This document shows positions 1-64,000 of a DNA stretch of 64,000 bases, in pieces; within the stretch, counting starts at the first letter, position 1, and the number at the start of each line of letters is the position of its first letter. The stretch is from Saccharothrix sp. NRRL B-16314. GTDB taxonomy: Bacteria > Actinomycetota > Actinomycetes > Mycobacteriales > Pseudonocardiaceae. The notes below the pieces were generated by a model that made no database searches, was not told where the DNA came from, and saw nothing but the letters and a program-made list of their open reading frames with translations. Both the position numbers and the translations under genes were made by a program. Where the stretch lies: contig NZ_JNXC01000014.1 in the NCBI RefSeq assembly GCF_000716595.1, positions 1 through 64,000 on the forward strand, in the 5' to 3' direction.

Positions 1-636
<636 letters not shown>

Positions 637-653
637 CTACCTTCCGCGAGTTA

Positions 654-673
654 CGAAACTATCGAAACTTACG
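654..673. promoter_or_regulatory. Tandem CGAAACT elements between the GH10 and ECF sigma genes
   Basis: CGAAACTATCG (654-664) overlaps CGAAACTTACG (663-673). The first 11-mer is identical to 21163-21173, upstream of the DUF4956-VTC-CotH operon. The pair sits about 175 bp upstream of the xylanase start and just beyond the 3' end of the ECF sigma gene, so the xylanase is the likelier target. Confidence 0.45.
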
Positions 674-701
674 GCCGGTGATCGGCCAAAACTACGCCGC
701 C

Positions 702-1256
702 TCAGTCCTCCAGCAGCGCGGCGATCGACGGAATCCGCCGAATCCTGGCCAGGCAGCGCTGCCGGGTCGGGCCGATGGACCCGCGCGGGATGCCGAGGTT
801 CTCCACGATCATGTCGTAGGGCGTCGGCGGGTCGGAGAACAGCAGCGAGAGCAGTTCGCGGTCGCGTTCCGGCAGCAGGACGAGGGCCTGGCGCAGGGCC
901 TCGTGCCGCTCGGCGTCGAGCAGGGACACGTCCGCGCCGGGCTCCGCCTGGTCGACCGGCTCGTCGTCGGTCGGGGTGTGGCGGTTCCGGTGGCGCAGCG
1001 CCATGAAGCACTCCCGCCTGGTCGTGGTGGCGAGCCAGCCCGGCAGCGCCTCCGGCTGGCGAATCGTCTTCAGGTTCAGCACGAGGCGCAGCCAGACGGT
1101 GGCCCCGACGTCGTCGGCGTCCGCGCCTCTGATCCCGTGTCGCAGGCACACGGCCCGGACCAGCGGGGTGTAGCTGCGGACGATGTCCCGCCAGGCCGGT
1201 TCCCCACCGCGCGCGGCGTGTTCCAGGAGGAGTGTGTCCGTGGTGTTGTGACCCAT
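702..1256 (-). CDS. ECF-type RNA polymerase sigma factor
   Basis: A 184-residue sigma-70 family protein of ECF size. The N-terminal sigma region 2 includes ARGGEPAWRDIVRSYTPLVR and the helix around GADADDVGATVWLRLVLNL. A C-terminal sigma region 4 lies around LLPERDRELLSLLFSD followed by a recognition-helix-like segment near IVENLGIPRGSIGPTRQRCL. It is transcribed divergently from the SARP gene, with only about 100 bp between the start codons, so both probably share a control region. No anti-sigma gene is adjacent. It may act as a cluster-situated regulator of the RiPP genes to the right, but that link rests on position alone. Confidence 0.85.
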   Translation of the reverse strand: MGHNTTDTLLLEHAARGGEPAWRDIVRSYTPLVRAVCLRHGIRGADADDVGATVWLRLVLNLKTIRQPEALPGWLATTTRRECFMALRHRNRHTPTDDEPVDQAEPGADVSLLDAERHEALRQALVLLPERDRELLSLLFSDPPTPYDMIVENLGIPRGSIGPTRQRCLARIRRIPSIAALLED

Positions 1257-1354
1257 GTCAGGCCCCCGATTTCGCTTGCCGGTTCGACCCGTTCACGATT
1301 TCGGGTCGCCCTGCTCGAAAACCTTGCGGCGACCTTGCGGAGCGACGAGCATCG

Positions 1355-4129
1355 ATGGATGTGGAATTCCGGTTGTTCGGTGAGGTGAGGTTGCTCGCGG
1401 GCGACCGGCCGCTGGACGTCGGAACCCCTCGCCAGCAGGCCGTGCTGGCCGCGCTCCTGGTGGACGCCGGCCGGCCGGTCGACATCGGACTTTTGATCGA
1501 CCGGGTGTGGGACGACGCACCGCCCGTCGAGGCGCGGAACGTCCTGTACTCGCACCTCAGCCGGATCAGGCGGCTGCTCGCCACCGCGAGCGGGCGCACC
1601 GGCGTACCGGCACGGCTGGAGCGGCGCAGCGCCGGGTACGTGCTGGACGTCGACCCGGACCTCGTCGACCTGCACCGGTTCACCCGGCTGACGGCACGCG
1701 GCCCGGCCGAGGACGAGGCCCGCGCGGCGGCGTTGACGGAGGCGTTGGGCCTGTGGCGCGGCCCGCCGCTGGCCGGGATCGCCGGTGACTGGGTCGACCA
1801 GGTCCGGGAGAGCTGGCGGCGGCGCAGGCTCGACGCGGTGACCCGGTGGGGCGAGGTGCAGCTCCGGCTCGGCCGTCCCGACGCGGTGATCGCCGCGCTG
1901 CCCGACGTCCTGGCGGAGTACCCGCTCTCCGAGCCGCTGGAGGCCCTGTTCCTGCGGGCGCTGCACGCGACCGGGCGGGACGCGGAGGCGGTCGAGCGCT
2001 ACGCCGTCGTCCGGGCCAGGCTCGCCGACGAGCTGGGCACCGATCCCGGCGTCGAACTCCGCACCCTGCACAGCGCCATCCTGCGCGGCGAACTGCCACC
2101 GCCCGAACAGGACAGTCCACTTGCGACCCCCGCCCAGCTGCCGCCGGACCTTCCTGGTTTCGCGGGCCGCGAGGACGAGGTGCGGCTGCTCGACGACCTG
2201 GTGGGTGGCAGTGCGACGGCGGTGCGGATCGTCGCCGTGTCCGGCACGGCGGGCGTCGGCAAGACCGCGCTGGTCGTGCACTGGGCGCACCGGGTGCGCG
2301 GGCACTTCCCCGGCGGCCAGCTGTACGTGAACCTGCGCGGGTTCGACCCGACCGGGTCACCGGTCACGCCCGCCGAGGCGGTGCGGCGGTTCCTGGACGC
2401 GTTCGAGGTGTCGCCGCAGCGGCTGCCGGTCGGCTTCGAGGCCCAGGTCGGCCTGTTCCGCAGCCTGCTCGCGAACCGCCGGGTCCTGGTGGTGCTGGAC
2501 AACGCGCGCGACGCCGAGCACGTGCGCCCGCTGCTGCCCGGCTCGCCGGGCTGCCTGGTGCTGGTGACCAGCCGGGACCAGCTGTCCGGCCTGGTGGCCG
2601 ACGGCGCCCGGCACCTGTCCGTCGACCTGCTCGAAGCCGACGAGGCGCGGCGGCTGCTGGCCGGTCGGCTCGGTGCCGAACGGGTCTCGGCCGAGCCCCG
2701 GGCGGTGGACGAGATCGTGACGCTGTGCGCCCGGCTGCCGCTGGCGCTCGCGGTGGTGGCGGCCCGTGCGGCCACGCACCCGAAGTTCGGGCTGGCGGCG
2801 CTGGCCCGCGAGCTGCGCGCGGCGCGGGGGAGCCTCGACGAGTTCGCGGGCGCAGACCCGGCGACCGACCCGCGGGCCGTGTTCTCGTGGTCCTACCTCC
2901 GGCTGACCGCCGACGCGGCCCGGCTCTTCCGGCTGATGGGCCTGCACCCCGGACCCGACCTCGGCACCCGTGCCGCGGCCGGCCTCGCCGGACTGCCGTT
3001 GCGCACCGTGCGCCGCCTGCTCGCCGAGCTGTCCCGGGCGCACCTCGTCACCGAGCACAGCCCCGGCCGCTACACCTGCCACGACCTGTTGCGCGCCTAC
3101 GCCTCCGAACAGGCAGAAGCGCTCGACCCCGAACCGGAGCGGCGGGCGGCGGTCCGGCGGACGCTGGGCCACTACCTGCACAGCGCGAACGACGCGGACC
3201 GGCTGCTCGACCCCCGCCGGGAGGAGCTGCCCGCCCTGACGCCACTTCCGCCGGGCGTCACGCCCGAACCGGTCGCCGACCGCACGGAGGCGCTGGCCTG
3301 GTTCGACGCCGAGCACCGCGTGCTGCTGGCCGCCACCGACCAGGACCCGGAGTTCGACGTCGAGGTGTGGGAGCTGGTCTGGACGATGCGGCGGTTCCTC
3401 GCCCACCAGGGCCACTGGCAGGACGAGGTCGACGCGCTGACCGTGGCGCTGGCCGCCGCGCGACGCCTCGGCGACCCGCTGAAGGAGGCGTTCGCGCACT
3501 GCTACCTGGGCTGCACGTACGTGTGGTTCGGCAAGTACGAGGACGCCTGCGCCGAACTGGACCTCGCACTCTCCCTCTACCGCGGGGAGGGCGACCGGGT
3601 CGGCGAGGCCTTCGTCCGGTTCTACTGGTCGTGGCTGCTCGAACGGCAGGAGCGCAACGTCGAGGCGCTGTTGAACGCGGAGCAGGCGCTGGAGCTGTTC
3701 CGCGCGGCGGGCCACCAGGCGGGGCAGGCGAAGGTGCTCAACGCCGTCGGGTGGTTCCACACGCTGCTGGGCGACCACGTGACGGCCATCGAGTACTGCC
3801 GCAAAGCCCTCGACCTGCAAACGGAACTCGGCGACCAGCTCGGTGCGGGCCAGACCTGGCACAGCCTCGGCTACGCCCACCACCAGCTCGAGGAGCACGC
3901 CCGCGCGGTGGCCTGCTACCAGGCCGCGGTGGACCTGTTCCGGGCGTCCGGTTACCGGATCAACGAGGCGCACGTCCTGTCCTCGCTGGGCGACGCGCAC
4001 CACGACGCGGGTGACGTCGACGCCGCCCGTGCCGCCTGGCAGCGGTCCGTCGACATCCTCGACCAGCTCAGCCACCCGGACGCGGACGACACCCGCGCCA
4101 AGCTGGAGAAGTCCACATCGGACACGTGA
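1355..4129 (+). CDS. SARP-family transcriptional regulator (wHTH-BTAD-NB-ARC-TPR)
   Basis: A large 924-residue Streptomyces antibiotic regulatory protein of the AfsR type. Order: OmpR-type winged helix (about 1-95, starting MDVEFRLFGEVRLL), bacterial transcriptional activator domain (about 96-250), NB-ARC ATPase with Walker A GTAGVGKTAL near residue 305 and a VLVVLDNARD Walker-B-like strand, then TPR repeats in the last 250 residues. I chose the ATG at 1355 because the family's conserved N-terminus starts there; upstream in-frame sequence overlaps the divergent sigma gene's leader. Only 15 bp separate it from the candidate precursor gene, with AAAGGAG in between, so it is likely cotranscribed with, and an activator of, the RiPP genes. 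Confidence 0.9.
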   Translation: MDVEFRLFGEVRLLAGDRPLDVGTPRQQAVLAALLVDAGRPVDIGLLIDRVWDDAPPVEARNVLYSHLSRIRRLLATASGRTGVPARLERRSAGYVLDVDPDLVDLHRFTRLTARGPAEDEARAAALTEALGLWRGPPLAGIAGDWVDQVRESWRRRRLDAVTRWGEVQLRLGRPDAVIAALPDVLAEYPLSEPLEALFLRALHATGRDAEAVERYAVVRARLADELGTDPGVELRTLHSAILRGELPPPEQDSPLATPAQLPPDLPGFAGREDEVRLLDDLVGGSATAVRIVAVSGTAGVGKTALVVHWAHRVRGHFPGGQLYVNLRGFDPTGSPVTPAEAVRRFLDAFEVSPQRLPVGFEAQVGLFRSLLANRRVLVVLDNARDAEHVRPLLPGSPGCLVLVTSRDQLSGLVADGARHLSVDLLEADEARRLLAGRLGAERVSAEPRAVDEIVTLCARLPLALAVVAARAATHPKFGLAALARELRAARGSLDEFAGADPATDPRAVFSWSYLRLTADAARLFRLMGLHPGPDLGTRAAAGLAGLPLRTVRRLLAELSRAHLVTEHSPGRYTCHDLLRAYASEQAEALDPEPERRAAVRRTLGHYLHSANDADRLLDPRREELPALTPLPPGVTPEPVADRTEALAWFDAEHRVLLAATDQDPEFDVEVWELVWTMRRFLAHQGHWQDEVDALTVALAAARRLGDPLKEAFAHCYLGCTYVWFGKYEDACAELDLALSLYRGEGDRVGEAFVRFYWSWLLERQERNVEALLNAEQALELFRAAGHQAGQAKVLNAVGWFHTLLGDHVTAIEYCRKALDLQTELGDQLGAGQTWHSLGYAHHQLEEHARAVACYQAAVDLFRASGYRINEAHVLSSLGDAHHDAGDVDAARAAWQRSVDILDQLSHPDADDTRAKLEKSTSDT

Positions 4130-4144
4130 AAGGAGCGCAGAACG

Positions 4145-4507
4145 ATGACACAACCGCACATCACCGCCGAAGAGGTCGAAGAGCTCTTCGCGAAGCTCGA
4201 CGAGGTCCAGCTGAACGACCCGCAGCGCGCCCTGTTGTCGGCCATCCTCAAGGTCGCCGGCGACGTCACCGAAGTCACCGGCCTGTCGGGTGCAGCGGAC
4301 GACCGTCCCCCCGACGACCGTTCCTTCAGCGACCAGTTCGCCACCGCGTTCACCCCGCACCAGGCGGCGCTGGTCGTCGAGTACGCCGCGGCACCGCAGG
4401 AGAACCTGATCAGCCGGAACAACCCGCCGTGCCCGCCGGTGCCGCCGGGCTCCGCGCAGGCGGCGATGATCAGCAGACGCGGCACGCCGAGCAGCTCGCA
4501 GCCATGA
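4145..4507 (+). CDS. Candidate RiPP precursor peptide for the adjacent radical SAM maturase
   Basis: A 120-residue protein I cannot place in a named family. It is acidic and helical at the front (ITAEEVEELFAKLDEVQLND, then RALLSAILKVAGDVTEV), resembling a leader, and ends in a low-complexity tail rich in Pro, Ser, Gln and Asn with a single Cys (NNPPCPPVPPGSAQAAMISR then RGTPSSSQP), resembling a core. The only cysteine of the protein is in that tail. It has a strong Shine-Dalgarno (AAAGGAG) and its stop overlaps the maturase start as ATGA, so the two are translationally coupled. Size, architecture and coupling support a precursor role; the cleavage site and modified residues are not known. Confidence 0.6.
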   Translation: MTQPHITAEEVEELFAKLDEVQLNDPQRALLSAILKVAGDVTEVTGLSGAADDRPPDDRSFSDQFATAFTPHQAALVVEYAAAPQENLISRNNPPCPPVPPGSAQAAMISRRGTPSSSQP

Positions 4508-6336
4508 CCGTGCCGACGGTCCTCGTGTCGATGCCGTTCATGCAGGTCGATCGACCGTCGATCCAGGTGGGACTGTTGAAGGCGATCGGGGAGGCGAACG
4601 GCTTCCCGGTGCGCACCCTGCACGCCAACCTCGACCTCGCGGCGCGGATCGGGCCGGCCTACTACCGGCTGCTCGCCGAGCACCGGGGCAGGCAGGTCGG
4701 CGACTGGCTGTTCTCCGTGGAGGCGTTCGGCGCCGCCGCACCGGACGTCGACGGCGAGCTGCCCGCGGAGTTCGCCGACGAGTTGGCCTACCTGGCGGGG
4801 GAGTCCGCGTCGGTGCGCGACCGGTTGATGCGGACGCGGGAGCACGACGTGCCGGCGTTCCTGGACGCGCTGGTGGACGGTGGCGACTGGCACGGCACGG
4901 GGGTCGTCGGCTTCAGCTCGACGTTCCAGCAGAACACCGCGTCGTTCGCCCTGGCCCGACGGCTGAAGGAGCGCTTCCCGGACATCGTCACGGTGTTCGG
5001 CGGCGCGAACTTCGACGGCGTGATGGGCCTCGAACTCGTGCGCTCGGTGGACTGCGTCGACTACGCGGTCATCGGCGAGGGTGACCGGGCGTTCCCCCGG
5101 CTGCTGGCCGCGCTGGCGGCGGGAACCGACCCCGCCGACGTCCCCGGCGTGGCCCGCCGCGACGGTGACCGGGTGGTGGCGACCGAAGCGGCCCCACCGC
5201 TCGACCAGCTGGACGACCTGCCCGCGCCGGACTACGGCGAGTTCTTCGAGCGGTCGGCTTCGCTTGGCCTGCCGACCGCGGAGACGTGGCTCCCGTTCGA
5301 GTCGGCGCGGGGCTGCTGGTGGGGCGCCAAGCACCACTGCACGTTCTGCGGGCTCAACGGCACCACGATGCGGTTCCGCGCCAAGTCGCCGCAGCGCGTG
5401 CTGGACGAGCTGGTCGGGCAGGCGCGCCGCTACCACGCGTTCCGCTTCGAGGCCGTCGACAACATCCTCGACCCGGCCTACCTGAAGGAGCTGTTCCCCG
5501 CGCTGGCCGCCGGACGCCACGACTTCCAGATCTTCTACGAGGTCAAGGCGAACCTCACCAGGGAACAGCTCAAAGTCCTGGCGCACGGCGGGGTCACGCA
5601 CCTCCAGCCGGGGCTGGAGTCGCTCAGCTCCGGCGTGCTGCGGCTGATGGACAAGGGCGTGCGGGCGGCGCAGAACGTCAACCTGCTCCGCTGGGCCCGG
5701 TACTACGGCTTGCACGTGGGCTGGAACATCCTGTGGGGCTTCCCCGGCGAGACCGAGGAGGACTACCTGGCGCAGGCCGCCGTCGTGCCGCACCTCGTGC
5801 ACCTGCAACCGCCGGCGAGCGCCGCCGGGATCTGGCTCGAGCGCTTCAGCCCGCTGTACGCCCAGCCCGACCGGTTCGGACCCCAGCGCCGGACGTTCGA
5901 GGCCAGCTACCGGCACGTGTACCCGGAGGGCGTCGACCTCGACCGGGTCGCGTACTTCTTCGACCACGAGTTCGTCGACGCCCTGCCGCCGTCCGCGTAC
6001 GCGCCGTTGGCGAAGGCGGTGGCGGACTGGGCGGAGGCGTGGTCGGGCGGTCCGCCGTCGCTCACGTTCCGGTCCACGCGCGGGTTCCTCCGGATCGAGG
6101 ACCGGCGCCGGCAGGGGCACGACGGCACGTACACGTTCCACGACACGCTCGCGGACATCTACGTCGCGTGCAGCGAACGCCCGACCACCGCTCCGGCGGT
6201 CCGTTCCGCTCTGGGGCTGGACCGGCCGGTGGCGGACGTGGAGGCGGCGTTCGAGCAGTTCGCGGAGCGTGGGCTGATGTTCCTGGACGGCAACCTGGCG
6301 CTGTCCCTCGCGCTGCCCGCCACGCCCGGGCGCTGA
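4504..6336 (+). CDS. RiPP maturation radical SAM protein with cobalamin-binding domain
   Basis: A 610-residue enzyme of the family annotated as RiPP maturation radical SAM protein 1 / C-methyltransferase. Residues about 1-235 form a B12-binding Rossmann-like domain (VLVSMPFMQVDRPSIQVGLL; VFGGANFDG near 165; VIGEGDRAFP near 190). The radical SAM core follows, with an unusual cluster motif C271-X7-C279-X2-C282 within GCWWGAKHHCTFCGLNG rather than CX3CX2C, which is typical of this family. The C-terminal 200 residues probably recognise the peptide. Expected chemistry is SAM-radical modification, perhaps methylation, of the peptide encoded immediately upstream. Start ATG 4504 overlaps the precursor stop. 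Confidence 0.88.
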   Translation: MTVPTVLVSMPFMQVDRPSIQVGLLKAIGEANGFPVRTLHANLDLAARIGPAYYRLLAEHRGRQVGDWLFSVEAFGAAAPDVDGELPAEFADELAYLAGESASVRDRLMRTREHDVPAFLDALVDGGDWHGTGVVGFSSTFQQNTASFALARRLKERFPDIVTVFGGANFDGVMGLELVRSVDCVDYAVIGEGDRAFPRLLAALAAGTDPADVPGVARRDGDRVVATEAAPPLDQLDDLPAPDYGEFFERSASLGLPTAETWLPFESARGCWWGAKHHCTFCGLNGTTMRFRAKSPQRVLDELVGQARRYHAFRFEAVDNILDPAYLKELFPALAAGRHDFQIFYEVKANLTREQLKVLAHGGVTHLQPGLESLSSGVLRLMDKGVRAAQNVNLLRWARYYGLHVGWNILWGFPGETEEDYLAQAAVVPHLVHLQPPASAAGIWLERFSPLYAQPDRFGPQRRTFEASYRHVYPEGVDLDRVAYFFDHEFVDALPPSAYAPLAKAVADWAEAWSGGPPSLTFRSTRGFLRIEDRRRQGHDGTYTFHDTLADIYVACSERPTTAPAVRSALGLDRPVADVEAAFEQFAERGLMFLDGNLALSLALPATPGR

Positions 6337-6345
6337 GCCCGGCAA

Positions 6346-6527
6346 GACCGCTGCCTGGGACCGCTGCCTGGGACCGCTGCCTGGGGCCGCCTACCGAGAC
6401 CGCCTACCGAGACCGCCTACCGGGGCCGCTGACCGGGGCCGCTGACCGGGGCCGCCGAGTAAGACCGCCGCCTGGGACCGCCGCCTGGGACCGCCGCCTG
6501 GGACCGCTGACCGGGACCGCCCACCGA
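6346..6527. repeat. Tandem repeat, 14 units of 13 bp
   Basis: Fourteen head-to-tail 13-mers with consensus close to GACCGCYGCCTGG, in blocks of nearly identical copies: three GACCGCTGCCTGG, then units ending in CTACCGA or CTACCGG, then GGCCGCTGACCGG, then three GACCGCCGCCTGG. It starts 9 bp after the maturase stop and ends 17 bp before the next ATG. The 13-bp period is not a multiple of three, so it is not a coding repeat. Similar 13-bp periodicity recurs at 36360-36790 and 39430-39507. Confidence 0.9.
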
Positions 6528-6544
6528 GAGACCGGGAGTCGACG

Positions 6545-6952
6545 ATGTTCGAGGGTCGGGTCGGCGAGTACCGGCTCAGGCGACAGAAGGGCGGGGTCGG
6601 GTACTTCGGTCAGGTCCGGGTGAGGGTGGCGGCGGCCGAGGGGAGCGGGGCGGCGGTCGTGTGGCGGGTGGACGAGGACGACACGTCGTCGCTCCAGCCC
6701 GGTCCCGACCGCGAGTTCGTGGACGCCGCGCTGGCGGGCGCGGCGGACGGGCTGGACCTGGTGTCGCGCTGCGGGCCGGAGCCGGCCGGCGTCGTGGTCG
6801 AGGTGGTGCACGCGCAGTTCGACCCGACGGACCTGGAGGAGTCCGCCGTCCGCGCTGCGGCGGCTCTCGCGGTGTCGGCGGCGTTCGGCGTCGCCGACCG
6901 GGTGGAGCTGCGGTTCGACGCCGGGTGGACCGTCGGCCTCGGGAACGCGTAG
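6545..6952 (+). CDS. Small protein resembling elongation factor G domain IV
   Basis: A 135-residue protein without a GTPase domain. Its beginning, VGEYRLRRQKGGVGYFGQVRVRV, matches the style of EF-G domain IV (an xxRQSGGRGQYGxVxI-like strand pattern). The latter half, FVDAALAGAADGL then VVVEVVHAQFDPTDLEESAV then RAAAALAVSAAF, follows the domain IV beta-alpha order (compare VxVTLxDGxxHxVDSSExAF in EF-G). In EF-G this domain contacts the ribosomal decoding site. Here it stands alone, behind a RiPP maturase and facing a LURP-one gene tail to tail. A ribosome-protection or decoy role is possible but unproven. Assignment is by motif pattern only. Confidence 0.55.
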   Translation: MFEGRVGEYRLRRQKGGVGYFGQVRVRVAAAEGSGAAVVWRVDEDDTSSLQPGPDREFVDAALAGAADGLDLVSRCGPEPAGVVVEVVHAQFDPTDLEESAVRAAAALAVSAAFGVADRVELRFDAGWTVGLGNA

Positions 6953-6959
6953 GCGTCGA

Positions 6960-7547
6960 CTAGCGGGACTGGAGGGCGTCCACGGCGACGGCCTGTGCGA
7001 TCACCACGCGGCGGTCGACGTGCGGGTCGGCGATCTGGATCAGGTAGTGGTCGCGGATCCAGGTCTTCTTGTCGACGCTGAACACCGGCTGACCGTCGCG
7101 GGCGAAGTCGAAGTGGTAGCGGAACGGGAAGGGCAGGTCGTTGACGAAGGGGAGGAAGCCCCACAGGCGGCGCAGGACCGCCAGGCCCGCGTTGCGCTCG
7201 CGCCCGGTGGCCGTCGGCGCGCCCTGCTGGTCGAGGTGCCAGGTGGAGTTCGTCAGGGATTTGCCGAAGTCCTTGCGGAAGTTGCCGATCGGCCGGCCGT
7301 CGCCGTCGGTCACGTCGTAGCCGCTGCCGAGGTCGATCACCTTGCGCGCCCGGAAACCCGCGAGCACCTGGCTCTTGCCGGAGTCGGTGTAGATGGTCAC
7401 CTGCTCCTTGAACGCCATCCGCTTCTGCTCGACGAACGCCACGAGCTGACCCGGTTCGCCGCCCTGGTCGGCGAAGATCTCGTAGCGGTTCACCATCAGG
7501 GTGACCTTCTGGTGCATGTGCAGCACGTTCATCGCCTGCGAGAGCAT
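6960..7547 (-). CDS. LURP-one-related (Tubby C-terminal-like) protein
   Basis: A 195-residue cytoplasmic protein with the phospholipid-scramblase/LURP-one beta-barrel pattern: MVNRYEIFADQGG at the start, QVTIYTDSGKSQVLAGFRAR in the middle, DGDGRPIGNFRKDFGKSL, and YHFDFARDGQPVFSVDKKTW before a terminal helix (RRVVIAQAVAVDAL). The family is common in actinomycetes and has no settled biochemical role. The ATG at 7547 is preceded by AAGGGGA. It converges on the EF-G-like gene with 7 bp between stops. Confidence 0.78.
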   Translation of the reverse strand: MLSQAMNVLHMHQKVTLMVNRYEIFADQGGEPGQLVAFVEQKRMAFKEQVTIYTDSGKSQVLAGFRARKVIDLGSGYDVTDGDGRPIGNFRKDFGKSLTNSTWHLDQQGAPTATGRERNAGLAVLRRLWGFLPFVNDLPFPFRYHFDFARDGQPVFSVDKKTWIRDHYLIQIADPHVDRRVVIAQAVAVDALQSR

Positions 7548-7682
7548 CGGTGTCCCCTTGACCTTCGGTGGAGCCGCATTCTCCCACCCGGCCCGACCAA
7601 GATCGCCGCCGGGATCGTCGTCCCCGGTCCGTCACGCGTCGGTCACGACCCGCAGGCATGACCGTGAAACGACAGGTACCGA

Positions 7683-7711
7683 TTGACATTCGATAGGGAA
7701 CGAGTGACACT
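7683..7711 (+). promoter_or_regulatory. Candidate sigma-70 promoter giving a leaderless DUF2975 mRNA
   Basis: TTGACA at 7683-7688 is a consensus -35 box. A 17-bp spacer leads to GACACT at 7706-7711, a weak -10. The transcript would begin at about 7718, which is the ATG of the DUF2975 gene, and no Shine-Dalgarno is seen there. A leaderless message, common in actinomycetes, is therefore likely. Confidence 0.4.
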
Positions 7712-7717
7712 CAATGC

Positions 7718-8197
7718 ATGATCGCAGAGCGTTGGGCGGTAGCCCTGCTGAGGGTCTTCCTCGTGTTGCTGTTCGGAGTCCTCGTCCTGTTCCAGGTGAT
7801 GTCCCTGCCCGGCCAGTTCGCGCACATGGCGCAGGAGTCGCCAGACCTGGCCCACCTGAGGTGGCCGCTGACCGCCATCACGGTGTTCTGGGTGCTGTGC
7901 GTGCAGGTGGTCGTCGTGTCGACCTGGAGGTTGCTGACCCTGGTCAAGAACGACCGCATCTTCAGCGAGGCGTCCCTGAAGTGGGTGGACGCGATCGTGT
8001 GGGCCATCGCCGCCGCGTGGGTCGTGTTCGTGGGCGTGTTCCTCTGGGTCGGCTTCAACGCGGACGACCCCGGCGTGCCGCTGATGCTGTTCCTGATGCT
8101 GATCGGCCTTACCGTGCTTGGGCTGCTCATGGTGGTGATGCGGGCGCTGCTGCGGCAGGCCACCACGCTGCGGAACGACATGGAAGCGGTGATCTGA
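7718..8197 (+). CDS. DUF2975 family membrane protein
   Basis: A 159-residue integral membrane protein with four hydrophobic segments, near residues 8-30, 47-70, 90-112 and 120-143, the usual size and topology of DUF2975. Between them lies the family-typical cytoplasmic stretch TWRLLTLVKNDRIFSEASLKWVDAI. DUF2975 genes are almost always paired with a small XRE regulator, as here, where the stop overlaps the next ATG. Function is unknown; a membrane-sensor role with the regulator is inferred from the pairing. The start at 7718 suits a leaderless transcript. Confidence 0.85.
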   Translation: MIAERWAVALLRVFLVLLFGVLVLFQVMSLPGQFAHMAQESPDLAHLRWPLTAITVFWVLCVQVVVVSTWRLLTLVKNDRIFSEASLKWVDAIVWAIAAAWVVFVGVFLWVGFNADDPGVPLMLFLMLIGLTVLGLLMVVMRALLRQATTLRNDMEAVI

Positions 8198-8424
8198 TGC
8201 CGATCATCGTGCGCATCGACGTGGAGTTGGCCAAGCGCAAGATGAGCGTCGGCGAGTTCGCGGAACGCGTCGGGCTCACGCCGTCGAACGTGGCGGTGCT
8301 GAAGAACGGCCGGGCCAAGGCCGTCCGCTTCAGCACGCTGGAAGCCATGTGCCGGGTGCTCGAGTGCCAGCCCGGCGACCTGCTGGAGTGGGTCGACGAG
8401 GCCGACGAAGAAGGACAGCGGTGA
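8197..8424 (+). CDS. Small XRE-family (Cro/CI-type) regulator paired with DUF2975
   Basis: A 75-residue DNA-binding protein, essentially one helix-turn-helix domain: RIDVELAKRKMSVGEFAERV, then LTPSNVAVLKNGRAKAVRFS, then the helix TLEAMCRVLECQPGDLLEWV. This is the YozG-like form of XRE proteins found next to DUF2975. The ATG is embedded in the preceding stop and its own stop overlaps the GTG of the ABC ATPase gene, so the first four genes of this block form one translationally coupled operon. It probably autoregulates the operon. Confidence 0.88.
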   Translation: MPIIVRIDVELAKRKMSVGEFAERVGLTPSNVAVLKNGRAKAVRFSTLEAMCRVLECQPGDLLEWVDEADEEGQR

Positions 8425-9359
8425 TCGAGGTCCGCGGCCTGACGAGGCGCTACGGCGACGTCCTCGCCGTCGACGACCTGAGCTTCGACGTCGAACCGGG
8501 CAAGGTCACCGGGTTCCTCGGGCCGAACGGCGCCGGCAAGTCCACCACCATGCGGATCATGCTCGGCCTCGACCGGCCCACCTCGGGCACGGCCCTCGTC
8601 AACGGGCGTCCGTACGCGACGTTCACCGAACCGCTCCGGGAGGTCGGCGCGCTGCTCGACCCCGGCGCGGCGCACCACGGCCGCACCGGGCGCAGCCACC
8701 TCCGCGTGGCCGCCCGGTCGAACGGCATCCCGGCCCGCCGGGTGGACGAGGTGATCGAACGGGTCGGCCTCGACCGCGCGGCCCGCCGTCGGATCAAGGG
8801 CTACTCGCTGGGCATGAGGCAGCGCCTCGGCATCGCGGCGGCGCTGATCGGCGACCCGGGCGTGCTCCTGTTCGACGAGCCGATCAACGGGCTGGACCTC
8901 GACGGCGTCCGGTGGATTCGCGGGCTGCTGCGCCAACTCGCCGACGAGGGCCGCACCGTGCTGGTCTCCAGCCACCTGATGAGCGAGATGGAACAGGTCG
9001 CCGACCGCCTGGTCGTCATCGGCCGTGGCCGGCTGATCGCCGACGCGACGACGGCGCAGATCATGAGCGGGCTGGGGCACGTCCGGGTGCGTGTCCGCGG
9101 CCCGGAGCCCGATCGCCTCCTCACCGCGCTCCGGGAGCACGGCTTCCAGGCCGAACGGGTCGACGCCGACGAGGTGCGGGTCGAGGACAGCACCGCCGAG
9201 GAGGTGGGCGACCTCGCCCACGCCCTGCACGTTCCGCTGCACCACCTGTCCGAGGTGCGCCAGTCCCTTGAGGATGCCTACGTGGAGTTGACCAACAGCA
9301 GCGTCGAGTACCACGGCCGTGAGGCGCGGTCGGCGGGGACGACCGAGGTGGCGCGGTGA
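8421..9359 (+). CDS. ABC transporter ATP-binding protein (DrrA/CcmA-like exporter)
   Basis: A 312-residue ATPase starting VIEVRGLTRRYGDVLAVDDL. It shows Walker A GPNGAGKST near residue 40, a signature segment YSLGMRQRLGIA, Walker B VLLFDEPINGLD and the H-loop SSHLMSEME. The last 90 residues form the regulatory extension typical of ABC-2 type exporters. The GTG start overlaps the XRE stop (GTGA). Its partner permease follows with another GTGA overlap. Substrate is unknown; bacitracin or lantibiotic resistance and two-component-like stress export are the usual contexts. Confidence 0.92.
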   Translation: MIEVRGLTRRYGDVLAVDDLSFDVEPGKVTGFLGPNGAGKSTTMRIMLGLDRPTSGTALVNGRPYATFTEPLREVGALLDPGAAHHGRTGRSHLRVAARSNGIPARRVDEVIERVGLDRAARRRIKGYSLGMRQRLGIAAALIGDPGVLLFDEPINGLDLDGVRWIRGLLRQLADEGRTVLVSSHLMSEMEQVADRLVVIGRGRLIADATTAQIMSGLGHVRVRVRGPEPDRLLTALREHGFQAERVDADEVRVEDSTAEEVGDLAHALHVPLHHLSEVRQSLEDAYVELTNSSVEYHGREARSAGTTEVAR

Positions 9360-10237
9360 CGGCGGCGTCCGGCGTGGCCGGCCAGGTCCCAGCCGACAAG
9401 GCCCCAGCCGGCAAGGCACCAGTCGGCCGAGGCCGAGCCGGCAAGGTCCCCGTCGGCGGCGTGTCCTCCGGCGGCGTCTCCGTCGGCAGGGTGTTCGCCC
9501 GCTCCTGCGCTGCCGAGTGGACGCGACTGTGGACGGTCAAGGCGACGTGGTGGTTCCTCGCCGCGGCGGCCGTGACGATGGTGGGGGTCGGCGCCATCGC
9601 GGGGTTGGAAGCAGCCTCGGACCCCGTTCCCCCGCAGGGCGCCCCGGCGTGGTCGGCGGCCTCCGTCGCCGGGATGCCGGTGCAGTTCGCCCTGCTCGCC
9701 CTCACCCTGACCGCGGTGACGTCCGACTACGCGACCGGCGGGATCATCCCGGCCCTCCAGTGGACGCCGCGGCGCGGCATCTTCTTCCTCGCCCGTACGA
9801 CGGTGGCGGTGGGAACGGTGACGGGCCTCGGCGTGCTGCTCGCGGTCGCGTCCACCTTCACGGCGTTCGTCACGGCCCACCCGCTGCTCGACGTTCCGCT
9901 GGGCCACGGCCTGGACGTGCTCGGCAACGTCGCCTTCGTGTTCGCGGCGGGGTCGGCGTTCGCGATCGGGCTCGGCTTCCTGCTGCGCAACATCGCCGGA
10001 GCCCTCGTCACGGTGTTCCTGCTGATGCTCGTGCTCCCGCTGATGCTGCCGAACTTCGGCTACGAGTGGACGTCCGCGGTCGCCGAGCGCCTGCCCGGGT
10101 CGGGCGCGGTGTTCCTGCTGATCGGGGAGGTGCCGGGGATGACGTGGACGTCCTCGGTGGTCACCTTGCTCTGCTGGGCGGGTGGCGCCCTGCTGCTCGG
10201 CCGGCTGCGGTTGGGGCGCGACGACGCGAACCGGTGA
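9356..10237 (+). CDS. ABC-2 type transporter permease
   Basis: A 293-residue integral membrane protein with about six hydrophobic segments between residues 65 and 285, partnering the ATPase encoded just upstream. The N-terminal 45 residues are odd: about eight in-frame 15-bp repeats (9371-9490) encode (A/V)G(K/R)xP pentapeptides such as PAGKAPVG and AGKVPVG before the first transmembrane helix. Such basic Gly/Pro repeats are not part of the family, so either the true start is a later GTG near residue 44 (VGRVFARSC) or the tail was created by repeat expansion. Coding repeats here keep a multiple of three, unlike the intergenic 13-bp ones. Confidence 0.8.
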   Translation: MTAASGVAGQVPADKAPAGKAPVGRGRAGKVPVGGVSSGGVSVGRVFARSCAAEWTRLWTVKATWWFLAAAAVTMVGVGAIAGLEAASDPVPPQGAPAWSAASVAGMPVQFALLALTLTAVTSDYATGGIIPALQWTPRRGIFFLARTTVAVGTVTGLGVLLAVASTFTAFVTAHPLLDVPLGHGLDVLGNVAFVFAAGSAFAIGLGFLLRNIAGALVTVFLLMLVLPLMLPNFGYEWTSAVAERLPGSGAVFLLIGEVPGMTWTSSVVTLLCWAGGALLLGRLRLGRDDANR

Positions 10238-10271
10238 CGAGCCGCGTCCACCGGTCCGCCGCGTCCACCGG

Positions 10272-11459
10272 TCAGCTGGGGTCGCCGGGCTGGGGGTCGG
10301 TGGGGCGGTCCCAGGCGTGGGTGGTGAGGCGGGCGAGGGTGGAGCTGGTCAGCTCGGTGACCAGGAGGCTGCGCCGGAGGGGGAGGAGGCGGTGGGCTTT
10401 GCAGTGCTGCGTGGGCAGCACGGTGACCTCCTCGCCCACCACCCGGGTGTAGTCGGCGTCGAAGGCGACGCGCACGACCACGTCCAGCACGTCGTCGCAG
10501 ATGATGGACGAGCCCAGCAGCCACGCGCCCGGTCCGCGGCCGGCGTCGGGCGGGTCGAACGCGATGTGCAGCAGCCCCGCGTCGGCCACCTCCGAGGACT
10601 GCAGCCGGAACCACGTGATCCGGCCGCGGGCGTCGATCCGGCCGAACGTGCCGGTGCCCTGCTCCTTCGTGCCCAGCATCGCCACCCACAGCCCGGTCGG
10701 GCCCGGCACGAGCCCGACCGGCGTGCGGCCCTCCACCGGGATCTGCGTGACCCGGTCCGCGCGCGGGTCGATGCGCAGGATCAGGCTCGCATCGTCCTGG
10801 CTCGCGTAGAACTCGCCTGACAACGGGTGCCGGGCGACGAAGATCGGGTTCTCGCGCGCCCGGTAGAGCCGGTAGCGGGACGGATCGGCGTGGTCGATCG
10901 ACAGCACGTCGTTGCTGGTCTTGAGGCTGACCCAGAGCCGGTCGTCGTACTCGCCCACGTAGTGCGGGCCCCGTCCCTCGGGCACGTCGATCACCCGCAC
11001 GACCCGCGGCGGGACGTCCACGTCCGCGCCACCGGGGTCGACCAGCAGCAACCGGTTGCCGCCCTCGTGGGTGGCCCACACCATCCCCGGGTAGCGCTGG
11101 GACACCGCGAGGCCGTGCAGCATGTCGCCCGGCCCGCCGAGCGGGTGCGCGCGCACCGCCACGGCCTCTTCGGTGTCGGGGTCGAGCCGGACCTTGACCA
11201 GCCGGGCGTCGGACATCTGCGACACCAGCACCAGCGGCAGGCCGGGCACCTTCACCAGCTCGTGCGTGTCCTTCGTCGGCGGCAGGCCGTACTCCACCAC
11301 CGACCGGCTGGGCACGTCGTTCGCCGTGGCGCCGATCGCGACACCCGACCCGAGCGCGGGCACGGTGACACCGCTCAGCAGCAACGCCCGGTGAAAAGCT
11401 CGTCGTTCCACGCCACACCCCGCAACGGTGGTAACGGTCTCCACCGGCACGGTAAGCAC
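10272..11459 (-). CDS. Exported beta-propeller protein resembling virginiamycin B lyase (Vgb)
   Basis: A 395-residue protein with an N-terminal twin-arginine-like segment, ERRAFHRALLLSG, followed by hydrophobic residues. Repeated four-stranded blades are visible, for example LLLVDPGGADVDVPPRVVRV, LWVSLKTSNDVLSIDH, LILRIDPRADRVTQIPVEGR and LWVAMLGTKEQGTGTFGRID. The last of these follows the streptogramin lyase pattern. The GTG at 11459 is preceded by GGGAGG, which supports this start despite an unusual N-terminus. Whether it is an enzyme or a binding protein cannot be told. It converges on the ABC operon; a 17-bp direct repeat (10241-10274) lies between the two stops. Confidence 0.65.
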   Translation of the reverse strand: MLTVPVETVTTVAGCGVERRAFHRALLLSGVTVPALGSGVAIGATANDVPSRSVVEYGLPPTKDTHELVKVPGLPLVLVSQMSDARLVKVRLDPDTEEAVAVRAHPLGGPGDMLHGLAVSQRYPGMVWATHEGGNRLLLVDPGGADVDVPPRVVRVIDVPEGRGPHYVGEYDDRLWVSLKTSNDVLSIDHADPSRYRLYRARENPIFVARHPLSGEFYASQDDASLILRIDPRADRVTQIPVEGRTPVGLVPGPTGLWVAMLGTKEQGTGTFGRIDARGRITWFRLQSSEVADAGLLHIAFDPPDAGRGPGAWLLGSSIICDDVLDVVVRVAFDADYTRVVGEEVTVLPTQHCKAHRLLPLRRSLLVTELTSSTLARLTTHAWDRPTDPQPGDPS

Positions 11460-11640
11460 CGGGACCTCCCGCCACCCGCCCGAACAGCCGGTTCAGCCCT
11501 TGTGGGTGACCCCCGTCGAGCGGCCCGCCGCGGGCCGCAGAAGTTTTTCGCCGGTCGTGTCGATTCGCGGTGCCCGCCGTTCGACCTGAGGGTGAAGGGG
11601 GCCGGGAACGGCCTGAATGGACACAGGAGAGACTAGGGCC

Positions 11641-12060
11641 ATGAAGTACATGTTGATCATGCGCGCGACCGACGAGGCCTACAAGAGCATGGGTGAGTTC
11701 GACTTCAACCAGATCTTGGAGACCATGGGCAAGTACAACGACGAGATGCTCCAGGCCGGTGTCCTGGTTGCCGCGGAAGGACTTGCCGACGCGGAGGAAG
11801 GCGTGGTCGTCGACTACTCCTCCGAGCCGCCCGTCGTCACCGACGGCCCGTACGGCGAGACCAAGGAGCTGTTCGGCGGGTTCTACATCCTCAACGTGAC
11901 CTCGAAGGAAGAGGCCGTCGAGTGGGCCAAGCGGTCGCCGATGAGCGGTCCTGGCTTCAAGACCGAGATCCGCCGGGTCACGTCGATCGACGAGTTCCCG
12001 CAGGACAACGAGTGGATCCAGAAGGAGCGGGCCTGGCGCGAAGCCACCGGCCAGCTCTGA
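11641..12060 (+). CDS. YCII-related (DGPF-type) protein
   Basis: A 139-residue cytoplasmic protein of the YCII/DGPF family: MKYMLIMRATDEAYKSM at the start and the hallmark VVTDGPYGETKELFGGFYIL. YCII domains form dimeric alpha-beta barrels; in this subfamily the biochemical role is unknown. It sits 14 bp upstream of an ECF42-type sigma factor. This is the standard arrangement for ECF42, in which the sigma factor typically controls its DGPF partner. I chose ATG 11641 as it gives the conserved N-terminus; ACAGGAG lies 13 bp upstream. Confidence 0.9.
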   Translation: MKYMLIMRATDEAYKSMGEFDFNQILETMGKYNDEMLQAGVLVAAEGLADAEEGVVVDYSSEPPVVTDGPYGETKELFGGFYILNVTSKEEAVEWAKRSPMSGPGFKTEIRRVTSIDEFPQDNEWIQKERAWREATGQL

Positions 12061-12074
12061 GCGGGTAGACCGGA

Positions 12075-13358
12075 ATGGCCACCCCCGCCGACCGCGCGGC
12101 TCGTGACGCCGTCGCCGCCGTGTGGCGGATCGAGTCCGCACGGATCGTCGGCGCCCTCACGCGGTACACCGGCGACTTCGCGCTGGCCGAGGACATCGCC
12201 CAGGAGGCGTTGGCGGAGGCGCTCGTGACCTGGCCGCGTGACGGTGCGCCGCGCAACCCGGCGGGGTGGCTGCTCACCGTCGGCAAGCGTCGTGCGATCG
12301 ACGCGTTCCGCCGGCATTCCGCCCTGGACGAGAAGTACGCCGCCCTCGCCCGTGACCAGGGTGAGGGCGGCTCCTTCCCGGGGAGCGCGTCCGACCAGGC
12401 CGAGGACGTGCTGTGGGACCCGGACCAGATCGACGACGACGTGCTCGCGCTGATGTTCACCTCCTGCCACCCCGTGCTGTCGCGGGAGGCGCGGGTGGCG
12501 CTGACGTTGCGCGTGGTCGGCGGTCTGACCAGCGATGAGATCGCCAAGGCGTTCCTCATCCCGACCGCCACCGTGCAGGCCCGGATCACCAGGGCGAAGA
12601 AGACCCTCGGTGCGGCGAGGGTGCCGTTCGAGGTGCCGCCGGTCGAGGAGCGCGGGAAGCGGCTCGGCTCGGTGCTCAACGTGCTCTACGTGATCTTCAC
12701 CGAGGGGTCGACGGCCAGCTTCGGCGGCGACCTGATCCGGCTCGACCTGGCGAGCGAGGCGCAGCGCCTGGCACGGGTGTCGGCGCGGCTGATGCCGGAC
12801 GAGCCCGAGGTGCACGGCCTGCTGGCGCTGCTCGAACTGACCGCGGCCCGCTTCCCCGCCCGGACCGGGCCGGACGGTGAACCCGTGCTGCTGGAGCACC
12901 AGGACCGCCGCCGCTGGGACCGTGCCGCGATCCGCCGTGGACGGGCCGCCCTGGCCCGTGCGGAACAGGTCGGCCGCGGTCTGGGCGCTTACGGCTTGCA
13001 GGCGGCCATCGCCGAGTGCCACGCCGTCGCGCCGTCGGTCGAGGCGACGAACTGGGACCGGATCGTGCTGATCTACGAAGCGCTCGGCCGGCTCGCGCCG
13101 TCGCCGGTGGTCGACCTCAACCGGGCGGTGGCCGTGTCGATGGCGCGGGGACCGGCCGCCGCGCTGTCGATCGTGGACGACCTGGTGACGGCCGACGCGC
13201 TGGCCCACTCGCACCTCCTGCCGAGCGTTCGCGGTGAACTCCTCACCCGCATGGGACGGGTGGAGGAGGCACGCGCGGAACTGGAGCGCGCCGTGCGGCT
13301 GTGCGGCAACGAACGTGAACGCCTGGTGCTGGAGCGCAAACTCGCCGACCTCGCCTAG
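12075..13358 (+). CDS. ECF42-type sigma factor with C-terminal TPR extension
   Basis: A 427-residue sigma factor, twice the usual ECF length. Region 2 covers ALTRYTGDFALAEDIAQEAL and the following helix; region 4 covers LTLRVVGGLTSDEIAKAFLI then PTATVQARITRAKKTLGAA. The long C-terminal part (about 190-427) contains TPR-like helices such as RIVLIYEALGRLAPSPVVDL and the SHLLPSVRGELLTRMGR block, known in ECF42 to be needed for activity in place of an anti-sigma factor. It follows the DGPF-type partner gene. The stop is followed by a strong hairpin at 13377-13405. Confidence 0.92.
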   Translation: MATPADRAARDAVAAVWRIESARIVGALTRYTGDFALAEDIAQEALAEALVTWPRDGAPRNPAGWLLTVGKRRAIDAFRRHSALDEKYAALARDQGEGGSFPGSASDQAEDVLWDPDQIDDDVLALMFTSCHPVLSREARVALTLRVVGGLTSDEIAKAFLIPTATVQARITRAKKTLGAARVPFEVPPVEERGKRLGSVLNVLYVIFTEGSTASFGGDLIRLDLASEAQRLARVSARLMPDEPEVHGLLALLELTAARFPARTGPDGEPVLLEHQDRRRWDRAAIRRGRAALARAEQVGRGLGAYGLQAAIAECHAVAPSVEATNWDRIVLIYEALGRLAPSPVVDLNRAVAVSMARGPAAALSIVDDLVTADALAHSHLLPSVRGELLTRMGRVEEARAELERAVRLCGNERERLVLERKLADLA

Positions 13359-13376
13359 ATCGTCTTCCCTATATTG

Positions 13377-13405
13377 GAGAATCGGGGGGCGTCCCCCCGG
13401 TTCTC
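13377..13405. terminator. GC-rich hairpin between the ECF42 gene and the MFS gene
   Basis: GAGAA-T-CGGGGGG, loop CGT, CCCCCCG-G-TTCTC forms a 13-bp stem with one T-G wobble. It starts 18 bp after the sigma factor stop and ends 12 bp before the MFS ATG, directly abutting its Shine-Dalgarno (GGAGGGGG). No T-run follows. It may terminate the upstream operon, or attenuate MFS expression by occluding the ribosome site. Confidence 0.55.
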
Positions 13406-13417
13406 GGAGGGGGATTG

Positions 13418-14677
13418 ATGGGCGACACCGGCACGGCTCCGGGGGCGGCGGTCGGTCGCGGCAAGTGGCGTGACGCGGCGGAGTTGTTGGCGGACCGGAG
13501 GTTCCGGCGCTTCTTCCTCGGCTACGCCACGTCCCTGGTCGGGTCGTCCATGGCTCCGGTGGCCATGGCGTTCGCCGTGCTGGAGACCGGTGCTTCGGCG
13601 ACGGCCCTCGGCCTGGTGTTCACGGCGGGCGTCGTGCCGTCGATCGTGCTGCTGCTCGCCGGCGGGGTGCTCGCGGACCGGGTCTCGCGCCGGACCGTGA
13701 TGGTGGTGGCGGACGTCGTGTGCGCCGCCGCCCAGTTCGTGTTCGCCGCGCTCGTCCTCACCGGCACGGCCGAGGTGTGGTCGATGATGCTGCTGGCAGC
13801 CGTGCGTGGTGGTGCGGCGGCGTTCTACCAGCCGGCGTTGACCGCCATGCCGCCCGACCTGGTGGAGCCGGACCGGTTGCAGCGGGCCAACTCGTTCCTC
13901 GGTCTGGCGAAGGCGATCCCCGACGTGGCGGGTCCGGCCGTCGCCGGTGTGCTGGTGGTGCTGGGCGGTTCCGGTGTGGTCCTCGTGGTGGACGGGGTGA
14001 GCTACCTGCTCAGCGCGGTGTTCCTGGCCGGTGTCCGGGTGCCGCGGCGCAGCGCGCCGAAGCGGGAGTCGATCCTGGGCGACCTGCGGGAGGGCTGGGC
14101 GGAGTTCCGGTCCCGGCGGTGGGTGTGGACGGGCGTCGTGCAGTTCGCGTTGTGGAACATGGTCGTGGTGGCGCCGTTCATGGTGCTGGGACCGGTGGTC
14201 GCGCGCGACGGGCTGGGCGGTGCGTGGGCGTGGGGCACGATCGCGGCGGCGCAGGGTGCGGGCGCGGTCGTGGCGGGCGTCGTGCTGCTGCGGGTCCAGG
14301 TGCGCCGACCGCTGGTGACCATCGTCCTGGTCCAGCTCAGCTGGGTGTTCCTGCTGGGTTCCCTCGCCCTGGGTCTTCCCCTGCCGGCGGTGGCCGTGTC
14401 GGCGTTCGCGGTGGGTGTCGGATTGGGCGTGTTCGTGGCGTTGTGGCGCACCACCGAGCAGACCCTGATCCCGCGCGACGTGCTCTCACGGGTCACGTCC
14501 TACGAACTGCTCGGCGCGTACGCGCTGGGACCGGTCGGCCTCGCGGTCGTGGGCCCGGTCTCCGACTCGATCGGCATCGGCCCGGTCCTGTGGTTCGGCG
14601 TCGCCTGGCAGCTCCTCAGCAGCGCCGCCATCCTCCTCGTCCCCGAAGTCCGCTCGACCCGCCTCGACCCGTTCTGA
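13418..14677 (+). CDS. Major facilitator superfamily exporter (EntS/DHA3-like)
   Basis: A 419-residue membrane protein with about 12 hydrophobic helices. The cytoplasmic loop 2-3 carries the MFS motif GGVLADRVSRRTVMVVAD, and the protein begins with the DHA3-type stretch LLADRRFRRFFLGYATSLVG. This group includes macrolide and siderophore exporters. ATG 13418 is used rather than the TTG one codon earlier because of the spacing to GGAGGGGG. A hairpin lies right before it. Substrate unknown; no biosynthetic gene is adjacent. Confidence 0.88.
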   Translation: MGDTGTAPGAAVGRGKWRDAAELLADRRFRRFFLGYATSLVGSSMAPVAMAFAVLETGASATALGLVFTAGVVPSIVLLLAGGVLADRVSRRTVMVVADVVCAAAQFVFAALVLTGTAEVWSMMLLAAVRGGAAAFYQPALTAMPPDLVEPDRLQRANSFLGLAKAIPDVAGPAVAGVLVVLGGSGVVLVVDGVSYLLSAVFLAGVRVPRRSAPKRESILGDLREGWAEFRSRRWVWTGVVQFALWNMVVVAPFMVLGPVVARDGLGGAWAWGTIAAAQGAGAVVAGVVLLRVQVRRPLVTIVLVQLSWVFLLGSLALGLPLPAVAVSAFAVGVGLGVFVALWRTTEQTLIPRDVLSRVTSYELLGAYALGPVGLAVVGPVSDSIGIGPVLWFGVAWQLLSSAAILLVPEVRSTRLDPF

Positions 14678-14737
14678 CGTCCTGGGTGACACCAGCGGGG
14701 TGTGGCTAGGTCCGCTGGGGTGGCCGAGACTGGGGCC

Positions 14738-15149
14738 ATGGACGCGAAACGCCTGCTGGGGGAGTTCCTCCAAGCCCGTCGTTCGCAGTTGCGGCCGGAG
14801 GATGTGGGTCTGGTCGACCACGGCGACCGGCGGCGGGTGGCCGCCGACCAAGGCGGGGGCCGTCGTCGGGGCGTCGCGGCTGGCGTCCGGGCGACACCCG
14901 GACGATCCCGCACTGGCTTCGTTTGTAGGCGAGCTGTCCGCACGCAGCCGCGAATTCGCGTCCCGGTGGGCTGACACCGCGTCACGTCGGTCGGCGAAGC
15001 GGTGGTCGAGATGCAACACCCGCTGGTCGGCTCGCTCACTCGCCCTCGCACGCGGCCATGACCCTGCTCGTGCACGCCCTCGATCCACAGAGGACAGCGG
15101 TGCGCGAAACGCCGTCGCGGGAGCGGGACGGACGATCGTGCGCGCCTGA
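14738..15149 (+). pseudogene. Degenerate MmyB-type XRE regulator
   Basis: Starts convincingly as an MmyB-like regulator: MDAKRLLGEFLQARRSQLRP then EDVGLVDHGDRRRV. The reading frame then loses the helix-turn-helix core. In another frame (from about 14850) family-typical C-terminal sequence appears: HPDDPALASFVGELSARSRE then FASRWAD. Scraps like HPLVGSLT follow about 15019. An internal deletion of several hundred bases plus at least one frameshift best explain this. No intact open frame covers the family's usual 270-290 residues. Confidence 0.65.
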
Positions 15150-15172
15150 GAACACATGAGAATGGGAACAGA

Positions 15173-16165
15173 ATGCGCAGAAAGGCCATCATCACCGTGA
15201 TCCTGACCGCCGGCACGGCAGTCGCGCTCTCCACCGCCCCCGCGTCGGCTGCGGGGGCAGGTACGCCGGCCGCGATGTCGCAGTCCCGGCCGGCAGCGCA
15301 CACCCAGGTGGTGCGGTCGCGGATCGCGAACCACTTCGACCTGCTCGCCGGGCAGCTGCCGGAGAACGTCGCCCTCGCACCGGACGGCACGGCTTACGTG
15401 ACGTTCGCGGCGGCACGACAGGTCGCCGCGGTCATCCCCGGCGGTGCCACCACGATTCTCGCCACCATGCCCGAGCCCGCCGACGGCGGCGTGCACACCC
15501 CGGTGCTGAAGTTCGCCCTCACCACCGGAATCGTGCGCACCGCCGACGGCACGCTGTACTTCCTCTACGCCAGTGGCGACGCCGGTTCCACCGGCCTCTA
15601 CCGGCTCCGCCCCGGTGGCGCACCGCAGCGCATCGCCGCGCTGCCCGCCGACGGCCTGCCCAACGGGCTCGCCCTCGACGAGCGAACGGGAACGTTCTAC
15701 GCCACCGACTCCGTGCTCGGCACGATCACGACCGTGCCGCTGCGCGGTGGCACGGCGGAAGTCTGGTCGGCGGCACCGGAACTCGCCGCCACCGGTTTCC
15801 TCGGCGCCAACGGCGTGCAGGTGCGCCGCGGCGCGGTGTGGGCCACGAACCTGGACCAGGGCACCCTGCTGCGCGTCCCGGTGCGGCACGGACGCCCCGG
15901 CCAGGTCGAGGTCCGCGCCACCGGTCTCGTCGGCATCGACGACTTCGCCTTCCTGGGCGACGACGTGCTGGCCGCGCTCAACGGGCCGAACCAGGTGGTG
16001 CGCATCGCACCCGACGGCACCTCCACCACGCTGCTCGACGCCGCCGACGGCTTGCAGAACCCCACGTCGGTGGCCGTGCGCGACGACACCGCGCACGTGT
16101 TCAGCGCGGCCTACACCACCGCCGCCGACCCGAACCTGCTGCTGGCACAGCTGTCCTGCCGTTGA
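15173..16165 (+). CDS. Secreted SMP-30/gluconolactonase-like beta-propeller protein
   Basis: A 330-residue exported protein with a clear signal peptide (MRRKAIITVILTAGTAVALS, cleavage near PASAAG at about 27). Blade-like repeats follow: PENVALAPDGTAYVTFAAAR, TADGTLYFLYASGD, LPNGLALDERTGTFYATDSV, NGVQVRRGAVWATNLDQGTL and LQNPTSVAVRDDTAHVFSAA. The pattern is that of SMP-30/NHL-type propellers. No catalytic assignment is possible. A perfect 15-bp-stem hairpin 13 bp after the stop should terminate the transcript. Confidence 0.78.
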   Translation: MRRKAIITVILTAGTAVALSTAPASAAGAGTPAAMSQSRPAAHTQVVRSRIANHFDLLAGQLPENVALAPDGTAYVTFAAARQVAAVIPGGATTILATMPEPADGGVHTPVLKFALTTGIVRTADGTLYFLYASGDAGSTGLYRLRPGGAPQRIAALPADGLPNGLALDERTGTFYATDSVLGTITTVPLRGGTAEVWSAAPELAATGFLGANGVQVRRGAVWATNLDQGTLLRVPVRHGRPGQVEVRATGLVGIDDFAFLGDDVLAALNGPNQVVRIAPDGTSTTLLDAADGLQNPTSVAVRDDTAHVFSAAYTTAADPNLLLAQLSCR

Positions 16166-16177
16166 CCGGCGGCCCCG

Positions 16178-16213
16178 GGGTCCGGCCCGGACGACACCGT
16201 CCGGGCCGGACCC
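16178..16213. terminator. Strong intergenic hairpin after the SMP-30-like gene
   Basis: GGGTCCGGCCCGGAC (16178-16192) and GTCCGGGCCGGACCC (16199-16213) form a perfect 15-bp stem with a 6-base loop. It begins 13 bp after the upstream stop, in the gap before the convergent GH11 gene. Actinomycete terminators often lack a T-run, as here. Confidence 0.75.
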
Positions 16214-16429
16214 GTCGGCTCAGCGGAGCGGGCCGGTCGAGGCCGGTGACCAGCGGACCGCCTTCTCGTCAGCGCGACGACGACCGGGAACCCTTGCCTC
16301 CGAACGCATCGCCGTCGCGTCACCCGGAACGGGTCGTGCCCCCTGCGGCACCGCCGGAGCGGTGGCCGTCAGGGGGCACGAGCCGTGTCACCACGGCATC
16401 CCGGTGTGTCCTCCGGAGATCGGGTCGGG

Positions 16430-19654
<3,225 letters not shown>

Positions 19655-19664
<10 letters not shown>

Positions 19665-20485
19665 GATGCCTCCTGTTCGGGTCGGTGGGACATGGTCGGT
19701 GTCGGGTCGGCCGACGACGCGGTGCCGCGGAAGTGGCGACGCAGCGTCCGTCGCCACGGCACGTCGGGCAGGTCGAGTCGGAGCGCGGCCAGACCGGTGG
19801 CGTACTTGGAGATGCGGGCGGGTCGCAGCCCTCGTTGCCACAGCATCCGGTCGACCGGTGTGGCGGCCGACGCGGTCTTGGTCTCGACCACGGCCAGGCC
19901 GGGCAGTCGCAGCGTGGAATCCGCGTCCCGCCAGGAGAGCCCGGTGTCGATGGTGACCCGGCTCAGGGTCTCCGGGAGCAGCAGGGTGGCCCGGTGGTAG
20001 TCGGTCACCAGCACCGGGTCGAGCGTGCTCCCCGCCTCGGGGCCGATCGACTCGCGACCGAGGGCTTCGTCGATGAAGTCGCGTCCGGGGTGGACGGTGC
20101 CGCTGTTGCGGGGGTGGTACGGCAGCCGGTGCTTGGTGATGCTCCCGCGCGCACCGCTGATCTTGACCTCCAGCCAGCAGTCGCCGGAGTCCACGTAGGT
20201 GCGCGTGCGCACCTTGAAACGGCGGCGTCGCCGGTACGCCGCGCAGTAGTAGCTGGCCAACCTGGGCGTGTCGAAGTACACCGACTCGTAGCGGAACGTG
20301 CGCTCGCCGTCGATGTCCAGCACCTTGGCGTGCGGCGCGAGCTGGGCGAGCAGGCGCGGCAACGCCTCCACGGGGACGAGGTACTTGCGGTCCACCCTGG
20401 TCTGCAACGCCGCGCGGTCGATCAGCTCGGCGAGCCCGACGGGCGCGAGCCGCGCCAGCGCCCGCTTGATCGGCATCGTGGTCAT
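19655..20485 (-). CDS. VTC-domain (polyphosphate-polymerase-like) protein
   Basis: A 276-residue cytoplasmic protein with the VTC domain, a triphosphate-tunnel fold. Visible features are TRVDRKYLVPVEALPRLLAQ (basic tunnel strand), FRYESVYFDTP, KVRTRTYVDSGDCWLEVKIS, the TKHRLPY basic strand, and VVETKTASAATPVDRMLW. In yeast Vtc4 this fold makes polyphosphate from ATP; bacterial copies beside CotH and DUF4956 are untested as far as I know. It overlaps the DUF4956 gene by 4 bp and CotH by 10 bp, so all three are one operon. Confidence 0.88.
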
Positions 20486-21087
20486 CGGCGCGCTCCCGTG
20501 CGAGCGGGCGCGCCGGCCTTGGCGGGGGCGAGGCCGTGTGCGGTGATCGCGTACCGGACGTCGACCACGGTGGTCTCGTTGACCAGGTCGAGCCGCTGGA
20601 CCGTGACGGCGTGCACCCTGGCGTGCAGCAGCTGTTCCAGGTGCGCGACGAGCGCCACGTGGTCGGTCATCGCCGTGTCCAGCACCAGGATCTGGTGCCG
20701 GTAGTGCCGGAACAGCCGTCGGTGGTCGCCGAGGAACATCACCAGGACGATGAGCGCCATCAGGCCCGCGTTGAGCCAGAGCGCGGTGGTGCCCAGCGCG
20801 CCGAGCAGACCGAGGGCGAGCGCGGAGAAGTAGTACGCGACCTCGTGCTGGTCCAGTTCCGTCGAGCGCAGTCGGATGATGGACAGCACGCCGAACAGCG
20901 CCATCCCGAGCCCCAGTCCCGCGCCGGTGTTGCTCGCGCTCAGCGCGCTGGCGACGGCGAGGACGCCGATGTTGACCCCGAGGTAGGCGACGACCAGGTC
21001 GCGGCGGCGGTGTCGGGGGAAGTAGAGCCCGAACACGAGCAGTGCCACTGCGCAGATGTCGATCGCGAACAGGACGAGCTGGGACAT
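20482..21087 (-). CDS. DUF4956 membrane protein
   Basis: A 201-residue protein whose first half has about four membrane helices (LVLFAIDICAVALLVFGLYF; VVAYLGVNIGVLAVASALSA; GLGMALFGVLSIIRLRSTEL; LGLLGALGTTALWLNAGLMA), followed by a soluble C-terminal domain with VLDTAMTDHVALVAHLEQLL. DUF4956 genes are routinely found next to VTC and CotH genes. The IRLRSTE segment is the family's best-conserved part. ATG 21087 has AGGAGGAA. It leads the operon and is preceded by clustered CGAAACT elements. Role unknown, perhaps the membrane conduit of the system. Confidence 0.85.
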   Translation of the reverse strand: MSQLVLFAIDICAVALLVFGLYFPRHRRRDLVVAYLGVNIGVLAVASALSASNTGAGLGLGMALFGVLSIIRLRSTELDQHEVAYYFSALALGLLGALGTTALWLNAGLMALIVLVMFLGDHRRLFRHYRHQILVLDTAMTDHVALVAHLEQLLHARVHAVTVQRLDLVNETTVVDVRYAITAHGLAPAKAGAPARTGARR

Positions 21088-21162
21088 CTCGTTCCTCCTG
21101 AGCCGGTGCCGGGTGTCGGCTGGGCACCGCCCGCTTCGTGGCGGGGGTCGCAGGACGGTCGC

Positions 21163-21214
21163 CGAAACTATCGGGAGTTGAGATAAACTTTCGGGAACTG
21201 CTTCGAAACGATAG
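21163..21214. promoter_or_regulatory. Clustered CGAAACT operators upstream of the DUF4956-VTC-CotH operon
   Basis: Three related sites: CGAAACTATCG at 21163-21173 (identical to 654-664 near GH10), ATAAACTTTCG at 21183-21193 and CGAAACGATAG at 21204-21214. They start 76 bp upstream of the DUF4956 ATG and are spaced 20-21 bp, two helical turns, as expected for cooperative binding on one DNA face. Confidence 0.5.
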
Positions 21215-21361
21215 GGGGCCTTGTGGTGTCGCGTCAATGAACTTCAGGTGCCTGACTCTGGGCCGAAGGGAGCAATTATTGGTGATAAATCTCAATTGCT
21301 GCGACATCCGGGTGACAGCCCTGGGCGGGGGAGGTAAACGCTCATCGCGGGTGTCGACTAG

Positions 21362-21372
21362 CGAAACTTTCG
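21362..21372. promoter_or_regulatory. Perfect CGAAACTTTCG palindrome
   Basis: An 11-bp perfect palindrome about the central C, the reverse complement of the site at 511-521 before the GH10 xylanase gene. It lies 155 bp upstream of the peptidoglycan-binding gene and 275 bp upstream of the divergent DUF4956 operon. The 440-bp gap 21088-21527 contains no gene and is unusually AT-rich for this window around 21180-21310. Confidence 0.5.
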
Positions 21373-21527
21373 GATCATCCGACTCGGTGTCCGAGGTGTC
21401 GGGTGTTCGCCGGACAGTCGCGGAGCGCCCGCGCCCCTAGCCTGAAGATCGACAGCGACGACGCTGGGGGTGTGTGCCGTCGAGGGGCCGGCACACACCG
21501 GATCGGCACATCAAGAGGGGGAGGGCC

Positions 21528-21959
21528 ATGCGCAGAGTTCTGGTGGTGGCAGCGGTTTCGGCCGCGATGTCGACGGGTCTGGGCGTCGGAACGGCGTCGG
21601 CGGCTTCCGTCGGCACGTGCGACGGCGGCAAGGCAGTGGTGATCAACAGCTCTGGTCACACCATCCGGCAGCCGGTGCACACCGGCACGGGCAGCCGGAA
21701 CTGCGAGCTGTCGCGCGGGAACAGCGGCGCCGGCGTGCGGCACCTCCAGATCGCGTTGCGGGTGTGCAACTCCGCGAGCAGCCTGGAATCGGACGGGATC
21801 TTCGGCCCCCAGACCGAAGCCGTCCTGGCGAAGGTGCAGGCCAAGCTCGGCGTCGGCGTCGACGGCATCTACGGTCCGGAAACCCGCGAAGTCCTGGGGT
21901 GGCCCGTGTACGACGGCTACGGCAAGCTGAACGGCAAGTGCGCGCGCTACACCTCTTAG
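21528..21959 (+). CDS. Small secreted peptidoglycan-binding protein
   Basis: A 143-residue protein with a signal peptide (MRRVLVVAAVSAAMSTGLGV ... TASAAS, cleavage near 26) and one peptidoglycan-binding type-1 three-helix domain (about 63-125): VRHLQIALRVCNSASSLESD then GIFGPQTEAVLAKVQAKLGV then DGIYGPETREVLG. Four cysteines in the mature part could form two disulfides. There is no catalytic domain, so it is a wall-binding module, possibly an inhibitor or anchor. It is divergent from the DUF4956 operon and shares its operator-rich gap. GAGGGGGAGGG before the ATG supports the start. Confidence 0.85.
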   Translation: MRRVLVVAAVSAAMSTGLGVGTASAASVGTCDGGKAVVINSSGHTIRQPVHTGTGSRNCELSRGNSGAGVRHLQIALRVCNSASSLESDGIFGPQTEAVLAKVQAKLGVGVDGIYGPETREVLGWPVYDGYGKLNGKCARYTS

Positions 21960-21969
21960 CGCCGTGGAC

Positions 21970-22006
21970 CCGGCCGGTTGAGCGCGTGGGGGGCTCAGCC
22001 GGCCGG
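21970..22006. terminator. Bidirectional hairpin between convergent genes
   Basis: CCGGCCGGTTGAGC (21970-21983) pairs with GCTCAGCCGGCCGG (21993-22006), 14 bp with one wobble and a 9-base loop. It begins 10 bp after the peptidoglycan-binding gene stop and its right arm overlaps the last codons of the convergent FAD gene. Confidence 0.65.
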
Positions 22007-24190
22007 TACCGCCGCCTTGTCGGGGGACGGGCTGGTGGCGAGGAATTCCCGCAACCAGGCCAGCACGTCGCGCATCACGTGGTGGTCCTGGTTCGGGCGC
22101 AGCGCGCCCAACTGGAAGAACTGGACGCCTTCGCTGGGCGGGCCGAGGAACGTCAGCCGCCGGTCCACCCGGTCGTCCGGCCCCACCGGGTGGAAGTCCG
22201 GGGTCAGGTCGAGGCCGCCCGGCTCGAAGTGGTCGCCCGTCGCCGACGGGTTGCGCCACTTGTGCACCAACCCGCGTTCGAGCAGGCGCTGGTACAGCGG
22301 GGCCGTGTCGAGTTCGGGGTCGAAGGCGTGCACCTTCGCGTCGACCAGGACGTCCACGTCGCGCTCGGCCCCGGTGACGTGGCCGCGCACCGCGTACCGG
22401 CCGGTGTCCGGGTTGCCGGCGACCGCCGCGCGCGGACCGGCGGACACGTCCACGACGCCGTGCTCGACCAGCGCCAGCACCTTCTCCATGACCTCCAGCG
22501 CCGCGCCGTTGGCCAGCCTGTTGTGGTGGCGCATGTAGACGTCCAGGAACTCGCGGTGCGACGCGGCGGTGAGGCCGCCGAAGTCGACCGCGTGGCCCAG
22601 CACCGGGCGCAGGTCGCGCCACACGCCGTCGGCGGCGGCCTTCGCGGGGTTGGTCAGGTTGTCCTGCGCCGCCCACAGGTGGTCGCGGCGCATGAACCCG
22701 ACCAGCGCGTCGCGGTACCGCTCCGGTGACGCCAGGTCCGCGGCGGGGATCGGTGCGATGGTGTCCGCCCAGGAGAACCTGTTGTCCGCCAACAACAACC
22801 CATGACCCCACGGACGTTCCAGCCCACCGGCGACTCGGGCCACGGCGTTCGTGTCGGCGAGCACCTGTTCCCGGCCGGACTGCCCCAGCACGACGTCCAG
22901 GTACCGGCTGAACGCCGCTTCGAACGACCAGCCGTCGGCCGCTTCGCAAGCCTCGGCGTACGTCGACGCCCCTTGCAGCACGGCGTCGACCAGCGTCACG
23001 GCGGCAGCGACCGCCTCCTCCACCGGTTCGAGCAGGTGCGCGCCGGGATCGGCACCGCCGGACGCACCCGCGAGGAACGCCCTGAAGCGGGCCGACGCCC
23101 GTGCCGCCAGGAACTTCCCGAAGTCCGCGCCGAGCAGCGTCGTGTAGTGCAGGTGCGCCATCTCGAGCAGCACGAGCGGGAACACGTGCCGGGTGAAGTC
23201 GAGTTGCCGTCGTGCGCCGATCCGGCCGACGACACCGGGCGTGGCGACCGAGGTGCGCAGGGCGTCGATCGCCGGCTCGGTGAGGAACACGCCCCGGTGC
23301 TCCAGTTCGGCGAGGTCGCGTTCCTTGGCGTTGTAGGGGCGGGCGAAGGTGAACAGCCCGGCCTCGCTGAACGCCACGACGGACGCGGGCTCCTTGCCGG
23401 ACGGCCGGTACACGAGCCGACCGCCGACCTCCTCGAACGTGCCGCCGCGCCCCTCGGTGAGCCAGAGGATCACGTCGATCGTGGTCAGGCCCATGCCCAT
23501 GCACCCGACGACGCTGCCCGCGGGCGCCACGTCCTCGCCGAGCGTTTCCTCCAGCGGGTACGCGGCGCCGACGAACGTGGCGTCGCGGTCGGCCGCGAAG
23601 TCCACGAGCGGCCGGAGCCTGCGGTTCTTGGCCGGGTCGTTCCACGAGTGCCCGGTCAGGAACAGCACGTGGTCGGCGGTCACCACCCCGGTCTCGCCGA
23701 CGACCTGGAGCTCCGTGCCGCCGTCCACCACGTCGACGACTTCGGTGTCGTGCATGGAGACGCGCACGTGCGGCTGCTCGCGGAGGATGTCGACGTACCA
23801 GCCGAACACCTCGCGCAGCGCCATGCCGTGCACGTACCGCTTCGGCCAGTCCTCTTTGGACACGTCGAACACCGGGTCGCCGGTCTCCCGGAACTTCCGC
23901 CGGCACCACTCGTACAGCGTCGGCCGCAGGTCGGTCGCCAGCAGCGGGCCGGCGTCCGCCACGCTCTCGTCCGCCGCGAACGCGACCTGCCCGACGATGC
24001 GGTTGAGGAAGCTGGTGCGTGGCTGGGCGTCGCTGTGCACGGCGCCCGCGCCGAACTGGCCGCCCTTGTCGAAGATGTCGATCTCCAGGGCGACCCGTCC
24101 CCGGAGGGCGGGCACCGTGGCGGCCAGGCGTTCCATCACGTAGGTGCACGTGGGCCCGGCTCCGATGACGGCAAGTCGCACCGTGCGCAT
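21995..24190 (-). CDS. Large FAD/NAD(P)-binding protein (NAD_binding_9 type)
   Basis: A 731-residue flavoprotein-like enzyme. The N-terminus VRLAVIGAGPTCTYVMERLA carries the GxGxxx dinucleotide fold, followed by DIFDKGGQFGAGAVHSD, family-typical FLNRIVGQVAF and LTGHSWNDPAKNRRL. A second nucleotide-binding strand VVGCMGMGLTTIDVILWLTE is near residue 225-245. The C-terminal 400 residues are helical and characteristic of the long form of this family; the reaction is unknown. It lies 23 bp downstream of the AEP-transaminase-like gene on the same strand, so it belongs to the divergent arm of the phosphonate cluster. An oxidation of the phosphonate or an amine is possible. ATG 24190 is preceded by GGAGTACGG. 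Confidence 0.75.
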   Translation of the reverse strand: MRTVRLAVIGAGPTCTYVMERLAATVPALRGRVALEIDIFDKGGQFGAGAVHSDAQPRTSFLNRIVGQVAFAADESVADAGPLLATDLRPTLYEWCRRKFRETGDPVFDVSKEDWPKRYVHGMALREVFGWYVDILREQPHVRVSMHDTEVVDVVDGGTELQVVGETGVVTADHVLFLTGHSWNDPAKNRRLRPLVDFAADRDATFVGAAYPLEETLGEDVAPAGSVVGCMGMGLTTIDVILWLTEGRGGTFEEVGGRLVYRPSGKEPASVVAFSEAGLFTFARPYNAKERDLAELEHRGVFLTEPAIDALRTSVATPGVVGRIGARRQLDFTRHVFPLVLLEMAHLHYTTLLGADFGKFLAARASARFRAFLAGASGGADPGAHLLEPVEEAVAAAVTLVDAVLQGASTYAEACEAADGWSFEAAFSRYLDVVLGQSGREQVLADTNAVARVAGGLERPWGHGLLLADNRFSWADTIAPIPAADLASPERYRDALVGFMRRDHLWAAQDNLTNPAKAAADGVWRDLRPVLGHAVDFGGLTAASHREFLDVYMRHHNRLANGAALEVMEKVLALVEHGVVDVSAGPRAAVAGNPDTGRYAVRGHVTGAERDVDVLVDAKVHAFDPELDTAPLYQRLLERGLVHKWRNPSATGDHFEPGGLDLTPDFHPVGPDDRVDRRLTFLGPPSEGVQFFQLGALRPNQDHHVMRDVLAWLREFLATSPSPDKAAVPAG

Positions 24191-24213
24191 CAACCCGTAC
24201 TCCTCGGTGGATT

Positions 24214-25368
24214 TCAGTGCTGGGAGGCGGTCGCCCGCAACGCGGCGACGACCTGGTCGAAGGCGTCGAGGAAGCGGCGGACCTGCGCCTCGGACAGGTT
24301 CCCCATCGTGGCGATGCGGCAGACCCGCCCGAGCGGCGGCGGACAGCCGTAGATGACGAAACCGGCTTCCTTGAGCCGGTCGTGCAGGTGGGTGTAGTCG
24401 ATGTCCTCGGGCAACCGGAACACGGTCACCGAGGACGCGCTGTGCTCGGGCGTCAGCAACGGCTCCAAGCCGTGGCGCACCAGGTGTTCCCGCAACAACA
24501 TCGACAGCCCGGCGTAGCGCGCCGACCGCCGGGACACCGTCTCCTCCAGGGACAGGTCCAGCGCACGGTCGAGCGCGTAGAGCGCCTGGACGGCGGGGGT
24601 GAACAGCGGGGCATCGACGTGCTCCTGGGAGGCGTAGTGCCCGTGCAGGTCGAGGTAGAACGTCCGGGGCGGCACGGTGGAGAGCTGCTCCAACAAGGCG
24701 CGGGGCGCGCACGCGAAACTCGCGCCGGGCAGGCCCTCCAGGCACTTGTTGGCGGTGCCGACGCACCAGTCGACGTGGTCCGCGACGACGTCCAGCTCCT
24801 CGGCGCCCAGCGAGCTGATCGCGTCCACGAGCAGTGACCGACCGTGCCGGGCGACCAGCCGGCCCACCTCGGACAACGGGTTGAGCATGCCGGTGCTGGT
24901 CTCGTGGTGGACCATGCCGACGTGGGTGATGCCGGGGTCGGCCGCGAGCGCCGCGTCCACCCGGTCGAGGTCGAACGGCTGCGTCCAGCCGAACTCCAGC
25001 CGCTGCTGCGCGATGCCGTGCACCGCGGCGATCCGGGAGACGCGCTCGGCGTAGTGCCCGTTGTGCAGCACCAGGAGCTTGCCGTCCGCCGGGATGACCG
25101 ACGAGATCACCGCTTCCAGCGCGGCCGTGCCGGAACCGGCGAACAGGACGCTGGTGTGCTCCGCGCCGCCGCCGCAGATCGCGGTGGCCTTCGCCCGCAC
25201 GTTGCGCATCAGGTCGGCGGCCTCGGGCTCCCGGTGGCAGACGTCGGGGTGGCGCAACACCTCGCGGACCCGCTCGTCGACGTTCACCGGTCCGGGGTTG
25301 AGCAGCACCTGACTCGGCGGCGCGGCGGTGCGCGGCGCGGACCGGAGTTCGCCTGACTGCACGGTCAT
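24214..25368 (-). CDS. 2-aminoethylphosphonate transaminase-like PLP enzyme (PhnW family)
   Basis: A 384-residue class V aminotransferase. It shows LLNPGPVNVDERVREVL, the cofactor loop FAGSGTAALEAVISS (76-90), the family signature THVGMVHHETSTGMLNPL, PLP-pairing Asp182 in LLVDAISSLGA and Schiff-base Lys208 in GTANKCLEGLPG. This fits PhnW/AGT-like enzymes acting on phosphonate aldehydes or keto acids. It diverges from the PEP mutase gene. Candidate substrates in this pathway are phosphonopyruvate, 2-hydroxy-3-phosphonopropanal or 3-hydroxy-2-oxopropylphosphonate. No AEP-forming decarboxylase is present, so an AEP role is unlikely. ATG 25368 has GGAGG upstream. Confidence 0.85.
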   Translation of the reverse strand: MTVQSGELRSAPRTAAPPSQVLLNPGPVNVDERVREVLRHPDVCHREPEAADLMRNVRAKATAICGGGAEHTSVLFAGSGTAALEAVISSVIPADGKLLVLHNGHYAERVSRIAAVHGIAQQRLEFGWTQPFDLDRVDAALAADPGITHVGMVHHETSTGMLNPLSEVGRLVARHGRSLLVDAISSLGAEELDVVADHVDWCVGTANKCLEGLPGASFACAPRALLEQLSTVPPRTFYLDLHGHYASQEHVDAPLFTPAVQALYALDRALDLSLEETVSRRSARYAGLSMLLREHLVRHGLEPLLTPEHSASSVTVFRLPEDIDYTHLHDRLKEAGFVIYGCPPPLGRVCRIATMGNLSEAQVRRFLDAFDQVVAALRATASQH

Positions 25369-25656
25369 CGCGTTCCTCCATGCGACGGTGGGCGTTCCGA
25401 ACAACGTGACCGCTATTCACGCGGCCATTCGGCTGCACCCGGACCAGGCCACTCTGCCGGCGGCAGCTTACCGCTCGCCATGCCTATTGGACACCTTACT
25501 AAAGTGCACGCTTAGTCGTTCATCCAAACGTGTCTACGCTGCGGTCCAGCGGGTCTGGGTGATCTGATCCCGCACTACAGTAGCCGGCGAAACCGCGCGC
25601 GGTTCGTCCGCCGAGTCAACGCGGCAAGCCGATTACGAACAGCTGCGAGAAGGACT
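25369..25656. promoter_or_regulatory. Divergent control region of the phosphonate cluster
   Basis: The 288-bp gap between the two arms of the cluster. It contains an inverted repeat ACTAA-N9-TTAGT at 25498-25516 with a GTGCAC core at 25504-25509, in a locally AT-rich stretch, a good candidate operator. A TTGGAC box at 25488-25493 could be a -35 element for the rightward arm, but no convincing -10 follows. No open frame of its own. Confidence 0.4.
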
Positions 25657-26568
25657 ATGACGAGCACTCAGGGATTTGGTGTGGAAACCGCGCGGCCCCG
25701 CCCCGGGGCCCGGTTTCGGTCAATGCTCCGGGATAGCGACAGCCTCGTTTATCTGATGGAAGCCCATGACGGGCTGTCGGCCCGGATCGCCGAGGTCGAG
25801 GGTTTCCAGGCCATCTGGGCGTCCGGGTTGTCGATGTCGACGGCGCTGGGCGTCCGGGACAGCGACGAGGCGTCGTGGTCGCAGTTGCTCGGCGTGGTCG
25901 AGAACATGGTGGAGTCGACCACGGTGCCGATCATCGTGGACGGCGACACGGGGTACGGCAACTTCAACACCGCGCGCCGGTTCGTGGCGAAGGCCGAGCG
26001 GGTCGGGGTGGCCGGCGTGTGCCTGGAGGACAAGGTCTTCCCGAAGATGAACTCGTTCGTCGGCGACTCGCACACCCTGGCCGAGGTGCGCGACTTCACC
26101 GCGAAGATCAAGGCTTGCGCGGACGCGCGGCAGGACCCGGACTTCGTGCTGATCGCCCGGGTCGAGGCGCTGATCGCGGGTCGCGGCATGGAAGAGGCGT
26201 TGCGCCGTGCGACCGCGTACCACGAGGCGGGCGCCGACGCGATCTTCATCCACTCCCGCCGGTCGGACGCCGAGGAGATCCTGCGCTTCAGCGCGGAGTG
26301 GGCGGGCAGGCTGCCGCTGGTGATCGCGCCGACGACGTACGCGAGCACGCCGTCGTCCGAGTTCCACCGGGCCGGCATCTCGGCGGTCATCTGGGCGAAC
26401 CACAGCATGCGTGCCGCGGTCGCCGCGATGCGCCGGGTGTGCCGGGAGATCTTCAACAAGGAGAGCGTGCACGACACCGACAGCGAGCTGGCCTCGCTGG
26501 CCGAGGTGTTCGAGCTGATGGACTACCAGGAGATCGAGGAAACCGAGCGGCGCGTCTACGGCGCCTGA
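25657..26568 (+). CDS. pepM: Phosphoenolpyruvate phosphomutase (PEP mutase)
   Basis: A 303-residue enzyme converting PEP to 3-phosphonopyruvate, the carbon-phosphorus bond-forming step of nearly all phosphonate natural products. It has the isocitrate-lyase/PEP-mutase barrel: IWASGLSMSTALGVRDSDEA, PIIVDGDTGYGN with metal/substrate aspartates 95 and 97, and the diagnostic EDK-X5-NS motif, E124-D125-K126-VFPKM-N132-S133, which separates true PEP mutases from methylisocitrate lyases. FIHSRRSDAEEI and IAPTTYAS further fit. It lacks the fused cytidylyltransferase domain of Fom1. GAGAAGG precedes the ATG. It starts the rightward operon; no phosphonopyruvate decarboxylase gene follows. Confidence 0.95.
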   Translation: MTSTQGFGVETARPRPGARFRSMLRDSDSLVYLMEAHDGLSARIAEVEGFQAIWASGLSMSTALGVRDSDEASWSQLLGVVENMVESTTVPIIVDGDTGYGNFNTARRFVAKAERVGVAGVCLEDKVFPKMNSFVGDSHTLAEVRDFTAKIKACADARQDPDFVLIARVEALIAGRGMEEALRRATAYHEAGADAIFIHSRRSDAEEILRFSAEWAGRLPLVIAPTTYASTPSSEFHRAGISAVIWANHSMRAAVAAMRRVCREIFNKESVHDTDSELASLAEVFELMDYQEIEETERRVYGA

Positions 26569-26587
26569 GGAACCGGTGGGAGCACAC

Positions 26588-27691
26588 ATGACCGCGTTAC
26601 CGCTCGACCGGCTGCCGAAAGTCCTCGTCCTCGACCCGGTCGCCGACACCGCGTTGCGCACCTTGCGCGAGGGGTTCGACGTCGTGGTGCGAATCCGCCC
26701 GGACCCGGACGCGCTGCTCGCCCTCGCACGCGACGCCGACGTGATCGTGCTGCGCAGTGGTGTGCGGCTGCCGGCCGCGGTGTTCGAGAACGCCCCCGGC
26801 CTGCGCCTGGTGGTGCGCGCGGGCGTCGGCATGGACAACATCGACGTGGCCGCCGCTGCCGCCGCCGGGGTGCGGGTGGTCAACATCCCCGCCGAGTCCG
26901 CGACGGCCGTTGCCGAGTTGGCGTTCGGGCTGATGCTGGCGCTGCTGCGGAACGTCGCGCTGGCGGACCGGCAGGTGCGTGACGGCCGGTGGCGCAAGCA
27001 CGAGCTGGTCGGTGGTGAGCTGGAGGGCCGGGTGCTGGGGGTGGTCGGCCTCGGTGCGATCGGCAGCCGGGTGGCCCGGATCGGGCGCGGGTTCGGCATG
27101 CGGTGCCTGGGTTCCGTCGCGCGGCCGAGTCCGGAGCGCGCCGCCGAACTGGCCGCCGCCGGCGTGCAGCTCACCGATTTGCCGCAGCTGTTGGCGGACA
27201 GCGACGTGGTGTGCCTCGCCGTGCCACTGGACCACCGCACCCGCCACCTGATCGCCACGCCGCAACTGACTGCGATGCGGCGCACTGCGGTGCTGGTCAA
27301 CGTGTCGCGGGGTGACGTGGTCGCGGAGGGTGATCTGCACGCCGCGCTACGGGCCGGGGTGATCGCGGGCGCTGCGACGGACGTGCACGAGGTCGAGGGG
27401 GAGACGAAGCTGGCGGAGTTCGACAACGTGGTGCTGACGCCGCACATCGGCGCGATGACCGCCGAGACGCAGGAGCGGATCGGACGGCGGGTGGTCGCAC
27501 TCATCCACGACGAGTTCGCCCGCCCTGAAGGCCCTGTCCCCAACGAGTCCCGCGCCGATGGCTCGCGCCCTGACGACTCTCGCGCCGATGGCTCCCGCCC
27601 TGACGACGCCCGCCCTGACGACTCGGGCACCGGGGTGTCCGGCTCCGACCATGCCGACGCCCGGCCCGACCCGGCGCCGGTGGGCGCGTGA
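26588..27691 (+). CDS. D-2-hydroxyacid dehydrogenase (PGDH-like), predicted phosphonopyruvate reductase
   Basis: A 367-residue NAD(P)H-dependent enzyme of the phosphoglycerate-dehydrogenase family. Rossmann motif GLGAIGSR (G154, G156, G159), catalytic Arg241 (NVSRGDVV), Glu270 and His286 (LTPHIGAMT). The ACT domain of true SerA is missing. PGDH homologues reduce phosphonopyruvate to phosphonolactate in valinophos/phosphonothrixin-type pathways, and its place next to PEP mutase suggests the same. Odd feature: after residue 310 there is a hydrophilic tail made of in-frame 15-bp repeats (ADGSR, PDDSR, about residues 321-345) absent from the family. It overlaps the next GTG by 4 bp. Confidence 0.88.
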   Translation: MTALPLDRLPKVLVLDPVADTALRTLREGFDVVVRIRPDPDALLALARDADVIVLRSGVRLPAAVFENAPGLRLVVRAGVGMDNIDVAAAAAAGVRVVNIPAESATAVAELAFGLMLALLRNVALADRQVRDGRWRKHELVGGELEGRVLGVVGLGAIGSRVARIGRGFGMRCLGSVARPSPERAAELAAAGVQLTDLPQLLADSDVVCLAVPLDHRTRHLIATPQLTAMRRTAVLVNVSRGDVVAEGDLHAALRAGVIAGAATDVHEVEGETKLAEFDNVVLTPHIGAMTAETQERIGRRVVALIHDEFARPEGPVPNESRADGSRPDDSRADGSRPDDARPDDSGTGVSGSDHADARPDPAPVGA

Positions 27692-28740
27692 CCACCGTGG
27701 CGCGGGGGACCATGAGCGCCGCGGTGCTCACCGGGCCGCGGCACGTCGAGTCCCGCGGCATCCCCGTTCCCGACGTCGAGCCGCGCACCCTGCTGGTCCG
27801 GGTGCTGACCACCGGCGTGTGCGGTTCGGACGTGGCCGCCTACCGCGGCACGCACCCGTACAAGACCGCCCCGATCGTGCTCGGCCATGAGCTGTGCGGG
27901 GTCGTCGAGCGGCTGGGCGACGGGGTGCGCGGCTTCTCGGTGGGCGACCTCGTCTGCGCGGCGGCGTACTCGCCGTGCGAGCGGTGCGCTGCCTGCCGTG
28001 CCGGCGCCGCGAACCTCTGCACCGACCGCCGCAACCTCAGCCACCTCGGGTGGCAGGGCTCGTTCGCCGACTACGTGCTGCTGCACGAGAACATGGCGTT
28101 CCGCCTCGCGGACCACGTGGACCCCTTGGCGGGCGCGATGGTCGAGCCGCTGAGCATCGGCCTCCACGCGGTGCGGTTGGCGCGGCCCGCCGGTTCGGTC
28201 GTCGTGCTCGGCTCGGGTTCCATCGGCTTGAGCTGCGCGCTGGCCGTGAAGCGGCGGTGGTCGGCCTGGGTGACGTGCGTCGACCTCGGCCCGCACAAGG
28301 AAGCACCGGCCAGGCTGGCCGGCGCCGACGACTACGTGGACGCGGCGGGGGACGACTTCGCCTCCTGGGTCGCGCTCGGTCCGGCCGACGTGGTCTTCGT
28401 GGCGTCCGGCCACGACGGCGCGCTCGCCCAGGCCGCCGCGATGGTCCGCCGGGGCGGCCAGGTCGTGGTGGTCAGCTACTTCGACGCACCCGTGCTGCTC
28501 GACGCCAACGCGCTGGTCGGCGGCGAGCTGACGCTCGTCGGCTCGGCGCTGTCCACCGCGGCGGACTTCGCCGAGGTGATCGACTGGGTGGAGACCGGCG
28601 CCGTCGACCCGCGACCGCTGGTCACCCACCACTTCGACCTCGCGGACACCGCCGGCGCGCTCGCGCTGCTCGACGGAGCCGGTGGGAACACCGGGAAGGT
28701 CATGATCCACGTTTCGACCAGGGAGGGTGGCGGCCGGTGA
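27688..28740 (+). CDS. Zinc-dependent medium-chain alcohol dehydrogenase
   Basis: A 350-residue sorbitol/threonine-dehydrogenase-like enzyme. Catalytic zinc ligands Cys45 (GVCGSD) and His67-Glu68 (GHE); structural zinc cysteines 97, 100, 103 and 111 in CERCAACRAGAANLC; coenzyme fold VVVLGSGSIGLSCALAVKRR. In this operon the likely job is oxidation of the secondary alcohol of 2,3-dihydroxypropylphosphonate to 3-hydroxy-2-oxopropylphosphonate, as known for phosphonothrixin; reduction of the C1 aldehyde is the alternative. It has overlapping starts and stops on both sides (GTGA), so it is strictly coupled with the PGDH-like and ArgC-like genes. Confidence 0.9.
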   Translation: MTTVARGTMSAAVLTGPRHVESRGIPVPDVEPRTLLVRVLTTGVCGSDVAAYRGTHPYKTAPIVLGHELCGVVERLGDGVRGFSVGDLVCAAAYSPCERCAACRAGAANLCTDRRNLSHLGWQGSFADYVLLHENMAFRLADHVDPLAGAMVEPLSIGLHAVRLARPAGSVVVLGSGSIGLSCALAVKRRWSAWVTCVDLGPHKEAPARLAGADDYVDAAGDDFASWVALGPADVVFVASGHDGALAQAAAMVRRGGQVVVVSYFDAPVLLDANALVGGELTLVGSALSTAADFAEVIDWVETGAVDPRPLVTHHFDLADTAGALALLDGAGGNTGKVMIHVSTREGGGR

Positions 28741-29837
28741 CAGGACAGGTCGACGTCGGTGTCGTCGGGGCGACCGGGTGGACGGGGCGCGAGCTGTGCC
28801 GCCTGCTGCTCGGGCACCCGGCCGTCGGGAGGATCGTGCCCACCGCGCGGGACACCACGAAGGCGTTCCACCACGTGCACCCGAACCTCCAGGGCAGCGG
28901 GCTGGAGTTCGTCGACGTCGGCGAGCTGGTGGCACAAGCCGCTGATCTGGACGTGGTGTTCTTCTGCACGCCCGCCGGCGAGGCGATGGCGCTGGCACCC
29001 GACCTGCTCGCACGGGGCACCCGGGTGGTGGACCTCAGCGCCGACTTCCGGTTCCCCGATCCCAAGTTGTACCAGGAGATCTACGCCGCCGAGCACACCG
29101 CGCCCGACCTGACCGCGCGGGCCGTGCTCGGCGTCACCGAGCTGTTCCGGGAACGCGTGGCCACCGCGCCGCTGGTCGCCAACCCCGGCTGCTACGTGAT
29201 CGCCACCCTCCTGGGCCTGGTGCCGCTGGTCGAGAACGGCCTGCTGACGCCGTCGTCCGCGGTGCACGTCCACGCGGTCAACGGGACGACCGGTGGCGGC
29301 ACCAAGCCGAAGACGGAGCTGATGCACGCCGAGGTGTTCGGCTCCGTGCTGCCGTACAGCCTCGAAGGCCACCGGCACAGCGGCGAGCTGGAGCACTACC
29401 TGGGTGAGCTGGCGGGCGGCGGGATCACCGTCGTGATGAGCACAGCGCACGGGCCGTTCGCCCGCGGCATCCTGGTGCAGGCCGACGTCGTGGTCCCGCC
29501 GGGCGCGAAGGCAGACCTGGACCGCGACGCCCTGCTGTCCCTGTACGTCGACCGGTACGGCGCCGGCCACGACGGCGAGCACTTCGTGCTGGTCAACGAC
29601 GTGGCCAAGCGCGGCGGCCCGAACGCCAAGGAGTACGGCGCCTACCCGAGGGTCGCGAACGTCGTCGGCTCGAACCACTGCCACCTGGGCGTCGACTACG
29701 ACCCGGTGCGCGGTGTCGTCAAGGTCGTCTCGGTGATCGACAACCTGGTCAAGGGCGCGGCGGGCTCGGCGGTGCAGAACATGAACGTGATGCTCGGCCT
29801 GCCGGAGACCGAGGGCCTGCGGATGTACGGCCTGTGA
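28737..29837 (+). CDS. ArgC-like acyl-phosphate reductase (N-acetyl-gamma-glutamyl-phosphate reductase family)
   Basis: A 366-residue NADPH-dependent semialdehyde dehydrogenase. The nucleotide fold is VGVVGATGWTGRELCRLLL; catalytic Cys152 sits in VANPGCYVIATLL; the distal domain has TGGGTKPK, EGHRHSGELEHYLG and a conserved AHGPFARGI. No arginine genes are nearby and it lies between a zinc ADH and a PGK paralogue. The natural reading is reduction of the acyl phosphate of phosphonolactate to 2-hydroxy-3-phosphonopropanal, the chemistry ArgC does on N-acetylglutamyl phosphate. GTG 28737 overlaps the previous stop. Confidence 0.9.
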   Translation: MTGQVDVGVVGATGWTGRELCRLLLGHPAVGRIVPTARDTTKAFHHVHPNLQGSGLEFVDVGELVAQAADLDVVFFCTPAGEAMALAPDLLARGTRVVDLSADFRFPDPKLYQEIYAAEHTAPDLTARAVLGVTELFRERVATAPLVANPGCYVIATLLGLVPLVENGLLTPSSAVHVHAVNGTTGGGTKPKTELMHAEVFGSVLPYSLEGHRHSGELEHYLGELAGGGITVVMSTAHGPFARGILVQADVVVPPGAKADLDRDALLSLYVDRYGAGHDGEHFVLVNDVAKRGGPNAKEYGAYPRVANVVGSNHCHLGVDYDPVRGVVKVVSVIDNLVKGAAGSAVQNMNVMLGLPETEGLRMYGL

Positions 29838-31054
29838 CGGGCCCGGCCGGGATCGCGCTGGTGACCGACCGCACCCCGGAGGCGGGCGAGCGGTGGGTGT
29901 ACTCGGCGGGGTTCAACATCGCGCCCGGCCCCGGCGGCATGGCCCGCGTCGACGTGGAGGTGCCGGACCTCCTCCGGCTGGCACGGGCGGGCGCGCGCGT
30001 CGCGGTGCTGACCCACCAGGGCCGGTGCGCCGACGGGACCGCGCGCCACCTCGACGACCTCGCTGACTACCTCGGCGAGCGGCTGGGCCGGGCGGTGCGC
30101 TACGTGCCCGACAACGCGGGGGAGCAAGCGGTGGAGGCGGCAGCCGCGTTGCGCGACGGCGAAGTCGCGCTGTTCGGCAACACCCGGCTGCATTCCGGCG
30201 AGGAGTCCAACGACCCCGACCTGGCCCGCCGGTTCGCGCGGCTCGGTGACCGGGTCGCGGTCGGCGGGTTCGCCAAGGCGCACCGCGCCCACGCGTCCAA
30301 CGTGGGCATCCTGGACCACCTGCCGGGCTGCGCCACGAGCAGCCTGGTGGACGAGGTGGTGTCGCTCTCGCCGTGGGCCGGGGCGGACGACACCCGCTAC
30401 TCGGTCGCCGTGCTGGGCGGCAACAAGCGGGAGAAGGTCGAAGCAGGGCTGCGCGGCCTGAGCCGGACCTACGACCTCGTCATCCCCGGTGGCGCGGTGC
30501 TCAACAGCCTGCTCGCCGCGCTGGGTCACCCGATCGGGCGGTCCGTCCTGGGCGACGACCCGGAGCGTGCGGTCACGATCGCCGGCGAGGTCCTGAACGG
30601 CCCGCGTCGGGCGAACATCCACCTTCCCGGTCACGTGGTCGTGGCACGTCCGGTGGACGGCGCGTACGTGGACGCCGAGGTGGTGCCGCTCGAAGGCCCC
30701 GGCGGTGGCGTACCGCCGGACCGCGCCATCGTGGACTTCCGGCTGCGCGGCTGGGTCCGCGGTCGGCTGGCGGACCTGGGACGTGGCGACCGGGTCGTCG
30801 TCGCCGGTCCGCCGAGCGCCTGCGCTGCCGGTCACCGGGGCGCCGCCGACACGCTGCTCGCCGCACTGGGCGACGCCGAGGCGAAGGGTGCCGAGGTGGT
30901 GCTGCTCGGGGGCGACACGGCGGCCGAGCTGCCCTGGAGCGGCCACAGCTCGACGGGTGGCGGATCGGCCCTCCGCTACCTGGCGGACGGCACCTGCGTG
31001 GTGCTGGAAGCCTTGCGGCGCAACGCGAACAGGAGGCGACATGCTTCGCTTTGA
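29834..31054 (+). CDS. Phosphoglycerate kinase paralogue, predicted phosphonolactate (acyl) kinase
   Basis: A 406-residue PGK-family protein. Recognisable signatures are LARAGARVAVLTHQGR (GARVVLxSHLGR), LFGNTRLHSGEESNDPDLAR (LLENxRFHxxEExNDPxFA), KAHRAHASNVGI (TAHRAHASxxGI), VLGGNKREKVEAGL (GGAKVSDKI), VIPGGAVLNSLLAALG and the ATP loop STGGGSAL. The substrate loop is altered: YSAGFNIAP (23-31) replaces RVDFNVPL, so Asp and Arg that bind 3-phosphoglycerate are gone while Asn28 stays. Phosphonolactate is 3-phosphoglycerate without the bridging oxygen, so this is a logical kinase for activating its carboxylate. It overlaps both neighbours. Confidence 0.88.
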   Translation: MTGPAGIALVTDRTPEAGERWVYSAGFNIAPGPGGMARVDVEVPDLLRLARAGARVAVLTHQGRCADGTARHLDDLADYLGERLGRAVRYVPDNAGEQAVEAAAALRDGEVALFGNTRLHSGEESNDPDLARRFARLGDRVAVGGFAKAHRAHASNVGILDHLPGCATSSLVDEVVSLSPWAGADDTRYSVAVLGGNKREKVEAGLRGLSRTYDLVIPGGAVLNSLLAALGHPIGRSVLGDDPERAVTIAGEVLNGPRRANIHLPGHVVVARPVDGAYVDAEVVPLEGPGGGVPPDRAIVDFRLRGWVRGRLADLGRGDRVVVAGPPSACAAGHRGAADTLLAALGDAEAKGAEVVLLGGDTAAELPWSGHSSTGGGSALRYLADGTCVVLEALRRNANRRRHASL

Positions 31055-32162
31055 CCACCTCGTCCCGACATCGGTGGCCTTCGGCCGGGGACGGATCGGC
31101 GAGCTGGGGCGGATCACCGCCACGTACGGACGCCGGGCGCTGGTCGTGACCGGTCGGACGGCCGTGCGCCGGCACGGGGTGCTGGACCGGGCGCTGGCCG
31201 CCTTGTCGGACGCGGGCGTCGAGAGCGTCGTGTTCGACCGCGTGTCACCCAACCCGTTGGCGTCCGAGGTGGACGAGGCCGCGGCGCTGGCCCGTGCCGA
31301 GCGTTGCGACGTCGTCGTCGGCATCGGCGGCGGTAGCGCGTTGGACGCGGCGAAGGCGACCGCGGTGACCGTGCCGCGCGGCTCCGTGCGGGACCTGATC
31401 GGCGCGACCCTGTCGCACGACCCCGGCAGCCTGCCGATCGTCGCCGTGCCCACGACGGCGGGCAGCGGCTCGGAGGTCACCAAGGGCGCGATCATCACCG
31501 ACGCGGAGGCCCGGTCGCGGGCCGGGGTGCGCGGTGACGACGTGTTCCCCCGTGCGGCGGTGGTCGACCCGGACCTGCTGGCCACCGTGCCCCTCGCGGT
31601 CGCCGCGGAGACCGGGTTCGACGCGTTGGCGCACGCCGTGGAGAGCTACGTGGCCCGTCGAGCCAACCCGATCAGCGACCGGCTCGCCGAGTCCGCCGTC
31701 GGGCTCCTGGTCGAGCACCTGCCGCGGGCGGTGGCGGGTGACGCCGACCCCGACGTGTCGGAGGGCCTGGCGCTGGCCGCGCTGCTGGGCGGCTGCAACG
31801 TCGCCACCGCGAGCACCTGCCTGCCGCACCGGCTGCAACAGGCCATGGGCGCCGTGCCGCACGCCGACATCTCGCACGGCCGCGGCCTCGCCGTGCTGTA
31901 CCCCGCGTGGCTGCGCCGCGCCCACCCGTGGGCGGGGGAGCGCTTCGACCGGCTGGGCCGGCTTCTCGGCGGCACGTCGGCGGTCGAGTCGCTGGACGCG
32001 TTCCGGGAGCGGATCGGGTTGGCGTCCCGGCTGCGCGACCACGGCTTCCGGCCGGCGGACATCGACGTCCTCGTCGCCGGCGTGACGGGCAACCTCGACA
32101 ACGACCCGATCGAAGGGGTGGACGCCGGGTTGATCGAGGCCCTGTACCGGGAGTCGTGGTGA
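31041..32162 (+). CDS. Iron-type alcohol dehydrogenase
   Basis: A 373-residue group III Fe-ADH. Cofactor motif GIGGGSALDAAKATAV (94-109), VPTTAGSGSEVTKGAIIT, and metal ligands Asp194 and His198 (GFDALAHAVES) plus histidines in LPHRLQQAMG and ISHGRGLAVLYPA. Relatives in phosphonate pathways (PhpC, FomC) reduce phosphonoacetaldehyde; here no phosphonoacetaldehyde would form, so reduction of 2-hydroxy-3-phosphonopropanal to DHPPA is proposed. AGGAGG precedes the ATG, which lies 14 bp inside the PGK-like gene. Confidence 0.88.
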   Translation: MLRFDHLVPTSVAFGRGRIGELGRITATYGRRALVVTGRTAVRRHGVLDRALAALSDAGVESVVFDRVSPNPLASEVDEAAALARAERCDVVVGIGGGSALDAAKATAVTVPRGSVRDLIGATLSHDPGSLPIVAVPTTAGSGSEVTKGAIITDAEARSRAGVRGDDVFPRAAVVDPDLLATVPLAVAAETGFDALAHAVESYVARRANPISDRLAESAVGLLVEHLPRAVAGDADPDVSEGLALAALLGGCNVATASTCLPHRLQQAMGAVPHADISHGRGLAVLYPAWLRRAHPWAGERFDRLGRLLGGTSAVESLDAFRERIGLASRLRDHGFRPADIDVLVAGVTGNLDNDPIEGVDAGLIEALYRESW

Positions 32163-32215
32163 CCGGGGCCGTGCCGCTGCGGGTTTAGGGCATGGTCTAA
32201 AGGTCCGCGCCCGCG

Positions 32216-33814
32216 TTGACGCTGCGGAGACTCCCGCGAAACGATTCGGCGGTGCTTCAGCAGAAAGCGGTTGTCGACCTGTTGCTGTGGGCTGCCGGGG
32301 GAGACGTCGCGCCGCCTGACCTCCGCGAGTCCGATTGCGAGCAACTCGCGGCGGCGCTGCACAGCCACCGGTTGGACGCCAGGTTCCTGCGCCGGGCCAG
32401 GGTCGACGGCGTCGAGGTGCCGCACGTCCTGGCGCGGCGGCTCACCGAGCGGCTCGCGGGCATCCGCCGCGACGTCGACAAGCGCGCCGCGCTGGCCCGG
32501 ACGCTCTCGGCCCTCGCGAGCCCGGACGACCACCGGCGGGGCTTGATCACCCTCAAGGGGTTCACGCTGCTCGGCCTGACCGGCGGCGAACAGGCGGTGC
32601 GGCACAGCGGTGACCTCGACGTGCTCGTCGGCGACCCGGCCGAGTTCGTCCAGCGGGCGCTGACGCTCGGCTTCACGATCCGGGACCGGATGGACGTCCT
32701 GGACGAGTACGCCCGGCTGGTCCACGACGAGCACGGCATGGTCGAGGTGCACTCGTACTACGCGGTGCCGTCCTGGCGGTCCCGCGCCACCGAGGTCGAC
32801 TGCGACCCGAAGGCGAACCCGGACCGGTGGGTCCACGGCGTGTCCCTGGGCGAGACCCGGCTGCACTACGCCGACATCGTGGACGACCTGGTCCCGGCGC
32901 CCGCCCTCGAAGGGGGCGGGTGGGTCCTGCGACCCGAGGTCGCGGTGCTCGTCCAGGCCGCCCACCTGCACGGCGACTACGTGCGCGCGGTCCTGCCCGA
33001 GCCGATGGGCACCGCCCGGCTGGACGAGATCGCCACCGTGCTCGACTTCTGCGCGTTGCCGGGCTTCGACTTCGGCTACCTGGCCGAGCTCGTGGACCGC
33101 TTCCAGGCGCACGACGTGGTGGCGTTCGCGCGGGCGCTGGCCGTCGACCTGCTCGACCGCGACCCGTTCCCGCCCGGCACGGGCCTCGACCTGCCCGACG
33201 GCCGCTTCTTCCCGGTCGACCTGTGGTGGGACGGGGTCGAGGGGTTGCTCGTGGACCTGGGGTGGAACCCGCTGGAGATCGTCGTGCGGTCCGAGCCGCC
33301 CCTCGCGGTCCTCGAACGGCTGGGCGCGTGCCGGGTGCCCGTGACCGACGTGCCGCGTGAGGTGTCCGCGGCCACCGGCACGTCGAGCGACCTGGACCGG
33401 TACGTGCTGCGGGAGGGGCGGTCCGGCCACTTCGACGTGCGGTGCGCGCCGGCCGCCGACGACCGCGCCCTGTCGCTCACCATCTCCGTTCCCGCCGCGG
33501 CGGACGACCGGATGATGGCCGTGTCGCTCAACTTCGGCGACTACCGCTTCGAGTTCTTCCACCGCAACGCGGAGAACGACCTCCAGTTCGACGACTACTC
33601 GCTGACCCCGGTCGAGGGTCCGCCGGTCGAGCGGAGCGCCCGTCGCGTCGACGGCCGTGACGTGCTGACCGTCCGCATCCCCTGGGTCCGCCTGGGTGAC
33701 ACCCGACCGGCGGACCTGCCGCTGTTGCTCGGGGTGCGCCGGCAGGTGCGCGAGTGGGGCGCGACCGACGGTGTCGCGATCCTGCCGCTCCGCCTGACGT
33801 GGGGCGCGGCGTGA
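32216..33814 (+). CDS. Nucleotidyltransferase-family protein (NTP_transf_5) with extra C-terminal domain
   Basis: A 532-residue protein. The N-terminal 370 residues match uncharacterised nucleotidyltransferases of PF14907 type: ITLKGFTLLGLTGGEQAVRH then SGDLDVLVGDPAEFVQRAL, with the two-aspartate strand of the polymerase-beta fold, and VEVHSYYAVPSWR. The last 160 residues (from about DRYVLREGRSGHFDVRC) are beta-rich, with VSLNFGDYRFEFFHRNAEND, and are not part of the family; they resemble a beta-sandwich. It may attach a nucleotide to a phosphonate or to another acceptor. No PepM-type cytidylyltransferase is present in the cluster. The start is uncertain: TTG 32216 (used) or GTG 32252; neither has a strong ribosome site. 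Confidence 0.7.
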   Translation: MTLRRLPRNDSAVLQQKAVVDLLLWAAGGDVAPPDLRESDCEQLAAALHSHRLDARFLRRARVDGVEVPHVLARRLTERLAGIRRDVDKRAALARTLSALASPDDHRRGLITLKGFTLLGLTGGEQAVRHSGDLDVLVGDPAEFVQRALTLGFTIRDRMDVLDEYARLVHDEHGMVEVHSYYAVPSWRSRATEVDCDPKANPDRWVHGVSLGETRLHYADIVDDLVPAPALEGGGWVLRPEVAVLVQAAHLHGDYVRAVLPEPMGTARLDEIATVLDFCALPGFDFGYLAELVDRFQAHDVVAFARALAVDLLDRDPFPPGTGLDLPDGRFFPVDLWWDGVEGLLVDLGWNPLEIVVRSEPPLAVLERLGACRVPVTDVPREVSAATGTSSDLDRYVLREGRSGHFDVRCAPAADDRALSLTISVPAAADDRMMAVSLNFGDYRFEFFHRNAENDLQFDDYSLTPVEGPPVERSARRVDGRDVLTVRIPWVRLGDTRPADLPLLLGVRRQVREWGATDGVAILPLRLTWGAA

Positions 33815-35007
33815 GGACCACGCGGGGCGGCTTGCCCGTTCCGGTGCGGATCGGCGTGCTGGCGAACGCGACGTTCAGCGGCCTGATCATGGTCGCGCTG
33901 CCGCTGCTGCTCAACGCGCGCGGTGTGGGCAAGGCGCACATCGCCGCGTTCTTCGTGCTCAACGCCCTGACGGCGGCCGTGCTGAACCTCACCGTCGGCC
34001 GGCGGCTGCGCCGGATGCCGTCCAGCCGGGCCATCTCCATCAGCGCAGGCACGTCGGCGGCGGGGCTGGTCCTGCTGGCCGTGACGCCCTGGCCCGCCCT
34101 GGTCTACCCGGCGGGCATGGCGGTGATGGCGATGAGCCTCGTCTACCCGCGGTACGTCGCCATGGCGGACAGCTACTCGGCGCGGTCGGCCGCGCGCACC
34201 ATCAGCGGGATGCGCTCGCTGTACGTGCTGGGCTACGTGGCCGGGCTCGGCGTGTTCGCCGCGGCGACCGAGCTGGAACGCCTGGCCGGTCCGGCGTTCC
34301 GGCCGGTGCACGTCGCGGTCGGGCTCGCGCTGCTGAACGTCCTCGTCGCGTGGCTGCCCCACCGGCCGCCGGCCGTCGAAGAGCCCGGTGCGACGACCTC
34401 CGACGCCGCGAAACCGTTGCCGGGACGGGTGGTCCTGCTGGGTGCCGCCGCGGCCGTGCTGCTGCTGCGCGCGGCGGACAGCCTGCGCGCCGTGTACCTG
34501 CCGCTGTACGCGGTCAACTCCGGTGTCGGCGAATCGGCCGTGTCCGGGCTCTTCGCCGTCACCGCGATCGTGGAGTTCGCGGTGCTGGTGCCGTTGAGCG
34601 GGCTGAGCGACCGCTTCGGCAGCCGTCGCGTCCTGGTGGCGGTGTGCCTGACCGGCGCGCTGTCGTTCGTGGCCGTGGTCGTCGCGTCCGGGTACCCGGT
34701 CCTGATCGGCTCGCAGGTGGTCTACGCGGTGTTCGCCGCCGGATTCCAGAGCATCGGGATGGTGGTGCTCGGCGAGGCGCTGCGGTCCGGCATGGGCGGC
34801 GGCGCGGCGCTGTTCACCGCGTTGGTGCAGGTCGGTTCCACCGTCGGCGTCCTCGCGCCGCTGCTCGTGCCGGGCTACAGCTCGTCCGTGTTCCTGATCG
34901 CGGTAGCGTTCTGCGTCGTAGCAGCGGGGCTGCTGCTCGTGGACCGGCTGCGACCGACCCGCCGCCCGACCGGTGTGCCCGTGGGCGCCGTCGGCAGCAC
35001 CACGTGA
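33811..35007 (+). CDS. Major facilitator superfamily transporter of the phosphonate cluster
   Basis: A 398-residue membrane protein with about 12 helices. It has MFS cues such as PLSGLSDRFGSRRVLVAVCL in the second half (motif A) and a central hydrophilic loop around residues 180-205. GTG 33811 overlaps the nucleotidyltransferase stop. Placement in the operon suggests product export or self-protection; fosmidomycin and other phosphonates need dedicated transport because of their charge. Short intramembrane loops fit a drug/proton antiporter. Confidence 0.88.
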   Translation: MRTTRGGLPVPVRIGVLANATFSGLIMVALPLLLNARGVGKAHIAAFFVLNALTAAVLNLTVGRRLRRMPSSRAISISAGTSAAGLVLLAVTPWPALVYPAGMAVMAMSLVYPRYVAMADSYSARSAARTISGMRSLYVLGYVAGLGVFAAATELERLAGPAFRPVHVAVGLALLNVLVAWLPHRPPAVEEPGATTSDAAKPLPGRVVLLGAAAAVLLLRAADSLRAVYLPLYAVNSGVGESAVSGLFAVTAIVEFAVLVPLSGLSDRFGSRRVLVAVCLTGALSFVAVVVASGYPVLIGSQVVYAVFAAGFQSIGMVVLGEALRSGMGGGAALFTALVQVGSTVGVLAPLLVPGYSSSVFLIAVAFCVVAAGLLLVDRLRPTRRPTGVPVGAVGSTT

Positions 35008-35033
35008 CCGACCACCGAGGGAGACGTATCCCG

Positions 35034-35690
35034 ATGACGGATGACCTCCGGGCGCTGTTGCGCGGACTCGCCGTGTTCGCCGGCGACCTGCCGCCGTTCG
35101 ACACCGAGGCCACGCCGGACGAGCCCGTGCCGCTGTTCACCGAGTGGCTGCGCACGGCGATCGAGCGCGACGTGCCGGAGCCGCACGTCATGACACTGTC
35201 CACGGTGGACTCCGAGGGCCGGCCGACGTCCCGCGCGTTGATCCTGAAGAACGTCGACGAGTCGGGCTGGCAGTTCGCGTCCACTTCGGCCGGTCGCAAG
35301 GGCCGGGAGCTGGGCGCGACGCCGTTCGCGGCGCTGAACTTCTATTGGCAGCCGTTGGGGCGGCAGGTGCGGGTGCGGGGTGCGGTGCGGTCGTTGGGGC
35401 CGGAGGCGAGCGCCCGCGACTTCCTCGCCCGGTCGCCCGGGTCGCGCGTCGAGACGTTGGCGGGCAGGCAGAGCGAGCCGTTGACCGACCCGGCGGAGCT
35501 GACGGAGGCCGTGGCGCGGGCCGAGCAGCGGGTGGCCGCCGAACCGGACCTCGTGTCGCCGACGTGGACGCTCTACGCCGTGCTGCCCGACGAGGTCGAG
35601 TTCTGGCAGGCGGACAAGGGGCGGCGGCACGTGCGGCTGCGGTACGAGCGCGGTGACGACGGGTGGACCAAGGGCCGGCTGTGGCCGTGA
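35034..35690 (+). CDS. Pyridoxamine 5'-phosphate oxidase family protein
   Basis: A 218-residue flavin split-barrel protein with full PdxH-like architecture: PHVMTLSTVDSEGRPTSRAL then ILKNVDESGWQFASTSAGRK for the FMN barrel, ALNFYWQPLGRQVRVRGAV for the second flavin-contact strand, and the C-terminal EVEFWQADKGRRHVRLRYER resembling the PNPOx dimerisation region that binds the substrate phosphate. It may supply PLP to the cluster aminotransferase or act like PhzG on a pathway intermediate. Intergenic space is 26 bp with GAGGGAG. ATG 35034 is chosen. Confidence 0.85.
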   Translation: MTDDLRALLRGLAVFAGDLPPFDTEATPDEPVPLFTEWLRTAIERDVPEPHVMTLSTVDSEGRPTSRALILKNVDESGWQFASTSAGRKGRELGATPFAALNFYWQPLGRQVRVRGAVRSLGPEASARDFLARSPGSRVETLAGRQSEPLTDPAELTEAVARAEQRVAAEPDLVSPTWTLYAVLPDEVEFWQADKGRRHVRLRYERGDDGWTKGRLWP

Positions 35691-35706
35691 CGACAGGAGG
35701 ACGGTC

Positions 35707-36345
35707 ATGCTGATCGCGGTCGTGGGCAGTGACGGGGCCGGCAAGTCGACGGTCACGTCGAGGGCCGCCGAGCGGCTGGTGGGGCTGGGGCACCCGGTGC
35801 GGCAGATCGACCGGTGGCACATCGTCGACAACCCGGCGTACCCGGTGACGCGGTTCCTGAGCCCGCCGGTGTCCGAGCTCAGGCTGCGCGTGGCCGAGAT
35901 GCCCAACCCGCCGCGCTTCCTGTTCCTGATGTGGTCGATCGGCATGGCGCTGCTGGGCCGGGAGGACGCCGTGCCGCCGCCCGAGGGCGAGGTCCAGCTG
36001 CTCGACGGGTACTGGATGAAGCACGCGGCGAGCGAGATCGTCTACGGGTTGGACCAGGGCTGGGTGGAATCGGTGGTGGCCGGCCTGCCCCGGCCGGACC
36101 TGGTCGTGTACCTGCGGTTGGAGCCGGAGGACGCCTGGCGGCGCAAGGTGGACGACGTGGTGCCGTACGAGTGCGGGATGGACGCGTCGTGCTCGAAGGA
36201 GAGCTTCCTGGGGCACCAGGGACGGATCTTGTCCCTGCTGGACGAGTGGTCCGCCCGCCACGGCTGGACCGAAGTCGACGCCACCGCGCCCTTGGACGCC
36301 GTGATCGAACGCGTAACCAAAGAAGTAACCGCCGCGCGGGGTTAG
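35707..36345 (+). CDS. Thymidylate-kinase-like P-loop kinase
   Basis: A 212-residue protein starting MLIAVVGSDGAGKSTVTSRA (Walker A GSDGAGKST, residues 7-15). The body has YWMKHAASEIVYGLDQGWVE, PDLVVYLRLEPEDAWRRKVD (the strand-plus-lid region of dTMP kinases), and a Cys-containing VPYECGMDASCSKESFLGHQ instead of a typical lid. dTMP-kinase-like genes occur in natural-product clusters where they phosphorylate unusual substrates. Here it could phosphorylate the phosphonate or activate a nucleotide for the upstream transferase. AGGAGG precedes the ATG. It is the last gene of the rightward run before the repeat region. Confidence 0.8.
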   Translation: MLIAVVGSDGAGKSTVTSRAAERLVGLGHPVRQIDRWHIVDNPAYPVTRFLSPPVSELRLRVAEMPNPPRFLFLMWSIGMALLGREDAVPPPEGEVQLLDGYWMKHAASEIVYGLDQGWVESVVAGLPRPDLVVYLRLEPEDAWRRKVDDVVPYECGMDASCSKESFLGHQGRILSLLDEWSARHGWTEVDATAPLDAVIERVTKEVTAARG

Positions 36346-36359
36346 CCGGCTGGCGTGTC

Positions 36360-36790
36360 CGGCCGTCGGGTTCGGCAGGCAGGCAGGCAGGCAGGCCCGG
36401 CTGGCAGGCCCGGCTGGCAGGCCCGGCAGGCCCGGCAGGCAGGCCCGGCTGGCGGGTCGGGCCGGCGGGTTCGGCAGGCAGGCCCGGCAGGCTGGCCCGG
36501 CTGGCGGGTCGGGCCAGCGGGTCGGGTCGGTGGATCGGGTCGGCGGGTTCGGCTGGCGGAGCTGGCTGGCTGGGTTCGGCTGGCAGGCCTGGCTGGCAGG
36601 CCCGGCAGGCGGGTCGGGCTGGCAGGCCCGGCAGGCGGGTCGGGGCGGCGGGCCCGGCTGGCGGGTTCGGCTGGCGGAGCTGGCTCGGTTCGGCAGGCAG
36701 GCCGGATCGGCAAGCCGGTTGGCCGGCGCCGTCAGCAGGCCCGGTCAGCAGGCCCGACAGGTGCAGTCGGCACAGTCGGTGCAGTCGGTC
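36360..36790. repeat. Degenerate minisatellite, mainly 13-bp units with 4- and 9-bp subunits
   Basis: About 430 bp of repeats between convergent genes. Commonest unit is GGCAGGCCCGGCT, with variants GGCGGGTCGGGCT, GGCGGGTTCGGCT and GGCGGAGCTGGCT, and runs of GGCA/AGGC (36370-36392). It opens every reading frame, so long open frames here are artefacts (repeated Ala-Gly-Arg-Pro-Gly-Trp). The gap 36346-36797 contains no gene. Confidence 0.9.
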
Positions 36791-36797
36791 GGTGGGC

Positions 36798-37616
36798 TCA
36801 GGTTGCGGGGGTTGGCCGGCGGGCCGCGATTCGGGTCGAGCGGATGCCGGCGGGCCACTCGGCGCGCGGTCGGAGCAGGAACCTGATGTCGGCCGACGTG
36901 TGGTCACCGCGCAGCACGAAGCACTCCGCGCCGCGCCGGGCATGCTCCAGCAACGCCGTCAGCTTGCCCGCCATCGCACCACTGGTGTCGTGATCGGCGG
37001 CCGGCCAGATGCGCCGGAACGCCTCGTCCGCCGACTCGGGGTCGATCTCCGGCAGCACCTCACTCCCACCCGGACCATCGGCCAGCACGCCGGGAACGTC
37101 GGTCAGCACCGCCACCCGCACCCGCCCCGGATGCGAGCGCACGACCACCGCCGGCACGTGATCACTGCCGAAGACGTGCAGCGCGCCGTCGTCCCCGAGC
37201 ACGCAATCCCCCGACAGCACCGGCAGCATCCCGTGCCCCAGCAACCGGTCCAGGACACCGGGGTAGACCTCGGGACCGTCCTCGCCGAGCGTGCACACCG
37301 CCGCGACCTGCACCGGCAGACAAGGCACACCGTGCCGGCGCAACGCCTCCACCCAAGCCCACTTCACCCGGAACGTCGCCCTGGTCAACGGCAGCGACGC
37401 GAGCGGGTCCGCCGCGTCCAGGTGCCGCACGGCCCCGTGGCCGATCGCACCGCCGCCGACCACGAGCACGACCCTCTGCGGCGCGGCGCGGTGCAGGTCG
37501 GCGACGAGCTTGGCGTAACCGGCGAGCACTTCCTCGTCCAGGTGGTCGTGCCTGGCCTTGTCGGAAACCAGGCTGCCGCCGACCTTGAGCACCAGGACGT
37601 CCACGTCGCGGTTCAC
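36798..37616 (-). CDS. FomA-like phosphonate kinase (amino acid kinase superfamily)
   Basis: A 272-residue kinase closest in pattern to FomA, the fosfomycin kinase, and to archaeal isopentenyl phosphate kinases: LVLKVGGSLVSDK (Gly loop, Lys), VVGGGAIGHGAVR, RATFRVKWAWVEALR, VLSGDCVLGD, FGSDHVPAVVV, VAVLTDVPGVLADGPGG and DTSGAMAGKLTALLEHARRG then AECFVLRG. In FomA-type enzymes this fold phosphorylates the phosphonate oxygen, giving self-resistance. So the product, or an intermediate, may be stored as a phosphono-phosphate. A biosynthetic role is also possible. GTG 37616 overlaps the HAD gene stop (GTGA). Confidence 0.85.
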   Translation of the reverse strand: MNRDVDVLVLKVGGSLVSDKARHDHLDEEVLAGYAKLVADLHRAAPQRVVLVVGGGAIGHGAVRHLDAADPLASLPLTRATFRVKWAWVEALRRHGVPCLPVQVAAVCTLGEDGPEVYPGVLDRLLGHGMLPVLSGDCVLGDDGALHVFGSDHVPAVVVRSHPGRVRVAVLTDVPGVLADGPGGSEVLPEIDPESADEAFRRIWPAADHDTSGAMAGKLTALLEHARRGAECFVLRGDHTSADIRFLLRPRAEWPAGIRSTRIAARRPTPAT

Positions 37617-38296
37617 GTCATCCCGACCGGCACGGTCGCCCACGAGCCCGCCAGCGTGATGCCGGACCGACCGGCCTCCGCGCGGACACTGCCCAGGTCG
37701 TCCACCCACGCGTCCAGCGCCGGCGACGACACCGCCATCCCGACGCCGACTCCGACGCAGCGCATCCCGGCGGCGGTGGCCGCGCCGAGCCCGACCGGCG
37801 CGTCCTCGAACACCGCGCAACGCTCCGGCGGCACACCCAGCTTCTCCGCCGCGAGGAGGTAGCCCTCCGGGTCCGGCTTGCCGTGCGCCACGTCCGCCGC
37901 GGTGATCACGAGGGACGGTTCGGGCAGGCCGACGGCCGCCAGCCGGGCACGGGCGATCGGTGGTGTGCCGGAGGTGACGATCGCCCAACTGCTCGGCGGC
38001 AGCGTCCCGAGCAGGTCGGCCGCTCCGGTGACGGCGGTGAGCGTGTCCATCACCTCGAAGTCCAGTTCGGCGATGCGGGCGACCTCAGTGTCCACGTCCA
38101 GCCGGGGTGCCACCAATCGCACGAGGTCCGCGTCCCGGCGACCGTGGGCGAGGGCCACCACCCGGTCGCCGTCGAGTCCGCGCTCGGTGGCCCAGCGCCG
38201 CATGCATTCCTCGATGGCCGCCACCGAATTGACCAGAACCCCGTCGAGATCGAAAAGGAGCGCGTCGAGCCCGGAAATCGTCCAGTTGCGCAGCAC
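37613..38296 (-). CDS. HAD-family sugar-phosphatase-like hydrolase
   Basis: A 227-residue HAD hydrolase. Motif I DALLFDLDGVLVNSV (Asp nucleophile pair near 13-15), motif II AIVTSGTPP, motif III/IV HGKPDPEGYLLAAEKLGV then CAVFEDAPVGLGAATAAGMR. This is the GPP/beta-phosphoglucomutase-like subgroup that dephosphorylates small sugar or polyol phosphates. Coupled with the FomA-like kinase gene, it could reverse the protective phosphorylation, a kinase/phosphatase pair for intracellular masking and release, or act on a glycerol-phosphate-like phosphonate. GTG 38296 follows a GGGGGGA ribosome site. Confidence 0.85.
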   Translation of the reverse strand: MLRNWTISGLDALLFDLDGVLVNSVAAIEECMRRWATERGLDGDRVVALAHGRRDADLVRLVAPRLDVDTEVARIAELDFEVMDTLTAVTGAADLLGTLPPSSWAIVTSGTPPIARARLAAVGLPEPSLVITAADVAHGKPDPEGYLLAAEKLGVPPERCAVFEDAPVGLGAATAAGMRCVGVGVGMAVSSPALDAWVDDLGSVRAEAGRSGITLAGSWATVPVGMT

Positions 38297-38475
38297 CGTG
38301 TTCCCCCCCTGGCTGGACTGCGGTGACCGGCCCACCCTAGGCCGGCGGATAACGGTGCGATGGCGTCGGACGCGGGAATTGGACGTTTTGCTAAGTGTTC
38401 TCGACAGTACGCGTCGGCGCACATATACATGTTTCCGCAATTGTGTTCCGGCGACGACGTCAGGAGTTCCGTCCG

Positions 38476-39429
38476 GTGACCGCAGGCCCTGGGGATCCCG
38501 TGTTCGTCATTCCGCACTACGCCCGGTCCGAGGAGTCGTGGACCGCGTTGCGGTGGACGGTCGACAGCCTCCTCGCGCAGGACGACCCGGCGTGGCGGGC
38601 GGTGATCGTGGACGACGCCTCACCCCGGCCCGACACCCGTCCGCGGCTGGACGCCGTGCGCACGTTGGCCCCCGACCGGATCGACGTGGTGCTCCGCGAC
38701 ACCAACCAGGGACCTGGCACGTGCCGCAACGCGGGCGTGGGCTGGGCCGCCGAGCAGGGCGCGCCTTTCGTGCTGTTCCTGGACGCCGACGACATCGCCC
38801 ACCCACAACGCCTGTCCCGCACGCGGGAGTTGTTCGGCCGGCGGCCCGAGGTCGACTTCGTCTACTCGGGATTCACCGTGATCGACGAGCGGGGTGACGC
38901 GGTGGCCGAGGAGCACATCACCCCGTCGATCCGGGAAATCCTCGACTCACACCGGAAAGGCCCCGTCGAAGGGCCCGACGCGTGGATCGCGATCGGCACC
39001 GAACTCGGCTACACCACCCTGACCTCCACCGTGTCGGTCCGCACCGACCTCGCGCTGCGCTTCCCGTTCCCCGGCACGTACGTCGCCGAGGACGACCACG
39101 CGTGGCTCCGCATGTCGGCCGGTGGATCGGGCTTCGCGTTCCTGCCGGACACGCACACCGGCTACCGGGTGCCCACCGGGGTCGAGGGTTCGGCGACCCG
39201 GCACGCCATCGGCAGCGGGTTCTACTGGGCCTCGGCGCAGGTCACCTCCGACGGGTTCGCCCGTGCGCTGTCCCTCGCGCTGGCACGCGGCACGGTGGAG
39301 GAGTCGGAGGCCGAGCGACTCCGGGCGCGCTTCTACGCCCGGCTCGCGGAAACCATGGCAGGGGAGGGTTTCACGGACATCGCCGACATCCTCCACGCGC
39401 TGGGCCTGGCCGAACCGGCCGACGGGTGA
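38476..39429 (+). CDS. GT2-family glycosyltransferase
   Basis: A 317-residue GT-A fold enzyme: VFVIPHYARSEESWTALRWT, nucleotide strand RAVIVDDASPRPDTR, the substrate helix NQGPGTCRNAGVGWAAEQGA, and the metal-binding DXD in FVLFLDADDIAHPQR. Acidic YVAEDDHAWLRMSAGGSG is the ED-type catalytic-base motif. No transmembrane segment. It could glycosylate the phosphonate or a carrier. It is divergent from the HAD gene across a 180-bp gap containing AT-rich sequence (38390-38440). GTG 38476 is chosen since CAGGAG lies about 10 bp upstream; an upstream ATG (38395) lies in the promoter gap. Confidence 0.85.
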   Translation: MTAGPGDPVFVIPHYARSEESWTALRWTVDSLLAQDDPAWRAVIVDDASPRPDTRPRLDAVRTLAPDRIDVVLRDTNQGPGTCRNAGVGWAAEQGAPFVLFLDADDIAHPQRLSRTRELFGRRPEVDFVYSGFTVIDERGDAVAEEHITPSIREILDSHRKGPVEGPDAWIAIGTELGYTTLTSTVSVRTDLALRFPFPGTYVAEDDHAWLRMSAGGSGFAFLPDTHTGYRVPTGVEGSATRHAIGSGFYWASAQVTSDGFARALSLALARGTVEESEAERLRARFYARLAETMAGEGFTDIADILHALGLAEPADG

Positions 39430-39507
39430 GTGGCGCGGGCTAGAGGCGTGGGTGGATCGCGCGGGCCAGTTGCGTGGGTGGATGGAGCGGGCCGGTGGCG
39501 CGGGTCA
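39430..39507. repeat. Six imperfect 13-bp tandem units
   Basis: Units alternate between GTGGCGCGGGCTA-like and GTTGCGTGGGTGG-like 13-mers, six in a row, filling the space between the convergent GT2 and LuxR stops; the last unit includes the LuxR stop codon. Same 13-bp period as 6346-6527 and 36360-36790. Confidence 0.75.
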
Positions 39508-40179
39508 GTGACGGGCCTCGATGCCGGTCCGGCGGTCGAGCAGGCCCTGCTCGTAGGCGAACGCGACCAGCGCGGTGCGGTTGCGCACCTTGAACCGCGT
39601 CATCAGCCGGCCCAGGTGGTAGCTGACGGCCTGGCGGCTGTAGTGCAGCGCGTTCGCGATCTCCACGGTGGACAGACCACGGGCGATCATGACCAGGATG
39701 CTGCGCTCCAGGCCGTCGATGGAGTGGGTGTCCACCGGCGGTTCGCCGTGTCCCGGCAGCACATCCGTCAGCAGGGCGGACACCACGTCGTGCGTCGCGA
39801 CGACGGCCCGGCCGCTGACTTCCCCCGTGTCCGAGCCGTGCTCGGCGCCGAGCGCCACGAGCTGGTTCGCCGCGATGGCGGCGTACCGCCGGGTGATCTT
39901 GACGAGGGTCCGTCTCGGTACGCCGGCCGCGACCAGCGTGTCGGCCGTCCTGGCCACCAGCGACAGGACCTCCTCGGGGATCGGCCTGCCGTACAGGACG
40001 AACTCCCGCACCGCGGGCCACACTTCGCCGAGCACTTCCACCACGTCGCGCTCGACCGCGGCCCGGTGCGCGGCGATGGGCCACTTCTCGGCCAGCGCAC
40101 GCAGTTGGTTGGCCAACTCGGCTTCGATGTCCAGCGGTCGGTGGACGACCGCGACATCGCCTAATTCCCCAAGAACCAC
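39505..40179 (-). CDS. LuxR-type transcriptional regulator
   Basis: A 224-residue regulator. The C-terminal LuxR helix-turn-helix (about 150-205) reads HSIDGLERSILVMIARGLST then VEIANALHYSRQAVSYHLGR then LMTRFKVRNRTALVAFAYEQ. The N-terminal 140 residues are helical (AHRAAVERDVVEVLGEVWPA; RRTLVKITRRYAAIAANQLV) and lack a receiver-domain Asp pocket, so it is not a standard response regulator. It adjoins the phosphonate cluster and is a candidate pathway regulator for either flanking cluster. A large gap lies upstream. Confidence 0.85.
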   Translation of the reverse strand: MVLGELGDVAVVHRPLDIEAELANQLRALAEKWPIAAHRAAVERDVVEVLGEVWPAVREFVLYGRPIPEEVLSLVARTADTLVAAGVPRRTLVKITRRYAAIAANQLVALGAEHGSDTGEVSGRAVVATHDVVSALLTDVLPGHGEPPVDTHSIDGLERSILVMIARGLSTVEIANALHYSRQAVSYHLGRLMTRFKVRNRTALVAFAYEQGLLDRRTGIEARH

Positions 40180-40420
40180 GATTCCCCCATAGTTTCGGCT
40201 GCATTCGGTCGCGGCAGGGCGCCACCCCTGTCAGCGCGACGGTCGCCGCGGGGACGGAACGACCGGATCAGCGGCCGGGTGCGCGCCGCGGGCAGGGGAA
40301 CACCGAGGTCCGAGGTGTCGATCCGCCGGTCGAGCTCGGTGGACGGGCGAGAGCGCAACCATGATCCCGGTAACCCCCATGCCGGGTTTTCCGATCATCC
40401 GCCGGCCGATCCAGGTTAAT

Positions 40421-40434
40421 TGGGAACGCTCCCA
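40421..40434. promoter_or_regulatory. CebR/LacI-type box
   Basis: TGGGAACGCTCCCA differs by one base from the actinomycete CebR consensus TGGGAGCGCTCCCA. It lies 242 bp upstream of the leftward LuxR gene, with no sugar-metabolism gene adjacent. Related boxes occur at 52031 and 52121. Confidence 0.45.
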
Positions 40435-41127
40435 GGGTCAAGGATCGGTGGCGCGGAGGTTAACGCACAGTGGCTCTATATTCGCGTACATCCGCACTTG
40501 CGGATCGGCCCGAAAGATCACTGCGGAATACCGTGGGTAATCGACCGGCGAGTGCATCGGCCGTTCAGGTATTTCTCTGCGGGATCGCGCAGTGGGCGAT
40601 ATTGGACATTTGGACCGGTGACTGCGCAATCCCGCAGTCACCGGGTGCTGCGCGGCCGGGTTCCGCCGGTGTTCTCCCGCCAGTCCACTGAGGACCGTGG
40701 GTCACCGTCCTCTGGCGGATAGCAGGTGGTGACGGCCAGTGCCGGCACTGTCACGGACGGTCGGTGCACGCCCGCGCCCGCGGACGACGCTGCCCGGCGG
40801 CTTCCGGACGGCCAGTCGGCAGACGCCCATCGTCGCGAGTGGACCAATCCTCGTGTCCCGGTAGGCCATGCGGGTGACGTCGCGTAACGAGCGCGGACCC
40901 GCTCACGACTCGGTTGGGTATGAACGCGGATCAACGCGGCACATGCGGTTGTGCGGCTGTATTCGTTGACGTGCGGGGAGGCGTCGAGAAAGATGAACGG
41001 ACCGGTTGTCCGCGGACTTCGCGCCAAGGTCTCCGTCGGCGGCGGTGTGGCCGCCGTTCCCGGGTCGGGTAGTGGGCGCGTGACGTCCCTCCTCGCACTC
41101 GGAGCCTGATTCTTCGGATCGTCATCC

Positions 41128-41167
41128 CGACTTCCGTCGACCTGTCGCCATAGGTCGACGGAAGTCG
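41128..41167. other. Perfect 16-bp inverted repeat upstream of a LuxR-type gene
   Basis: CGACTTCCGTCGACCT (41128-41143), 8-base loop GTCGCCAT, AGGTCGACGGAAGTCG (41152-41167). It ends 42 bp before the GTG of the next gene. No gene ends just upstream on the plus strand, so it is either an operator, a 5'-UTR hairpin, or the terminator of an unannotated transcript. Confidence 0.7.
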
Positions 41168-41208
41168 CGCTACCTACCGCCGCATGTTGCCGAAGTGGAA
41201 GGCTCGAC

Positions 41209-41736
41209 GTGAGCAGCGATTTATACGAAGGGCCTGTCAGGTCGCATGCGGGCACCGTCCCGGTCACAATCCCGGCAGAAATTTTCGTACCCGACCGCGA
41301 GTCGGTCGGAATGGGAGTGGCGGTCACCTTCGAACAATCGGTCGCGGCCCGTGTGCGACCGGATCCGGTCCGTGACCCGTTGTCGGACCGGAGGGTGCTC
41401 GCCACCCCCGCGCCCGCCGGGCTCGGCCTGGACCTGCAAGCGGGCAGCACGTCGTGGCCCACGCTGCTCGACCGGGTCACCCTGCTCTCGGCCCGGGAAA
41501 TGGAAGTGCTGCTGCTCCTCGGAACAGGTGCATCCAATCGGACCATCGCGGGCCGGTTGAAGGTGGCGGAACGAACGGTGAAAGCGCACGTCGCCCAGGT
41601 GATGGCGAAGCTGGTGGTCGAGTCGCGACTGCAGGCCGGACTCGTCTCCCTGGTGTTCCAGTTGGTTTGTGAAGGGTCGCTCCCGCTCGCCTCGCCGAAT
41701 CACGGCGGACGGCCGGTGGGTGACGCTGCGGGTTGA
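41209..41736 (+). CDS. LuxR-type (NarL-like) regulator
   Basis: A 175-residue protein with a clear C-terminal LuxR helix-turn-helix (about 85-150): LLDRVTLLSAREMEVLLLLG then TGASNRTIAGRLKVAERTVK then AHVAQVMAKLVVESRLQAGL. The N-terminal 80 residues have no recognisable sensor domain. The last 20 residues are polar and disordered-looking. It precedes the ALDH operon by 178 bp in the same orientation and is the best candidate for its activator. GTG 41209 is taken as the start; no strong Shine-Dalgarno is visible. Confidence 0.82.
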   Translation: MSSDLYEGPVRSHAGTVPVTIPAEIFVPDRESVGMGVAVTFEQSVAARVRPDPVRDPLSDRRVLATPAPAGLGLDLQAGSTSWPTLLDRVTLLSAREMEVLLLLGTGASNRTIAGRLKVAERTVKAHVAQVMAKLVVESRLQAGLVSLVFQLVCEGSLPLASPNHGGRPVGDAAG

Positions 41737-41914
41737 CCCGATTACCGAGCGGTCGTACTTCGGAATGCCGAGACGCGCGCATTTCGAAACGGCTGGCACT
41801 CGAATTGGACCTAAGTTCCACTGAACCAAAGTTCCATTGTGGCCGCAGGTCCCGGTCCGGCAGGCTGGGGCCTACGTTTGTGGAGTGGCGCGACCGGATG
41901 GGGGTCTATTTGTC

Positions 41915-43531
41915 ATGCGTTCCTACGGGTCCTATATTGCCGGTTCGGATGTTCCCTCCGAGAACTGGGTGTACACGATCAGGGCCTCGGCGTTCCTGGA
42001 CGACTTCCTGCCCAACCTGAAGGTCAAGCGGGAACTCGAACGCGGCACCCGCACCGACGGGGACTCGCTCCCCTCGGTCGCCGCCCGGTGCGCGTTGACC
42101 GGTGAAGCCGATCTCCAGGACGCCCTCGTGCGGGCCAAGGAGGCCGCGCCGAAGTGGGCCGCGTTCCCGCTGGAGACCCGGATGCGCCTCGGCGCGCGGG
42201 TGCACGAGGAGGTGCTGCGGCGCAAGGAGGAGTTCCTCGACGTCCTCGTCGCGGAGGGGCACCCGAGGCGGCTGGCCGAGTGGGAGATCGCCGGCATCCT
42301 CCAGGGCACGTCGCCGGAGACGCTGGACCTGTGGCGCCGGCAGATGCGCGAGGAGCACCAGGTCGGTCCGCGCAGGCTGCTGCTGGTGCGCAAGCCAGAC
42401 GGCGTCGTGGTGCTCAGCCCGCCGCAGAACGCCGCCGCGTCCAACTCGATCCTCGGCGTGCCCGCGCTGGTGGCGGGCAACTCGCTGGTGGTGAAGGCAC
42501 CGCGCAGCTCGCCGTTCGGCGTCATGTTCGCGTGGCGCGAGATCGTCGCGCCGATCCTGGACGAACTCGGCGCGCCGCCCGGCACGCTCGGCCTCGTCTG
42601 CGGGCTGCCGAACAAGATCCTGGCCCAGTGGCTGGACAGCCCGCTGGTGGACGACATCTTCTTCTTCGGCGGCAGCGAGCGCGGCATCCAATTGGGACAA
42701 GACGCCGTCGCGCGCGGCAAGAAGCCGGTCCTGGAGCTGGCGGGCAACGACGGCTGCGTCGTGTGGAAGGACGCCGACCTCGACCTGGCCGCCGAGGCGC
42801 TGACCGAGAGCTTCTTCGGCTCCGGGCAGATCTGCATGGTGCCGAAGTACGCGGTCGTCCACCCGGACGTCGCGGACCGGCTGCTGGCCCGCCTCGCCAG
42901 CCTGGCCGCCAAGATCCGTCCGGGCTACCCGGAGGACCCCGAGGTGCTGCTGTCGCCGGTCATGCGGACCGACGAGTACTTCGCCCACCTCAACCAGGCC
43001 ACCGCCGCGGGCGCCCGGGTGATCACCGGCGGGCACCGGGTGGAGATCGACGGGACCGTGTCGGAGACCGGGCCGTTCCTGGCGCCGACCGTGCTGCGGG
43101 TCGACGGCCTCACCGGGGCGCGTGAGCTCTCGGCCGTGCGGGAGGAGACGTTCTTCCCGCTGCTGCCGGTGGTCGTGCCGACGGCGGACGACGGCACCCT
43201 GCTGGACGAGGTCATCGCGTTCCTCAACGGCAACAAGTACGGCCTGCGCAACTCCCTGTGGACGTCCGACCCCGACGTGATCGACAAGGTGGCCGCCGGG
43301 GTGACCAACGGCGGGCTGCTCAAGGTCAACGACTCGCACATCGGCTTCGTGCCGCTGCTGTCGACGCACGGCGGCACCGGCCTGACCGGCGGCCCGTTCG
43401 GCGAGCTGAACTACCCGCTGCTGCGCACGTCGCACCTGCAGGGCATCAGCATCGCCGAAGGCGTCCAGCCGCGGACCGCGGTGTTCGAGTCGGCGGCATC
43501 GGCGTCGGCGGCGGAGGAGGAGGCCCGATGA
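41915..43531 (+). CDS. Aldehyde dehydrogenase superfamily protein
   Basis: A 538-residue ALDH fold enzyme. Features are VVVLSPPQNAAASNSILGVP and AGNSLVVKAPRSSPFGVMF (cofactor binding), IFFFGGSERGIQLGQDAVAR (nucleotide loop), PVLELAGNDGCVVWKDADLD (general base Glu) and FGSGQICMVPKYAVVH with nucleophile Cys. It has extra N-terminal residues and the stretch HPRRLAEWEIAGI not typical of betaine/succinate-semialdehyde enzymes, reminiscent of acyl-reductase-like or unusual ALDHs. It overlaps the following gene by 4 bp (ATGA). In this operon it could form or oxidise a fatty aldehyde that the aminotransferase then uses. Confidence 0.85.
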   Translation: MRSYGSYIAGSDVPSENWVYTIRASAFLDDFLPNLKVKRELERGTRTDGDSLPSVAARCALTGEADLQDALVRAKEAAPKWAAFPLETRMRLGARVHEEVLRRKEEFLDVLVAEGHPRRLAEWEIAGILQGTSPETLDLWRRQMREEHQVGPRRLLLVRKPDGVVVLSPPQNAAASNSILGVPALVAGNSLVVKAPRSSPFGVMFAWREIVAPILDELGAPPGTLGLVCGLPNKILAQWLDSPLVDDIFFFGGSERGIQLGQDAVARGKKPVLELAGNDGCVVWKDADLDLAAEALTESFFGSGQICMVPKYAVVHPDVADRLLARLASLAAKIRPGYPEDPEVLLSPVMRTDEYFAHLNQATAAGARVITGGHRVEIDGTVSETGPFLAPTVLRVDGLTGARELSAVREETFFPLLPVVVPTADDGTLLDEVIAFLNGNKYGLRNSLWTSDPDVIDKVAAGVTNGGLLKVNDSHIGFVPLLSTHGGTGLTGGPFGELNYPLLRTSHLQGISIAEGVQPRTAVFESAASASAAEEEAR

Positions 43532-44658
43532 GACTGCTCGCCGCCGAACGCGAGGCCTGCGACCGGCTCCTGCCCGGTCTGGACGGCAAGCTCGCCTCCA
43601 TCCCGCTGCTGGAGCTGGAGGCGCCGGGCAGCCCCGGCATCGACCTGTTCCGCGACGCCGGCGGCGCGGGCCTGCTGATCCCCGAGATGTACGGCGGCGG
43701 TGGGGCGTCCGCGCTGGACGCCGTCCGCGTCACCCGTGCCCTGGCCGTGCGCTCGCCCTCGCTGGCGGTCGCCACGACCATGCACCAGTTCTCGGTGGCG
43801 AGCCTGGTCGCGCTGGCCGCGTCGAGCGACGGCCTGGAGTGGATGCTCCTGGACGGCGTGGCGCGCGACCGGCGGCTCATGGCGTCCGGCTTCGCCGAGG
43901 GCCGCACGTCGCAGAGCATCCTGGCGCCCACCATGAAGGGCGTCTGGGACGGCGCGAACTGGCGGGTCAGCGGGCGCAAGCAGCCGTGCAGCCTGTCCCG
44001 CTCGATGGACCTGCTGACCGCGAGCGTCACCCTCGAACACCCGGAGGAAGGCGTCCGGACGGCCATCGCGCTGATCCCCGCCGCCGCGCCGGGCATCCGG
44101 ATCGAGCCGTTCTGGGGCTCGTGGGCGCTGGCCGGCGCGGAGTCCGACACGGTGATCCTCGAAGACGTCGAGGTGCACCCGGACCTCATCGTCGAGCTCA
44201 AGGCCGGCCTGGACGGCGAGCTGGACGACCTCCAGACCCTCGGTTTCGTCTGGTTCGAACTGCTCGTCACGGCCTGCTACCTCGGTGTCGCCCAGGCGTT
44301 GACCGAACGGGTCCTGAACGGGTCGCGCGGCGCCGCGGACGAGCGGACCGGCCTCGCCATGGCGGTGCAGGGCGCGGCCCTGACGCTCGACGGCGTCGCC
44401 CGCAACCTGGACGACGGCGACGGCGGCAACGACGGCCTGGCCCGTGCCCTGATCACCCGGTTCACCATCGCCGACACGATCCGCTCGACCGTCGCGAAGG
44501 CGGTGGAGGTGCTCGGCGGGATGGCCTTCGTCGGCTCGCCGGAGGTCGCCTACCTGGCCGCCGCGTCGCACGCGATCGGCTTCCACCCACCGTCCCGGCA
44601 CAGCTCGGCCGACGCCCTCCTCGGGTGGTTCTCCGGGCGTCCGGTCGTTCTCGACTGA
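43528..44658 (+). CDS. Acyl-CoA dehydrogenase-like flavoprotein
   Basis: A 376-residue protein with the acyl-CoA dehydrogenase fold: GLLIPEMYGGGGASALDAVR, SPSLAVATTMHQFSVASLVA, RLMASGFAEGRTSQS, the beta-domain NWRVSGRKQPCSLSRSMDLL and IALIPAAAPGIRIEPFWGSW, then a helical C-terminal part (TIRSTVAKAVEVLGGMAFVG). The central MTEPxxGSD-like flavin loop is poorly conserved, and no clear catalytic Glu is identifiable, so it may be a specialised oxidase or hydroxylase-like member. Coupled to the ALDH gene by ATGA. Confidence 0.82.
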   Translation: MRLLAAEREACDRLLPGLDGKLASIPLLELEAPGSPGIDLFRDAGGAGLLIPEMYGGGGASALDAVRVTRALAVRSPSLAVATTMHQFSVASLVALAASSDGLEWMLLDGVARDRRLMASGFAEGRTSQSILAPTMKGVWDGANWRVSGRKQPCSLSRSMDLLTASVTLEHPEEGVRTAIALIPAAAPGIRIEPFWGSWALAGAESDTVILEDVEVHPDLIVELKAGLDGELDDLQTLGFVWFELLVTACYLGVAQALTERVLNGSRGAADERTGLAMAVQGAALTLDGVARNLDDGDGGNDGLARALITRFTIADTIRSTVAKAVEVLGGMAFVGSPEVAYLAAASHAIGFHPPSRHSSADALLGWFSGRPVVLD

Positions 44659-44675
44659 GACCGGCGAGGAGACAC

Positions 44676-45968
44676 ATGTCAGTCACGGCGGTCGCCCAAG
44701 GCGACCAGGCGCTCGACCACGCGGAGGTGCTGGACCTCTACCGCCGGCACCTGTCCCGCGGTCGCGCCAAGATCTCCGAGGTCTTCGGCACGCAGATGGA
44801 GGTGGCCTCCCGGGGCGCGTGGATCGAGACGTCGGACGGTGGCCGCTACCTCAACGCGGGCGGCTACGGCGTCTTCGTCCACGGCGCGCGGCACCCGCAC
44901 GTCGAGGAAGCGGTGATCCGGCAGATCCGGTCGAACCCCATCGCGTCCCGGATCCTGCTGGAGCCGGAGGCGGCACGGGCCGCCGAGGCGCTGGGCCGGG
45001 TCGTCCCCGACGGGTTGGCGCACGTGCACTTCGCGGGCTCCGGCACCGAGGCGACCGAGGCCGCGATCAAGCTGGCACGCACGCTCGGCAAGCGCCGCCT
45101 GGTCTCGACCGTCGGCGGCTACCACGGCAAGACGTTCGGCTCGCTCTCCGTCACCGCGAACAGCCTGTACCAGGACCCGTTCCGCCCGCTGCTGCCGGAC
45201 GTCGCGCACGTGCCGTTCGGTGACGCCGACGCGCTCGCGGCCGAACTGGCGGCCGGGCCGGAGGCGTGCGTCGTGCTGGAGCCGATCCAGGGGGAGGGCG
45301 GCGTCAACATCCCGCCGGACGGCTACCTCCGCGACGTCCGCGCGCTGTGCGACCAGCACGGCGGGCTCATGGTGCTGGACGAGATCCAGACCGGCATGGG
45401 CCGGGTGGGCACCTGGTGGGGCGCGGACCGCGAGGGCGTCACCCCGGACGTGATGCTCGTCGGCAAGGGCCTGTCGGGCGGGATCGTGCCGGTGTCCGCG
45501 ATGGTCGCCACCCCGGCGGCGTTCCGCGCGTTCGCCAAGGACCCGTTCATCCACACCTCGACGTTCTCCGGCGCGCCGATCGCGATGGCCGCCGCACGGG
45601 CCGCCGTCGAGGCCGTCGAGGCGGACGGCCTGGTGGAGCGCGCCGCGACGATCGGCGCCACCCTCCTCGCCCGGATGCGGGAGGTCGTCGAACGGCGCTG
45701 CCCGCACCTGGTCGTGGAGGTCCGCGGCGTCGGCCTGCTCATCGGCGTGGAGCTGGAAGGCCCCGGGCTGGCCGGCGCGCTGCTGTCCGAGATGGTCGAC
45801 CGGCACCTGATCGTCAACTACTCGCTCAACGCGAGCTCCGTGCTCCGGTTCACCCCGCCCGCCGTGATGGACGACGACGACGTCGACTTCCTGCTGTCCG
45901 CGTTCGACGGCGCGTGCGCCGAGCTCTCGGCGCGCTACCCGTCCGTCCATTCCGTAGGAGCCAGCTGA
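44676..45968 (+). CDS. Class III aminotransferase (PLP-dependent)
   Basis: A 430-residue omega-transaminase-like enzyme: VHFAGSGTEATEAAIKLART (PLP phosphate loop), STVGGYHGKTFGSLSVTAN, VVLEPIQGEGGVNIPPDGYL, MVLDEIQTGMGRVGTWWGAD (PLP Asp) and DVMLVGKGLSGGIVPVSAMV (Schiff-base Lys). HTSTFSGAPIAMAAARAAVE completes the family pattern. It would transfer an amino group onto an aldehyde or keto group, plausibly made by the ALDH/ACAD pair. GGCGAGGAG precedes ATG 44676. Confidence 0.92.
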   Translation: MSVTAVAQGDQALDHAEVLDLYRRHLSRGRAKISEVFGTQMEVASRGAWIETSDGGRYLNAGGYGVFVHGARHPHVEEAVIRQIRSNPIASRILLEPEAARAAEALGRVVPDGLAHVHFAGSGTEATEAAIKLARTLGKRRLVSTVGGYHGKTFGSLSVTANSLYQDPFRPLLPDVAHVPFGDADALAAELAAGPEACVVLEPIQGEGGVNIPPDGYLRDVRALCDQHGGLMVLDEIQTGMGRVGTWWGADREGVTPDVMLVGKGLSGGIVPVSAMVATPAAFRAFAKDPFIHTSTFSGAPIAMAAARAAVEAVEADGLVERAATIGATLLARMREVVERRCPHLVVEVRGVGLLIGVELEGPGLAGALLSEMVDRHLIVNYSLNASSVLRFTPPAVMDDDDVDFLLSAFDGACAELSARYPSVHSVGAS

Positions 45969-45969
45969 C

Positions 45970-46455
45970 GTGCGACACGTAGAGATCCACGCGTTCATCC
46001 GAGGCGTCGACGCCGACACGGTCTTCGACACCCTGGCCGACTTCAGCCACTACACCGACCTGGTGGACGTCGTGCGCTCGGTCGAGATGACCCGGCCCGC
46101 CGACGGTCCCGCCCACAGCACCTGGGTGGTCGAGTTCCGCAACGGCCTCCTGCGCTGGACCGAGGAGGACTGGTTCCGCCGCGACGAGCTGCGGCTGGAC
46201 TTCAACCAGACCGAAGGGGACTTCGACGAGTTCTACGGCGGCTGGGTGCTCGAACCCCTGCCGGACGGGGTGAAGACGGCGCTGATCGCCGACTTCGACT
46301 TCGGGGTGCCCTCGCTGGCGAGCATCGTGGAGCCGGTCGCGGAGCGCGTGCTGACCGACGTCACCCAGCTGATCCTGCTCGGCCTGTTCGGCGACCGGGT
46401 CGAGTTCCCCGAGGGCACCGCGGTCCCCGCGCGACCGGCCGTCGCCCGCGTCTGA
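45970..46455 (+). CDS. SRPBCC (polyketide cyclase/COQ10-like) protein
   Basis: A 161-residue helix-grip protein: VRHVEIHAFIRGVDADTVFD then TLADFSHYTDLVDVVRSVEM at the start, WVVEFRNGLLRWTEEDWFRR, LRLDFNQTEGDFDEFYGGWV and the long C-terminal helix LASIVEPVAERVLTDVTQLI. Such proteins bind hydrophobic ligands and can be cyclases or lipid carriers. The GTG start lies just after the aminotransferase stop, with AGGAG upstream. Fits a lipid-like substrate for the operon. Confidence 0.85.
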   Translation: MRHVEIHAFIRGVDADTVFDTLADFSHYTDLVDVVRSVEMTRPADGPAHSTWVVEFRNGLLRWTEEDWFRRDELRLDFNQTEGDFDEFYGGWVLEPLPDGVKTALIADFDFGVPSLASIVEPVAERVLTDVTQLILLGLFGDRVEFPEGTAVPARPAVARV

Positions 46456-46555
46456 CCGCGTCCGACCGCCCGCGTCCGACCGCCGCACCCGGCCCGCCGG
46501 GCACAGGCCCGTCACGCGCATCCCCAGTACCGACCAACCGCAGGAGGAATCGATC

Positions 46556-47485
46556 ATGAGCAAGGCCCGCGAACTCTACCAGTTCCACGCCGCGCCGAAC
46601 ACGGTGCCGGAGGGGAACCTGCTGAGGGACGTCTCGCCCAAGCAGCTGCTGCGCGCCGCGCAGATCACCCTGGCGAAGTCCACCCTCTCGCGCAAGCGGC
46701 TGCCGGTGAAGCTGAACCTGGACGAGTACCGCTCGCCCGACTTCCGGTACGACACCGACTCCGGGGAGAAGACGCAGAAGCTGCTCGAGGACGTGCCGCT
46801 GAACAGCGACGGCGTCCGGTGGATCCACGACGACGAGGACCGCGCCGTCCTCTTCTACGGCATCCGCACCCTGGAGATGGACTACGACGAGTTCGTCGAG
46901 AAGGTCGACATCAGCCGGGTCGGCGACTGCTTCCGGGACGTCCTCGGCATCAACACCCAGGTGCTGCGCCGCGACGACGCCGGCCGCCCGCTGCTCCAGA
47001 TCGAGCGGATCGCCGCGCTGGCCCAGCCGAACTACTCGGCGTTCCTCGGCAAGGACGAGCTGGACGTCTACAAGCTGGAGTTCATGGAGTACGGGCCGGA
47101 CGAGGTGCGCAACTGGATGCGCACCGTGTGCAGCCCCAACGCCTCCACCTCCGCCGACGACGGCTACCTCGCGTTCCGCCGGATGCCGGGCGGCGCGGGC
47201 ACCCAGATCGTCTTCGTGGCGCGCCAGGCGTTCCCCCGGCCGCGGCTCATGGTCCTGTTCCGGCTCGACCGCTGGGTGTGGTTCCGCACCATGCTGACCG
47301 AGAACGCCTACATGGACTTCTGGAACGACACGGTCGACAACATCCTGTCCGTGTACGAGGGCCGGGAGATCGGCATCGGCCGGCCGGACCGCAGCGGGCG
47401 TTCCGGGAAGGTCCTCACCGTGGCCGCCCTCCTCGCCGGCGCCGCGTACCTGCGGGCACGGCGGCGGGCGAAGAAGCGTCGTTGA
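46556..47485 (+). CDS. Unknown protein with C-terminal basic membrane-like tail; paralogue of the 51103 gene
   Basis: A 309-residue protein I do not recognise. It aligns over most of its length with the 254-residue product at 51103-51867: WIHDDEDRAVLFYGIRTLEM and DYDEFVEKVDISRVGDCFRD here, against WIHLHDTVLFYGERTFAVPY and DDFVSRVDIGHVGRFYRDSL there; LDVYKLE, SPNxS, DDGY and FRTMLTENAYMDFWNDTVDN are also shared in pattern. The alternating strands and terminal helix hint at a helix-grip (SRPBCC-like) fold, which is inference. A last segment, VLTVAALLAGAAYLRARRRA, could insert in the membrane and is absent from the paralogue. AGGAGGAA precedes the ATG. Confidence 0.75.
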   Translation: MSKARELYQFHAAPNTVPEGNLLRDVSPKQLLRAAQITLAKSTLSRKRLPVKLNLDEYRSPDFRYDTDSGEKTQKLLEDVPLNSDGVRWIHDDEDRAVLFYGIRTLEMDYDEFVEKVDISRVGDCFRDVLGINTQVLRRDDAGRPLLQIERIAALAQPNYSAFLGKDELDVYKLEFMEYGPDEVRNWMRTVCSPNASTSADDGYLAFRRMPGGAGTQIVFVARQAFPRPRLMVLFRLDRWVWFRTMLTENAYMDFWNDTVDNILSVYEGREIGIGRPDRSGRSGKVLTVAALLAGAAYLRARRRAKKRR

Positions 47486-47527
47486 GCCCCAGCGACCCCG
47501 TGCAGTGATGAGAGGGGAGGGATCCTG

Positions 47528-48817
47528 ATGGACTACCCGTACGCGTTCCACATCGCTCTGGACGGCAACGGCCTGAACGGGTTGGAAGGCCGCGCCGGGG
47601 TCTGCGTGTTCCAGTACGACCCGGAAACCGGGCGCTACGCCTACAAGGTCGAGTACTACGACGGCATGTCGGGCGGACACGCGGTCAGCGTCAGCCCGGA
47701 CCGCCGGGTCGGCTTCCTCGGCAGCACCGGCCAGCACCTGATGTTCTACGACACGGGGACGCTCGACGAGATCCAGCGGATCTCCACCCTCCGGTTCGAA
47801 CCGACCGACTCCTCCATCAAGGGCAGCACTCACGTCGCGTGGATCAACGACACGCAGGCCGTTGCCGCCATGGGCGACGGCCTGTGGCTGTCCGACCTCC
47901 AACGGCTGGACAAGGCCGAACGGCTGGGCGACCACGGCGTCAAGCTGCCGCACGCCATGAAGGCCACGGCGTCGGGTCGCTACCTCGTGTACGGCGGCAT
48001 GGACCACCCGGGCCGCGGTGAGGCGTGCGAGGTCGGCATCTTCGACATGCACACCCGCACCGCGCGCCGGGTGGAACTGCCGGCGACGTGCTGGCACGTG
48101 GTCTGCCACCCGTCCGAGGACCGCTTCTACGCCCTGTCGTTCCGGGTGCGCCCGCAGGACGGCCGGGACTGGCACGAGTGGAGCATCGCCCAGTTCAAGG
48201 AGTACGCGTTCGAGATCGACGCGGAGACCGGGCAGGTGCTGCGGCACTGGACCGCCGGGCACGACACGCCCGCGCACATCAACTCGGACGTGTGCATCTC
48301 CGACCGCGAGCTCATCTACTGCAACGGCGCGAGCGGCACCATCGTGATGATCGACCTGGACACCTTCACGTCGTACCGGGTGCTGGACGAGCGGCCGAAC
48401 CTGCGCACCCAGCTGCGCGCGGGCCGCCAGGTCGCGCGCACCCTCGTCGACACCCTGACCAGGGGTTCCGTCGTCACGAACAGCCACCACTACCTGCGCG
48501 CGCTGCGAGTGGCCCGTGGCGCGATGGTCGACTCGGTCTACGCCTGCCAGCTCTCGGCCGACCAGTCGCTGCTGTTCACCGCGAACCGGGGGCTGAACTC
48601 GATCACGGTGTACAACTACCCGGAGAACACCGTCCGCCTCCAGGTGCGGATGCCCGAGCTCCAGGAGTTCGACGGCGGGCTCCGGTGGTGGAGCGATCCC
48701 CGGCTCGGCTTCCACCACAGCACCCTGCTCAGCCCGCCGCCGGCCAAGGCGGAACCGGAACCCGCGCCGCAGGCACAACCGCGGCCACGATCACGGGCGC
48801 GAGCCCGAGCGCGCTAG
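47528..48817 (+). CDS. Predicted cytoplasmic beta-propeller protein
   Basis: A 429-residue protein without signal peptide. Repeating units are visible: GRAGVCVFQYDPETGRYAYK, GGHAVSVSPDRRVGFLGSTG, LMFYDTGTLDEIQRISTLRF, CEVGIFDMHTRTARRVELPA then CWHVVCHPSEDRFYALSFRV, and DQSLLFTANRGLNSITVYNY. The pattern resembles a WD40/YVTN-type propeller. Conserved His residues (THVAWIND, WHVVCHP, HINSDVCI, SHHYLRAL, HHSTLL) at regular intervals recall carotenoid-cleavage or selenium-binding-type propellers that bind a metal by histidines, so an enzyme is possible. The C-terminus is a basic Arg/Ala tail. GGGAGGG precedes the ATG. Confidence 0.65.
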   Translation: MDYPYAFHIALDGNGLNGLEGRAGVCVFQYDPETGRYAYKVEYYDGMSGGHAVSVSPDRRVGFLGSTGQHLMFYDTGTLDEIQRISTLRFEPTDSSIKGSTHVAWINDTQAVAAMGDGLWLSDLQRLDKAERLGDHGVKLPHAMKATASGRYLVYGGMDHPGRGEACEVGIFDMHTRTARRVELPATCWHVVCHPSEDRFYALSFRVRPQDGRDWHEWSIAQFKEYAFEIDAETGQVLRHWTAGHDTPAHINSDVCISDRELIYCNGASGTIVMIDLDTFTSYRVLDERPNLRTQLRAGRQVARTLVDTLTRGSVVTNSHHYLRALRVARGAMVDSVYACQLSADQSLLFTANRGLNSITVYNYPENTVRLQVRMPELQEFDGGLRWWSDPRLGFHHSTLLSPPPAKAEPEPAPQAQPRPRSRARARAR

Positions 48818-48889
48818 CGACCACGCGGCGGCATCCGAGGCCACCGCTCCGAGACCGGCGAACCCACCTGCTCGAACCAGGAGTCCCCG

Positions 48890-51073
48890 TTGGACCGCCT
48901 CACCGACTTCCTCTTCCGCAACAGCAAGCCCATCCTGGTCGGCTGGGTGCTGCTGGCCGTCGTCGGCGCGGCGTTCGCGGTCGGGCTGGAGGGCCGGGCC
49001 GTGCCCGGTGGCGAGGCGTCGGACTCCAGCCAGGCCGAGGCCGTCGCCCGCGAGCTGGGTGCGAACGGTGTGCCGTCGTTGTTCATGGTGGTCACCGGTG
49101 ACGCCGCGACGCCGGACGACGAGGGAACGGTCGCGCTGGACAAGCTCAAGGGCGCGGTGGCGAGCACCCCCGGTGTCCGGGGCGTCGAGCCGCTGCCGCT
49201 GCCACCGGCCGCGGCGGACGCCGACCCGATCCTGGTGCTCGGCATCTCGGCCACGGGTGGCGTCGACGGCTCCATCGACGTCGCACACCGGCTGCTGAAC
49301 ACCGAAGGGCTCGAACCGGAGGGGACCAAGGCGTTCATCGGCGGCTACGGTGCCCACCGGGAGGAGCTGGTCCAGCTCTCGCGCAGCGACCTGCTGCGGG
49401 CCGAGCAGGTCGGCCTGCCCATCGTCCTGGTCGTGCTGCTGCTGACCTTCGGGTCGCTGTGGGCGACGGTCGTCCCGCTCGTCATCGGGCTGTCCGCGCT
49501 GCTCGGAGGGCTCGGCGCGGCGGGCGCCCTGGCTTTCGGCGTCCCGTTCTCGGAGTACGTGACGAACGCGGCGTCGATGGTCGGCCTGGCCCTCGCCGTC
49601 GACTACGCGATGTTCCTGGTGCAGCGGGTCCGCGAGTCGGTGGTGCGCGGGTTGAGCGTGGACGACGCCATCCGGTCCGCGATGCGCACCACCGGCACCG
49701 CGATCGCCTGGTCCGGGCTCACCGTCATGGTCGCCGAGGCCACCATGTTCCTGGTCGACTCGCGGGCGATCCGCACCGCCGGGCTCGGGATGATCCTGGT
49801 GACGTTCGCGGCGATCGTGGCGGCGCTGGTCGGCGCACCGCTCGTGCTGCGCCTGCTGGGCCACCGCATCCTGCGCAAGAAGGACCGGGAACGACTGCTC
49901 GCCCGCGGCGGCCAGGTGGACGCGGACCAGCCCGACGCGGAGGTGTCCGGGTTCTGGGCGCGCTGGGGTCGGCGGGTGACGGACCGACCCGGCCGTTGGC
50001 TGGTCGGCGCGACCCTCCTGCTCGCGGTCTTCTGCGTGCCGGCGTTGAACCTGGCGCAGGGCGTCGACCTGCCGTCCGCGAGCGCCATGCCGCCCGACTC
50101 GCAGGTGCGGCAGGCGACCGAGCAGGCCGCGGAGGCGTACGGGCACGGCGTGATCTCGCCGGTCGAGATCGTCCTGCGCGGCACGTCGGCCGACGCCGAC
50201 CGGGTGGTCCAGGCGCTGTCCGGCGACGACCGGGTGCGCTTCGCCCAGCCGGTGCCGCTGAGCGGGTCGGACGTCTACCGGGTGACCGTCGCGACCGAGC
50301 ACAGCCCGTCCGACGACCGCACCCACGAGCTGGTGCGGAGCCTCCGCGACGGTGACCTGCACCGGTCGCTGGCCGGCGTCCGGTACGAGGTGGGCGGCGA
50401 GGCCGCGATGCGCATCGACTCCACCGACGCCCTGTTCGCGAGCCTGCCGCTGATGGTGTCCGTGCTGCTGGCGTTGGTGCTGCTCCTGCTGGTCGTCGCC
50501 ATGAGGTCGATCGTCCTGCCGCTCAAGGCGATCCTGCTCGTGGTGATCTCGTTGGGCGCGAGCATGGGCGGCTTGCTGCTGCTGTCCACCACCGAACTCG
50601 GCGCGACGCTGATCGGCTGGTCCGATCCGGCGGACCTTCACCCGATCGTGCCCATCACCATCGTGGCGATCGTGGTCGCGCTGTCGACCGACTACGAGGT
50701 GATCCTGATCTCCCGGATCGCCGAGCGGTACCGGGACACCGGGGACAACACCGGCTCGATCATCGACGGCGTTGCCCGCACCGGCCGGGTGATCAGCAGC
50801 GCCGCGGCCATCATGATCGCCGTGTTCTTCGGGTTCGCCCTGTCGGACGTGACGCCGCTCAAGCAGCTGGGCGTGGGGCTGGCGTTCGCGGTGCTGATCG
50901 ACGCCACCGTGATCCGGGGAGTGCTGGTGCCGGCGAGCATGCAGCTGATGGGTCGCTGGAACTGGTGGCTCCCGTCGTTCGCCCGCCGTGCCGTGCCGCC
51001 CGTGTCGCCCGTGCCGCCCGCTTCGCCCCAGCCGGTCAGGGCCGGTCACCGCCGGTCCGACGACCGGGCGTGA
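48890..51073 (+). CDS. MMPL-family RND transporter
   Basis: A 727-residue membrane protein with the two-fold MMPL layout: a first helix (ILVGWVLLAVVGAAFAVGLE), a soluble loop of about 130 residues, five to six helices (LPIVLVVLLLTFGSLWATVV; LGAAGALAFGVPFSEYVTNA; VGLALAVDYAMFLVQRVRES), then a second copy (MVSVLLALVLLLLVVAMRSI; PIVPITIVAIVVALSTDYEV). Proton-relay Asp-Tyr pairs occur in both halves (AVDYAMF, STDYEVI). The start is TTG with AGGAG upstream. Such exporters move lipids or lipid-like metabolites, which agrees with the acyl-processing genes upstream. Confidence 0.92.
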   Translation: MDRLTDFLFRNSKPILVGWVLLAVVGAAFAVGLEGRAVPGGEASDSSQAEAVARELGANGVPSLFMVVTGDAATPDDEGTVALDKLKGAVASTPGVRGVEPLPLPPAAADADPILVLGISATGGVDGSIDVAHRLLNTEGLEPEGTKAFIGGYGAHREELVQLSRSDLLRAEQVGLPIVLVVLLLTFGSLWATVVPLVIGLSALLGGLGAAGALAFGVPFSEYVTNAASMVGLALAVDYAMFLVQRVRESVVRGLSVDDAIRSAMRTTGTAIAWSGLTVMVAEATMFLVDSRAIRTAGLGMILVTFAAIVAALVGAPLVLRLLGHRILRKKDRERLLARGGQVDADQPDAEVSGFWARWGRRVTDRPGRWLVGATLLLAVFCVPALNLAQGVDLPSASAMPPDSQVRQATEQAAEAYGHGVISPVEIVLRGTSADADRVVQALSGDDRVRFAQPVPLSGSDVYRVTVATEHSPSDDRTHELVRSLRDGDLHRSLAGVRYEVGGEAAMRIDSTDALFASLPLMVSVLLALVLLLLVVAMRSIVLPLKAILLVVISLGASMGGLLLLSTTELGATLIGWSDPADLHPIVPITIVAIVVALSTDYEVILISRIAERYRDTGDNTGSIIDGVARTGRVISSAAAIMIAVFFGFALSDVTPLKQLGVGLAFAVLIDATVIRGVLVPASMQLMGRWNWWLPSFARRAVPPVSPVPPASPQPVRAGHRRSDDRA

Positions 51074-51102
51074 CACCCCACTCATCGAGAGGTCCAGGGA
51101 CA

Positions 51103-51867
51103 GTGCGCCAGATTTCCGCAGCCTTCGCCCGTGCGGTGCAGATCGTGTTCGCCAAGCGCACGGTGCTCCGCGGGGAACCGCCTTTCGCGATCGACCTGGG
51201 CCTGTACCACGAGGCCGATTACGAGAAGATCATCCCGTCGCTGGAGGACGTGGAGCGGCGGCTCAAGGCCGTGCCCGCCGACCGCCGGGGGATGCGCTGG
51301 ATCCACCTGCACGACACCGTGCTGTTCTACGGCGAGCGCACGTTCGCCGTGCCCTACGACGACTTCGTGTCGCGTGTGGACATCGGACACGTCGGCCGGT
51401 TCTACCGCGACTCGCTGGGGGTGGCGACGGAGGTCGTGGCCCGGGACGCCGAAGGGCGACCGGTCCACCAGGGCGTGCGCGTCGTCGCCTTGCCGCAGCC
51501 CAACTACGCGGCGTTCTTCGGCAAGGTCGACCTGGACGTCTACAAGCTGGAGAAGGTCGAGTACAGCGCGGACGAGCAGCGCGTCTGGATGCTGACCGTG
51601 CACAGCCCGAACGGCTCGGCCGTCTGCGACGACGGCTACATGTCGTTCGCCCGCTCGGCCGACGGCAGCGGCACCGTCGTCGCGTTCCTGGCGTGCCAGA
51701 ACTTCCCGATCCCGCCGCTGATGGCACTGACCCGGATGGACCGCTGGACGTGGTTCAAGAACCTCATCACCGAGGCCGCCTACCGCCGCTTCTGCGACGT
51801 GATGATGCGCAACGTCCTGGACTGCTACAACGGCAACGACTTCCACGTCGGGCGGGTGAAGGGGTAG
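51103..51867 (+). CDS. Unknown protein, short paralogue of the 46556 gene
   Basis: A 254-residue soluble protein with no recognised family. It shares the order of blocks of the 46556 product: IQIVFAKRTVLRGE-like start, MRWIHLHDTVLFYGERTFAV, DDFVSRVDIGHVGRFYRDSL, VALPQPNYAAFFGKVDLDVY, KLEKVEYSADEQRVWMLTVH and the last helix TEAAYRRFCDVMMRNVLDCY. It lacks the hydrophobic C-terminal tail. GTG 51103 lies 29 bp after the MMPL stop. Two copies bracketing the propeller and transporter genes suggest an internal duplication with division of labour, one membrane-anchored and one soluble. Confidence 0.75.
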   Translation: MRQISAAFARAVQIVFAKRTVLRGEPPFAIDLGLYHEADYEKIIPSLEDVERRLKAVPADRRGMRWIHLHDTVLFYGERTFAVPYDDFVSRVDIGHVGRFYRDSLGVATEVVARDAEGRPVHQGVRVVALPQPNYAAFFGKVDLDVYKLEKVEYSADEQRVWMLTVHSPNGSAVCDDGYMSFARSADGSGTVVAFLACQNFPIPPLMALTRMDRWTWFKNLITEAAYRRFCDVMMRNVLDCYNGNDFHVGRVKG

Positions 51868-52030
51868 GACGGCGGGGCCGTCGGCACGGGGCGTGACCGG
51901 CGGCTCACTCCAAGCGTCGGTGTGGGGTCGCCGGCGAATTTCGTGGCGGCTGAGCATGGCGCTGGAGCGGATCGCGCGGTAGAAATAGCCAACCCGTTGC
52001 TGCTACGTCCGATCCCGGCAGGTGCCGTTG

Positions 52031-52044
52031 TGAGAGCGCTCTCT
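52031..52044. promoter_or_regulatory. CebR/LacI-like operator 1 of the beta-helix gene
   Basis: TGAGAGCGCTCTCT contains the perfect 12-bp palindrome GAGAGCGCTCTC (52032-52043), close to the CebR core GAGCGCTC. It sits 51 bp upstream of the ATG at 52095, in promoter position. Confidence 0.6.
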
Positions 52045-52094
52045 CGCATCGGCGGCCGGCCGGTCGGCGTTACTACCCCCACAGAGGCCAGTCA

Positions 52095-53969
52095 ATGACG
52101 ATCATGCCCCACGCAAGACGTGAGAGCGCTCCCATGCGCCGAGGTCGGGTGTTCGTGCTCGGCCTCGCGCTGGCCGCGACCGCCGTGACGATCGCACCGG
52201 CCGCGAGCGCCGACCCGCCCCGCCCCGGCACGCCCGACCAGCTCGGCGTGAACGTCAAGGTCTTCGACCCGAGCATGCCGGTCGCCGAGATCCAGGCCGC
52301 CCTCGACGCCACGCACACCGCCCAGGTGGACAACGAGATGGGCACCGAGCGGTACGCCTACCTCTTCAAGCCGGGGCAGTACGGCACCGCCGAGCAGCCG
52401 TTGCAGATCAAGGTCGGCTACTACACCGAGATCGCCGGCCTGGGCGCCTCACCGACCGACGTCGTCATCAACGGCAAGGTCGAGGTCTACAACCGCTGCC
52501 TCGCCGACGGCGGAACGGCCAACTGCCTCGCCCTGGTCAACTTCTGGCGCACGCTGGGCAACCTGACCATCAACATCGACGGAGCGGGCCAGGACGGGTG
52601 CCGTGCCGGCGCCAACTTCTGGGCCGTGTCGCAGGCGGTGTCGTTGCGACGGCTCAACGTCACCGGCGGCACGATGTCCCTGATGGACTACTGCACCGCC
52701 GGTCCGCAGTACGCCAGCGGCGGGTTCATCGCCGACTCACGGCTGCCCTCCACCATCAACGGCTCGCAGCAGCAGTGGCTGACCCGCAACAGCGAGGTCG
52801 CGAGCTGGTCCAACGGCGTGTGGAACCAGGTCTTCTCCGGTGTCGTGGGCGCTCCCGACGACGCGGCGTTCCCGACCCCGCCGTACACCACGCTCGACAC
52901 CACCCCGGTGAGCCGCGAGAAGCCGTACCTGTTCGTCGACGGGTCGGGCGCCTACAACGTCCGCGTCCCCGAGGCCCGCAAGGACACCAAGGGCGTCTCC
53001 TGGGCCGACGGCCTGACCGTGGGCCGCACCATCCCGTTGTCGGACTTCTTCGTCGCGTCGCCGGCGGACTCGGTGCGTGACATCAACAACCAGCTGGCGC
53101 GCGGCAAACACCTCCTGCTCACGCCCGGCGTGTACGACATCGCGCGCAGCATCGAGGTCAAGCGCCGCGACACGGTGGTCCTCGGCATCGGCCACGCCAC
53201 CCTCACCGCCGTCAACGGCTCCACCCCGGTGGACGTCGCGGACGTGCCCGGTGTCGTCATCGCCGGTGTCACGGTCGATGCCGGTACCGAGCTGTCGCCG
53301 GTGCTGATGCGGGTGGGCAAGAAGAACGGCAACCGCCCGAGCTCGCCGACCAACCCGACCACGCTGTCCGACGTGTACTTCCGCGTCGGCGGACCGCACA
53401 TCGGCAAGACCGAGACGGCGCTGGAAGTCAACAGCGACAACGTGCTCATCGACCACACGTGGGTGTGGCGCGGCGACCACGGCGTCGAGGGCTTCACCGA
53501 CACCGAGCGCTGGAACACGAACATCGGCCGCACCGGCGTGGTCGTCAACGGCGACCACGTGACGGCGACCGGTCTGTTCGTCGAGCACTTCCAGCGGTAC
53601 AACACCGTCTGGAACGGCGAGCACGGCACCACCGTGCTGTACCAGAACGAACTGCCGTACGACCCGCCGACGCAGGCCGACTGGATGAACGGCGACGTCG
53701 AAGGCTGGGCGGGTTACAAGGTGGGCGACCACGTCCGGTCGCACACGCTGCACGGCGGTGGCGTCTACGTGTTCAACCAGAACAACCCGTCGATCCACAC
53801 CGAGAACGGCTTCGAGGTCCCGGTGACGCCGGGCGTCAAGCTGCACCACATCATGACGGTCAACCTCAGCGCCGGCGTCGTCGACCACGTCGTCAACGGC
53901 GTGGGTGACGCGGCCGACATGACGAAGGTCGGTGTCCCGATCTACATCGCGGAGTACCCGGCCCCGTAA
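52095..53969 (+). CDS. Secreted right-handed beta-helix protein (GH55/pectate-lyase-like fold)
   Basis: A 624-residue exported protein. After a basic start, RRGRVFVLGLALAATAVTIA then PAASADPP is a signal peptide. The mature part has many short beta strands typical of parallel beta-helices: VVINGKVEVYNRCLADGGTA, LTINIDGAGQDGCRAGANFW, SLRRLNVTGGTMSLMDYCTA, IADSRLPSTINGSQQQWLTR, and a second set VVLGIGHATLTAVNGSTPVD to NVLIDHTWVWRGDHGVEGFT. Homologues are often mislabelled adenylyl cyclase; the fold suggests a glycan hydrolase or lyase. Two CebR-like boxes point to sugar-responsive repression. ATG 52095 is used; ATG 52134 would place operator 2 over the start. Confidence 0.72.
   Translation: MTIMPHARRESAPMRRGRVFVLGLALAATAVTIAPAASADPPRPGTPDQLGVNVKVFDPSMPVAEIQAALDATHTAQVDNEMGTERYAYLFKPGQYGTAEQPLQIKVGYYTEIAGLGASPTDVVINGKVEVYNRCLADGGTANCLALVNFWRTLGNLTINIDGAGQDGCRAGANFWAVSQAVSLRRLNVTGGTMSLMDYCTAGPQYASGGFIADSRLPSTINGSQQQWLTRNSEVASWSNGVWNQVFSGVVGAPDDAAFPTPPYTTLDTTPVSREKPYLFVDGSGAYNVRVPEARKDTKGVSWADGLTVGRTIPLSDFFVASPADSVRDINNQLARGKHLLLTPGVYDIARSIEVKRRDTVVLGIGHATLTAVNGSTPVDVADVPGVVIAGVTVDAGTELSPVLMRVGKKNGNRPSSPTNPTTLSDVYFRVGGPHIGKTETALEVNSDNVLIDHTWVWRGDHGVEGFTDTERWNTNIGRTGVVVNGDHVTATGLFVEHFQRYNTVWNGEHGTTVLYQNELPYDPPTQADWMNGDVEGWAGYKVGDHVRSHTLHGGGVYVFNQNNPSIHTENGFEVPVTPGVKLHHIMTVNLSAGVVDHVVNGVGDAADMTKVGVPIYIAEYPAP
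52121..52134. promoter_or_regulatory. CebR/LacI-like operator 2, inside the start of the beta-helix gene
   Basis: TGAGAGCGCTCCCA is one base from TGGGAGCGCTCCCA. It lies exactly 90 bp after operator 1 and within the first codons of the annotated gene, an arrangement suited to looping or roadblock repression. Confidence 0.6.
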
Positions 53970-53989
53970 GCCCCGGCCGCAACCGGAGT

Positions 53990-54027
53990 GTGAGCGGTGC
54001 CCGACCCGGCAGTCGGGCACCGCTCAC
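53990..54027. terminator. Perfect 16-bp-stem terminator after the beta-helix gene
   Basis: GTGAGCGGTGCCCGAC (53990-54005), loop CCGGCA, GTCGGGCACCGCTCAC (54012-54027). It starts 20 bp after the stop codon. No T-run follows. Confidence 0.8.
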
Positions 54028-54058
54028 CCCTGTCCTACCGCTCCGGCGCGATCAGCCG

Positions 54059-54556
54059 GCGCAGCCGGAGCGCGACGAGCAGCGCGACATCGACGGCGTC
54101 CACACCTACTACGTCATGACAGGTGGGCCGAATTTCCTGGTTCACAACTGCGGCGACGTTGACTACGGGGAGGTGCTCGACGACGGACGGCGGACCGGAG
54201 TAGTGGCAATCATTACGCTGGCGGACCTGGGTACAGGGAGCAAGCCCAGCCGTCGGATCATTCCTCCCGGTTTCGCAAAGAACACACCCGGTCACACGAG
54301 GGGGCACCTGCTGCCCAAGTCGCTGGGTGGTGACGGCAGAGTGTCGGCGAACATCGTCCGGACCAGCTCAAAGGTGGACAACGGTGCGATGGCCGCATTC
54401 GGTGACTCTATCGCCACGCATGTGGGCAACGGGAACACCGTGCTGTTCCAGGCGGCACCGCGGTACTTGCCGGGGGCGAACGTCCCCTACCGGGTGGACA
54501 TCAATGCCTTCGATGACAACGGCTGGTCCGTTTCGGCGCAGTTTCTGGTTGGGTGA
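54059..54556 (+). pseudogene. Orphan C-terminal tip of a polymorphic toxin (Hint remnant plus DNA/RNA endonuclease)
   Basis: Begins within a larger toxin: GVHTYYVMTGGPNFLVHNCG is the end of a Hint/Rhs-type pretoxin region (YYV...LVHNC). The rest is a toxin domain resembling DNA/RNA non-specific endonucleases of the Endonuclea_NS_2 type: TPGHTRGHLLPKSLGGDGRV then SANIVRTSSKVDNGAMAAFG, with the catalytic-type RGH, and PYRVDINAFDDNGWSVSAQF at the end. No secretion, RHS or repeat region precedes it; a terminator hairpin lies directly upstream, so the body of the toxin is absent. Whether it is expressed, perhaps from ATG 54115, is unclear. The next gene is a plausible immunity gene. Confidence 0.65.
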
Positions 54557-54560
54557 GACG

Positions 54561-54962
54561 ATGACTGACGTGTTTCCGTTCGAGCTGGTGCGGCTGACCG
54601 ATCACGAAAACGAGGTCAGGGTTGTCGTTGCGTCGGTCGATGACGCCGCCTTTTGGGAGGCCGAGATTGCTGTGACCAGCATGTTTGTTAAGGGCAGGAC
54701 CCTGCTGATGCTCTCCCGTGAGAAACTGGAGGCATGGTCCCGCGCGCTGGACAGGCTGGCACTGGGGGAGAATGTCACCTGGATGGAGCAGACCTCCGGT
54801 CCGACGGTGCGCATCGAGCTCGACGGTGAACGGGACTGCCCGGAGGTCATCGTGGAGGACGAGTCGATCTCCATGGTGACTGTCCGCGTCCCGATCGCCC
54901 TCGATGCCGGGTGGATCGCCGACCAACAGGAACGCGTCCGCCGCTTCATCGAGCAGTGCTGA
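54561..54962 (+). CDS. Probable immunity protein (DUF5959-like)
   Basis: A 133-residue acidic soluble protein. The start MTDVFPFELVRLTDHENEVR, the middle LLMLSREKLEAWSRALDRLA and the end IALDAGWIADQQERVRRFIE follow the pattern of DUF5959-type small proteins common as immunity partners in actinomycetes. It begins 5 bp after the toxin tip stop, so the pair is arranged like toxin and immunity genes. Acidity fits binding of a nuclease. No other family resemblance is evident. Base composition is slightly lower in GC than neighbouring genes, which suggests transfer. Confidence 0.65.
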   Translation: MTDVFPFELVRLTDHENEVRVVVASVDDAAFWEAEIAVTSMFVKGRTLLMLSREKLEAWSRALDRLALGENVTWMEQTSGPTVRIELDGERDCPEVIVEDESISMVTVRVPIALDAGWIADQQERVRRFIEQC

Positions 54963-55430
54963 CTGCCGCTTGACGCGCAGCCTTCGCCGAAGGGCCTCTT
55001 CGGAAAACCCGCGCGTGATCGCGGGGGCGCGCGTCGGGCGTCGGGCGTCGGGCAGGAGCGTGAACGTCTGATGGCGGGCATCTCCGACAAGCGCGGCAAC
55101 AGCAGCGCGCAGGGCGTCGGTGTGCGGAACCTGTGCCTGTCCGAAAATGTAGTCCATGCAGGTCGCGCGCGTGTGGGTCCTCTCTGAGGATGCCGCCCGA
55201 TTGTTGCCTCGGTCAACGTCAAGTCGGGTGACGGGCTACAGGATCACAAGTGGTGTCGACAGCGGAGACGTTGGACTACACCGCCGGCAAGGTCAACGAC
55301 GCTTCAGTTTCGTTGGGTGAGATCACAGCCATCATGTGGGATATGGTCCCAGCGCGCGAGGGTGCGTCACGTGAACTCGGGTCGCCGAAGCTTCGTGGTG
55401 AGCAGGGAATACCTGCTCACCACGTAGACC
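54963..55430. other. Gene-poor interval after the toxin/immunity pair
   Basis: No convincing gene. Short tandem copies of GTCGGGC lie at about 55028-55048. Frames such as 55250-55474 (plus) and 54501-55157 (minus) have no family-like sequence or ribosome site; they may be decayed immunity or transposase scraps. The right end contains the terminator of the convergent operon (55394-55424). Confidence 0.5.
55394..55424 (-). terminator. Terminator hairpin of the leftward ABC importer operon
   Basis: CGTGGTGAGCAGG (55394-55406), loop GAATA, CCTGCTCACCACG (55412-55424), a perfect 13-bp stem. It lies 7 bp past the GNAT stop, read leftwards. Confidence 0.8.
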
Positions 55431-55982
55431 TCAGCGTCCCAACGGGATCTCGAAGTGGACGGTTTGGAAGGTAATCGGGTCACCGTCACGGGCGTCGTGC
55501 ACCTCCTCGGCCACCGACCGCCAGAACGGCTCGGCCCCCGCGATCCGCGTATCGGTGTGCAGGTACAGGCGCTCATACCCCGGCGTGTCCGCCACGAACG
55601 CCGTCGCCATGTCGACCAACGCCCGCGCCAGCCCACACCGCCGATGATCCGGCCGCACGTACACCCGGAACATCTGGGCGGTGGTCGGCTCCGGGTAACG
55701 GGCGGCGAGCCAAGCCGGGTGCGGGGGGCTGGACGGCGCCGTCGCACGGACACCGGTGGTCGCGACCACCTCGTCGCCCTTGACTGCCACGAACAGCGCG
55801 TGCCGCGCCGGCCGCACGTACGCACCTTCCAAGTCGATCACGTCACCGTGCCACTCGGGCCGGTACCCGTACCCGAACTCCTGGTAGAACGTGTCCAGCA
55901 TGACACTGCGCGCTCCCGGCAGATCAGCCGAAAGCGCCCGGCGGACCTCGTAAGGCCCCACTTCACGGTGGTACTCGGTCAT
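55431..55982 (-). CDS. GNAT-family N-acetyltransferase
   Basis: A 183-residue acetyltransferase: YEVRRALSADLPGARSVMLD at the start, MFRVYVRPDHRRCGLARALV as the acetyl-CoA pyrophosphate loop (RxxGxA form, with Cys in the position often Gly), and DMATAFVADTPGYERLYLHT for the following helix and strand. It is the last gene of the operon; its ATG (55982) lies within the stop of the ABC ATPase gene. It may acylate the transported or synthesised small molecule, or detoxify it. Confidence 0.88.
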   Translation of the reverse strand: MTEYHREVGPYEVRRALSADLPGARSVMLDTFYQEFGYGYRPEWHGDVIDLEGAYVRPARHALFVAVKGDEVVATTGVRATAPSSPPHPAWLAARYPEPTTAQMFRVYVRPDHRRCGLARALVDMATAFVADTPGYERLYLHTDTRIAGAEPFWRSVAEEVHDARDGDPITFQTVHFEIPLGR

Positions 55983-57448
55983 GTCCTCTTCTCCTCTGTT
56001 CCTTCCAACGAACGGCCCAGCAGGCCGATGGTCACCGGGTGGGTGGGGGAGCCCAGCACGTCGACCGCCGCACCGTGCTCGACAAGGTCTCCCTGGTGCA
56101 GCACGGCGACGCGGTCCGCCAGCCGTGCGACGACGGCCAAGTCGTGGCTGATCAGCACCAAAGTGCACGTCAATCGCGCGAGCTGATCGAGCAGCCGGGC
56201 CTGCGTCAGGGTGTCCAGACCGGACGTGATCTCGTCGCACACCAGCACGTCCGGCCGGGCGAGGAGCGCGCGCACCAAGGCAGCCCGTTGCAACTCACCA
56301 CCCGACAACGCCGCCGGCCGCCGCGTCACGGTCGCCTCGTCCAACCCCACCGCGGCGAGCTCCGTCAACGCCAGCGCCCGGGCGTCGGCGACCCCACCCA
56401 GCCGCACGGCAGTCCGACTGACCTGGTCCAGCACCGTCCGATACGCGTCGAACGAAGCACGGGCGTCCTGGAACACGTACTGCACCGCAGCCAACTGCCC
56501 CCGCGAACGCCGCCGCAACGACCGCGGCAACGGTCGACCGTCCAGCAGCACGTCCCCCTCGAACGTGGGATGCAGGCCGGCGACACACCGCGCCAGAGTC
56601 GTCTTCCCACTCCCCGACCGACCCACGACCGCCAGCCGCTCACCCGCACCCACCTGCACGTCCACGGAACGCAACACCGCCGTGGACCGGTGCCGTGCGG
56701 TCAGCGAACGGGTCTCCAGCCGAGGCGCACGAGGCGGCCCCGCCGAAGGCACGGTCACGCGAGGCTGGGCAGCGACCAGAGCGGCGGTGTAAGGCGAACG
56801 GGGGCGTGTGAGGACGTCGTCCGTCGACCCCGCCTCCACCACCTGACCCGCACGCAGCACGACCACCTCGTCCGCCAGCGCACGCACCACGTCCAAGTCG
56901 TGCGTCAGCAGCACCAGCGCGACTCCCTGCGCCACCACCGCCGCCAGCTCGTCCACCACCTCCGCCCGCGTGATCGGGTCCTGACCAGTGGTGGGCTCGT
57001 CCGCGACGAGAACCGCCGGATCACCCACCAACGCCTGCGCGAGCACCACCCGCTGCTGCTGCCCACCCGACAGCTCGTGCGGGTACCGCCGCAGCAACTC
57101 CACCGGCACCCGCGCCCGCCGCAAAGCAGTCGAGATCAACGAGTCGCGATCACCGGGGTGCAACGCCGCGATCTCCCGGAACACCCCACCCAGCCGCCGA
57201 ACCGGGTTCAAAGCGGCCGACGGTTGCTGCGGCACGAACCCAACCCGCCCCGACACCGTGATCTGCCCACTCACCGACACCCCTGGCCCGTGCTCGCCCA
57301 GCAACGCCAACCCGGTCGTCGTCTTCCCGCTACCGGAAGCACCCACCAGGGCGACCACCCGCCCGGCGGACAGGGCGAAGCTCACCCCGTCGACCAACGT
57401 CCGCGACCCCGCCACCGCACGCAGACCCTCGACCCGCACCACGGTCAT
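55979..57448 (-). CDS. Fused double ATPase of a peptide/nickel-type ABC importer (DppD-DppF fusion)
   Basis: A 489-residue protein with two complete ABC ATPase domains. First: Walker A GASGSGKTT, signature LSGGQQQRVVLAQAL, Walker B VLVADEPTTGQD. Second: Walker A GRSGSGKTT, signature LSGGELQRAALVRAL, Walker B VLVCDEITSGLD. One polypeptide replaces the usual DppD and DppF pair. GTGA/ATGA overlaps couple it to the permease and GNAT genes. Confidence 0.93.
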   Translation of the reverse strand: MTVVRVEGLRAVAGSRTLVDGVSFALSAGRVVALVGASGSGKTTTGLALLGEHGPGVSVSGQITVSGRVGFVPQQPSAALNPVRRLGGVFREIAALHPGDRDSLISTALRRARVPVELLRRYPHELSGGQQQRVVLAQALVGDPAVLVADEPTTGQDPITRAEVVDELAAVVAQGVALVLLTHDLDVVRALADEVVVLRAGQVVEAGSTDDVLTRPRSPYTAALVAAQPRVTVPSAGPPRAPRLETRSLTARHRSTAVLRSVDVQVGAGERLAVVGRSGSGKTTLARCVAGLHPTFEGDVLLDGRPLPRSLRRRSRGQLAAVQYVFQDARASFDAYRTVLDQVSRTAVRLGGVADARALALTELAAVGLDEATVTRRPAALSGGELQRAALVRALLARPDVLVCDEITSGLDTLTQARLLDQLARLTCTLVLISHDLAVVARLADRVAVLHQGDLVEHGAAVDVLGSPTHPVTIGLLGRSLEGTEEKRT

Positions 57449-58215
57449 GCCCGAGCCTCCGCCCGCAGCGCACGGTCGAACACCAGGTTCAGCCCCACCG
57501 ACAACGCCACGATCAGCAACGCCGGCACGACCACCGCCCACGGCTGGAGGAACAGCCCCACCCGGTTCCGGTCGACCATCACCGCCCAGTCCGCCGCGTC
57601 CGGAGCCACGCCGACCCCCAGGAAACTGGCCGACGCCACCAAGTACAGCGCCCCGGTCAGCCGCACGCCCGAGTCGGCTGCCAACGTCCGCAGCATCGAC
57701 CGTCCCGTGTAGACGATGGACGTCCGCCACCACGTCTCGCCCTGCAACCGCATCGCCTCCAACGCCGGACGCCCGGAGATCTCCAACGCGGCAGCCCGCG
57801 AAATCCGCGCCACATCAGGAAAATTCACCAGAGCAACGACCAGGACGAGCACCGACAGGCCCGGCCCGGCAATGGCCGCCACCAGGATCAGCACGAGCAG
57901 CGACGGCACCGCGAGCAGCAAATCCAATGGCCGCATCAGCACCTCGTCGACGATCCGAACACGCGACATGGCGGCCACCACGCCCCAAGGCACACCGACC
58001 AGGTAGGAGAGCAACGTCGCCAGCAACGCGACCAACACCACCGTCTGCCCACCGGCGAGCACCTGGTGCCACACGTCCCGGCCCACGAAGTCCGTGCCCA
58101 ACGACGAGTTCGCCACGAACGGCGCCCCGCGCGTCAGCGAATCCGGCACGAACAACGGCCCGAGCAGCGCCAACGCCAACGGCACCACGACGAGCAGCGC
58201 ACCGACGCCCCTCAT
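57445..58215 (-). CDS. Peptide/nickel-type ABC importer permease (DppC-like)
   Basis: A 256-residue permease with about six membrane helices. An N-terminal stretch SLGTDFVGRDVWHQVLAGGQ matches the DppC pattern (LGTDxxGRDVxSRxxxG). The ATPase-coupling EAA loop is near SRAAALEISGRPALEAMRLQ. Overlaps both neighbours. Confidence 0.92.
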   Translation of the reverse strand: MRGVGALLVVVPLALALLGPLFVPDSLTRGAPFVANSSLGTDFVGRDVWHQVLAGGQTVVLVALLATLLSYLVGVPWGVVAAMSRVRIVDEVLMRPLDLLLAVPSLLVLILVAAIAGPGLSVLVLVVALVNFPDVARISRAAALEISGRPALEAMRLQGETWWRTSIVYTGRSMLRTLAADSGVRLTGALYLVASASFLGVGVAPDAADWAVMVDRNRVGLFLQPWAVVVPALLIVALSVGLNLVFDRALRAEARA

Positions 58216-59156
58216 GCAATCGCCACCGATCGCGGCGCGAGCCGGAACACCACGAGGTCGGCGACCAGGTTCACCACCACCGTGGTGACCGCGAAGACCA
58301 CCGCCAAGCCCTGCACCACCGGCAGGTCACGGCCCGCGACCGCGTCCACCAGGATCGTCCCCAACCCGGGGATGACGAACACCGCCTCGACCACGATCAC
58401 ACCGCCGAGCAGCCAGTCGACGGTCCGCGCCACCTGCTGCACGGCCGGCGCCAGAGCGGACGGGAGGGCGTGCGCGAAGCGGACCCGCGTCACCCCGATC
58501 CCCAGCCGAAGAGCGTGCCGGACGTGGTCCGACGCGAGCGCGTCGATCATCCCCGCCCGCACCAGCCGGCTGATCGAGCACAACGGCCGGGCGATCAGCA
58601 CCACCAGCGGCAACACCAGCACGGCCGGTGACGCGAGCAGGTCCGCACCCACCGCAGTCGGCGGCAACCACCGCAGCTGCACCCCGAACACCGCGATCAG
58701 CACCACGGCGAGCGCGAACTCCGGGATCGAGTGCAAACCCACCGTCACGGTCGTGACCACCCGGTCCAACGGCCCGCCCTCGCGCAACGCCGCCAGCACA
58801 CCGAGCAGCACCGACAGCGGAATCAGCAGCACCAAAGCCAACAGCGCCAGTACGAGCGTCGGCCCGAGCCCGTCGTGCAGGAACTCGGCCACCGGCCGAC
58901 CGGAGAACAACGACACCCCGAAGTCCCCGTGCGCCAGACCCCACAGCCACGAGCCGAACCGGTCGAGCGCGGGCCGGTCGAGCCCCATCGCGACCCGGAT
59001 CTCCTCGATCCGCCGTGGATCCGGGTTGTCGCCCGCCAACGCCACCGCGGCGTCCCCCGGCAGCGCCTGCACCAGCAGGAACACCACGGTGACGACGGCG
59101 AGAACCTGTACGAGACCGATGGCCAGCCGCCGAAGAGCGTACCGGCGCAGGCTCAC
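58212..59156 (-). CDS. Peptide/nickel-type ABC importer permease (DppB-like)
   Basis: A 314-residue permease with six membrane helices, starting SLRRYALRRLAIGLVQVLAV, with PGDAAVALAGDNPDPRRIEE and MGLDRPALDRFGSWLWGLAH typical of DppB. The coupling loop is near SRLVRAGMIDALASDHVRHA. GTG 59156 overlaps the stop of the binding-protein gene. Confidence 0.92.
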   Translation of the reverse strand: MSLRRYALRRLAIGLVQVLAVVTVVFLLVQALPGDAAVALAGDNPDPRRIEEIRVAMGLDRPALDRFGSWLWGLAHGDFGVSLFSGRPVAEFLHDGLGPTLVLALLALVLLIPLSVLLGVLAALREGGPLDRVVTTVTVGLHSIPEFALAVVLIAVFGVQLRWLPPTAVGADLLASPAVLVLPLVVLIARPLCSISRLVRAGMIDALASDHVRHALRLGIGVTRVRFAHALPSALAPAVQQVARTVDWLLGGVIVVEAVFVIPGLGTILVDAVAGRDLPVVQGLAVVFAVTTVVVNLVADLVVFRLAPRSVAIA

Positions 59157-60691
59157 CCCAACCACACCTTGTCGAACCGCGCCCAGTCCAGCGTGTTCGC
59201 GGGCGCCGTGGAGATGCCGCCGACGTTCGGCGCGGCACCGACGATCCAGTCCGCGAAGCCCCACATCAGGTACCCGCCCTCGGCGTGCAGGGAACGCTGC
59301 ATGTCGCGGTAGACCGAGGAGCGCTCACCGGCCTCCACAGTGGACACCGCACGGTCGTAGAGCGCGTCGAACTCAGGACGTGCCCACTTGGTCACGTTGG
59401 TGCCCGAACCGCTCAGCAGCCGCTGCGCGACGTGCGTCTCGATCGGCATCGCACCGGACCGGAAGCTCGACATCGAGCCGTTCTTCAACGTGTCGGCCCA
59501 GTAGCTGTCCTTGTTGCCGGTGACCACCTCGATGGTCAGCCCCGATCCCTTGACCTGGTCGGCGAACACCGTGGCGGCCTCCACCATCCCGGCCGCGGCG
59601 GTCGACGTGTCCAGCTTGACCGTCAGCCCCTCGGCGCCGGCCCGGCGGATCAGGAACTTCGCCTTGTCCAGGTCACGCGTCCGCTGCGGGATGTCGTCGG
59701 CGTAGTGCTGGTAGCCCTTGCCGAACAGGTCGTTGCCCACCTGCCCCGCACCCGCGAGCACCGACTCCACCAACTGCGGGCGGTCGGCCAGCAGGAACAT
59801 CGCCTCGCGCAGGTCCCGGTTGTCGAACGGCGGCCGGTCCACCTTCATCGCGAACGCCTGCACGGCGCTGTTGGGCGCGCGGTGGATCGCCAGCCGGTCG
59901 CTGCCGGTGTGGCTGCGGGCGGTGGTCGGGGTGAGGTCGTGCGCGTACTCCACCTGGCCGCCGAGCAGCGCGTTCGTCCGCGCCGACTCCTCGTTGGCGA
60001 TCACGAACTCCAGCTCGTCCAGGTGCGGCGCGCCCTCCCAGTACTCGGCGTTGCGCTTGAGCAGCACCGACTTGCCGGGCTCGAACGACACGAAGCTGAA
60101 CGGTCCGGAGCCGACCGGCGCCGTGAAGTCCTCGGCGCCGGCGGGCACGATGTACGCGCCGAAAGCGGCCAGCACGTTGGGGAACTCGACGAACGGCCGT
60201 TGCAGCGCGAACTCCACCGTCCGGTCGTCCACCGCGCGGCTGTTCGCCAGGTCGATCAGCGCGAGGCTGGACTTGGCCCGGAACGCGCGGTTGGAGTCGA
60301 GGATGCGGGCGTAGCTGGCCAGCACGTCCTCCGCGCGCACCGGCTGCCCGTTGTGGAACGTGGCCTGGCGCAGGGTGATCCGCCAGCGGGTGAGTGTGGT
60401 GTCCGGCTCCCACTTCTCGGCGAGTCTGGGCTGCGCGGAGACGTCCGGACCCAGGTCGGCGAGCTTGTCGTACAGCGCCTTGGAACGGGCCGCCTCCACG
60501 AACAGGTTCGCCAGGTGCGGGTCCAGCACCTCCTTGGCCCCACCGCCCGCGAACGCCGCGCGCAGTCGGCCGCCGGCGCGGGGCGTGGAAGGGGCGGACG
60601 TCTGGGCACCGGTGGTGCCGCACCCGGTGAGGGTGGCGATCGAGAGGCCGGCGGTGAGACCGAGGAAGCCGCGGCGGTTGAGGGCGTGCAT
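59153..60691 (-). CDS. Extracellular solute-binding lipoprotein of a peptide/nickel-type ABC importer
   Basis: A 512-residue SBP_bac_5 family lipoprotein. The N-terminus NRRGFLGLTAGLSIATLTGC combines a twin-arginine-like motif with a lipobox (LTGC, Cys24). The mature protein has RITLRQATFHNGQPVRAEDV, the family hallmark, and AFAMKVDRPPFDNRDLREAM. It captures the operon's cargo outside the membrane. A 21-bp gap separates it from the upstream methyltransferase gene. Confidence 0.93.
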   Translation of the reverse strand: MHALNRRGFLGLTAGLSIATLTGCGTTGAQTSAPSTPRAGGRLRAAFAGGGAKEVLDPHLANLFVEAARSKALYDKLADLGPDVSAQPRLAEKWEPDTTLTRWRITLRQATFHNGQPVRAEDVLASYARILDSNRAFRAKSSLALIDLANSRAVDDRTVEFALQRPFVEFPNVLAAFGAYIVPAGAEDFTAPVGSGPFSFVSFEPGKSVLLKRNAEYWEGAPHLDELEFVIANEESARTNALLGGQVEYAHDLTPTTARSHTGSDRLAIHRAPNSAVQAFAMKVDRPPFDNRDLREAMFLLADRPQLVESVLAGAGQVGNDLFGKGYQHYADDIPQRTRDLDKAKFLIRRAGAEGLTVKLDTSTAAAGMVEAATVFADQVKGSGLTIEVVTGNKDSYWADTLKNGSMSSFRSGAMPIETHVAQRLLSGSGTNVTKWARPEFDALYDRAVSTVEAGERSSVYRDMQRSLHAEGGYLMWGFADWIVGAAPNVGGISTAPANTLDWARFDKVWLG

Positions 60692-60712
60692 GGTCGATTC
60701 CTTTCAGTGACG

Positions 60713-61513
60713 TCAGTGGCGGAGGCGCGCGACGAGGTGCAGTCGGTCACCGGAGAGCTCTTCGCCCAACTCGGCGTCGGCGGTCCACGGGTCGTCGGTG
60801 CGCGGCCCCGGCGAGTCGAACAGGGCCAGCACGTCGAACCCGGCTTGGTCCAGGACGCGCCGGAGTTCCTGGGGGAACAGCAGTCGCCACGCCGAGCGCT
60901 GCACGAGCGGCTGGGCGCCGGGCCACCACCACTCGCGCCGCCGGCGCAGCAACTGCGCGGCGTGGTCGATCCAGAGCCGGGTGTGGGAGGTGTACGACAC
61001 GCCCTCCCAGACGACGGTGCGGGTGCGGGTGCCGTCGAGCAGTTCGGTGTTGCCGAGGAAGAACGCGCCGTTGCGCATCTCCGCCACCAGCAGGCCACCG
61101 GGCGAGAGGTGGTCGCGGCAACGGCGCAGGAAGGCGTCCAGGTCGGAGTTCGTGTGGCAGTAGAGCAGCGCGCTGTCCAGGCACGTGATCACGTCGAAGC
61201 GGCGGCCGAGCCAGAACGTCCGCATGTCGCCGAGCACGAACGTGACCGCCGGGTGGTGCTCGCGGGCGTGCTCGACCATCCGCTCCGAGCTGTCCAGCCC
61301 GACCACCCGGTAGCCGAGGCCGGCCAGGTGACCGGCGTCGCGACCGGTGCCGCAGCCGACGTCCAAGAGGTCGCCGGTCCGGCCGCCGAACCTGGTCACG
61401 ACGTCGTGCGCGAACCGGGCGGCGACGTGGTCGGGATCGGGGAACTGGTGCTCGTAGAGCGCGGGGTTGTCGGTCAACAGGTTCTCGCCGGCCGGGTTGT
61501 CGTACAGCGTCAT
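60713..61513 (-). CDS. Class I SAM-dependent methyltransferase
   Basis: A 266-residue cytoplasmic methyltransferase. Motif I LLDVGCGTGRDAGHLAGLGY, motif II strand RVVGLDSSERMVEHAREHHP, and post-motif FDVITCLDSALLYC with the SAM-adenine loop. The C-terminal HLSPGGLLVAEMRNGAFFLG is typical of small-molecule methyltransferases. No partner specificity can be read. ATG 61513 overlaps the MFS stop. Confidence 0.9.
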   Translation of the reverse strand: MTLYDNPAGENLLTDNPALYEHQFPDPDHVAARFAHDVVTRFGGRTGDLLDVGCGTGRDAGHLAGLGYRVVGLDSSERMVEHAREHHPAVTFVLGDMRTFWLGRRFDVITCLDSALLYCHTNSDLDAFLRRCRDHLSPGGLLVAEMRNGAFFLGNTELLDGTRTRTVVWEGVSYTSHTRLWIDHAAQLLRRRREWWWPGAQPLVQRSAWRLLFPQELRRVLDQAGFDVLALFDSPGPRTDDPWTADAELGEELSGDRLHLVARLRH

Positions 61514-62694
61514 CGGGCCACCTCCGGTCGTTCCACGGTCAGCACGCCACGTCGGTGCAACCAGGCCACGGCCGCCGCGCAGCCGACACCGACCACCACG
61601 CACAGCAGCGACGCCAGCCAGCCGGACCGGCCGAACACCCAGCCGATGGCCGCGTTGCCCAACGCCGCCGCGACCCCCGAGACCAGGTAGAACACGCCGA
61701 AGTAGGTGCCCGACAAGCCCGCCCGTCCGAACTCCGGGATCAGGTCGTAGACGAACGGCTGCGCGATCATCACGCCGACCGACAGGAGCAGCGTCGCGAC
61801 CAGCACGGGCGTGATGCCGCCGAGCGGGCCGACGTGGCCGACCGCCGTCGCGACGAACCCGGTTCCCATGACGGCGAGCCCGAGCGCGATGGCCCGGCCG
61901 CGCGCCACCCGCTTCAACCAGCGCGTGATGCGCACCTGGAACAGCAGGGTGGCGATGGTGGACACCAGGAACAACGCCGCGACGGCGAGCGCGGAGTCCG
62001 TCAGCCGCCGCGCTTCCAGCGGCAGCACGAGGTAGAGCTGGTTCTGGAGCACGAACATGCCGGTGAGCGCACCCGTGAACGCCAGGAACCTGCGGTCGGC
62101 CAGGCACTCGCGCCAGTCGTCCAGCACGGTGCCCTGGTGCGGCGGGGCCGGTCGGGCGGGCAGCACGACCGCCTGCACGACCGTCAGCACGGCGAAGATC
62201 CCGGCCGCCACCAGCGCCGCGAGCCTGAAGTCCCACAGCATGAGCAGGCTGCCGAGCAGCGGACCCGTCAGCGCACCCGCCTGCCCGTAGATGTTGAACA
62301 GCGCGAACGCCCCCGCGCGGTCCGCCGACTCCTCGGCGATGTAGGCGCGGACGGCCGGGTTGAACAGCGCACCGGCCAGTCCACTGAGGACGGACGCGGC
62401 CAGCAGCAGCACCACCGATCCGCCCGCCGCGAAGAGCCCGAACCCGACCGCTCGCACCGCGCAGCCCGCGATGATCACGCGACGCGGCCCGAGCCGGTCG
62501 GACGCCGAGCCGCCGAGCAGGAACAGCCCCTGCTGGCTCAACGTCCGCACGCCGAGCACCAGGCCGATCGTCGCCACCGACAGGCCGAGGTCGCCCAGGT
62601 GCGTGGCCAGGTAGGGGATGAGCAGGTAGAAGCCGGTGTTCACGCCGAACTGGTTGACCAGCAGCACGCGCACCGACAGCGGGAAGCGCTTCAT
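61510..62694 (-). CDS. Major facilitator superfamily exporter
   Basis: A 394-residue membrane protein with about 12 helices. Motif A occurs as GGSASDRLGPRRVIIAGCAV. The motif-C-like region is NIYGQAGALTGPLLGSLLML. In aminopolycarboxylate and metallophore clusters an MFS exporter pairs with an ABC importer in one operon, as here. It overlaps both neighbours by 4 bp. Confidence 0.9.
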   Translation of the reverse strand: MKRFPLSVRVLLVNQFGVNTGFYLLIPYLATHLGDLGLSVATIGLVLGVRTLSQQGLFLLGGSASDRLGPRRVIIAGCAVRAVGFGLFAAGGSVVLLLAASVLSGLAGALFNPAVRAYIAEESADRAGAFALFNIYGQAGALTGPLLGSLLMLWDFRLAALVAAGIFAVLTVVQAVVLPARPAPPHQGTVLDDWRECLADRRFLAFTGALTGMFVLQNQLYLVLPLEARRLTDSALAVAALFLVSTIATLLFQVRITRWLKRVARGRAIALGLAVMGTGFVATAVGHVGPLGGITPVLVATLLLSVGVMIAQPFVYDLIPEFGRAGLSGTYFGVFYLVSGVAAALGNAAIGWVFGRSGWLASLLCVVVGVGCAAAVAWLHRRGVLTVERPEVAR

Positions 62695-63698
62695 CGGTGC
62701 TCGACCCCGGGTGTCACGCCGAGACCGGGCGCGCCCGACAGCCGCAGCGTGCCGTCCTCACCGCCGATGCCGGTCCACGGGTCGTCCGCGAGCAGGAGGT
62801 GGCCGTCCAGGTCGACCCAGCGGGCGTAGCCGGTCAGGTGCACGGCCGGCGCGATGCCGAGCGAGCTGGCCACCAGGCAGCCGAGCATCACGTCCAGGCC
62901 GGACGCGCGGGCGACATCGATGATCTCGCGGGCGGCGGTGATCCCGCCGCACTTGGCCAGCTTGACGTTCACCCCGTCGACCAGCCCCGCCAGCGCCCGC
63001 ACGTCGTCCGCCGTCGCCGCATCCTCGTCCGCGATCAACGGCACTGGGCACCGCTCGCGCAGCCACGCCAGCTCGTCCCACTGGCCGGGCGCGATCGGCT
63101 GCTCCAGGGCGTCGACGCCGGTGAGCTGGTCGACCACTCGCACGGCCTGCTCGGCGGTCCACCCGCCGTTGGGGTCGAGGATGAGCCGGGCTTCCGGCGC
63201 GGCGACCCGGACCGCGTCGACCGTGGCCACGTCGTGCTCCGAGCCGACCTTGACCTTCAGCACGGTGAACCCGCGCGCGGCCAGGTCGGCGGCCTGCGAG
63301 GCGGCGCTCGCAGGGGCACCGATGCCGATCGTGTAGGCCGTCGGCACGTCGGTCCACTGTGGAACGCCGACGAGCCGGTGCACCGGAACCCCCTGCCGCA
63401 ACGCCCTCAAGTCGTGCAGCGCGGTGTCCACGGCGGCCAGCACACCCGGCGGCAGCTCCGGCAACGTCAACTCGGCGGGGTCGGCGCACTCGGCCACCAC
63501 CGGCGCCAAGTCACGCAACAGCCCGGTGATCCGTTCGACGTCCAGCCCGTAGTACTGGCTCGTCACCACCTCGCCGTGACCGCGCGACCCGTCGCACTCG
63601 ATCACCACGCGCACCGCGTCACGCCGGGCCATCACCGACCGCGAGATGCGCAGCGGCGACCGCAACTCCAACCCGTACACCGTCCAGTCGAGCTTCAC
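62691..63698 (-). CDS. Enolase-superfamily dipeptide epimerase-like enzyme
   Basis: A 335-residue protein of the mandelate racemase/muconate lactonising family. The capping domain begins VKLDWTVYGLELRSPLRISR. Barrel residues include the KxK general base pair in FTVLKVKVGSE, metal ligands in LILDPNGGW, ALEQPI and LIADEDAAT, and the second-side lysine in VNVKLAKCGGI. This set suits an L-Ala-D/L-Glu epimerase or a similar amino-acid racemase. With a PLP enzyme next to it, it may epimerise a product amino acid. GTG 63698 overlaps the upstream PLP-enzyme stop. Confidence 0.88.
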   Translation of the reverse strand: MKLDWTVYGLELRSPLRISRSVMARRDAVRVVIECDGSRGHGEVVTSQYYGLDVERITGLLRDLAPVVAECADPAELTLPELPPGVLAAVDTALHDLRALRQGVPVHRLVGVPQWTDVPTAYTIGIGAPASAASQAADLAARGFTVLKVKVGSEHDVATVDAVRVAAPEARLILDPNGGWTAEQAVRVVDQLTGVDALEQPIAPGQWDELAWLRERCPVPLIADEDAATADDVRALAGLVDGVNVKLAKCGGITAAREIIDVARASGLDVMLGCLVASSLGIAPAVHLTGYARWVDLDGHLLLADDPWTGIGGEDGTLRLSGAPGLGVTPGVEHR

Positions 63699-64000
63699 GC
63701 GGGCACCCCGACTGCCTTCGGCGCGTACACCGAGCGGCACCTGGCCCAGCTGGTGACCTCGATCTCGGCGGTGTCCGCGATCTCCACCGGTCGGTCCTCC
63801 GGCGTGCCCAGCAGACCGCGTGACCGGCAGAAATCGTCGTCGAAGATGGTGCCGAGGTAGCGGTGCGGCCCGTCCGGGAAGATCGTCACCACGGTGGTGC
63901 CCGGCTCGACGCGCGCCACCCACGCCGCCACCAGCGCGACCGCGCCCGTGCTCCACCCGCCGGTGACGAAGCAGTCCCGCGCCAACCGGCGGCAGGCGTC
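63695..64000 (-). CDS. Cysteine-synthase-like PLP enzyme, C-terminal part (runs off the right edge)
   Basis: The last 101 residues of a fold-type II PLP enzyme: VTGGWSTGAVALVAAWVARV, then TTVVTIFPDGPHRYLGTIFD then DDFCRSRGLL, a pattern shared by cysteine synthase and SbnA-like diaminopropionate-forming enzymes. The catalytic lysine lies outside the window. The translation is open to position 64000, so the ATG inside the window is not the start. It is the first visible gene of the leftward operon. Confidence 0.82.
   Translation of the reverse strand, partial: DACRRLARDCFVTGGWSTGAVALVAAWVARVEPGTTVVTIFPDGPHRYLGTIFDDDFCRSRGLLGTPEDRPVEIADTAEIEVTSWARCRSVYAPKAVGVPA

Follow-up and report, generated by a model that had tools for sequence, protein, structure and literature searches.

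Gene content of the locus

The window, a stretch of 64,000 nucleotides from Saccharothrix sp. NRRL B-16314, carries a phosphonate locus of sixteen genes (Table 1), in which a PEP mutase (PepM) gene is followed by genes for a 2-hydroxyacid dehydrogenase, a Zn-dependent alcohol dehydrogenase (Zn-ADH), an ArgC-like reductase, a PGK-like kinase and an Fe-dependent alcohol dehydrogenase (Fe-ADH), all five on the forward strand and with neighbours that overlap or almost abut. The mutase motif, EDKVFPKMNS, fits the EDK-X5-NS pattern and the protein scores above its curated cut-off, as in a PepM-based phosphonate cluster; the synteny described in an earlier, sequence-only reading of this DNA is thus borne out. 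Every gene which that reading listed is an open reading frame matched by Pfam or curated profiles, including the nucleotidyltransferase, the family 2 glycosyltransferase (GT2), the FomA-like kinase and the HAD phosphatase, but its list passed over the FAD enzyme that lies within the same limits. The MFS, PNPOx-like, dTMP-kinase-like and LuxR-type genes had likewise gone unnamed.

Reading frames were chosen by a crude heuristic and some genes were placed by hand. Large frames such as 21375-24149 on the reverse strand and 35814-37862 on the forward strand were rejected as shadow frames on codon-position GC, and a Pfam search with the latter gave no match.

Table 1. Predicted genes of the phosphonate locus, with positions in the window
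Gene product	Position	Strand	Supporting match
FAD/NAD(P)-binding enzyme, 731 aa, putative PcxL/HpxL-like N-oxidase	21995-24190	-	PF13454 E 2.6e-20
PhnW/AepZ-like class V aminotransferase	24214-25365	-	TIGR03301 348.4 bits, cut-off 360.8
PEP mutase (PepM)	25657-26568	+	TIGR02320 370.8 bits, cut-off 319.55; EDKVFPKMNS
2-hydroxyacid dehydrogenase; proposed phosphonopyruvate reductase	26588-27691	+	PF02826, PF00389
Zn-ADH; proposed DHPPA 2-dehydrogenase	27688-28740	+	PF08240, PF00107
ArgC-like acyl-phosphate reductase; proposed phosphonolactaldehyde former	28737-29837	+	TIGR01850 316.4 bits, cut-off 233.6
PGK-like kinase; proposed phosphonolactate kinase	29834-31054	+	PF00162 E 6.4e-45
Fe-ADH; proposed phosphonolactaldehyde reductase	31041-32162	+	PF00465 E 9.2e-51
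NTP_transf_5 nucleotidyltransferase, CBM9-like C-terminal domain	32216-33814	+	Pfam
MFS transporter, likely exporter	33838-35007	+	PF07690; 68% to A. caeruleus
PNPOx-like (PdxH/PhzG-like) FMN protein	35034-35690	+	PF01243, PF10590
dTMP-kinase-like P-loop kinase	35707-36345	+	weak thymidylate-kinase matches
FomA-like amino-acid-kinase-fold kinase	36798-37616	-	NF000338 241.4 bits, cut-off 550
HAD-family phosphatase	37613-38296	-	PF00702 E 1.2e-22
GT2	38476-39429, start could be 38395	+	PF00535 E 6.7e-19; 69% to A. caeruleus
LuxR-type regulator, probable cluster border	39505-40179	-	PF00196; 48% to gene beside A. caeruleus GT2

A probable DHPPA-type front end

The genes adjoining pepM, which encode a hydroxyacid dehydrogenase, a PGK-like kinase, an ArgC-like reductase and an alcohol dehydrogenase, have the content of the route to 2,3-dihydroxypropylphosphonate (DHPPA). 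In valinophos (vlp) biosynthesis in Streptomyces durhamensis, phosphonopyruvate is reduced and a kinase and an ArgC-like enzyme then lead to DHPPA, and the window appears to encode the same sequence of steps. Twelve such blocks were compared: seven from clusters that share an eight-gene core (set A, defined below), four phosphonothrixin-like and one simpler block (G1010). The hydroxyacid dehydrogenase of the window is 50-64% identical to the other eleven copies, the ArgC-like NPGCY motif is kept in 12 of 12 copies and an Fe-ADH is present in all twelve blocks, while the PGK-like protein, which aligns to the solved PGK 1vpe with 128 bits, has HQG, NTR, KAHR and TGGGSA stretches that are invariant across the 11 copies compared. 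On this block homology and gene order, the front end is very probably of the DHPPA type, as the sequence-only reading had proposed. The carboxyl-reduction module that it emphasised is also present, but in itself this module is already known chemistry from valinophos and phosphonothrixin.

Phosphonothrixin (ftx) biosynthesis uses a heterodimeric TPP ketotransferase and an acetolactate-synthase-type enzyme. Four loci from the genus of Kitasatospora cheerisanensis (G333, G325, G330 and G364), which have the five-gene order of the block in common with the window, are taken to be ftx clusters, with two TPP genes scanned in G325 and one in G333; G330 and G364 barely differ from G325 (PepM 99-100%). 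Unlike these loci, where the transaminase and FAD enzyme of the window were not found, the window locus has no transketolase-type or acetolactate-synthase-type TPP gene among the reading frames scanned with Pfam between 21.5 and 43.5 kb. An ATP-grasp gene was also absent from that scan, in contrast to valinophos, where VlpF is an ATP-grasp enzyme that esterifies DHPPA with valine (PMC12723261). Since phosphonopyruvate decarboxylase (Ppd) was not found at the window locus either, all three absences reported earlier hold there.

A paired transaminase and putative N-oxidase

The transaminase, which scores slightly under the TIGR03301 cut-off, was counted as PhnW-like, as are the transaminases of phosphonocystoximate (pcx) and hydroxynitrilaphos (hpx) loci; its TANKCLEG motif contains what we take to be the PLP lysine. 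The neighbouring FAD enzyme aligns in two stretches to a solved L-aspartate N-hydroxylase, 8cp2 (E 3.2e-39), and appears to resemble the oxime-forming N-oxidases PcxL (WP_051704824.1) and HpxL (probably WP_030990682.1, from NRRL WC-3744), a likeness at the level of the family. This PcxL/HpxL-like enzyme beside the transaminase, a pairing found in seven of the seven set A loci, is the defining feature of the tail, and the predicted product is therefore N-oxidised. The aminated product claimed earlier thus keeps its amination, but a further oxidation at nitrogen would follow.

Parts of this tail also have counterparts at loci with another front end. The pcx/hpx-type locus G327 encodes a PhnW-like transaminase (59% identity to that of the window), a PcxL-like FAD enzyme (52%) and a FomA-like kinase (43%); unlike the window, it has TauD, AMP-binding and MDMPI genes, and loci of the pcx/hpx type rely on Ppd and have no DHPPA block. 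At a K. cheerisanensis locus (L046), relatives of the FAD enzyme (60%), the NTP_transf_5 nucleotidyltransferase (44%), the dTMP-kinase-like (64%), FomA-like (57%), HAD (57%) and PNPOx-like (58%) proteins are found, with Ppd and a B12-radical-SAM gene in place of the DHPPA block.

Residue columns were rejected as a signal of specificity, as they gave no convincing split of DHPPA-type from Ppd-type enzymes: two columns separate the transaminases, which 4 of 792 groupings achieve when the real one is counted (the G299 protein is incomplete at a sequence edge), and a single column splits the N-oxidases, as in 51 of 330 groupings. In an N-oxidase tree of 74 rows, made up of 15 of 16 locus proteins (the incomplete G580 was left out) and 59 hand-chosen proteins of 134 from the database, set A needs three changes, a number as low in 2 of 500 shuffles. 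As the set A N-oxidases do not form one clade, the coupling of DHPPA synthesis to N-oxidation may have arisen more than once.

Conservation of the cluster

One stretch of the Actinoalloteichus caeruleus genome contains the best-placed relatives of 15 of the 16 genes (48-81% identity), which argues that their clustering is more than chance; the sixteenth, the PNPOx-like gene, has only a 38% relative there, at the far side. The eight-gene core of PepM, the five-gene block, transaminase and N-oxidase recurs in seven clusters (set A: the window, G219, G200, G150, G678, G701 and G537). Among 80 loci kept from 112 PepM relatives on genome contigs, ArgC-like and PGK-like matches occurred only in that of A. 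caeruleus (L002); a further, fragmentary locus (L001) is of the same kind. The remaining members of set A carry a different PepM and came to light through searches with the PGK-like and FAD enzymes. At 1e-45, the PGK-like gene was matched in one of 394 genomes of a class sample, that of the window itself. Tails vary within set A, so that the products may differ: G200 has three ATP-grasp genes, G150 has genes of the GNAT and condensation types, and G678 has AMP-binding and PALP genes.

The Zn-ADH and a probable step beyond DHPPA

In all seven set A blocks and in the four phosphonothrixin-like blocks, the Zn-ADH gene is flanked by those for the hydroxyacid dehydrogenase and the ArgC-like reductase; it was looked for and not found in the simpler block of G1010. 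The Zn-ADH of the window shares 49-68% identity with ten other block copies, and the next best relative in its own genome reaches 33%. Because this place is common to the four phosphonothrixin-like blocks and missing from the one simpler block, the route probably passes beyond DHPPA; that single block, together with the chemistry of phosphonothrixin, suggests that the Zn-ADH would oxidise DHPPA to the 2-ketone. The DHPPA derivative proposed in the sequence-only reading thus retains its front end, but probably stops short of the actual route. From the few loci so far, a Zn-ADH in this position offers a rule for reading other clusters, namely that they go past DHPPA to the 2-ketone.

Proposed pathway and alternatives

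In the proposed pathway, PepM would convert PEP to phosphonopyruvate, and the 2-hydroxyacid dehydrogenase would reduce this to phosphonolactate, pulling the unfavourable PepM reaction; a phosphonolactate-forming dehydrogenase is a known means of driving PepM (PMC12871164). The PGK-like kinase would then form the acyl phosphate, the ArgC-like reductase phosphonolactaldehyde and the Fe-ADH DHPPA, which the Zn-ADH would oxidise at C2 to 3-hydroxy-2-oxopropylphosphonate. Transamination would give 2-amino-3-hydroxypropylphosphonate, and N-oxidation by the FAD enzyme 3-hydroxy-2-(hydroxyimino)propylphosphonate. The cluster is thus provisionally read, from homology and gene order, as a DHPPA block joined to a phosphonocystoximate-type amination and N-oxidation pair. 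The product is likely to be an N-oxidised three-carbon amine, and its oxime could lie at C2 (a ketoxime), an assignment that is tentative overall.

An aldoxime would arise if the transaminase instead took phosphonolactaldehyde before the Fe-ADH acts, giving 3-amino-2-hydroxypropylphosphonate; thiohydroximate or nitrile formation could follow, as in phosphonocystoximate and hydroxynitrilaphos, with the Fe-ADH and Zn-ADH as side steps. PcxL makes 2-hydroxyiminoethylphosphonate, the aldoxime of the two-carbon primary amine 2-aminoethylphosphonate (PMC10404684), and a substrate of this kind favours an aldehyde, and hence an aldoxime, over a ketoxime. In the same direction, the transaminases of the Ppd-type loci G302 and G327 share 58-59% identity with that of the window. 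MDMPI (mycothiol-type) domains, which to judge from these two loci appear to belong to the pcx/hpx type, occur in three of the seven members of set A and at two of the five loci of the Ppd type, and recall thiohydroximate formation, for which an aldoxime is required. However, the window cluster itself gave no MDMPI match (a 49% relative lies away from it, on contig 2), and both alcohol dehydrogenases, needless for an aldehyde route, are kept in all seven set A blocks. We regard this branch as unlikely.

It is less likely still that the product is, as first proposed, a DHPPA derivative modified by amination, nucleotidylation or glycosylation, with no N-oxidation and the FAD enzyme otherwise employed or dispensable. 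The transaminase, nucleotidyltransferase (with a CBM9-like domain in its model) and GT2 genes would suit such a product, but a GT2 gene is present in just two of the seven set A loci, and the FAD enzyme, besides its constant place next to the transaminase, has relatives near pepM in 14 of 17 loci examined and relatives fused to PEP mutase in nine cases among the 120 database proteins listed.

Very improbable is a two-carbon product, in which a Ppd-like protein encoded on contig 30 (324.4 bits, curated cut-off 312.5) would act in trans on phosphonopyruvate, the transaminase and FAD enzyme would make 2-aminoethylphosphonate and a phosphonocystoximate-type aldoxime, and the DHPPA block would be used for another product: the genome has a single strong PepM match, which leaves this Ppd without another PepM, and a 37% relative of the dTMP-kinase-like gene lies nearby, but no other tested cluster gene is beside it, the 20 kb read there gave no PepM, transaminase or N-oxidase match, and no Ppd was matched at 1e-40 in any of the six other genomes with the core. 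The sequence-only reading had held that a decarboxylase gene elsewhere, coexpressed and needed for the product, would tell against its route; of this, the gene itself exists in this genome, while its six counterparts gave no match at 1e-40.

Possible masking and decoration of the product

Masking or decoration of the N-oxidised product may be the task of the kinases, the LnuA-like nucleotidyltransferase, the HAD phosphatase and GT2. In the proposed scheme, the two kinases and the nucleotidyltransferase would mask the phosphonate in the cell, the MFS protein would export it, the HAD phosphatase would unmask it and GT2 would add a sugar; a masking role for the kinases is conceivable but somewhat doubtful. 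The FomA-like kinase aligns to the solved fosfomycin kinase FomA 3d40 with 235 bits (residues 6-265), keeping the GGGAxGHGA and sGAM..KL stretches, yet remains far below the curated FomA cut-off. The dTMP-kinase-like protein is 60-75% identical to four relatives from phosphonate loci; its model matches dTMP kinases. The structure matches of this model and of that of the nucleotidyltransferase inform on fold and not on substrate. The PNPOx-like protein reaches 160.3 bits with pdxH (cut-off 180) and 170 with PhzG (cut-off 270). Relatives of the HAD protein were found in A. caeruleus and K. cheerisanensis, and those of GT2 and the LuxR-type regulator only in A. caeruleus, so that glycosylation, for which the sequence-only reading correctly named a gene, would be peripheral.

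Implications

The product of the cluster is probably an undescribed oxime-type phosphonate. A more specific version, in which it is the first ketoxime among phosphonates (3-hydroxy-2-(hydroxyimino)propylphosphonate, free or conjugated to a sugar or nucleotide), a mimic of dihydroxyacetone phosphate and its enediolate acting against triose-phosphate enzymes that is masked by FomA-like or dTMP-kinase-like phosphorylation or LnuA-like nucleotidylation and unmasked on export, is speculative and, taken whole, improbable. No description of a DHPPA and N-oxidase cluster was recognised in the literature searched, a search with most subscription papers outside its scope, and the cluster appears to be a new variant that unites two known modules, three-carbon DHPPA synthesis and aminophosphonate N-oxidation. 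It would link two pathways that have been described separately, through predicted intermediates that can be checked one by one. If the proposal is true, there would be a group of three-carbon N-oxidised phosphonates, represented here by seven actinomycete loci, together with a hypothesis for self-protection.

Gene content of the cluster

The window genome is assembled as 8.93 Mb in 273 contigs, and the cluster comprises the sixteen genes laid out in the table. The gene list of the sequence-only reading was correct and its observation is confirmed for the genes that it named, while five of the sixteen were missing from it (FAD enzyme, MFS, PNPOx-like, dTMP-kinase-like and LuxR-type regulator). 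The aldehyde dehydrogenase-to-MMPL genes to the right may form a separate cluster; in the 40 kb around the A. caeruleus cluster, no relative of the aldehyde dehydrogenase or acyl-CoA-dehydrogenase-like genes was found.

Features of the window and of loci compared with it (window positions unless a contig or locus is named)
Feature	Position	Strand	Remark
SARP-type regulator with NB-ARC and TPR domains, then radical SAM protein	1232-6333
Whole cluster	21,995-40,179
FAD enzyme (731 aa)	21995-24190	-	Left end
PhnW-like transaminase		-	Left end
pepM	25657-26568	+	Divergent from FAD enzyme/transaminase pair
2-Hydroxyacid dehydrogenase, Zn-ADH, ArgC-like, PGK-like, Fe-ADH, NTP_transf_5, MFS, PNPOx-like, dTMP-kinase-like		+	Divergent from the same pair
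GC-rich tandem repeat array	~36346-36756		Separates the dTMP-kinase-like gene from the FomA-like gene; repeat period about 52 or 105
FomA-like, HAD		-	Beyond repeat
GT2		+	Beyond repeat, past FomA-like/HAD
LuxR-type regulator		-	Last gene, past GT2
Aldehyde dehydrogenase, acyl-CoA-dehydrogenase-like, polyketide-cyclase-like, MMPL	41837-51073
Ppd-like gene, own genome	G000:C30:44795-45832 (L153, L159)
DHPPA-type block of G1010, no Zn-ADH match	C69, about 14252-22256 (L149, L150)		Adjoins radical-SAM/SPASM and methyltransferase genes
Kitasatospora cheerisanensis locus	L046, 858-20601		Ppd, B12-radical-SAM, FAD enzyme, NTP_transf_5, dTMP-kinase-like, FomA-like, sulfatase-like

Conservation of the core

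When the PGK-like protein was searched through the order (298 genomes, cut-off 1e-60), it was matched in four genomes, the window's own included, and the transaminase and FAD enzyme were found at all four loci. The FAD enzyme, searched through the family at 1e-100, was matched in 9 of 390 genomes, again counting the window's own, and in seven of these nine it occurs together with pepM, the five-gene block (2-hydroxyacid dehydrogenase, Zn-ADH, ArgC-like, PGK-like, Fe-ADH) and the transaminase. These seven, hereafter set A, are the window, A. caeruleus (G219), Actinopolyspora mzabensis (G200), Haloactinomyces albus (G537), Actinosynnema pretiosum (G150, placed in the same genus as the window genome), G678 and G701. 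In the eighth genome (G373) the match lies on the same 4.7-kb contig as A. spitiensis locus L001, where the FAD enzyme, transaminase, PepM, hydroxyacid dehydrogenase and Zn-ADH are each represented in part; the ninth (G580) has a phosphonopyruvate decarboxylase (Ppd), a transaminase and an incomplete FAD enzyme, with no PepM found within 40 kb.

The FAD enzyme

The FAD enzyme aligns in two stretches to the solved L-aspartate N-hydroxylase 8cp2 (E 3.2e-39). It shares 69% identity with its A. caeruleus counterpart and 50-62% with ten further copies, and four more distant copies share 44-45%; identity to the copy in Kitasatospora genome G327, which we take to be K. setae, is 52%. K. setae is described as likely associated with hydroxynitrilaphos, and K. 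atroaurantiaca with phosphonocystoximate, in a part of PMC12723261. In PMC10404684, PcxL is presented as an oxime-forming N-oxygenase yielding 2-hydroxyiminoethylphosphonate, and Table 1 there lists it as 58% identical to the NRRL WC-3744 protein and 17-22% to seven FzmM-type enzymes. Membership of this family suggests that the window enzyme forms an oxime.

A place in phosphonate metabolism is well supported. At 1e-100, 17 loci were collected (the 9 of 390 family genomes, plus 8 of the 70 searched in the K. cheerisanensis genus), and pepM lies within the fetched stretch at 14 of them, being not found in that of G580, G315 or G301. Among 120 matches listed, of 257 found, nine are natural fusions to PEP mutase (P0024, P0025, P0030, P0031, P0032, P0040, P0041, P0042, P0052), which form one group in the N-oxidase tree; the two fusion records that bear a name are Solirubrobacterales MAGs.

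PepM lineages and phosphonopyruvate decarboxylase

The PepM proteins of the window, A. caeruleus and G200 are 62-80% alike and 37-40% identical to those of G537, G150, G678 and G701; the PepM proteins of these four set A loci are 64-77% identical to the PepM of the ftx-like (phosphonothrixin-like) loci and G327. It seems from these identities that this first enzyme was replaced in one set A lineage, with the remaining genes retained.

The Ppd-like gene on contig 30 of the window genome scores 324.4 bits against a curated cut-off of 312.5. Judged by eye, one neighbouring protein begins like a methyltransferase; another neighbour is related at 37% to the dTMP-kinase-like gene. The 20 kb of the locus gave no match to PepM, the transaminase or the N-oxidase, and the Ppd-like gene possibly belongs to a separate small pathway. 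The 17 genomes searched for Ppd at 1e-40 included two same-genus genomes outside set A that gave a match (G290 exceeding the cut-off) and the six other set A genomes, none of which gave one; the latter result argues that the core needs no Ppd elsewhere, although the gene may contribute in the window strain.

Phosphonothrixin-like loci and Zn-ADH

The PGK-like gene was matched in 5 of 394 genomes of the K. cheerisanensis family at 1e-50, and neither transaminase nor FAD enzyme was found at any of the five loci. The order hydroxyacid dehydrogenase, Zn-ADH, ArgC, PGK, Fe-ADH is kept at four. A scan for transketolase- and acetolactate-synthase-type genes covered G325, with transketolase C-terminal-type and acetolactate-synthase-type proteins, and G333, with a transketolase N-terminal-type protein; G330 and G364 are near-copies of G325 (block 94-97%, PepM 99-100%). 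A 2023 abstract on phosphonothrixin reportedly describes a ketotransferase and the oxidation of 2,3-dihydroxypropylphosphonate (DHPPA) to 3-hydroxy-2-oxopropylphosphonate, and the genes in G325 and G333 would fit that ketotransferase.

The fifth locus (G1010) gave no Zn-ADH or ATP-grasp match and possibly represents another DHPPA-type pathway. With the order kept at the other four, Zn-ADH is the gene of the block that varies, on the thin support of this one Zn-ADH-free locus; Fe-ADH is present in all 12 blocks compared. The window Zn-ADH is 49-68% identical to ten other block copies, the next best protein in its own genome reaching 33%.

Variation of the tails

FomA-like and dTMP-kinase-like genes occur at four of the seven set A loci (window, G219, G678, G537) and an MDMPI domain at three (G219, G678, G537). 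The window and G219 both carry NTP_transf_5, and G678 encodes a distantly related protein, in a scan that passed over the matching G537 position. Among the loci compared, GT2 and LuxR relatives are confined to G219, and HAD relatives to G219 and K. cheerisanensis, whose locus is the nearest relative of the window tail that has a two-carbon front end. A PNPOx-like gene lies within the fetched stretch of all seven, in two subfamilies, that of the window, G701 and K. cheerisanensis being 56-59% alike against 35-43% to the rest. The G537 pepM stretch holds one in-frame stop, and the A. caeruleus PGK-like gene appears split in two pieces that no single long ORF spans. In the A. mzabensis tail (L090/L091) a MobA-like transferase accompanies three ATP-grasp genes, and that of A. 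pretiosum (L092/L093) has GNAT and condensation-domain genes; final products likely differ.

Predicted product

All seven set A clusters retain both alcohol dehydrogenases, and for this reason we lean towards an oxime at C2 over C3, although the characterised N-oxidase makes an aldoxime. A likely new product had been proposed earlier as an aminated, glycosylated or nucleotidylated DHPPA derivative; what makes a new product plausible here, judged from gene content, is a different reason, the joining of a DHPPA block to a phosphonocystoximate-type pair of transaminase and N-oxidase.
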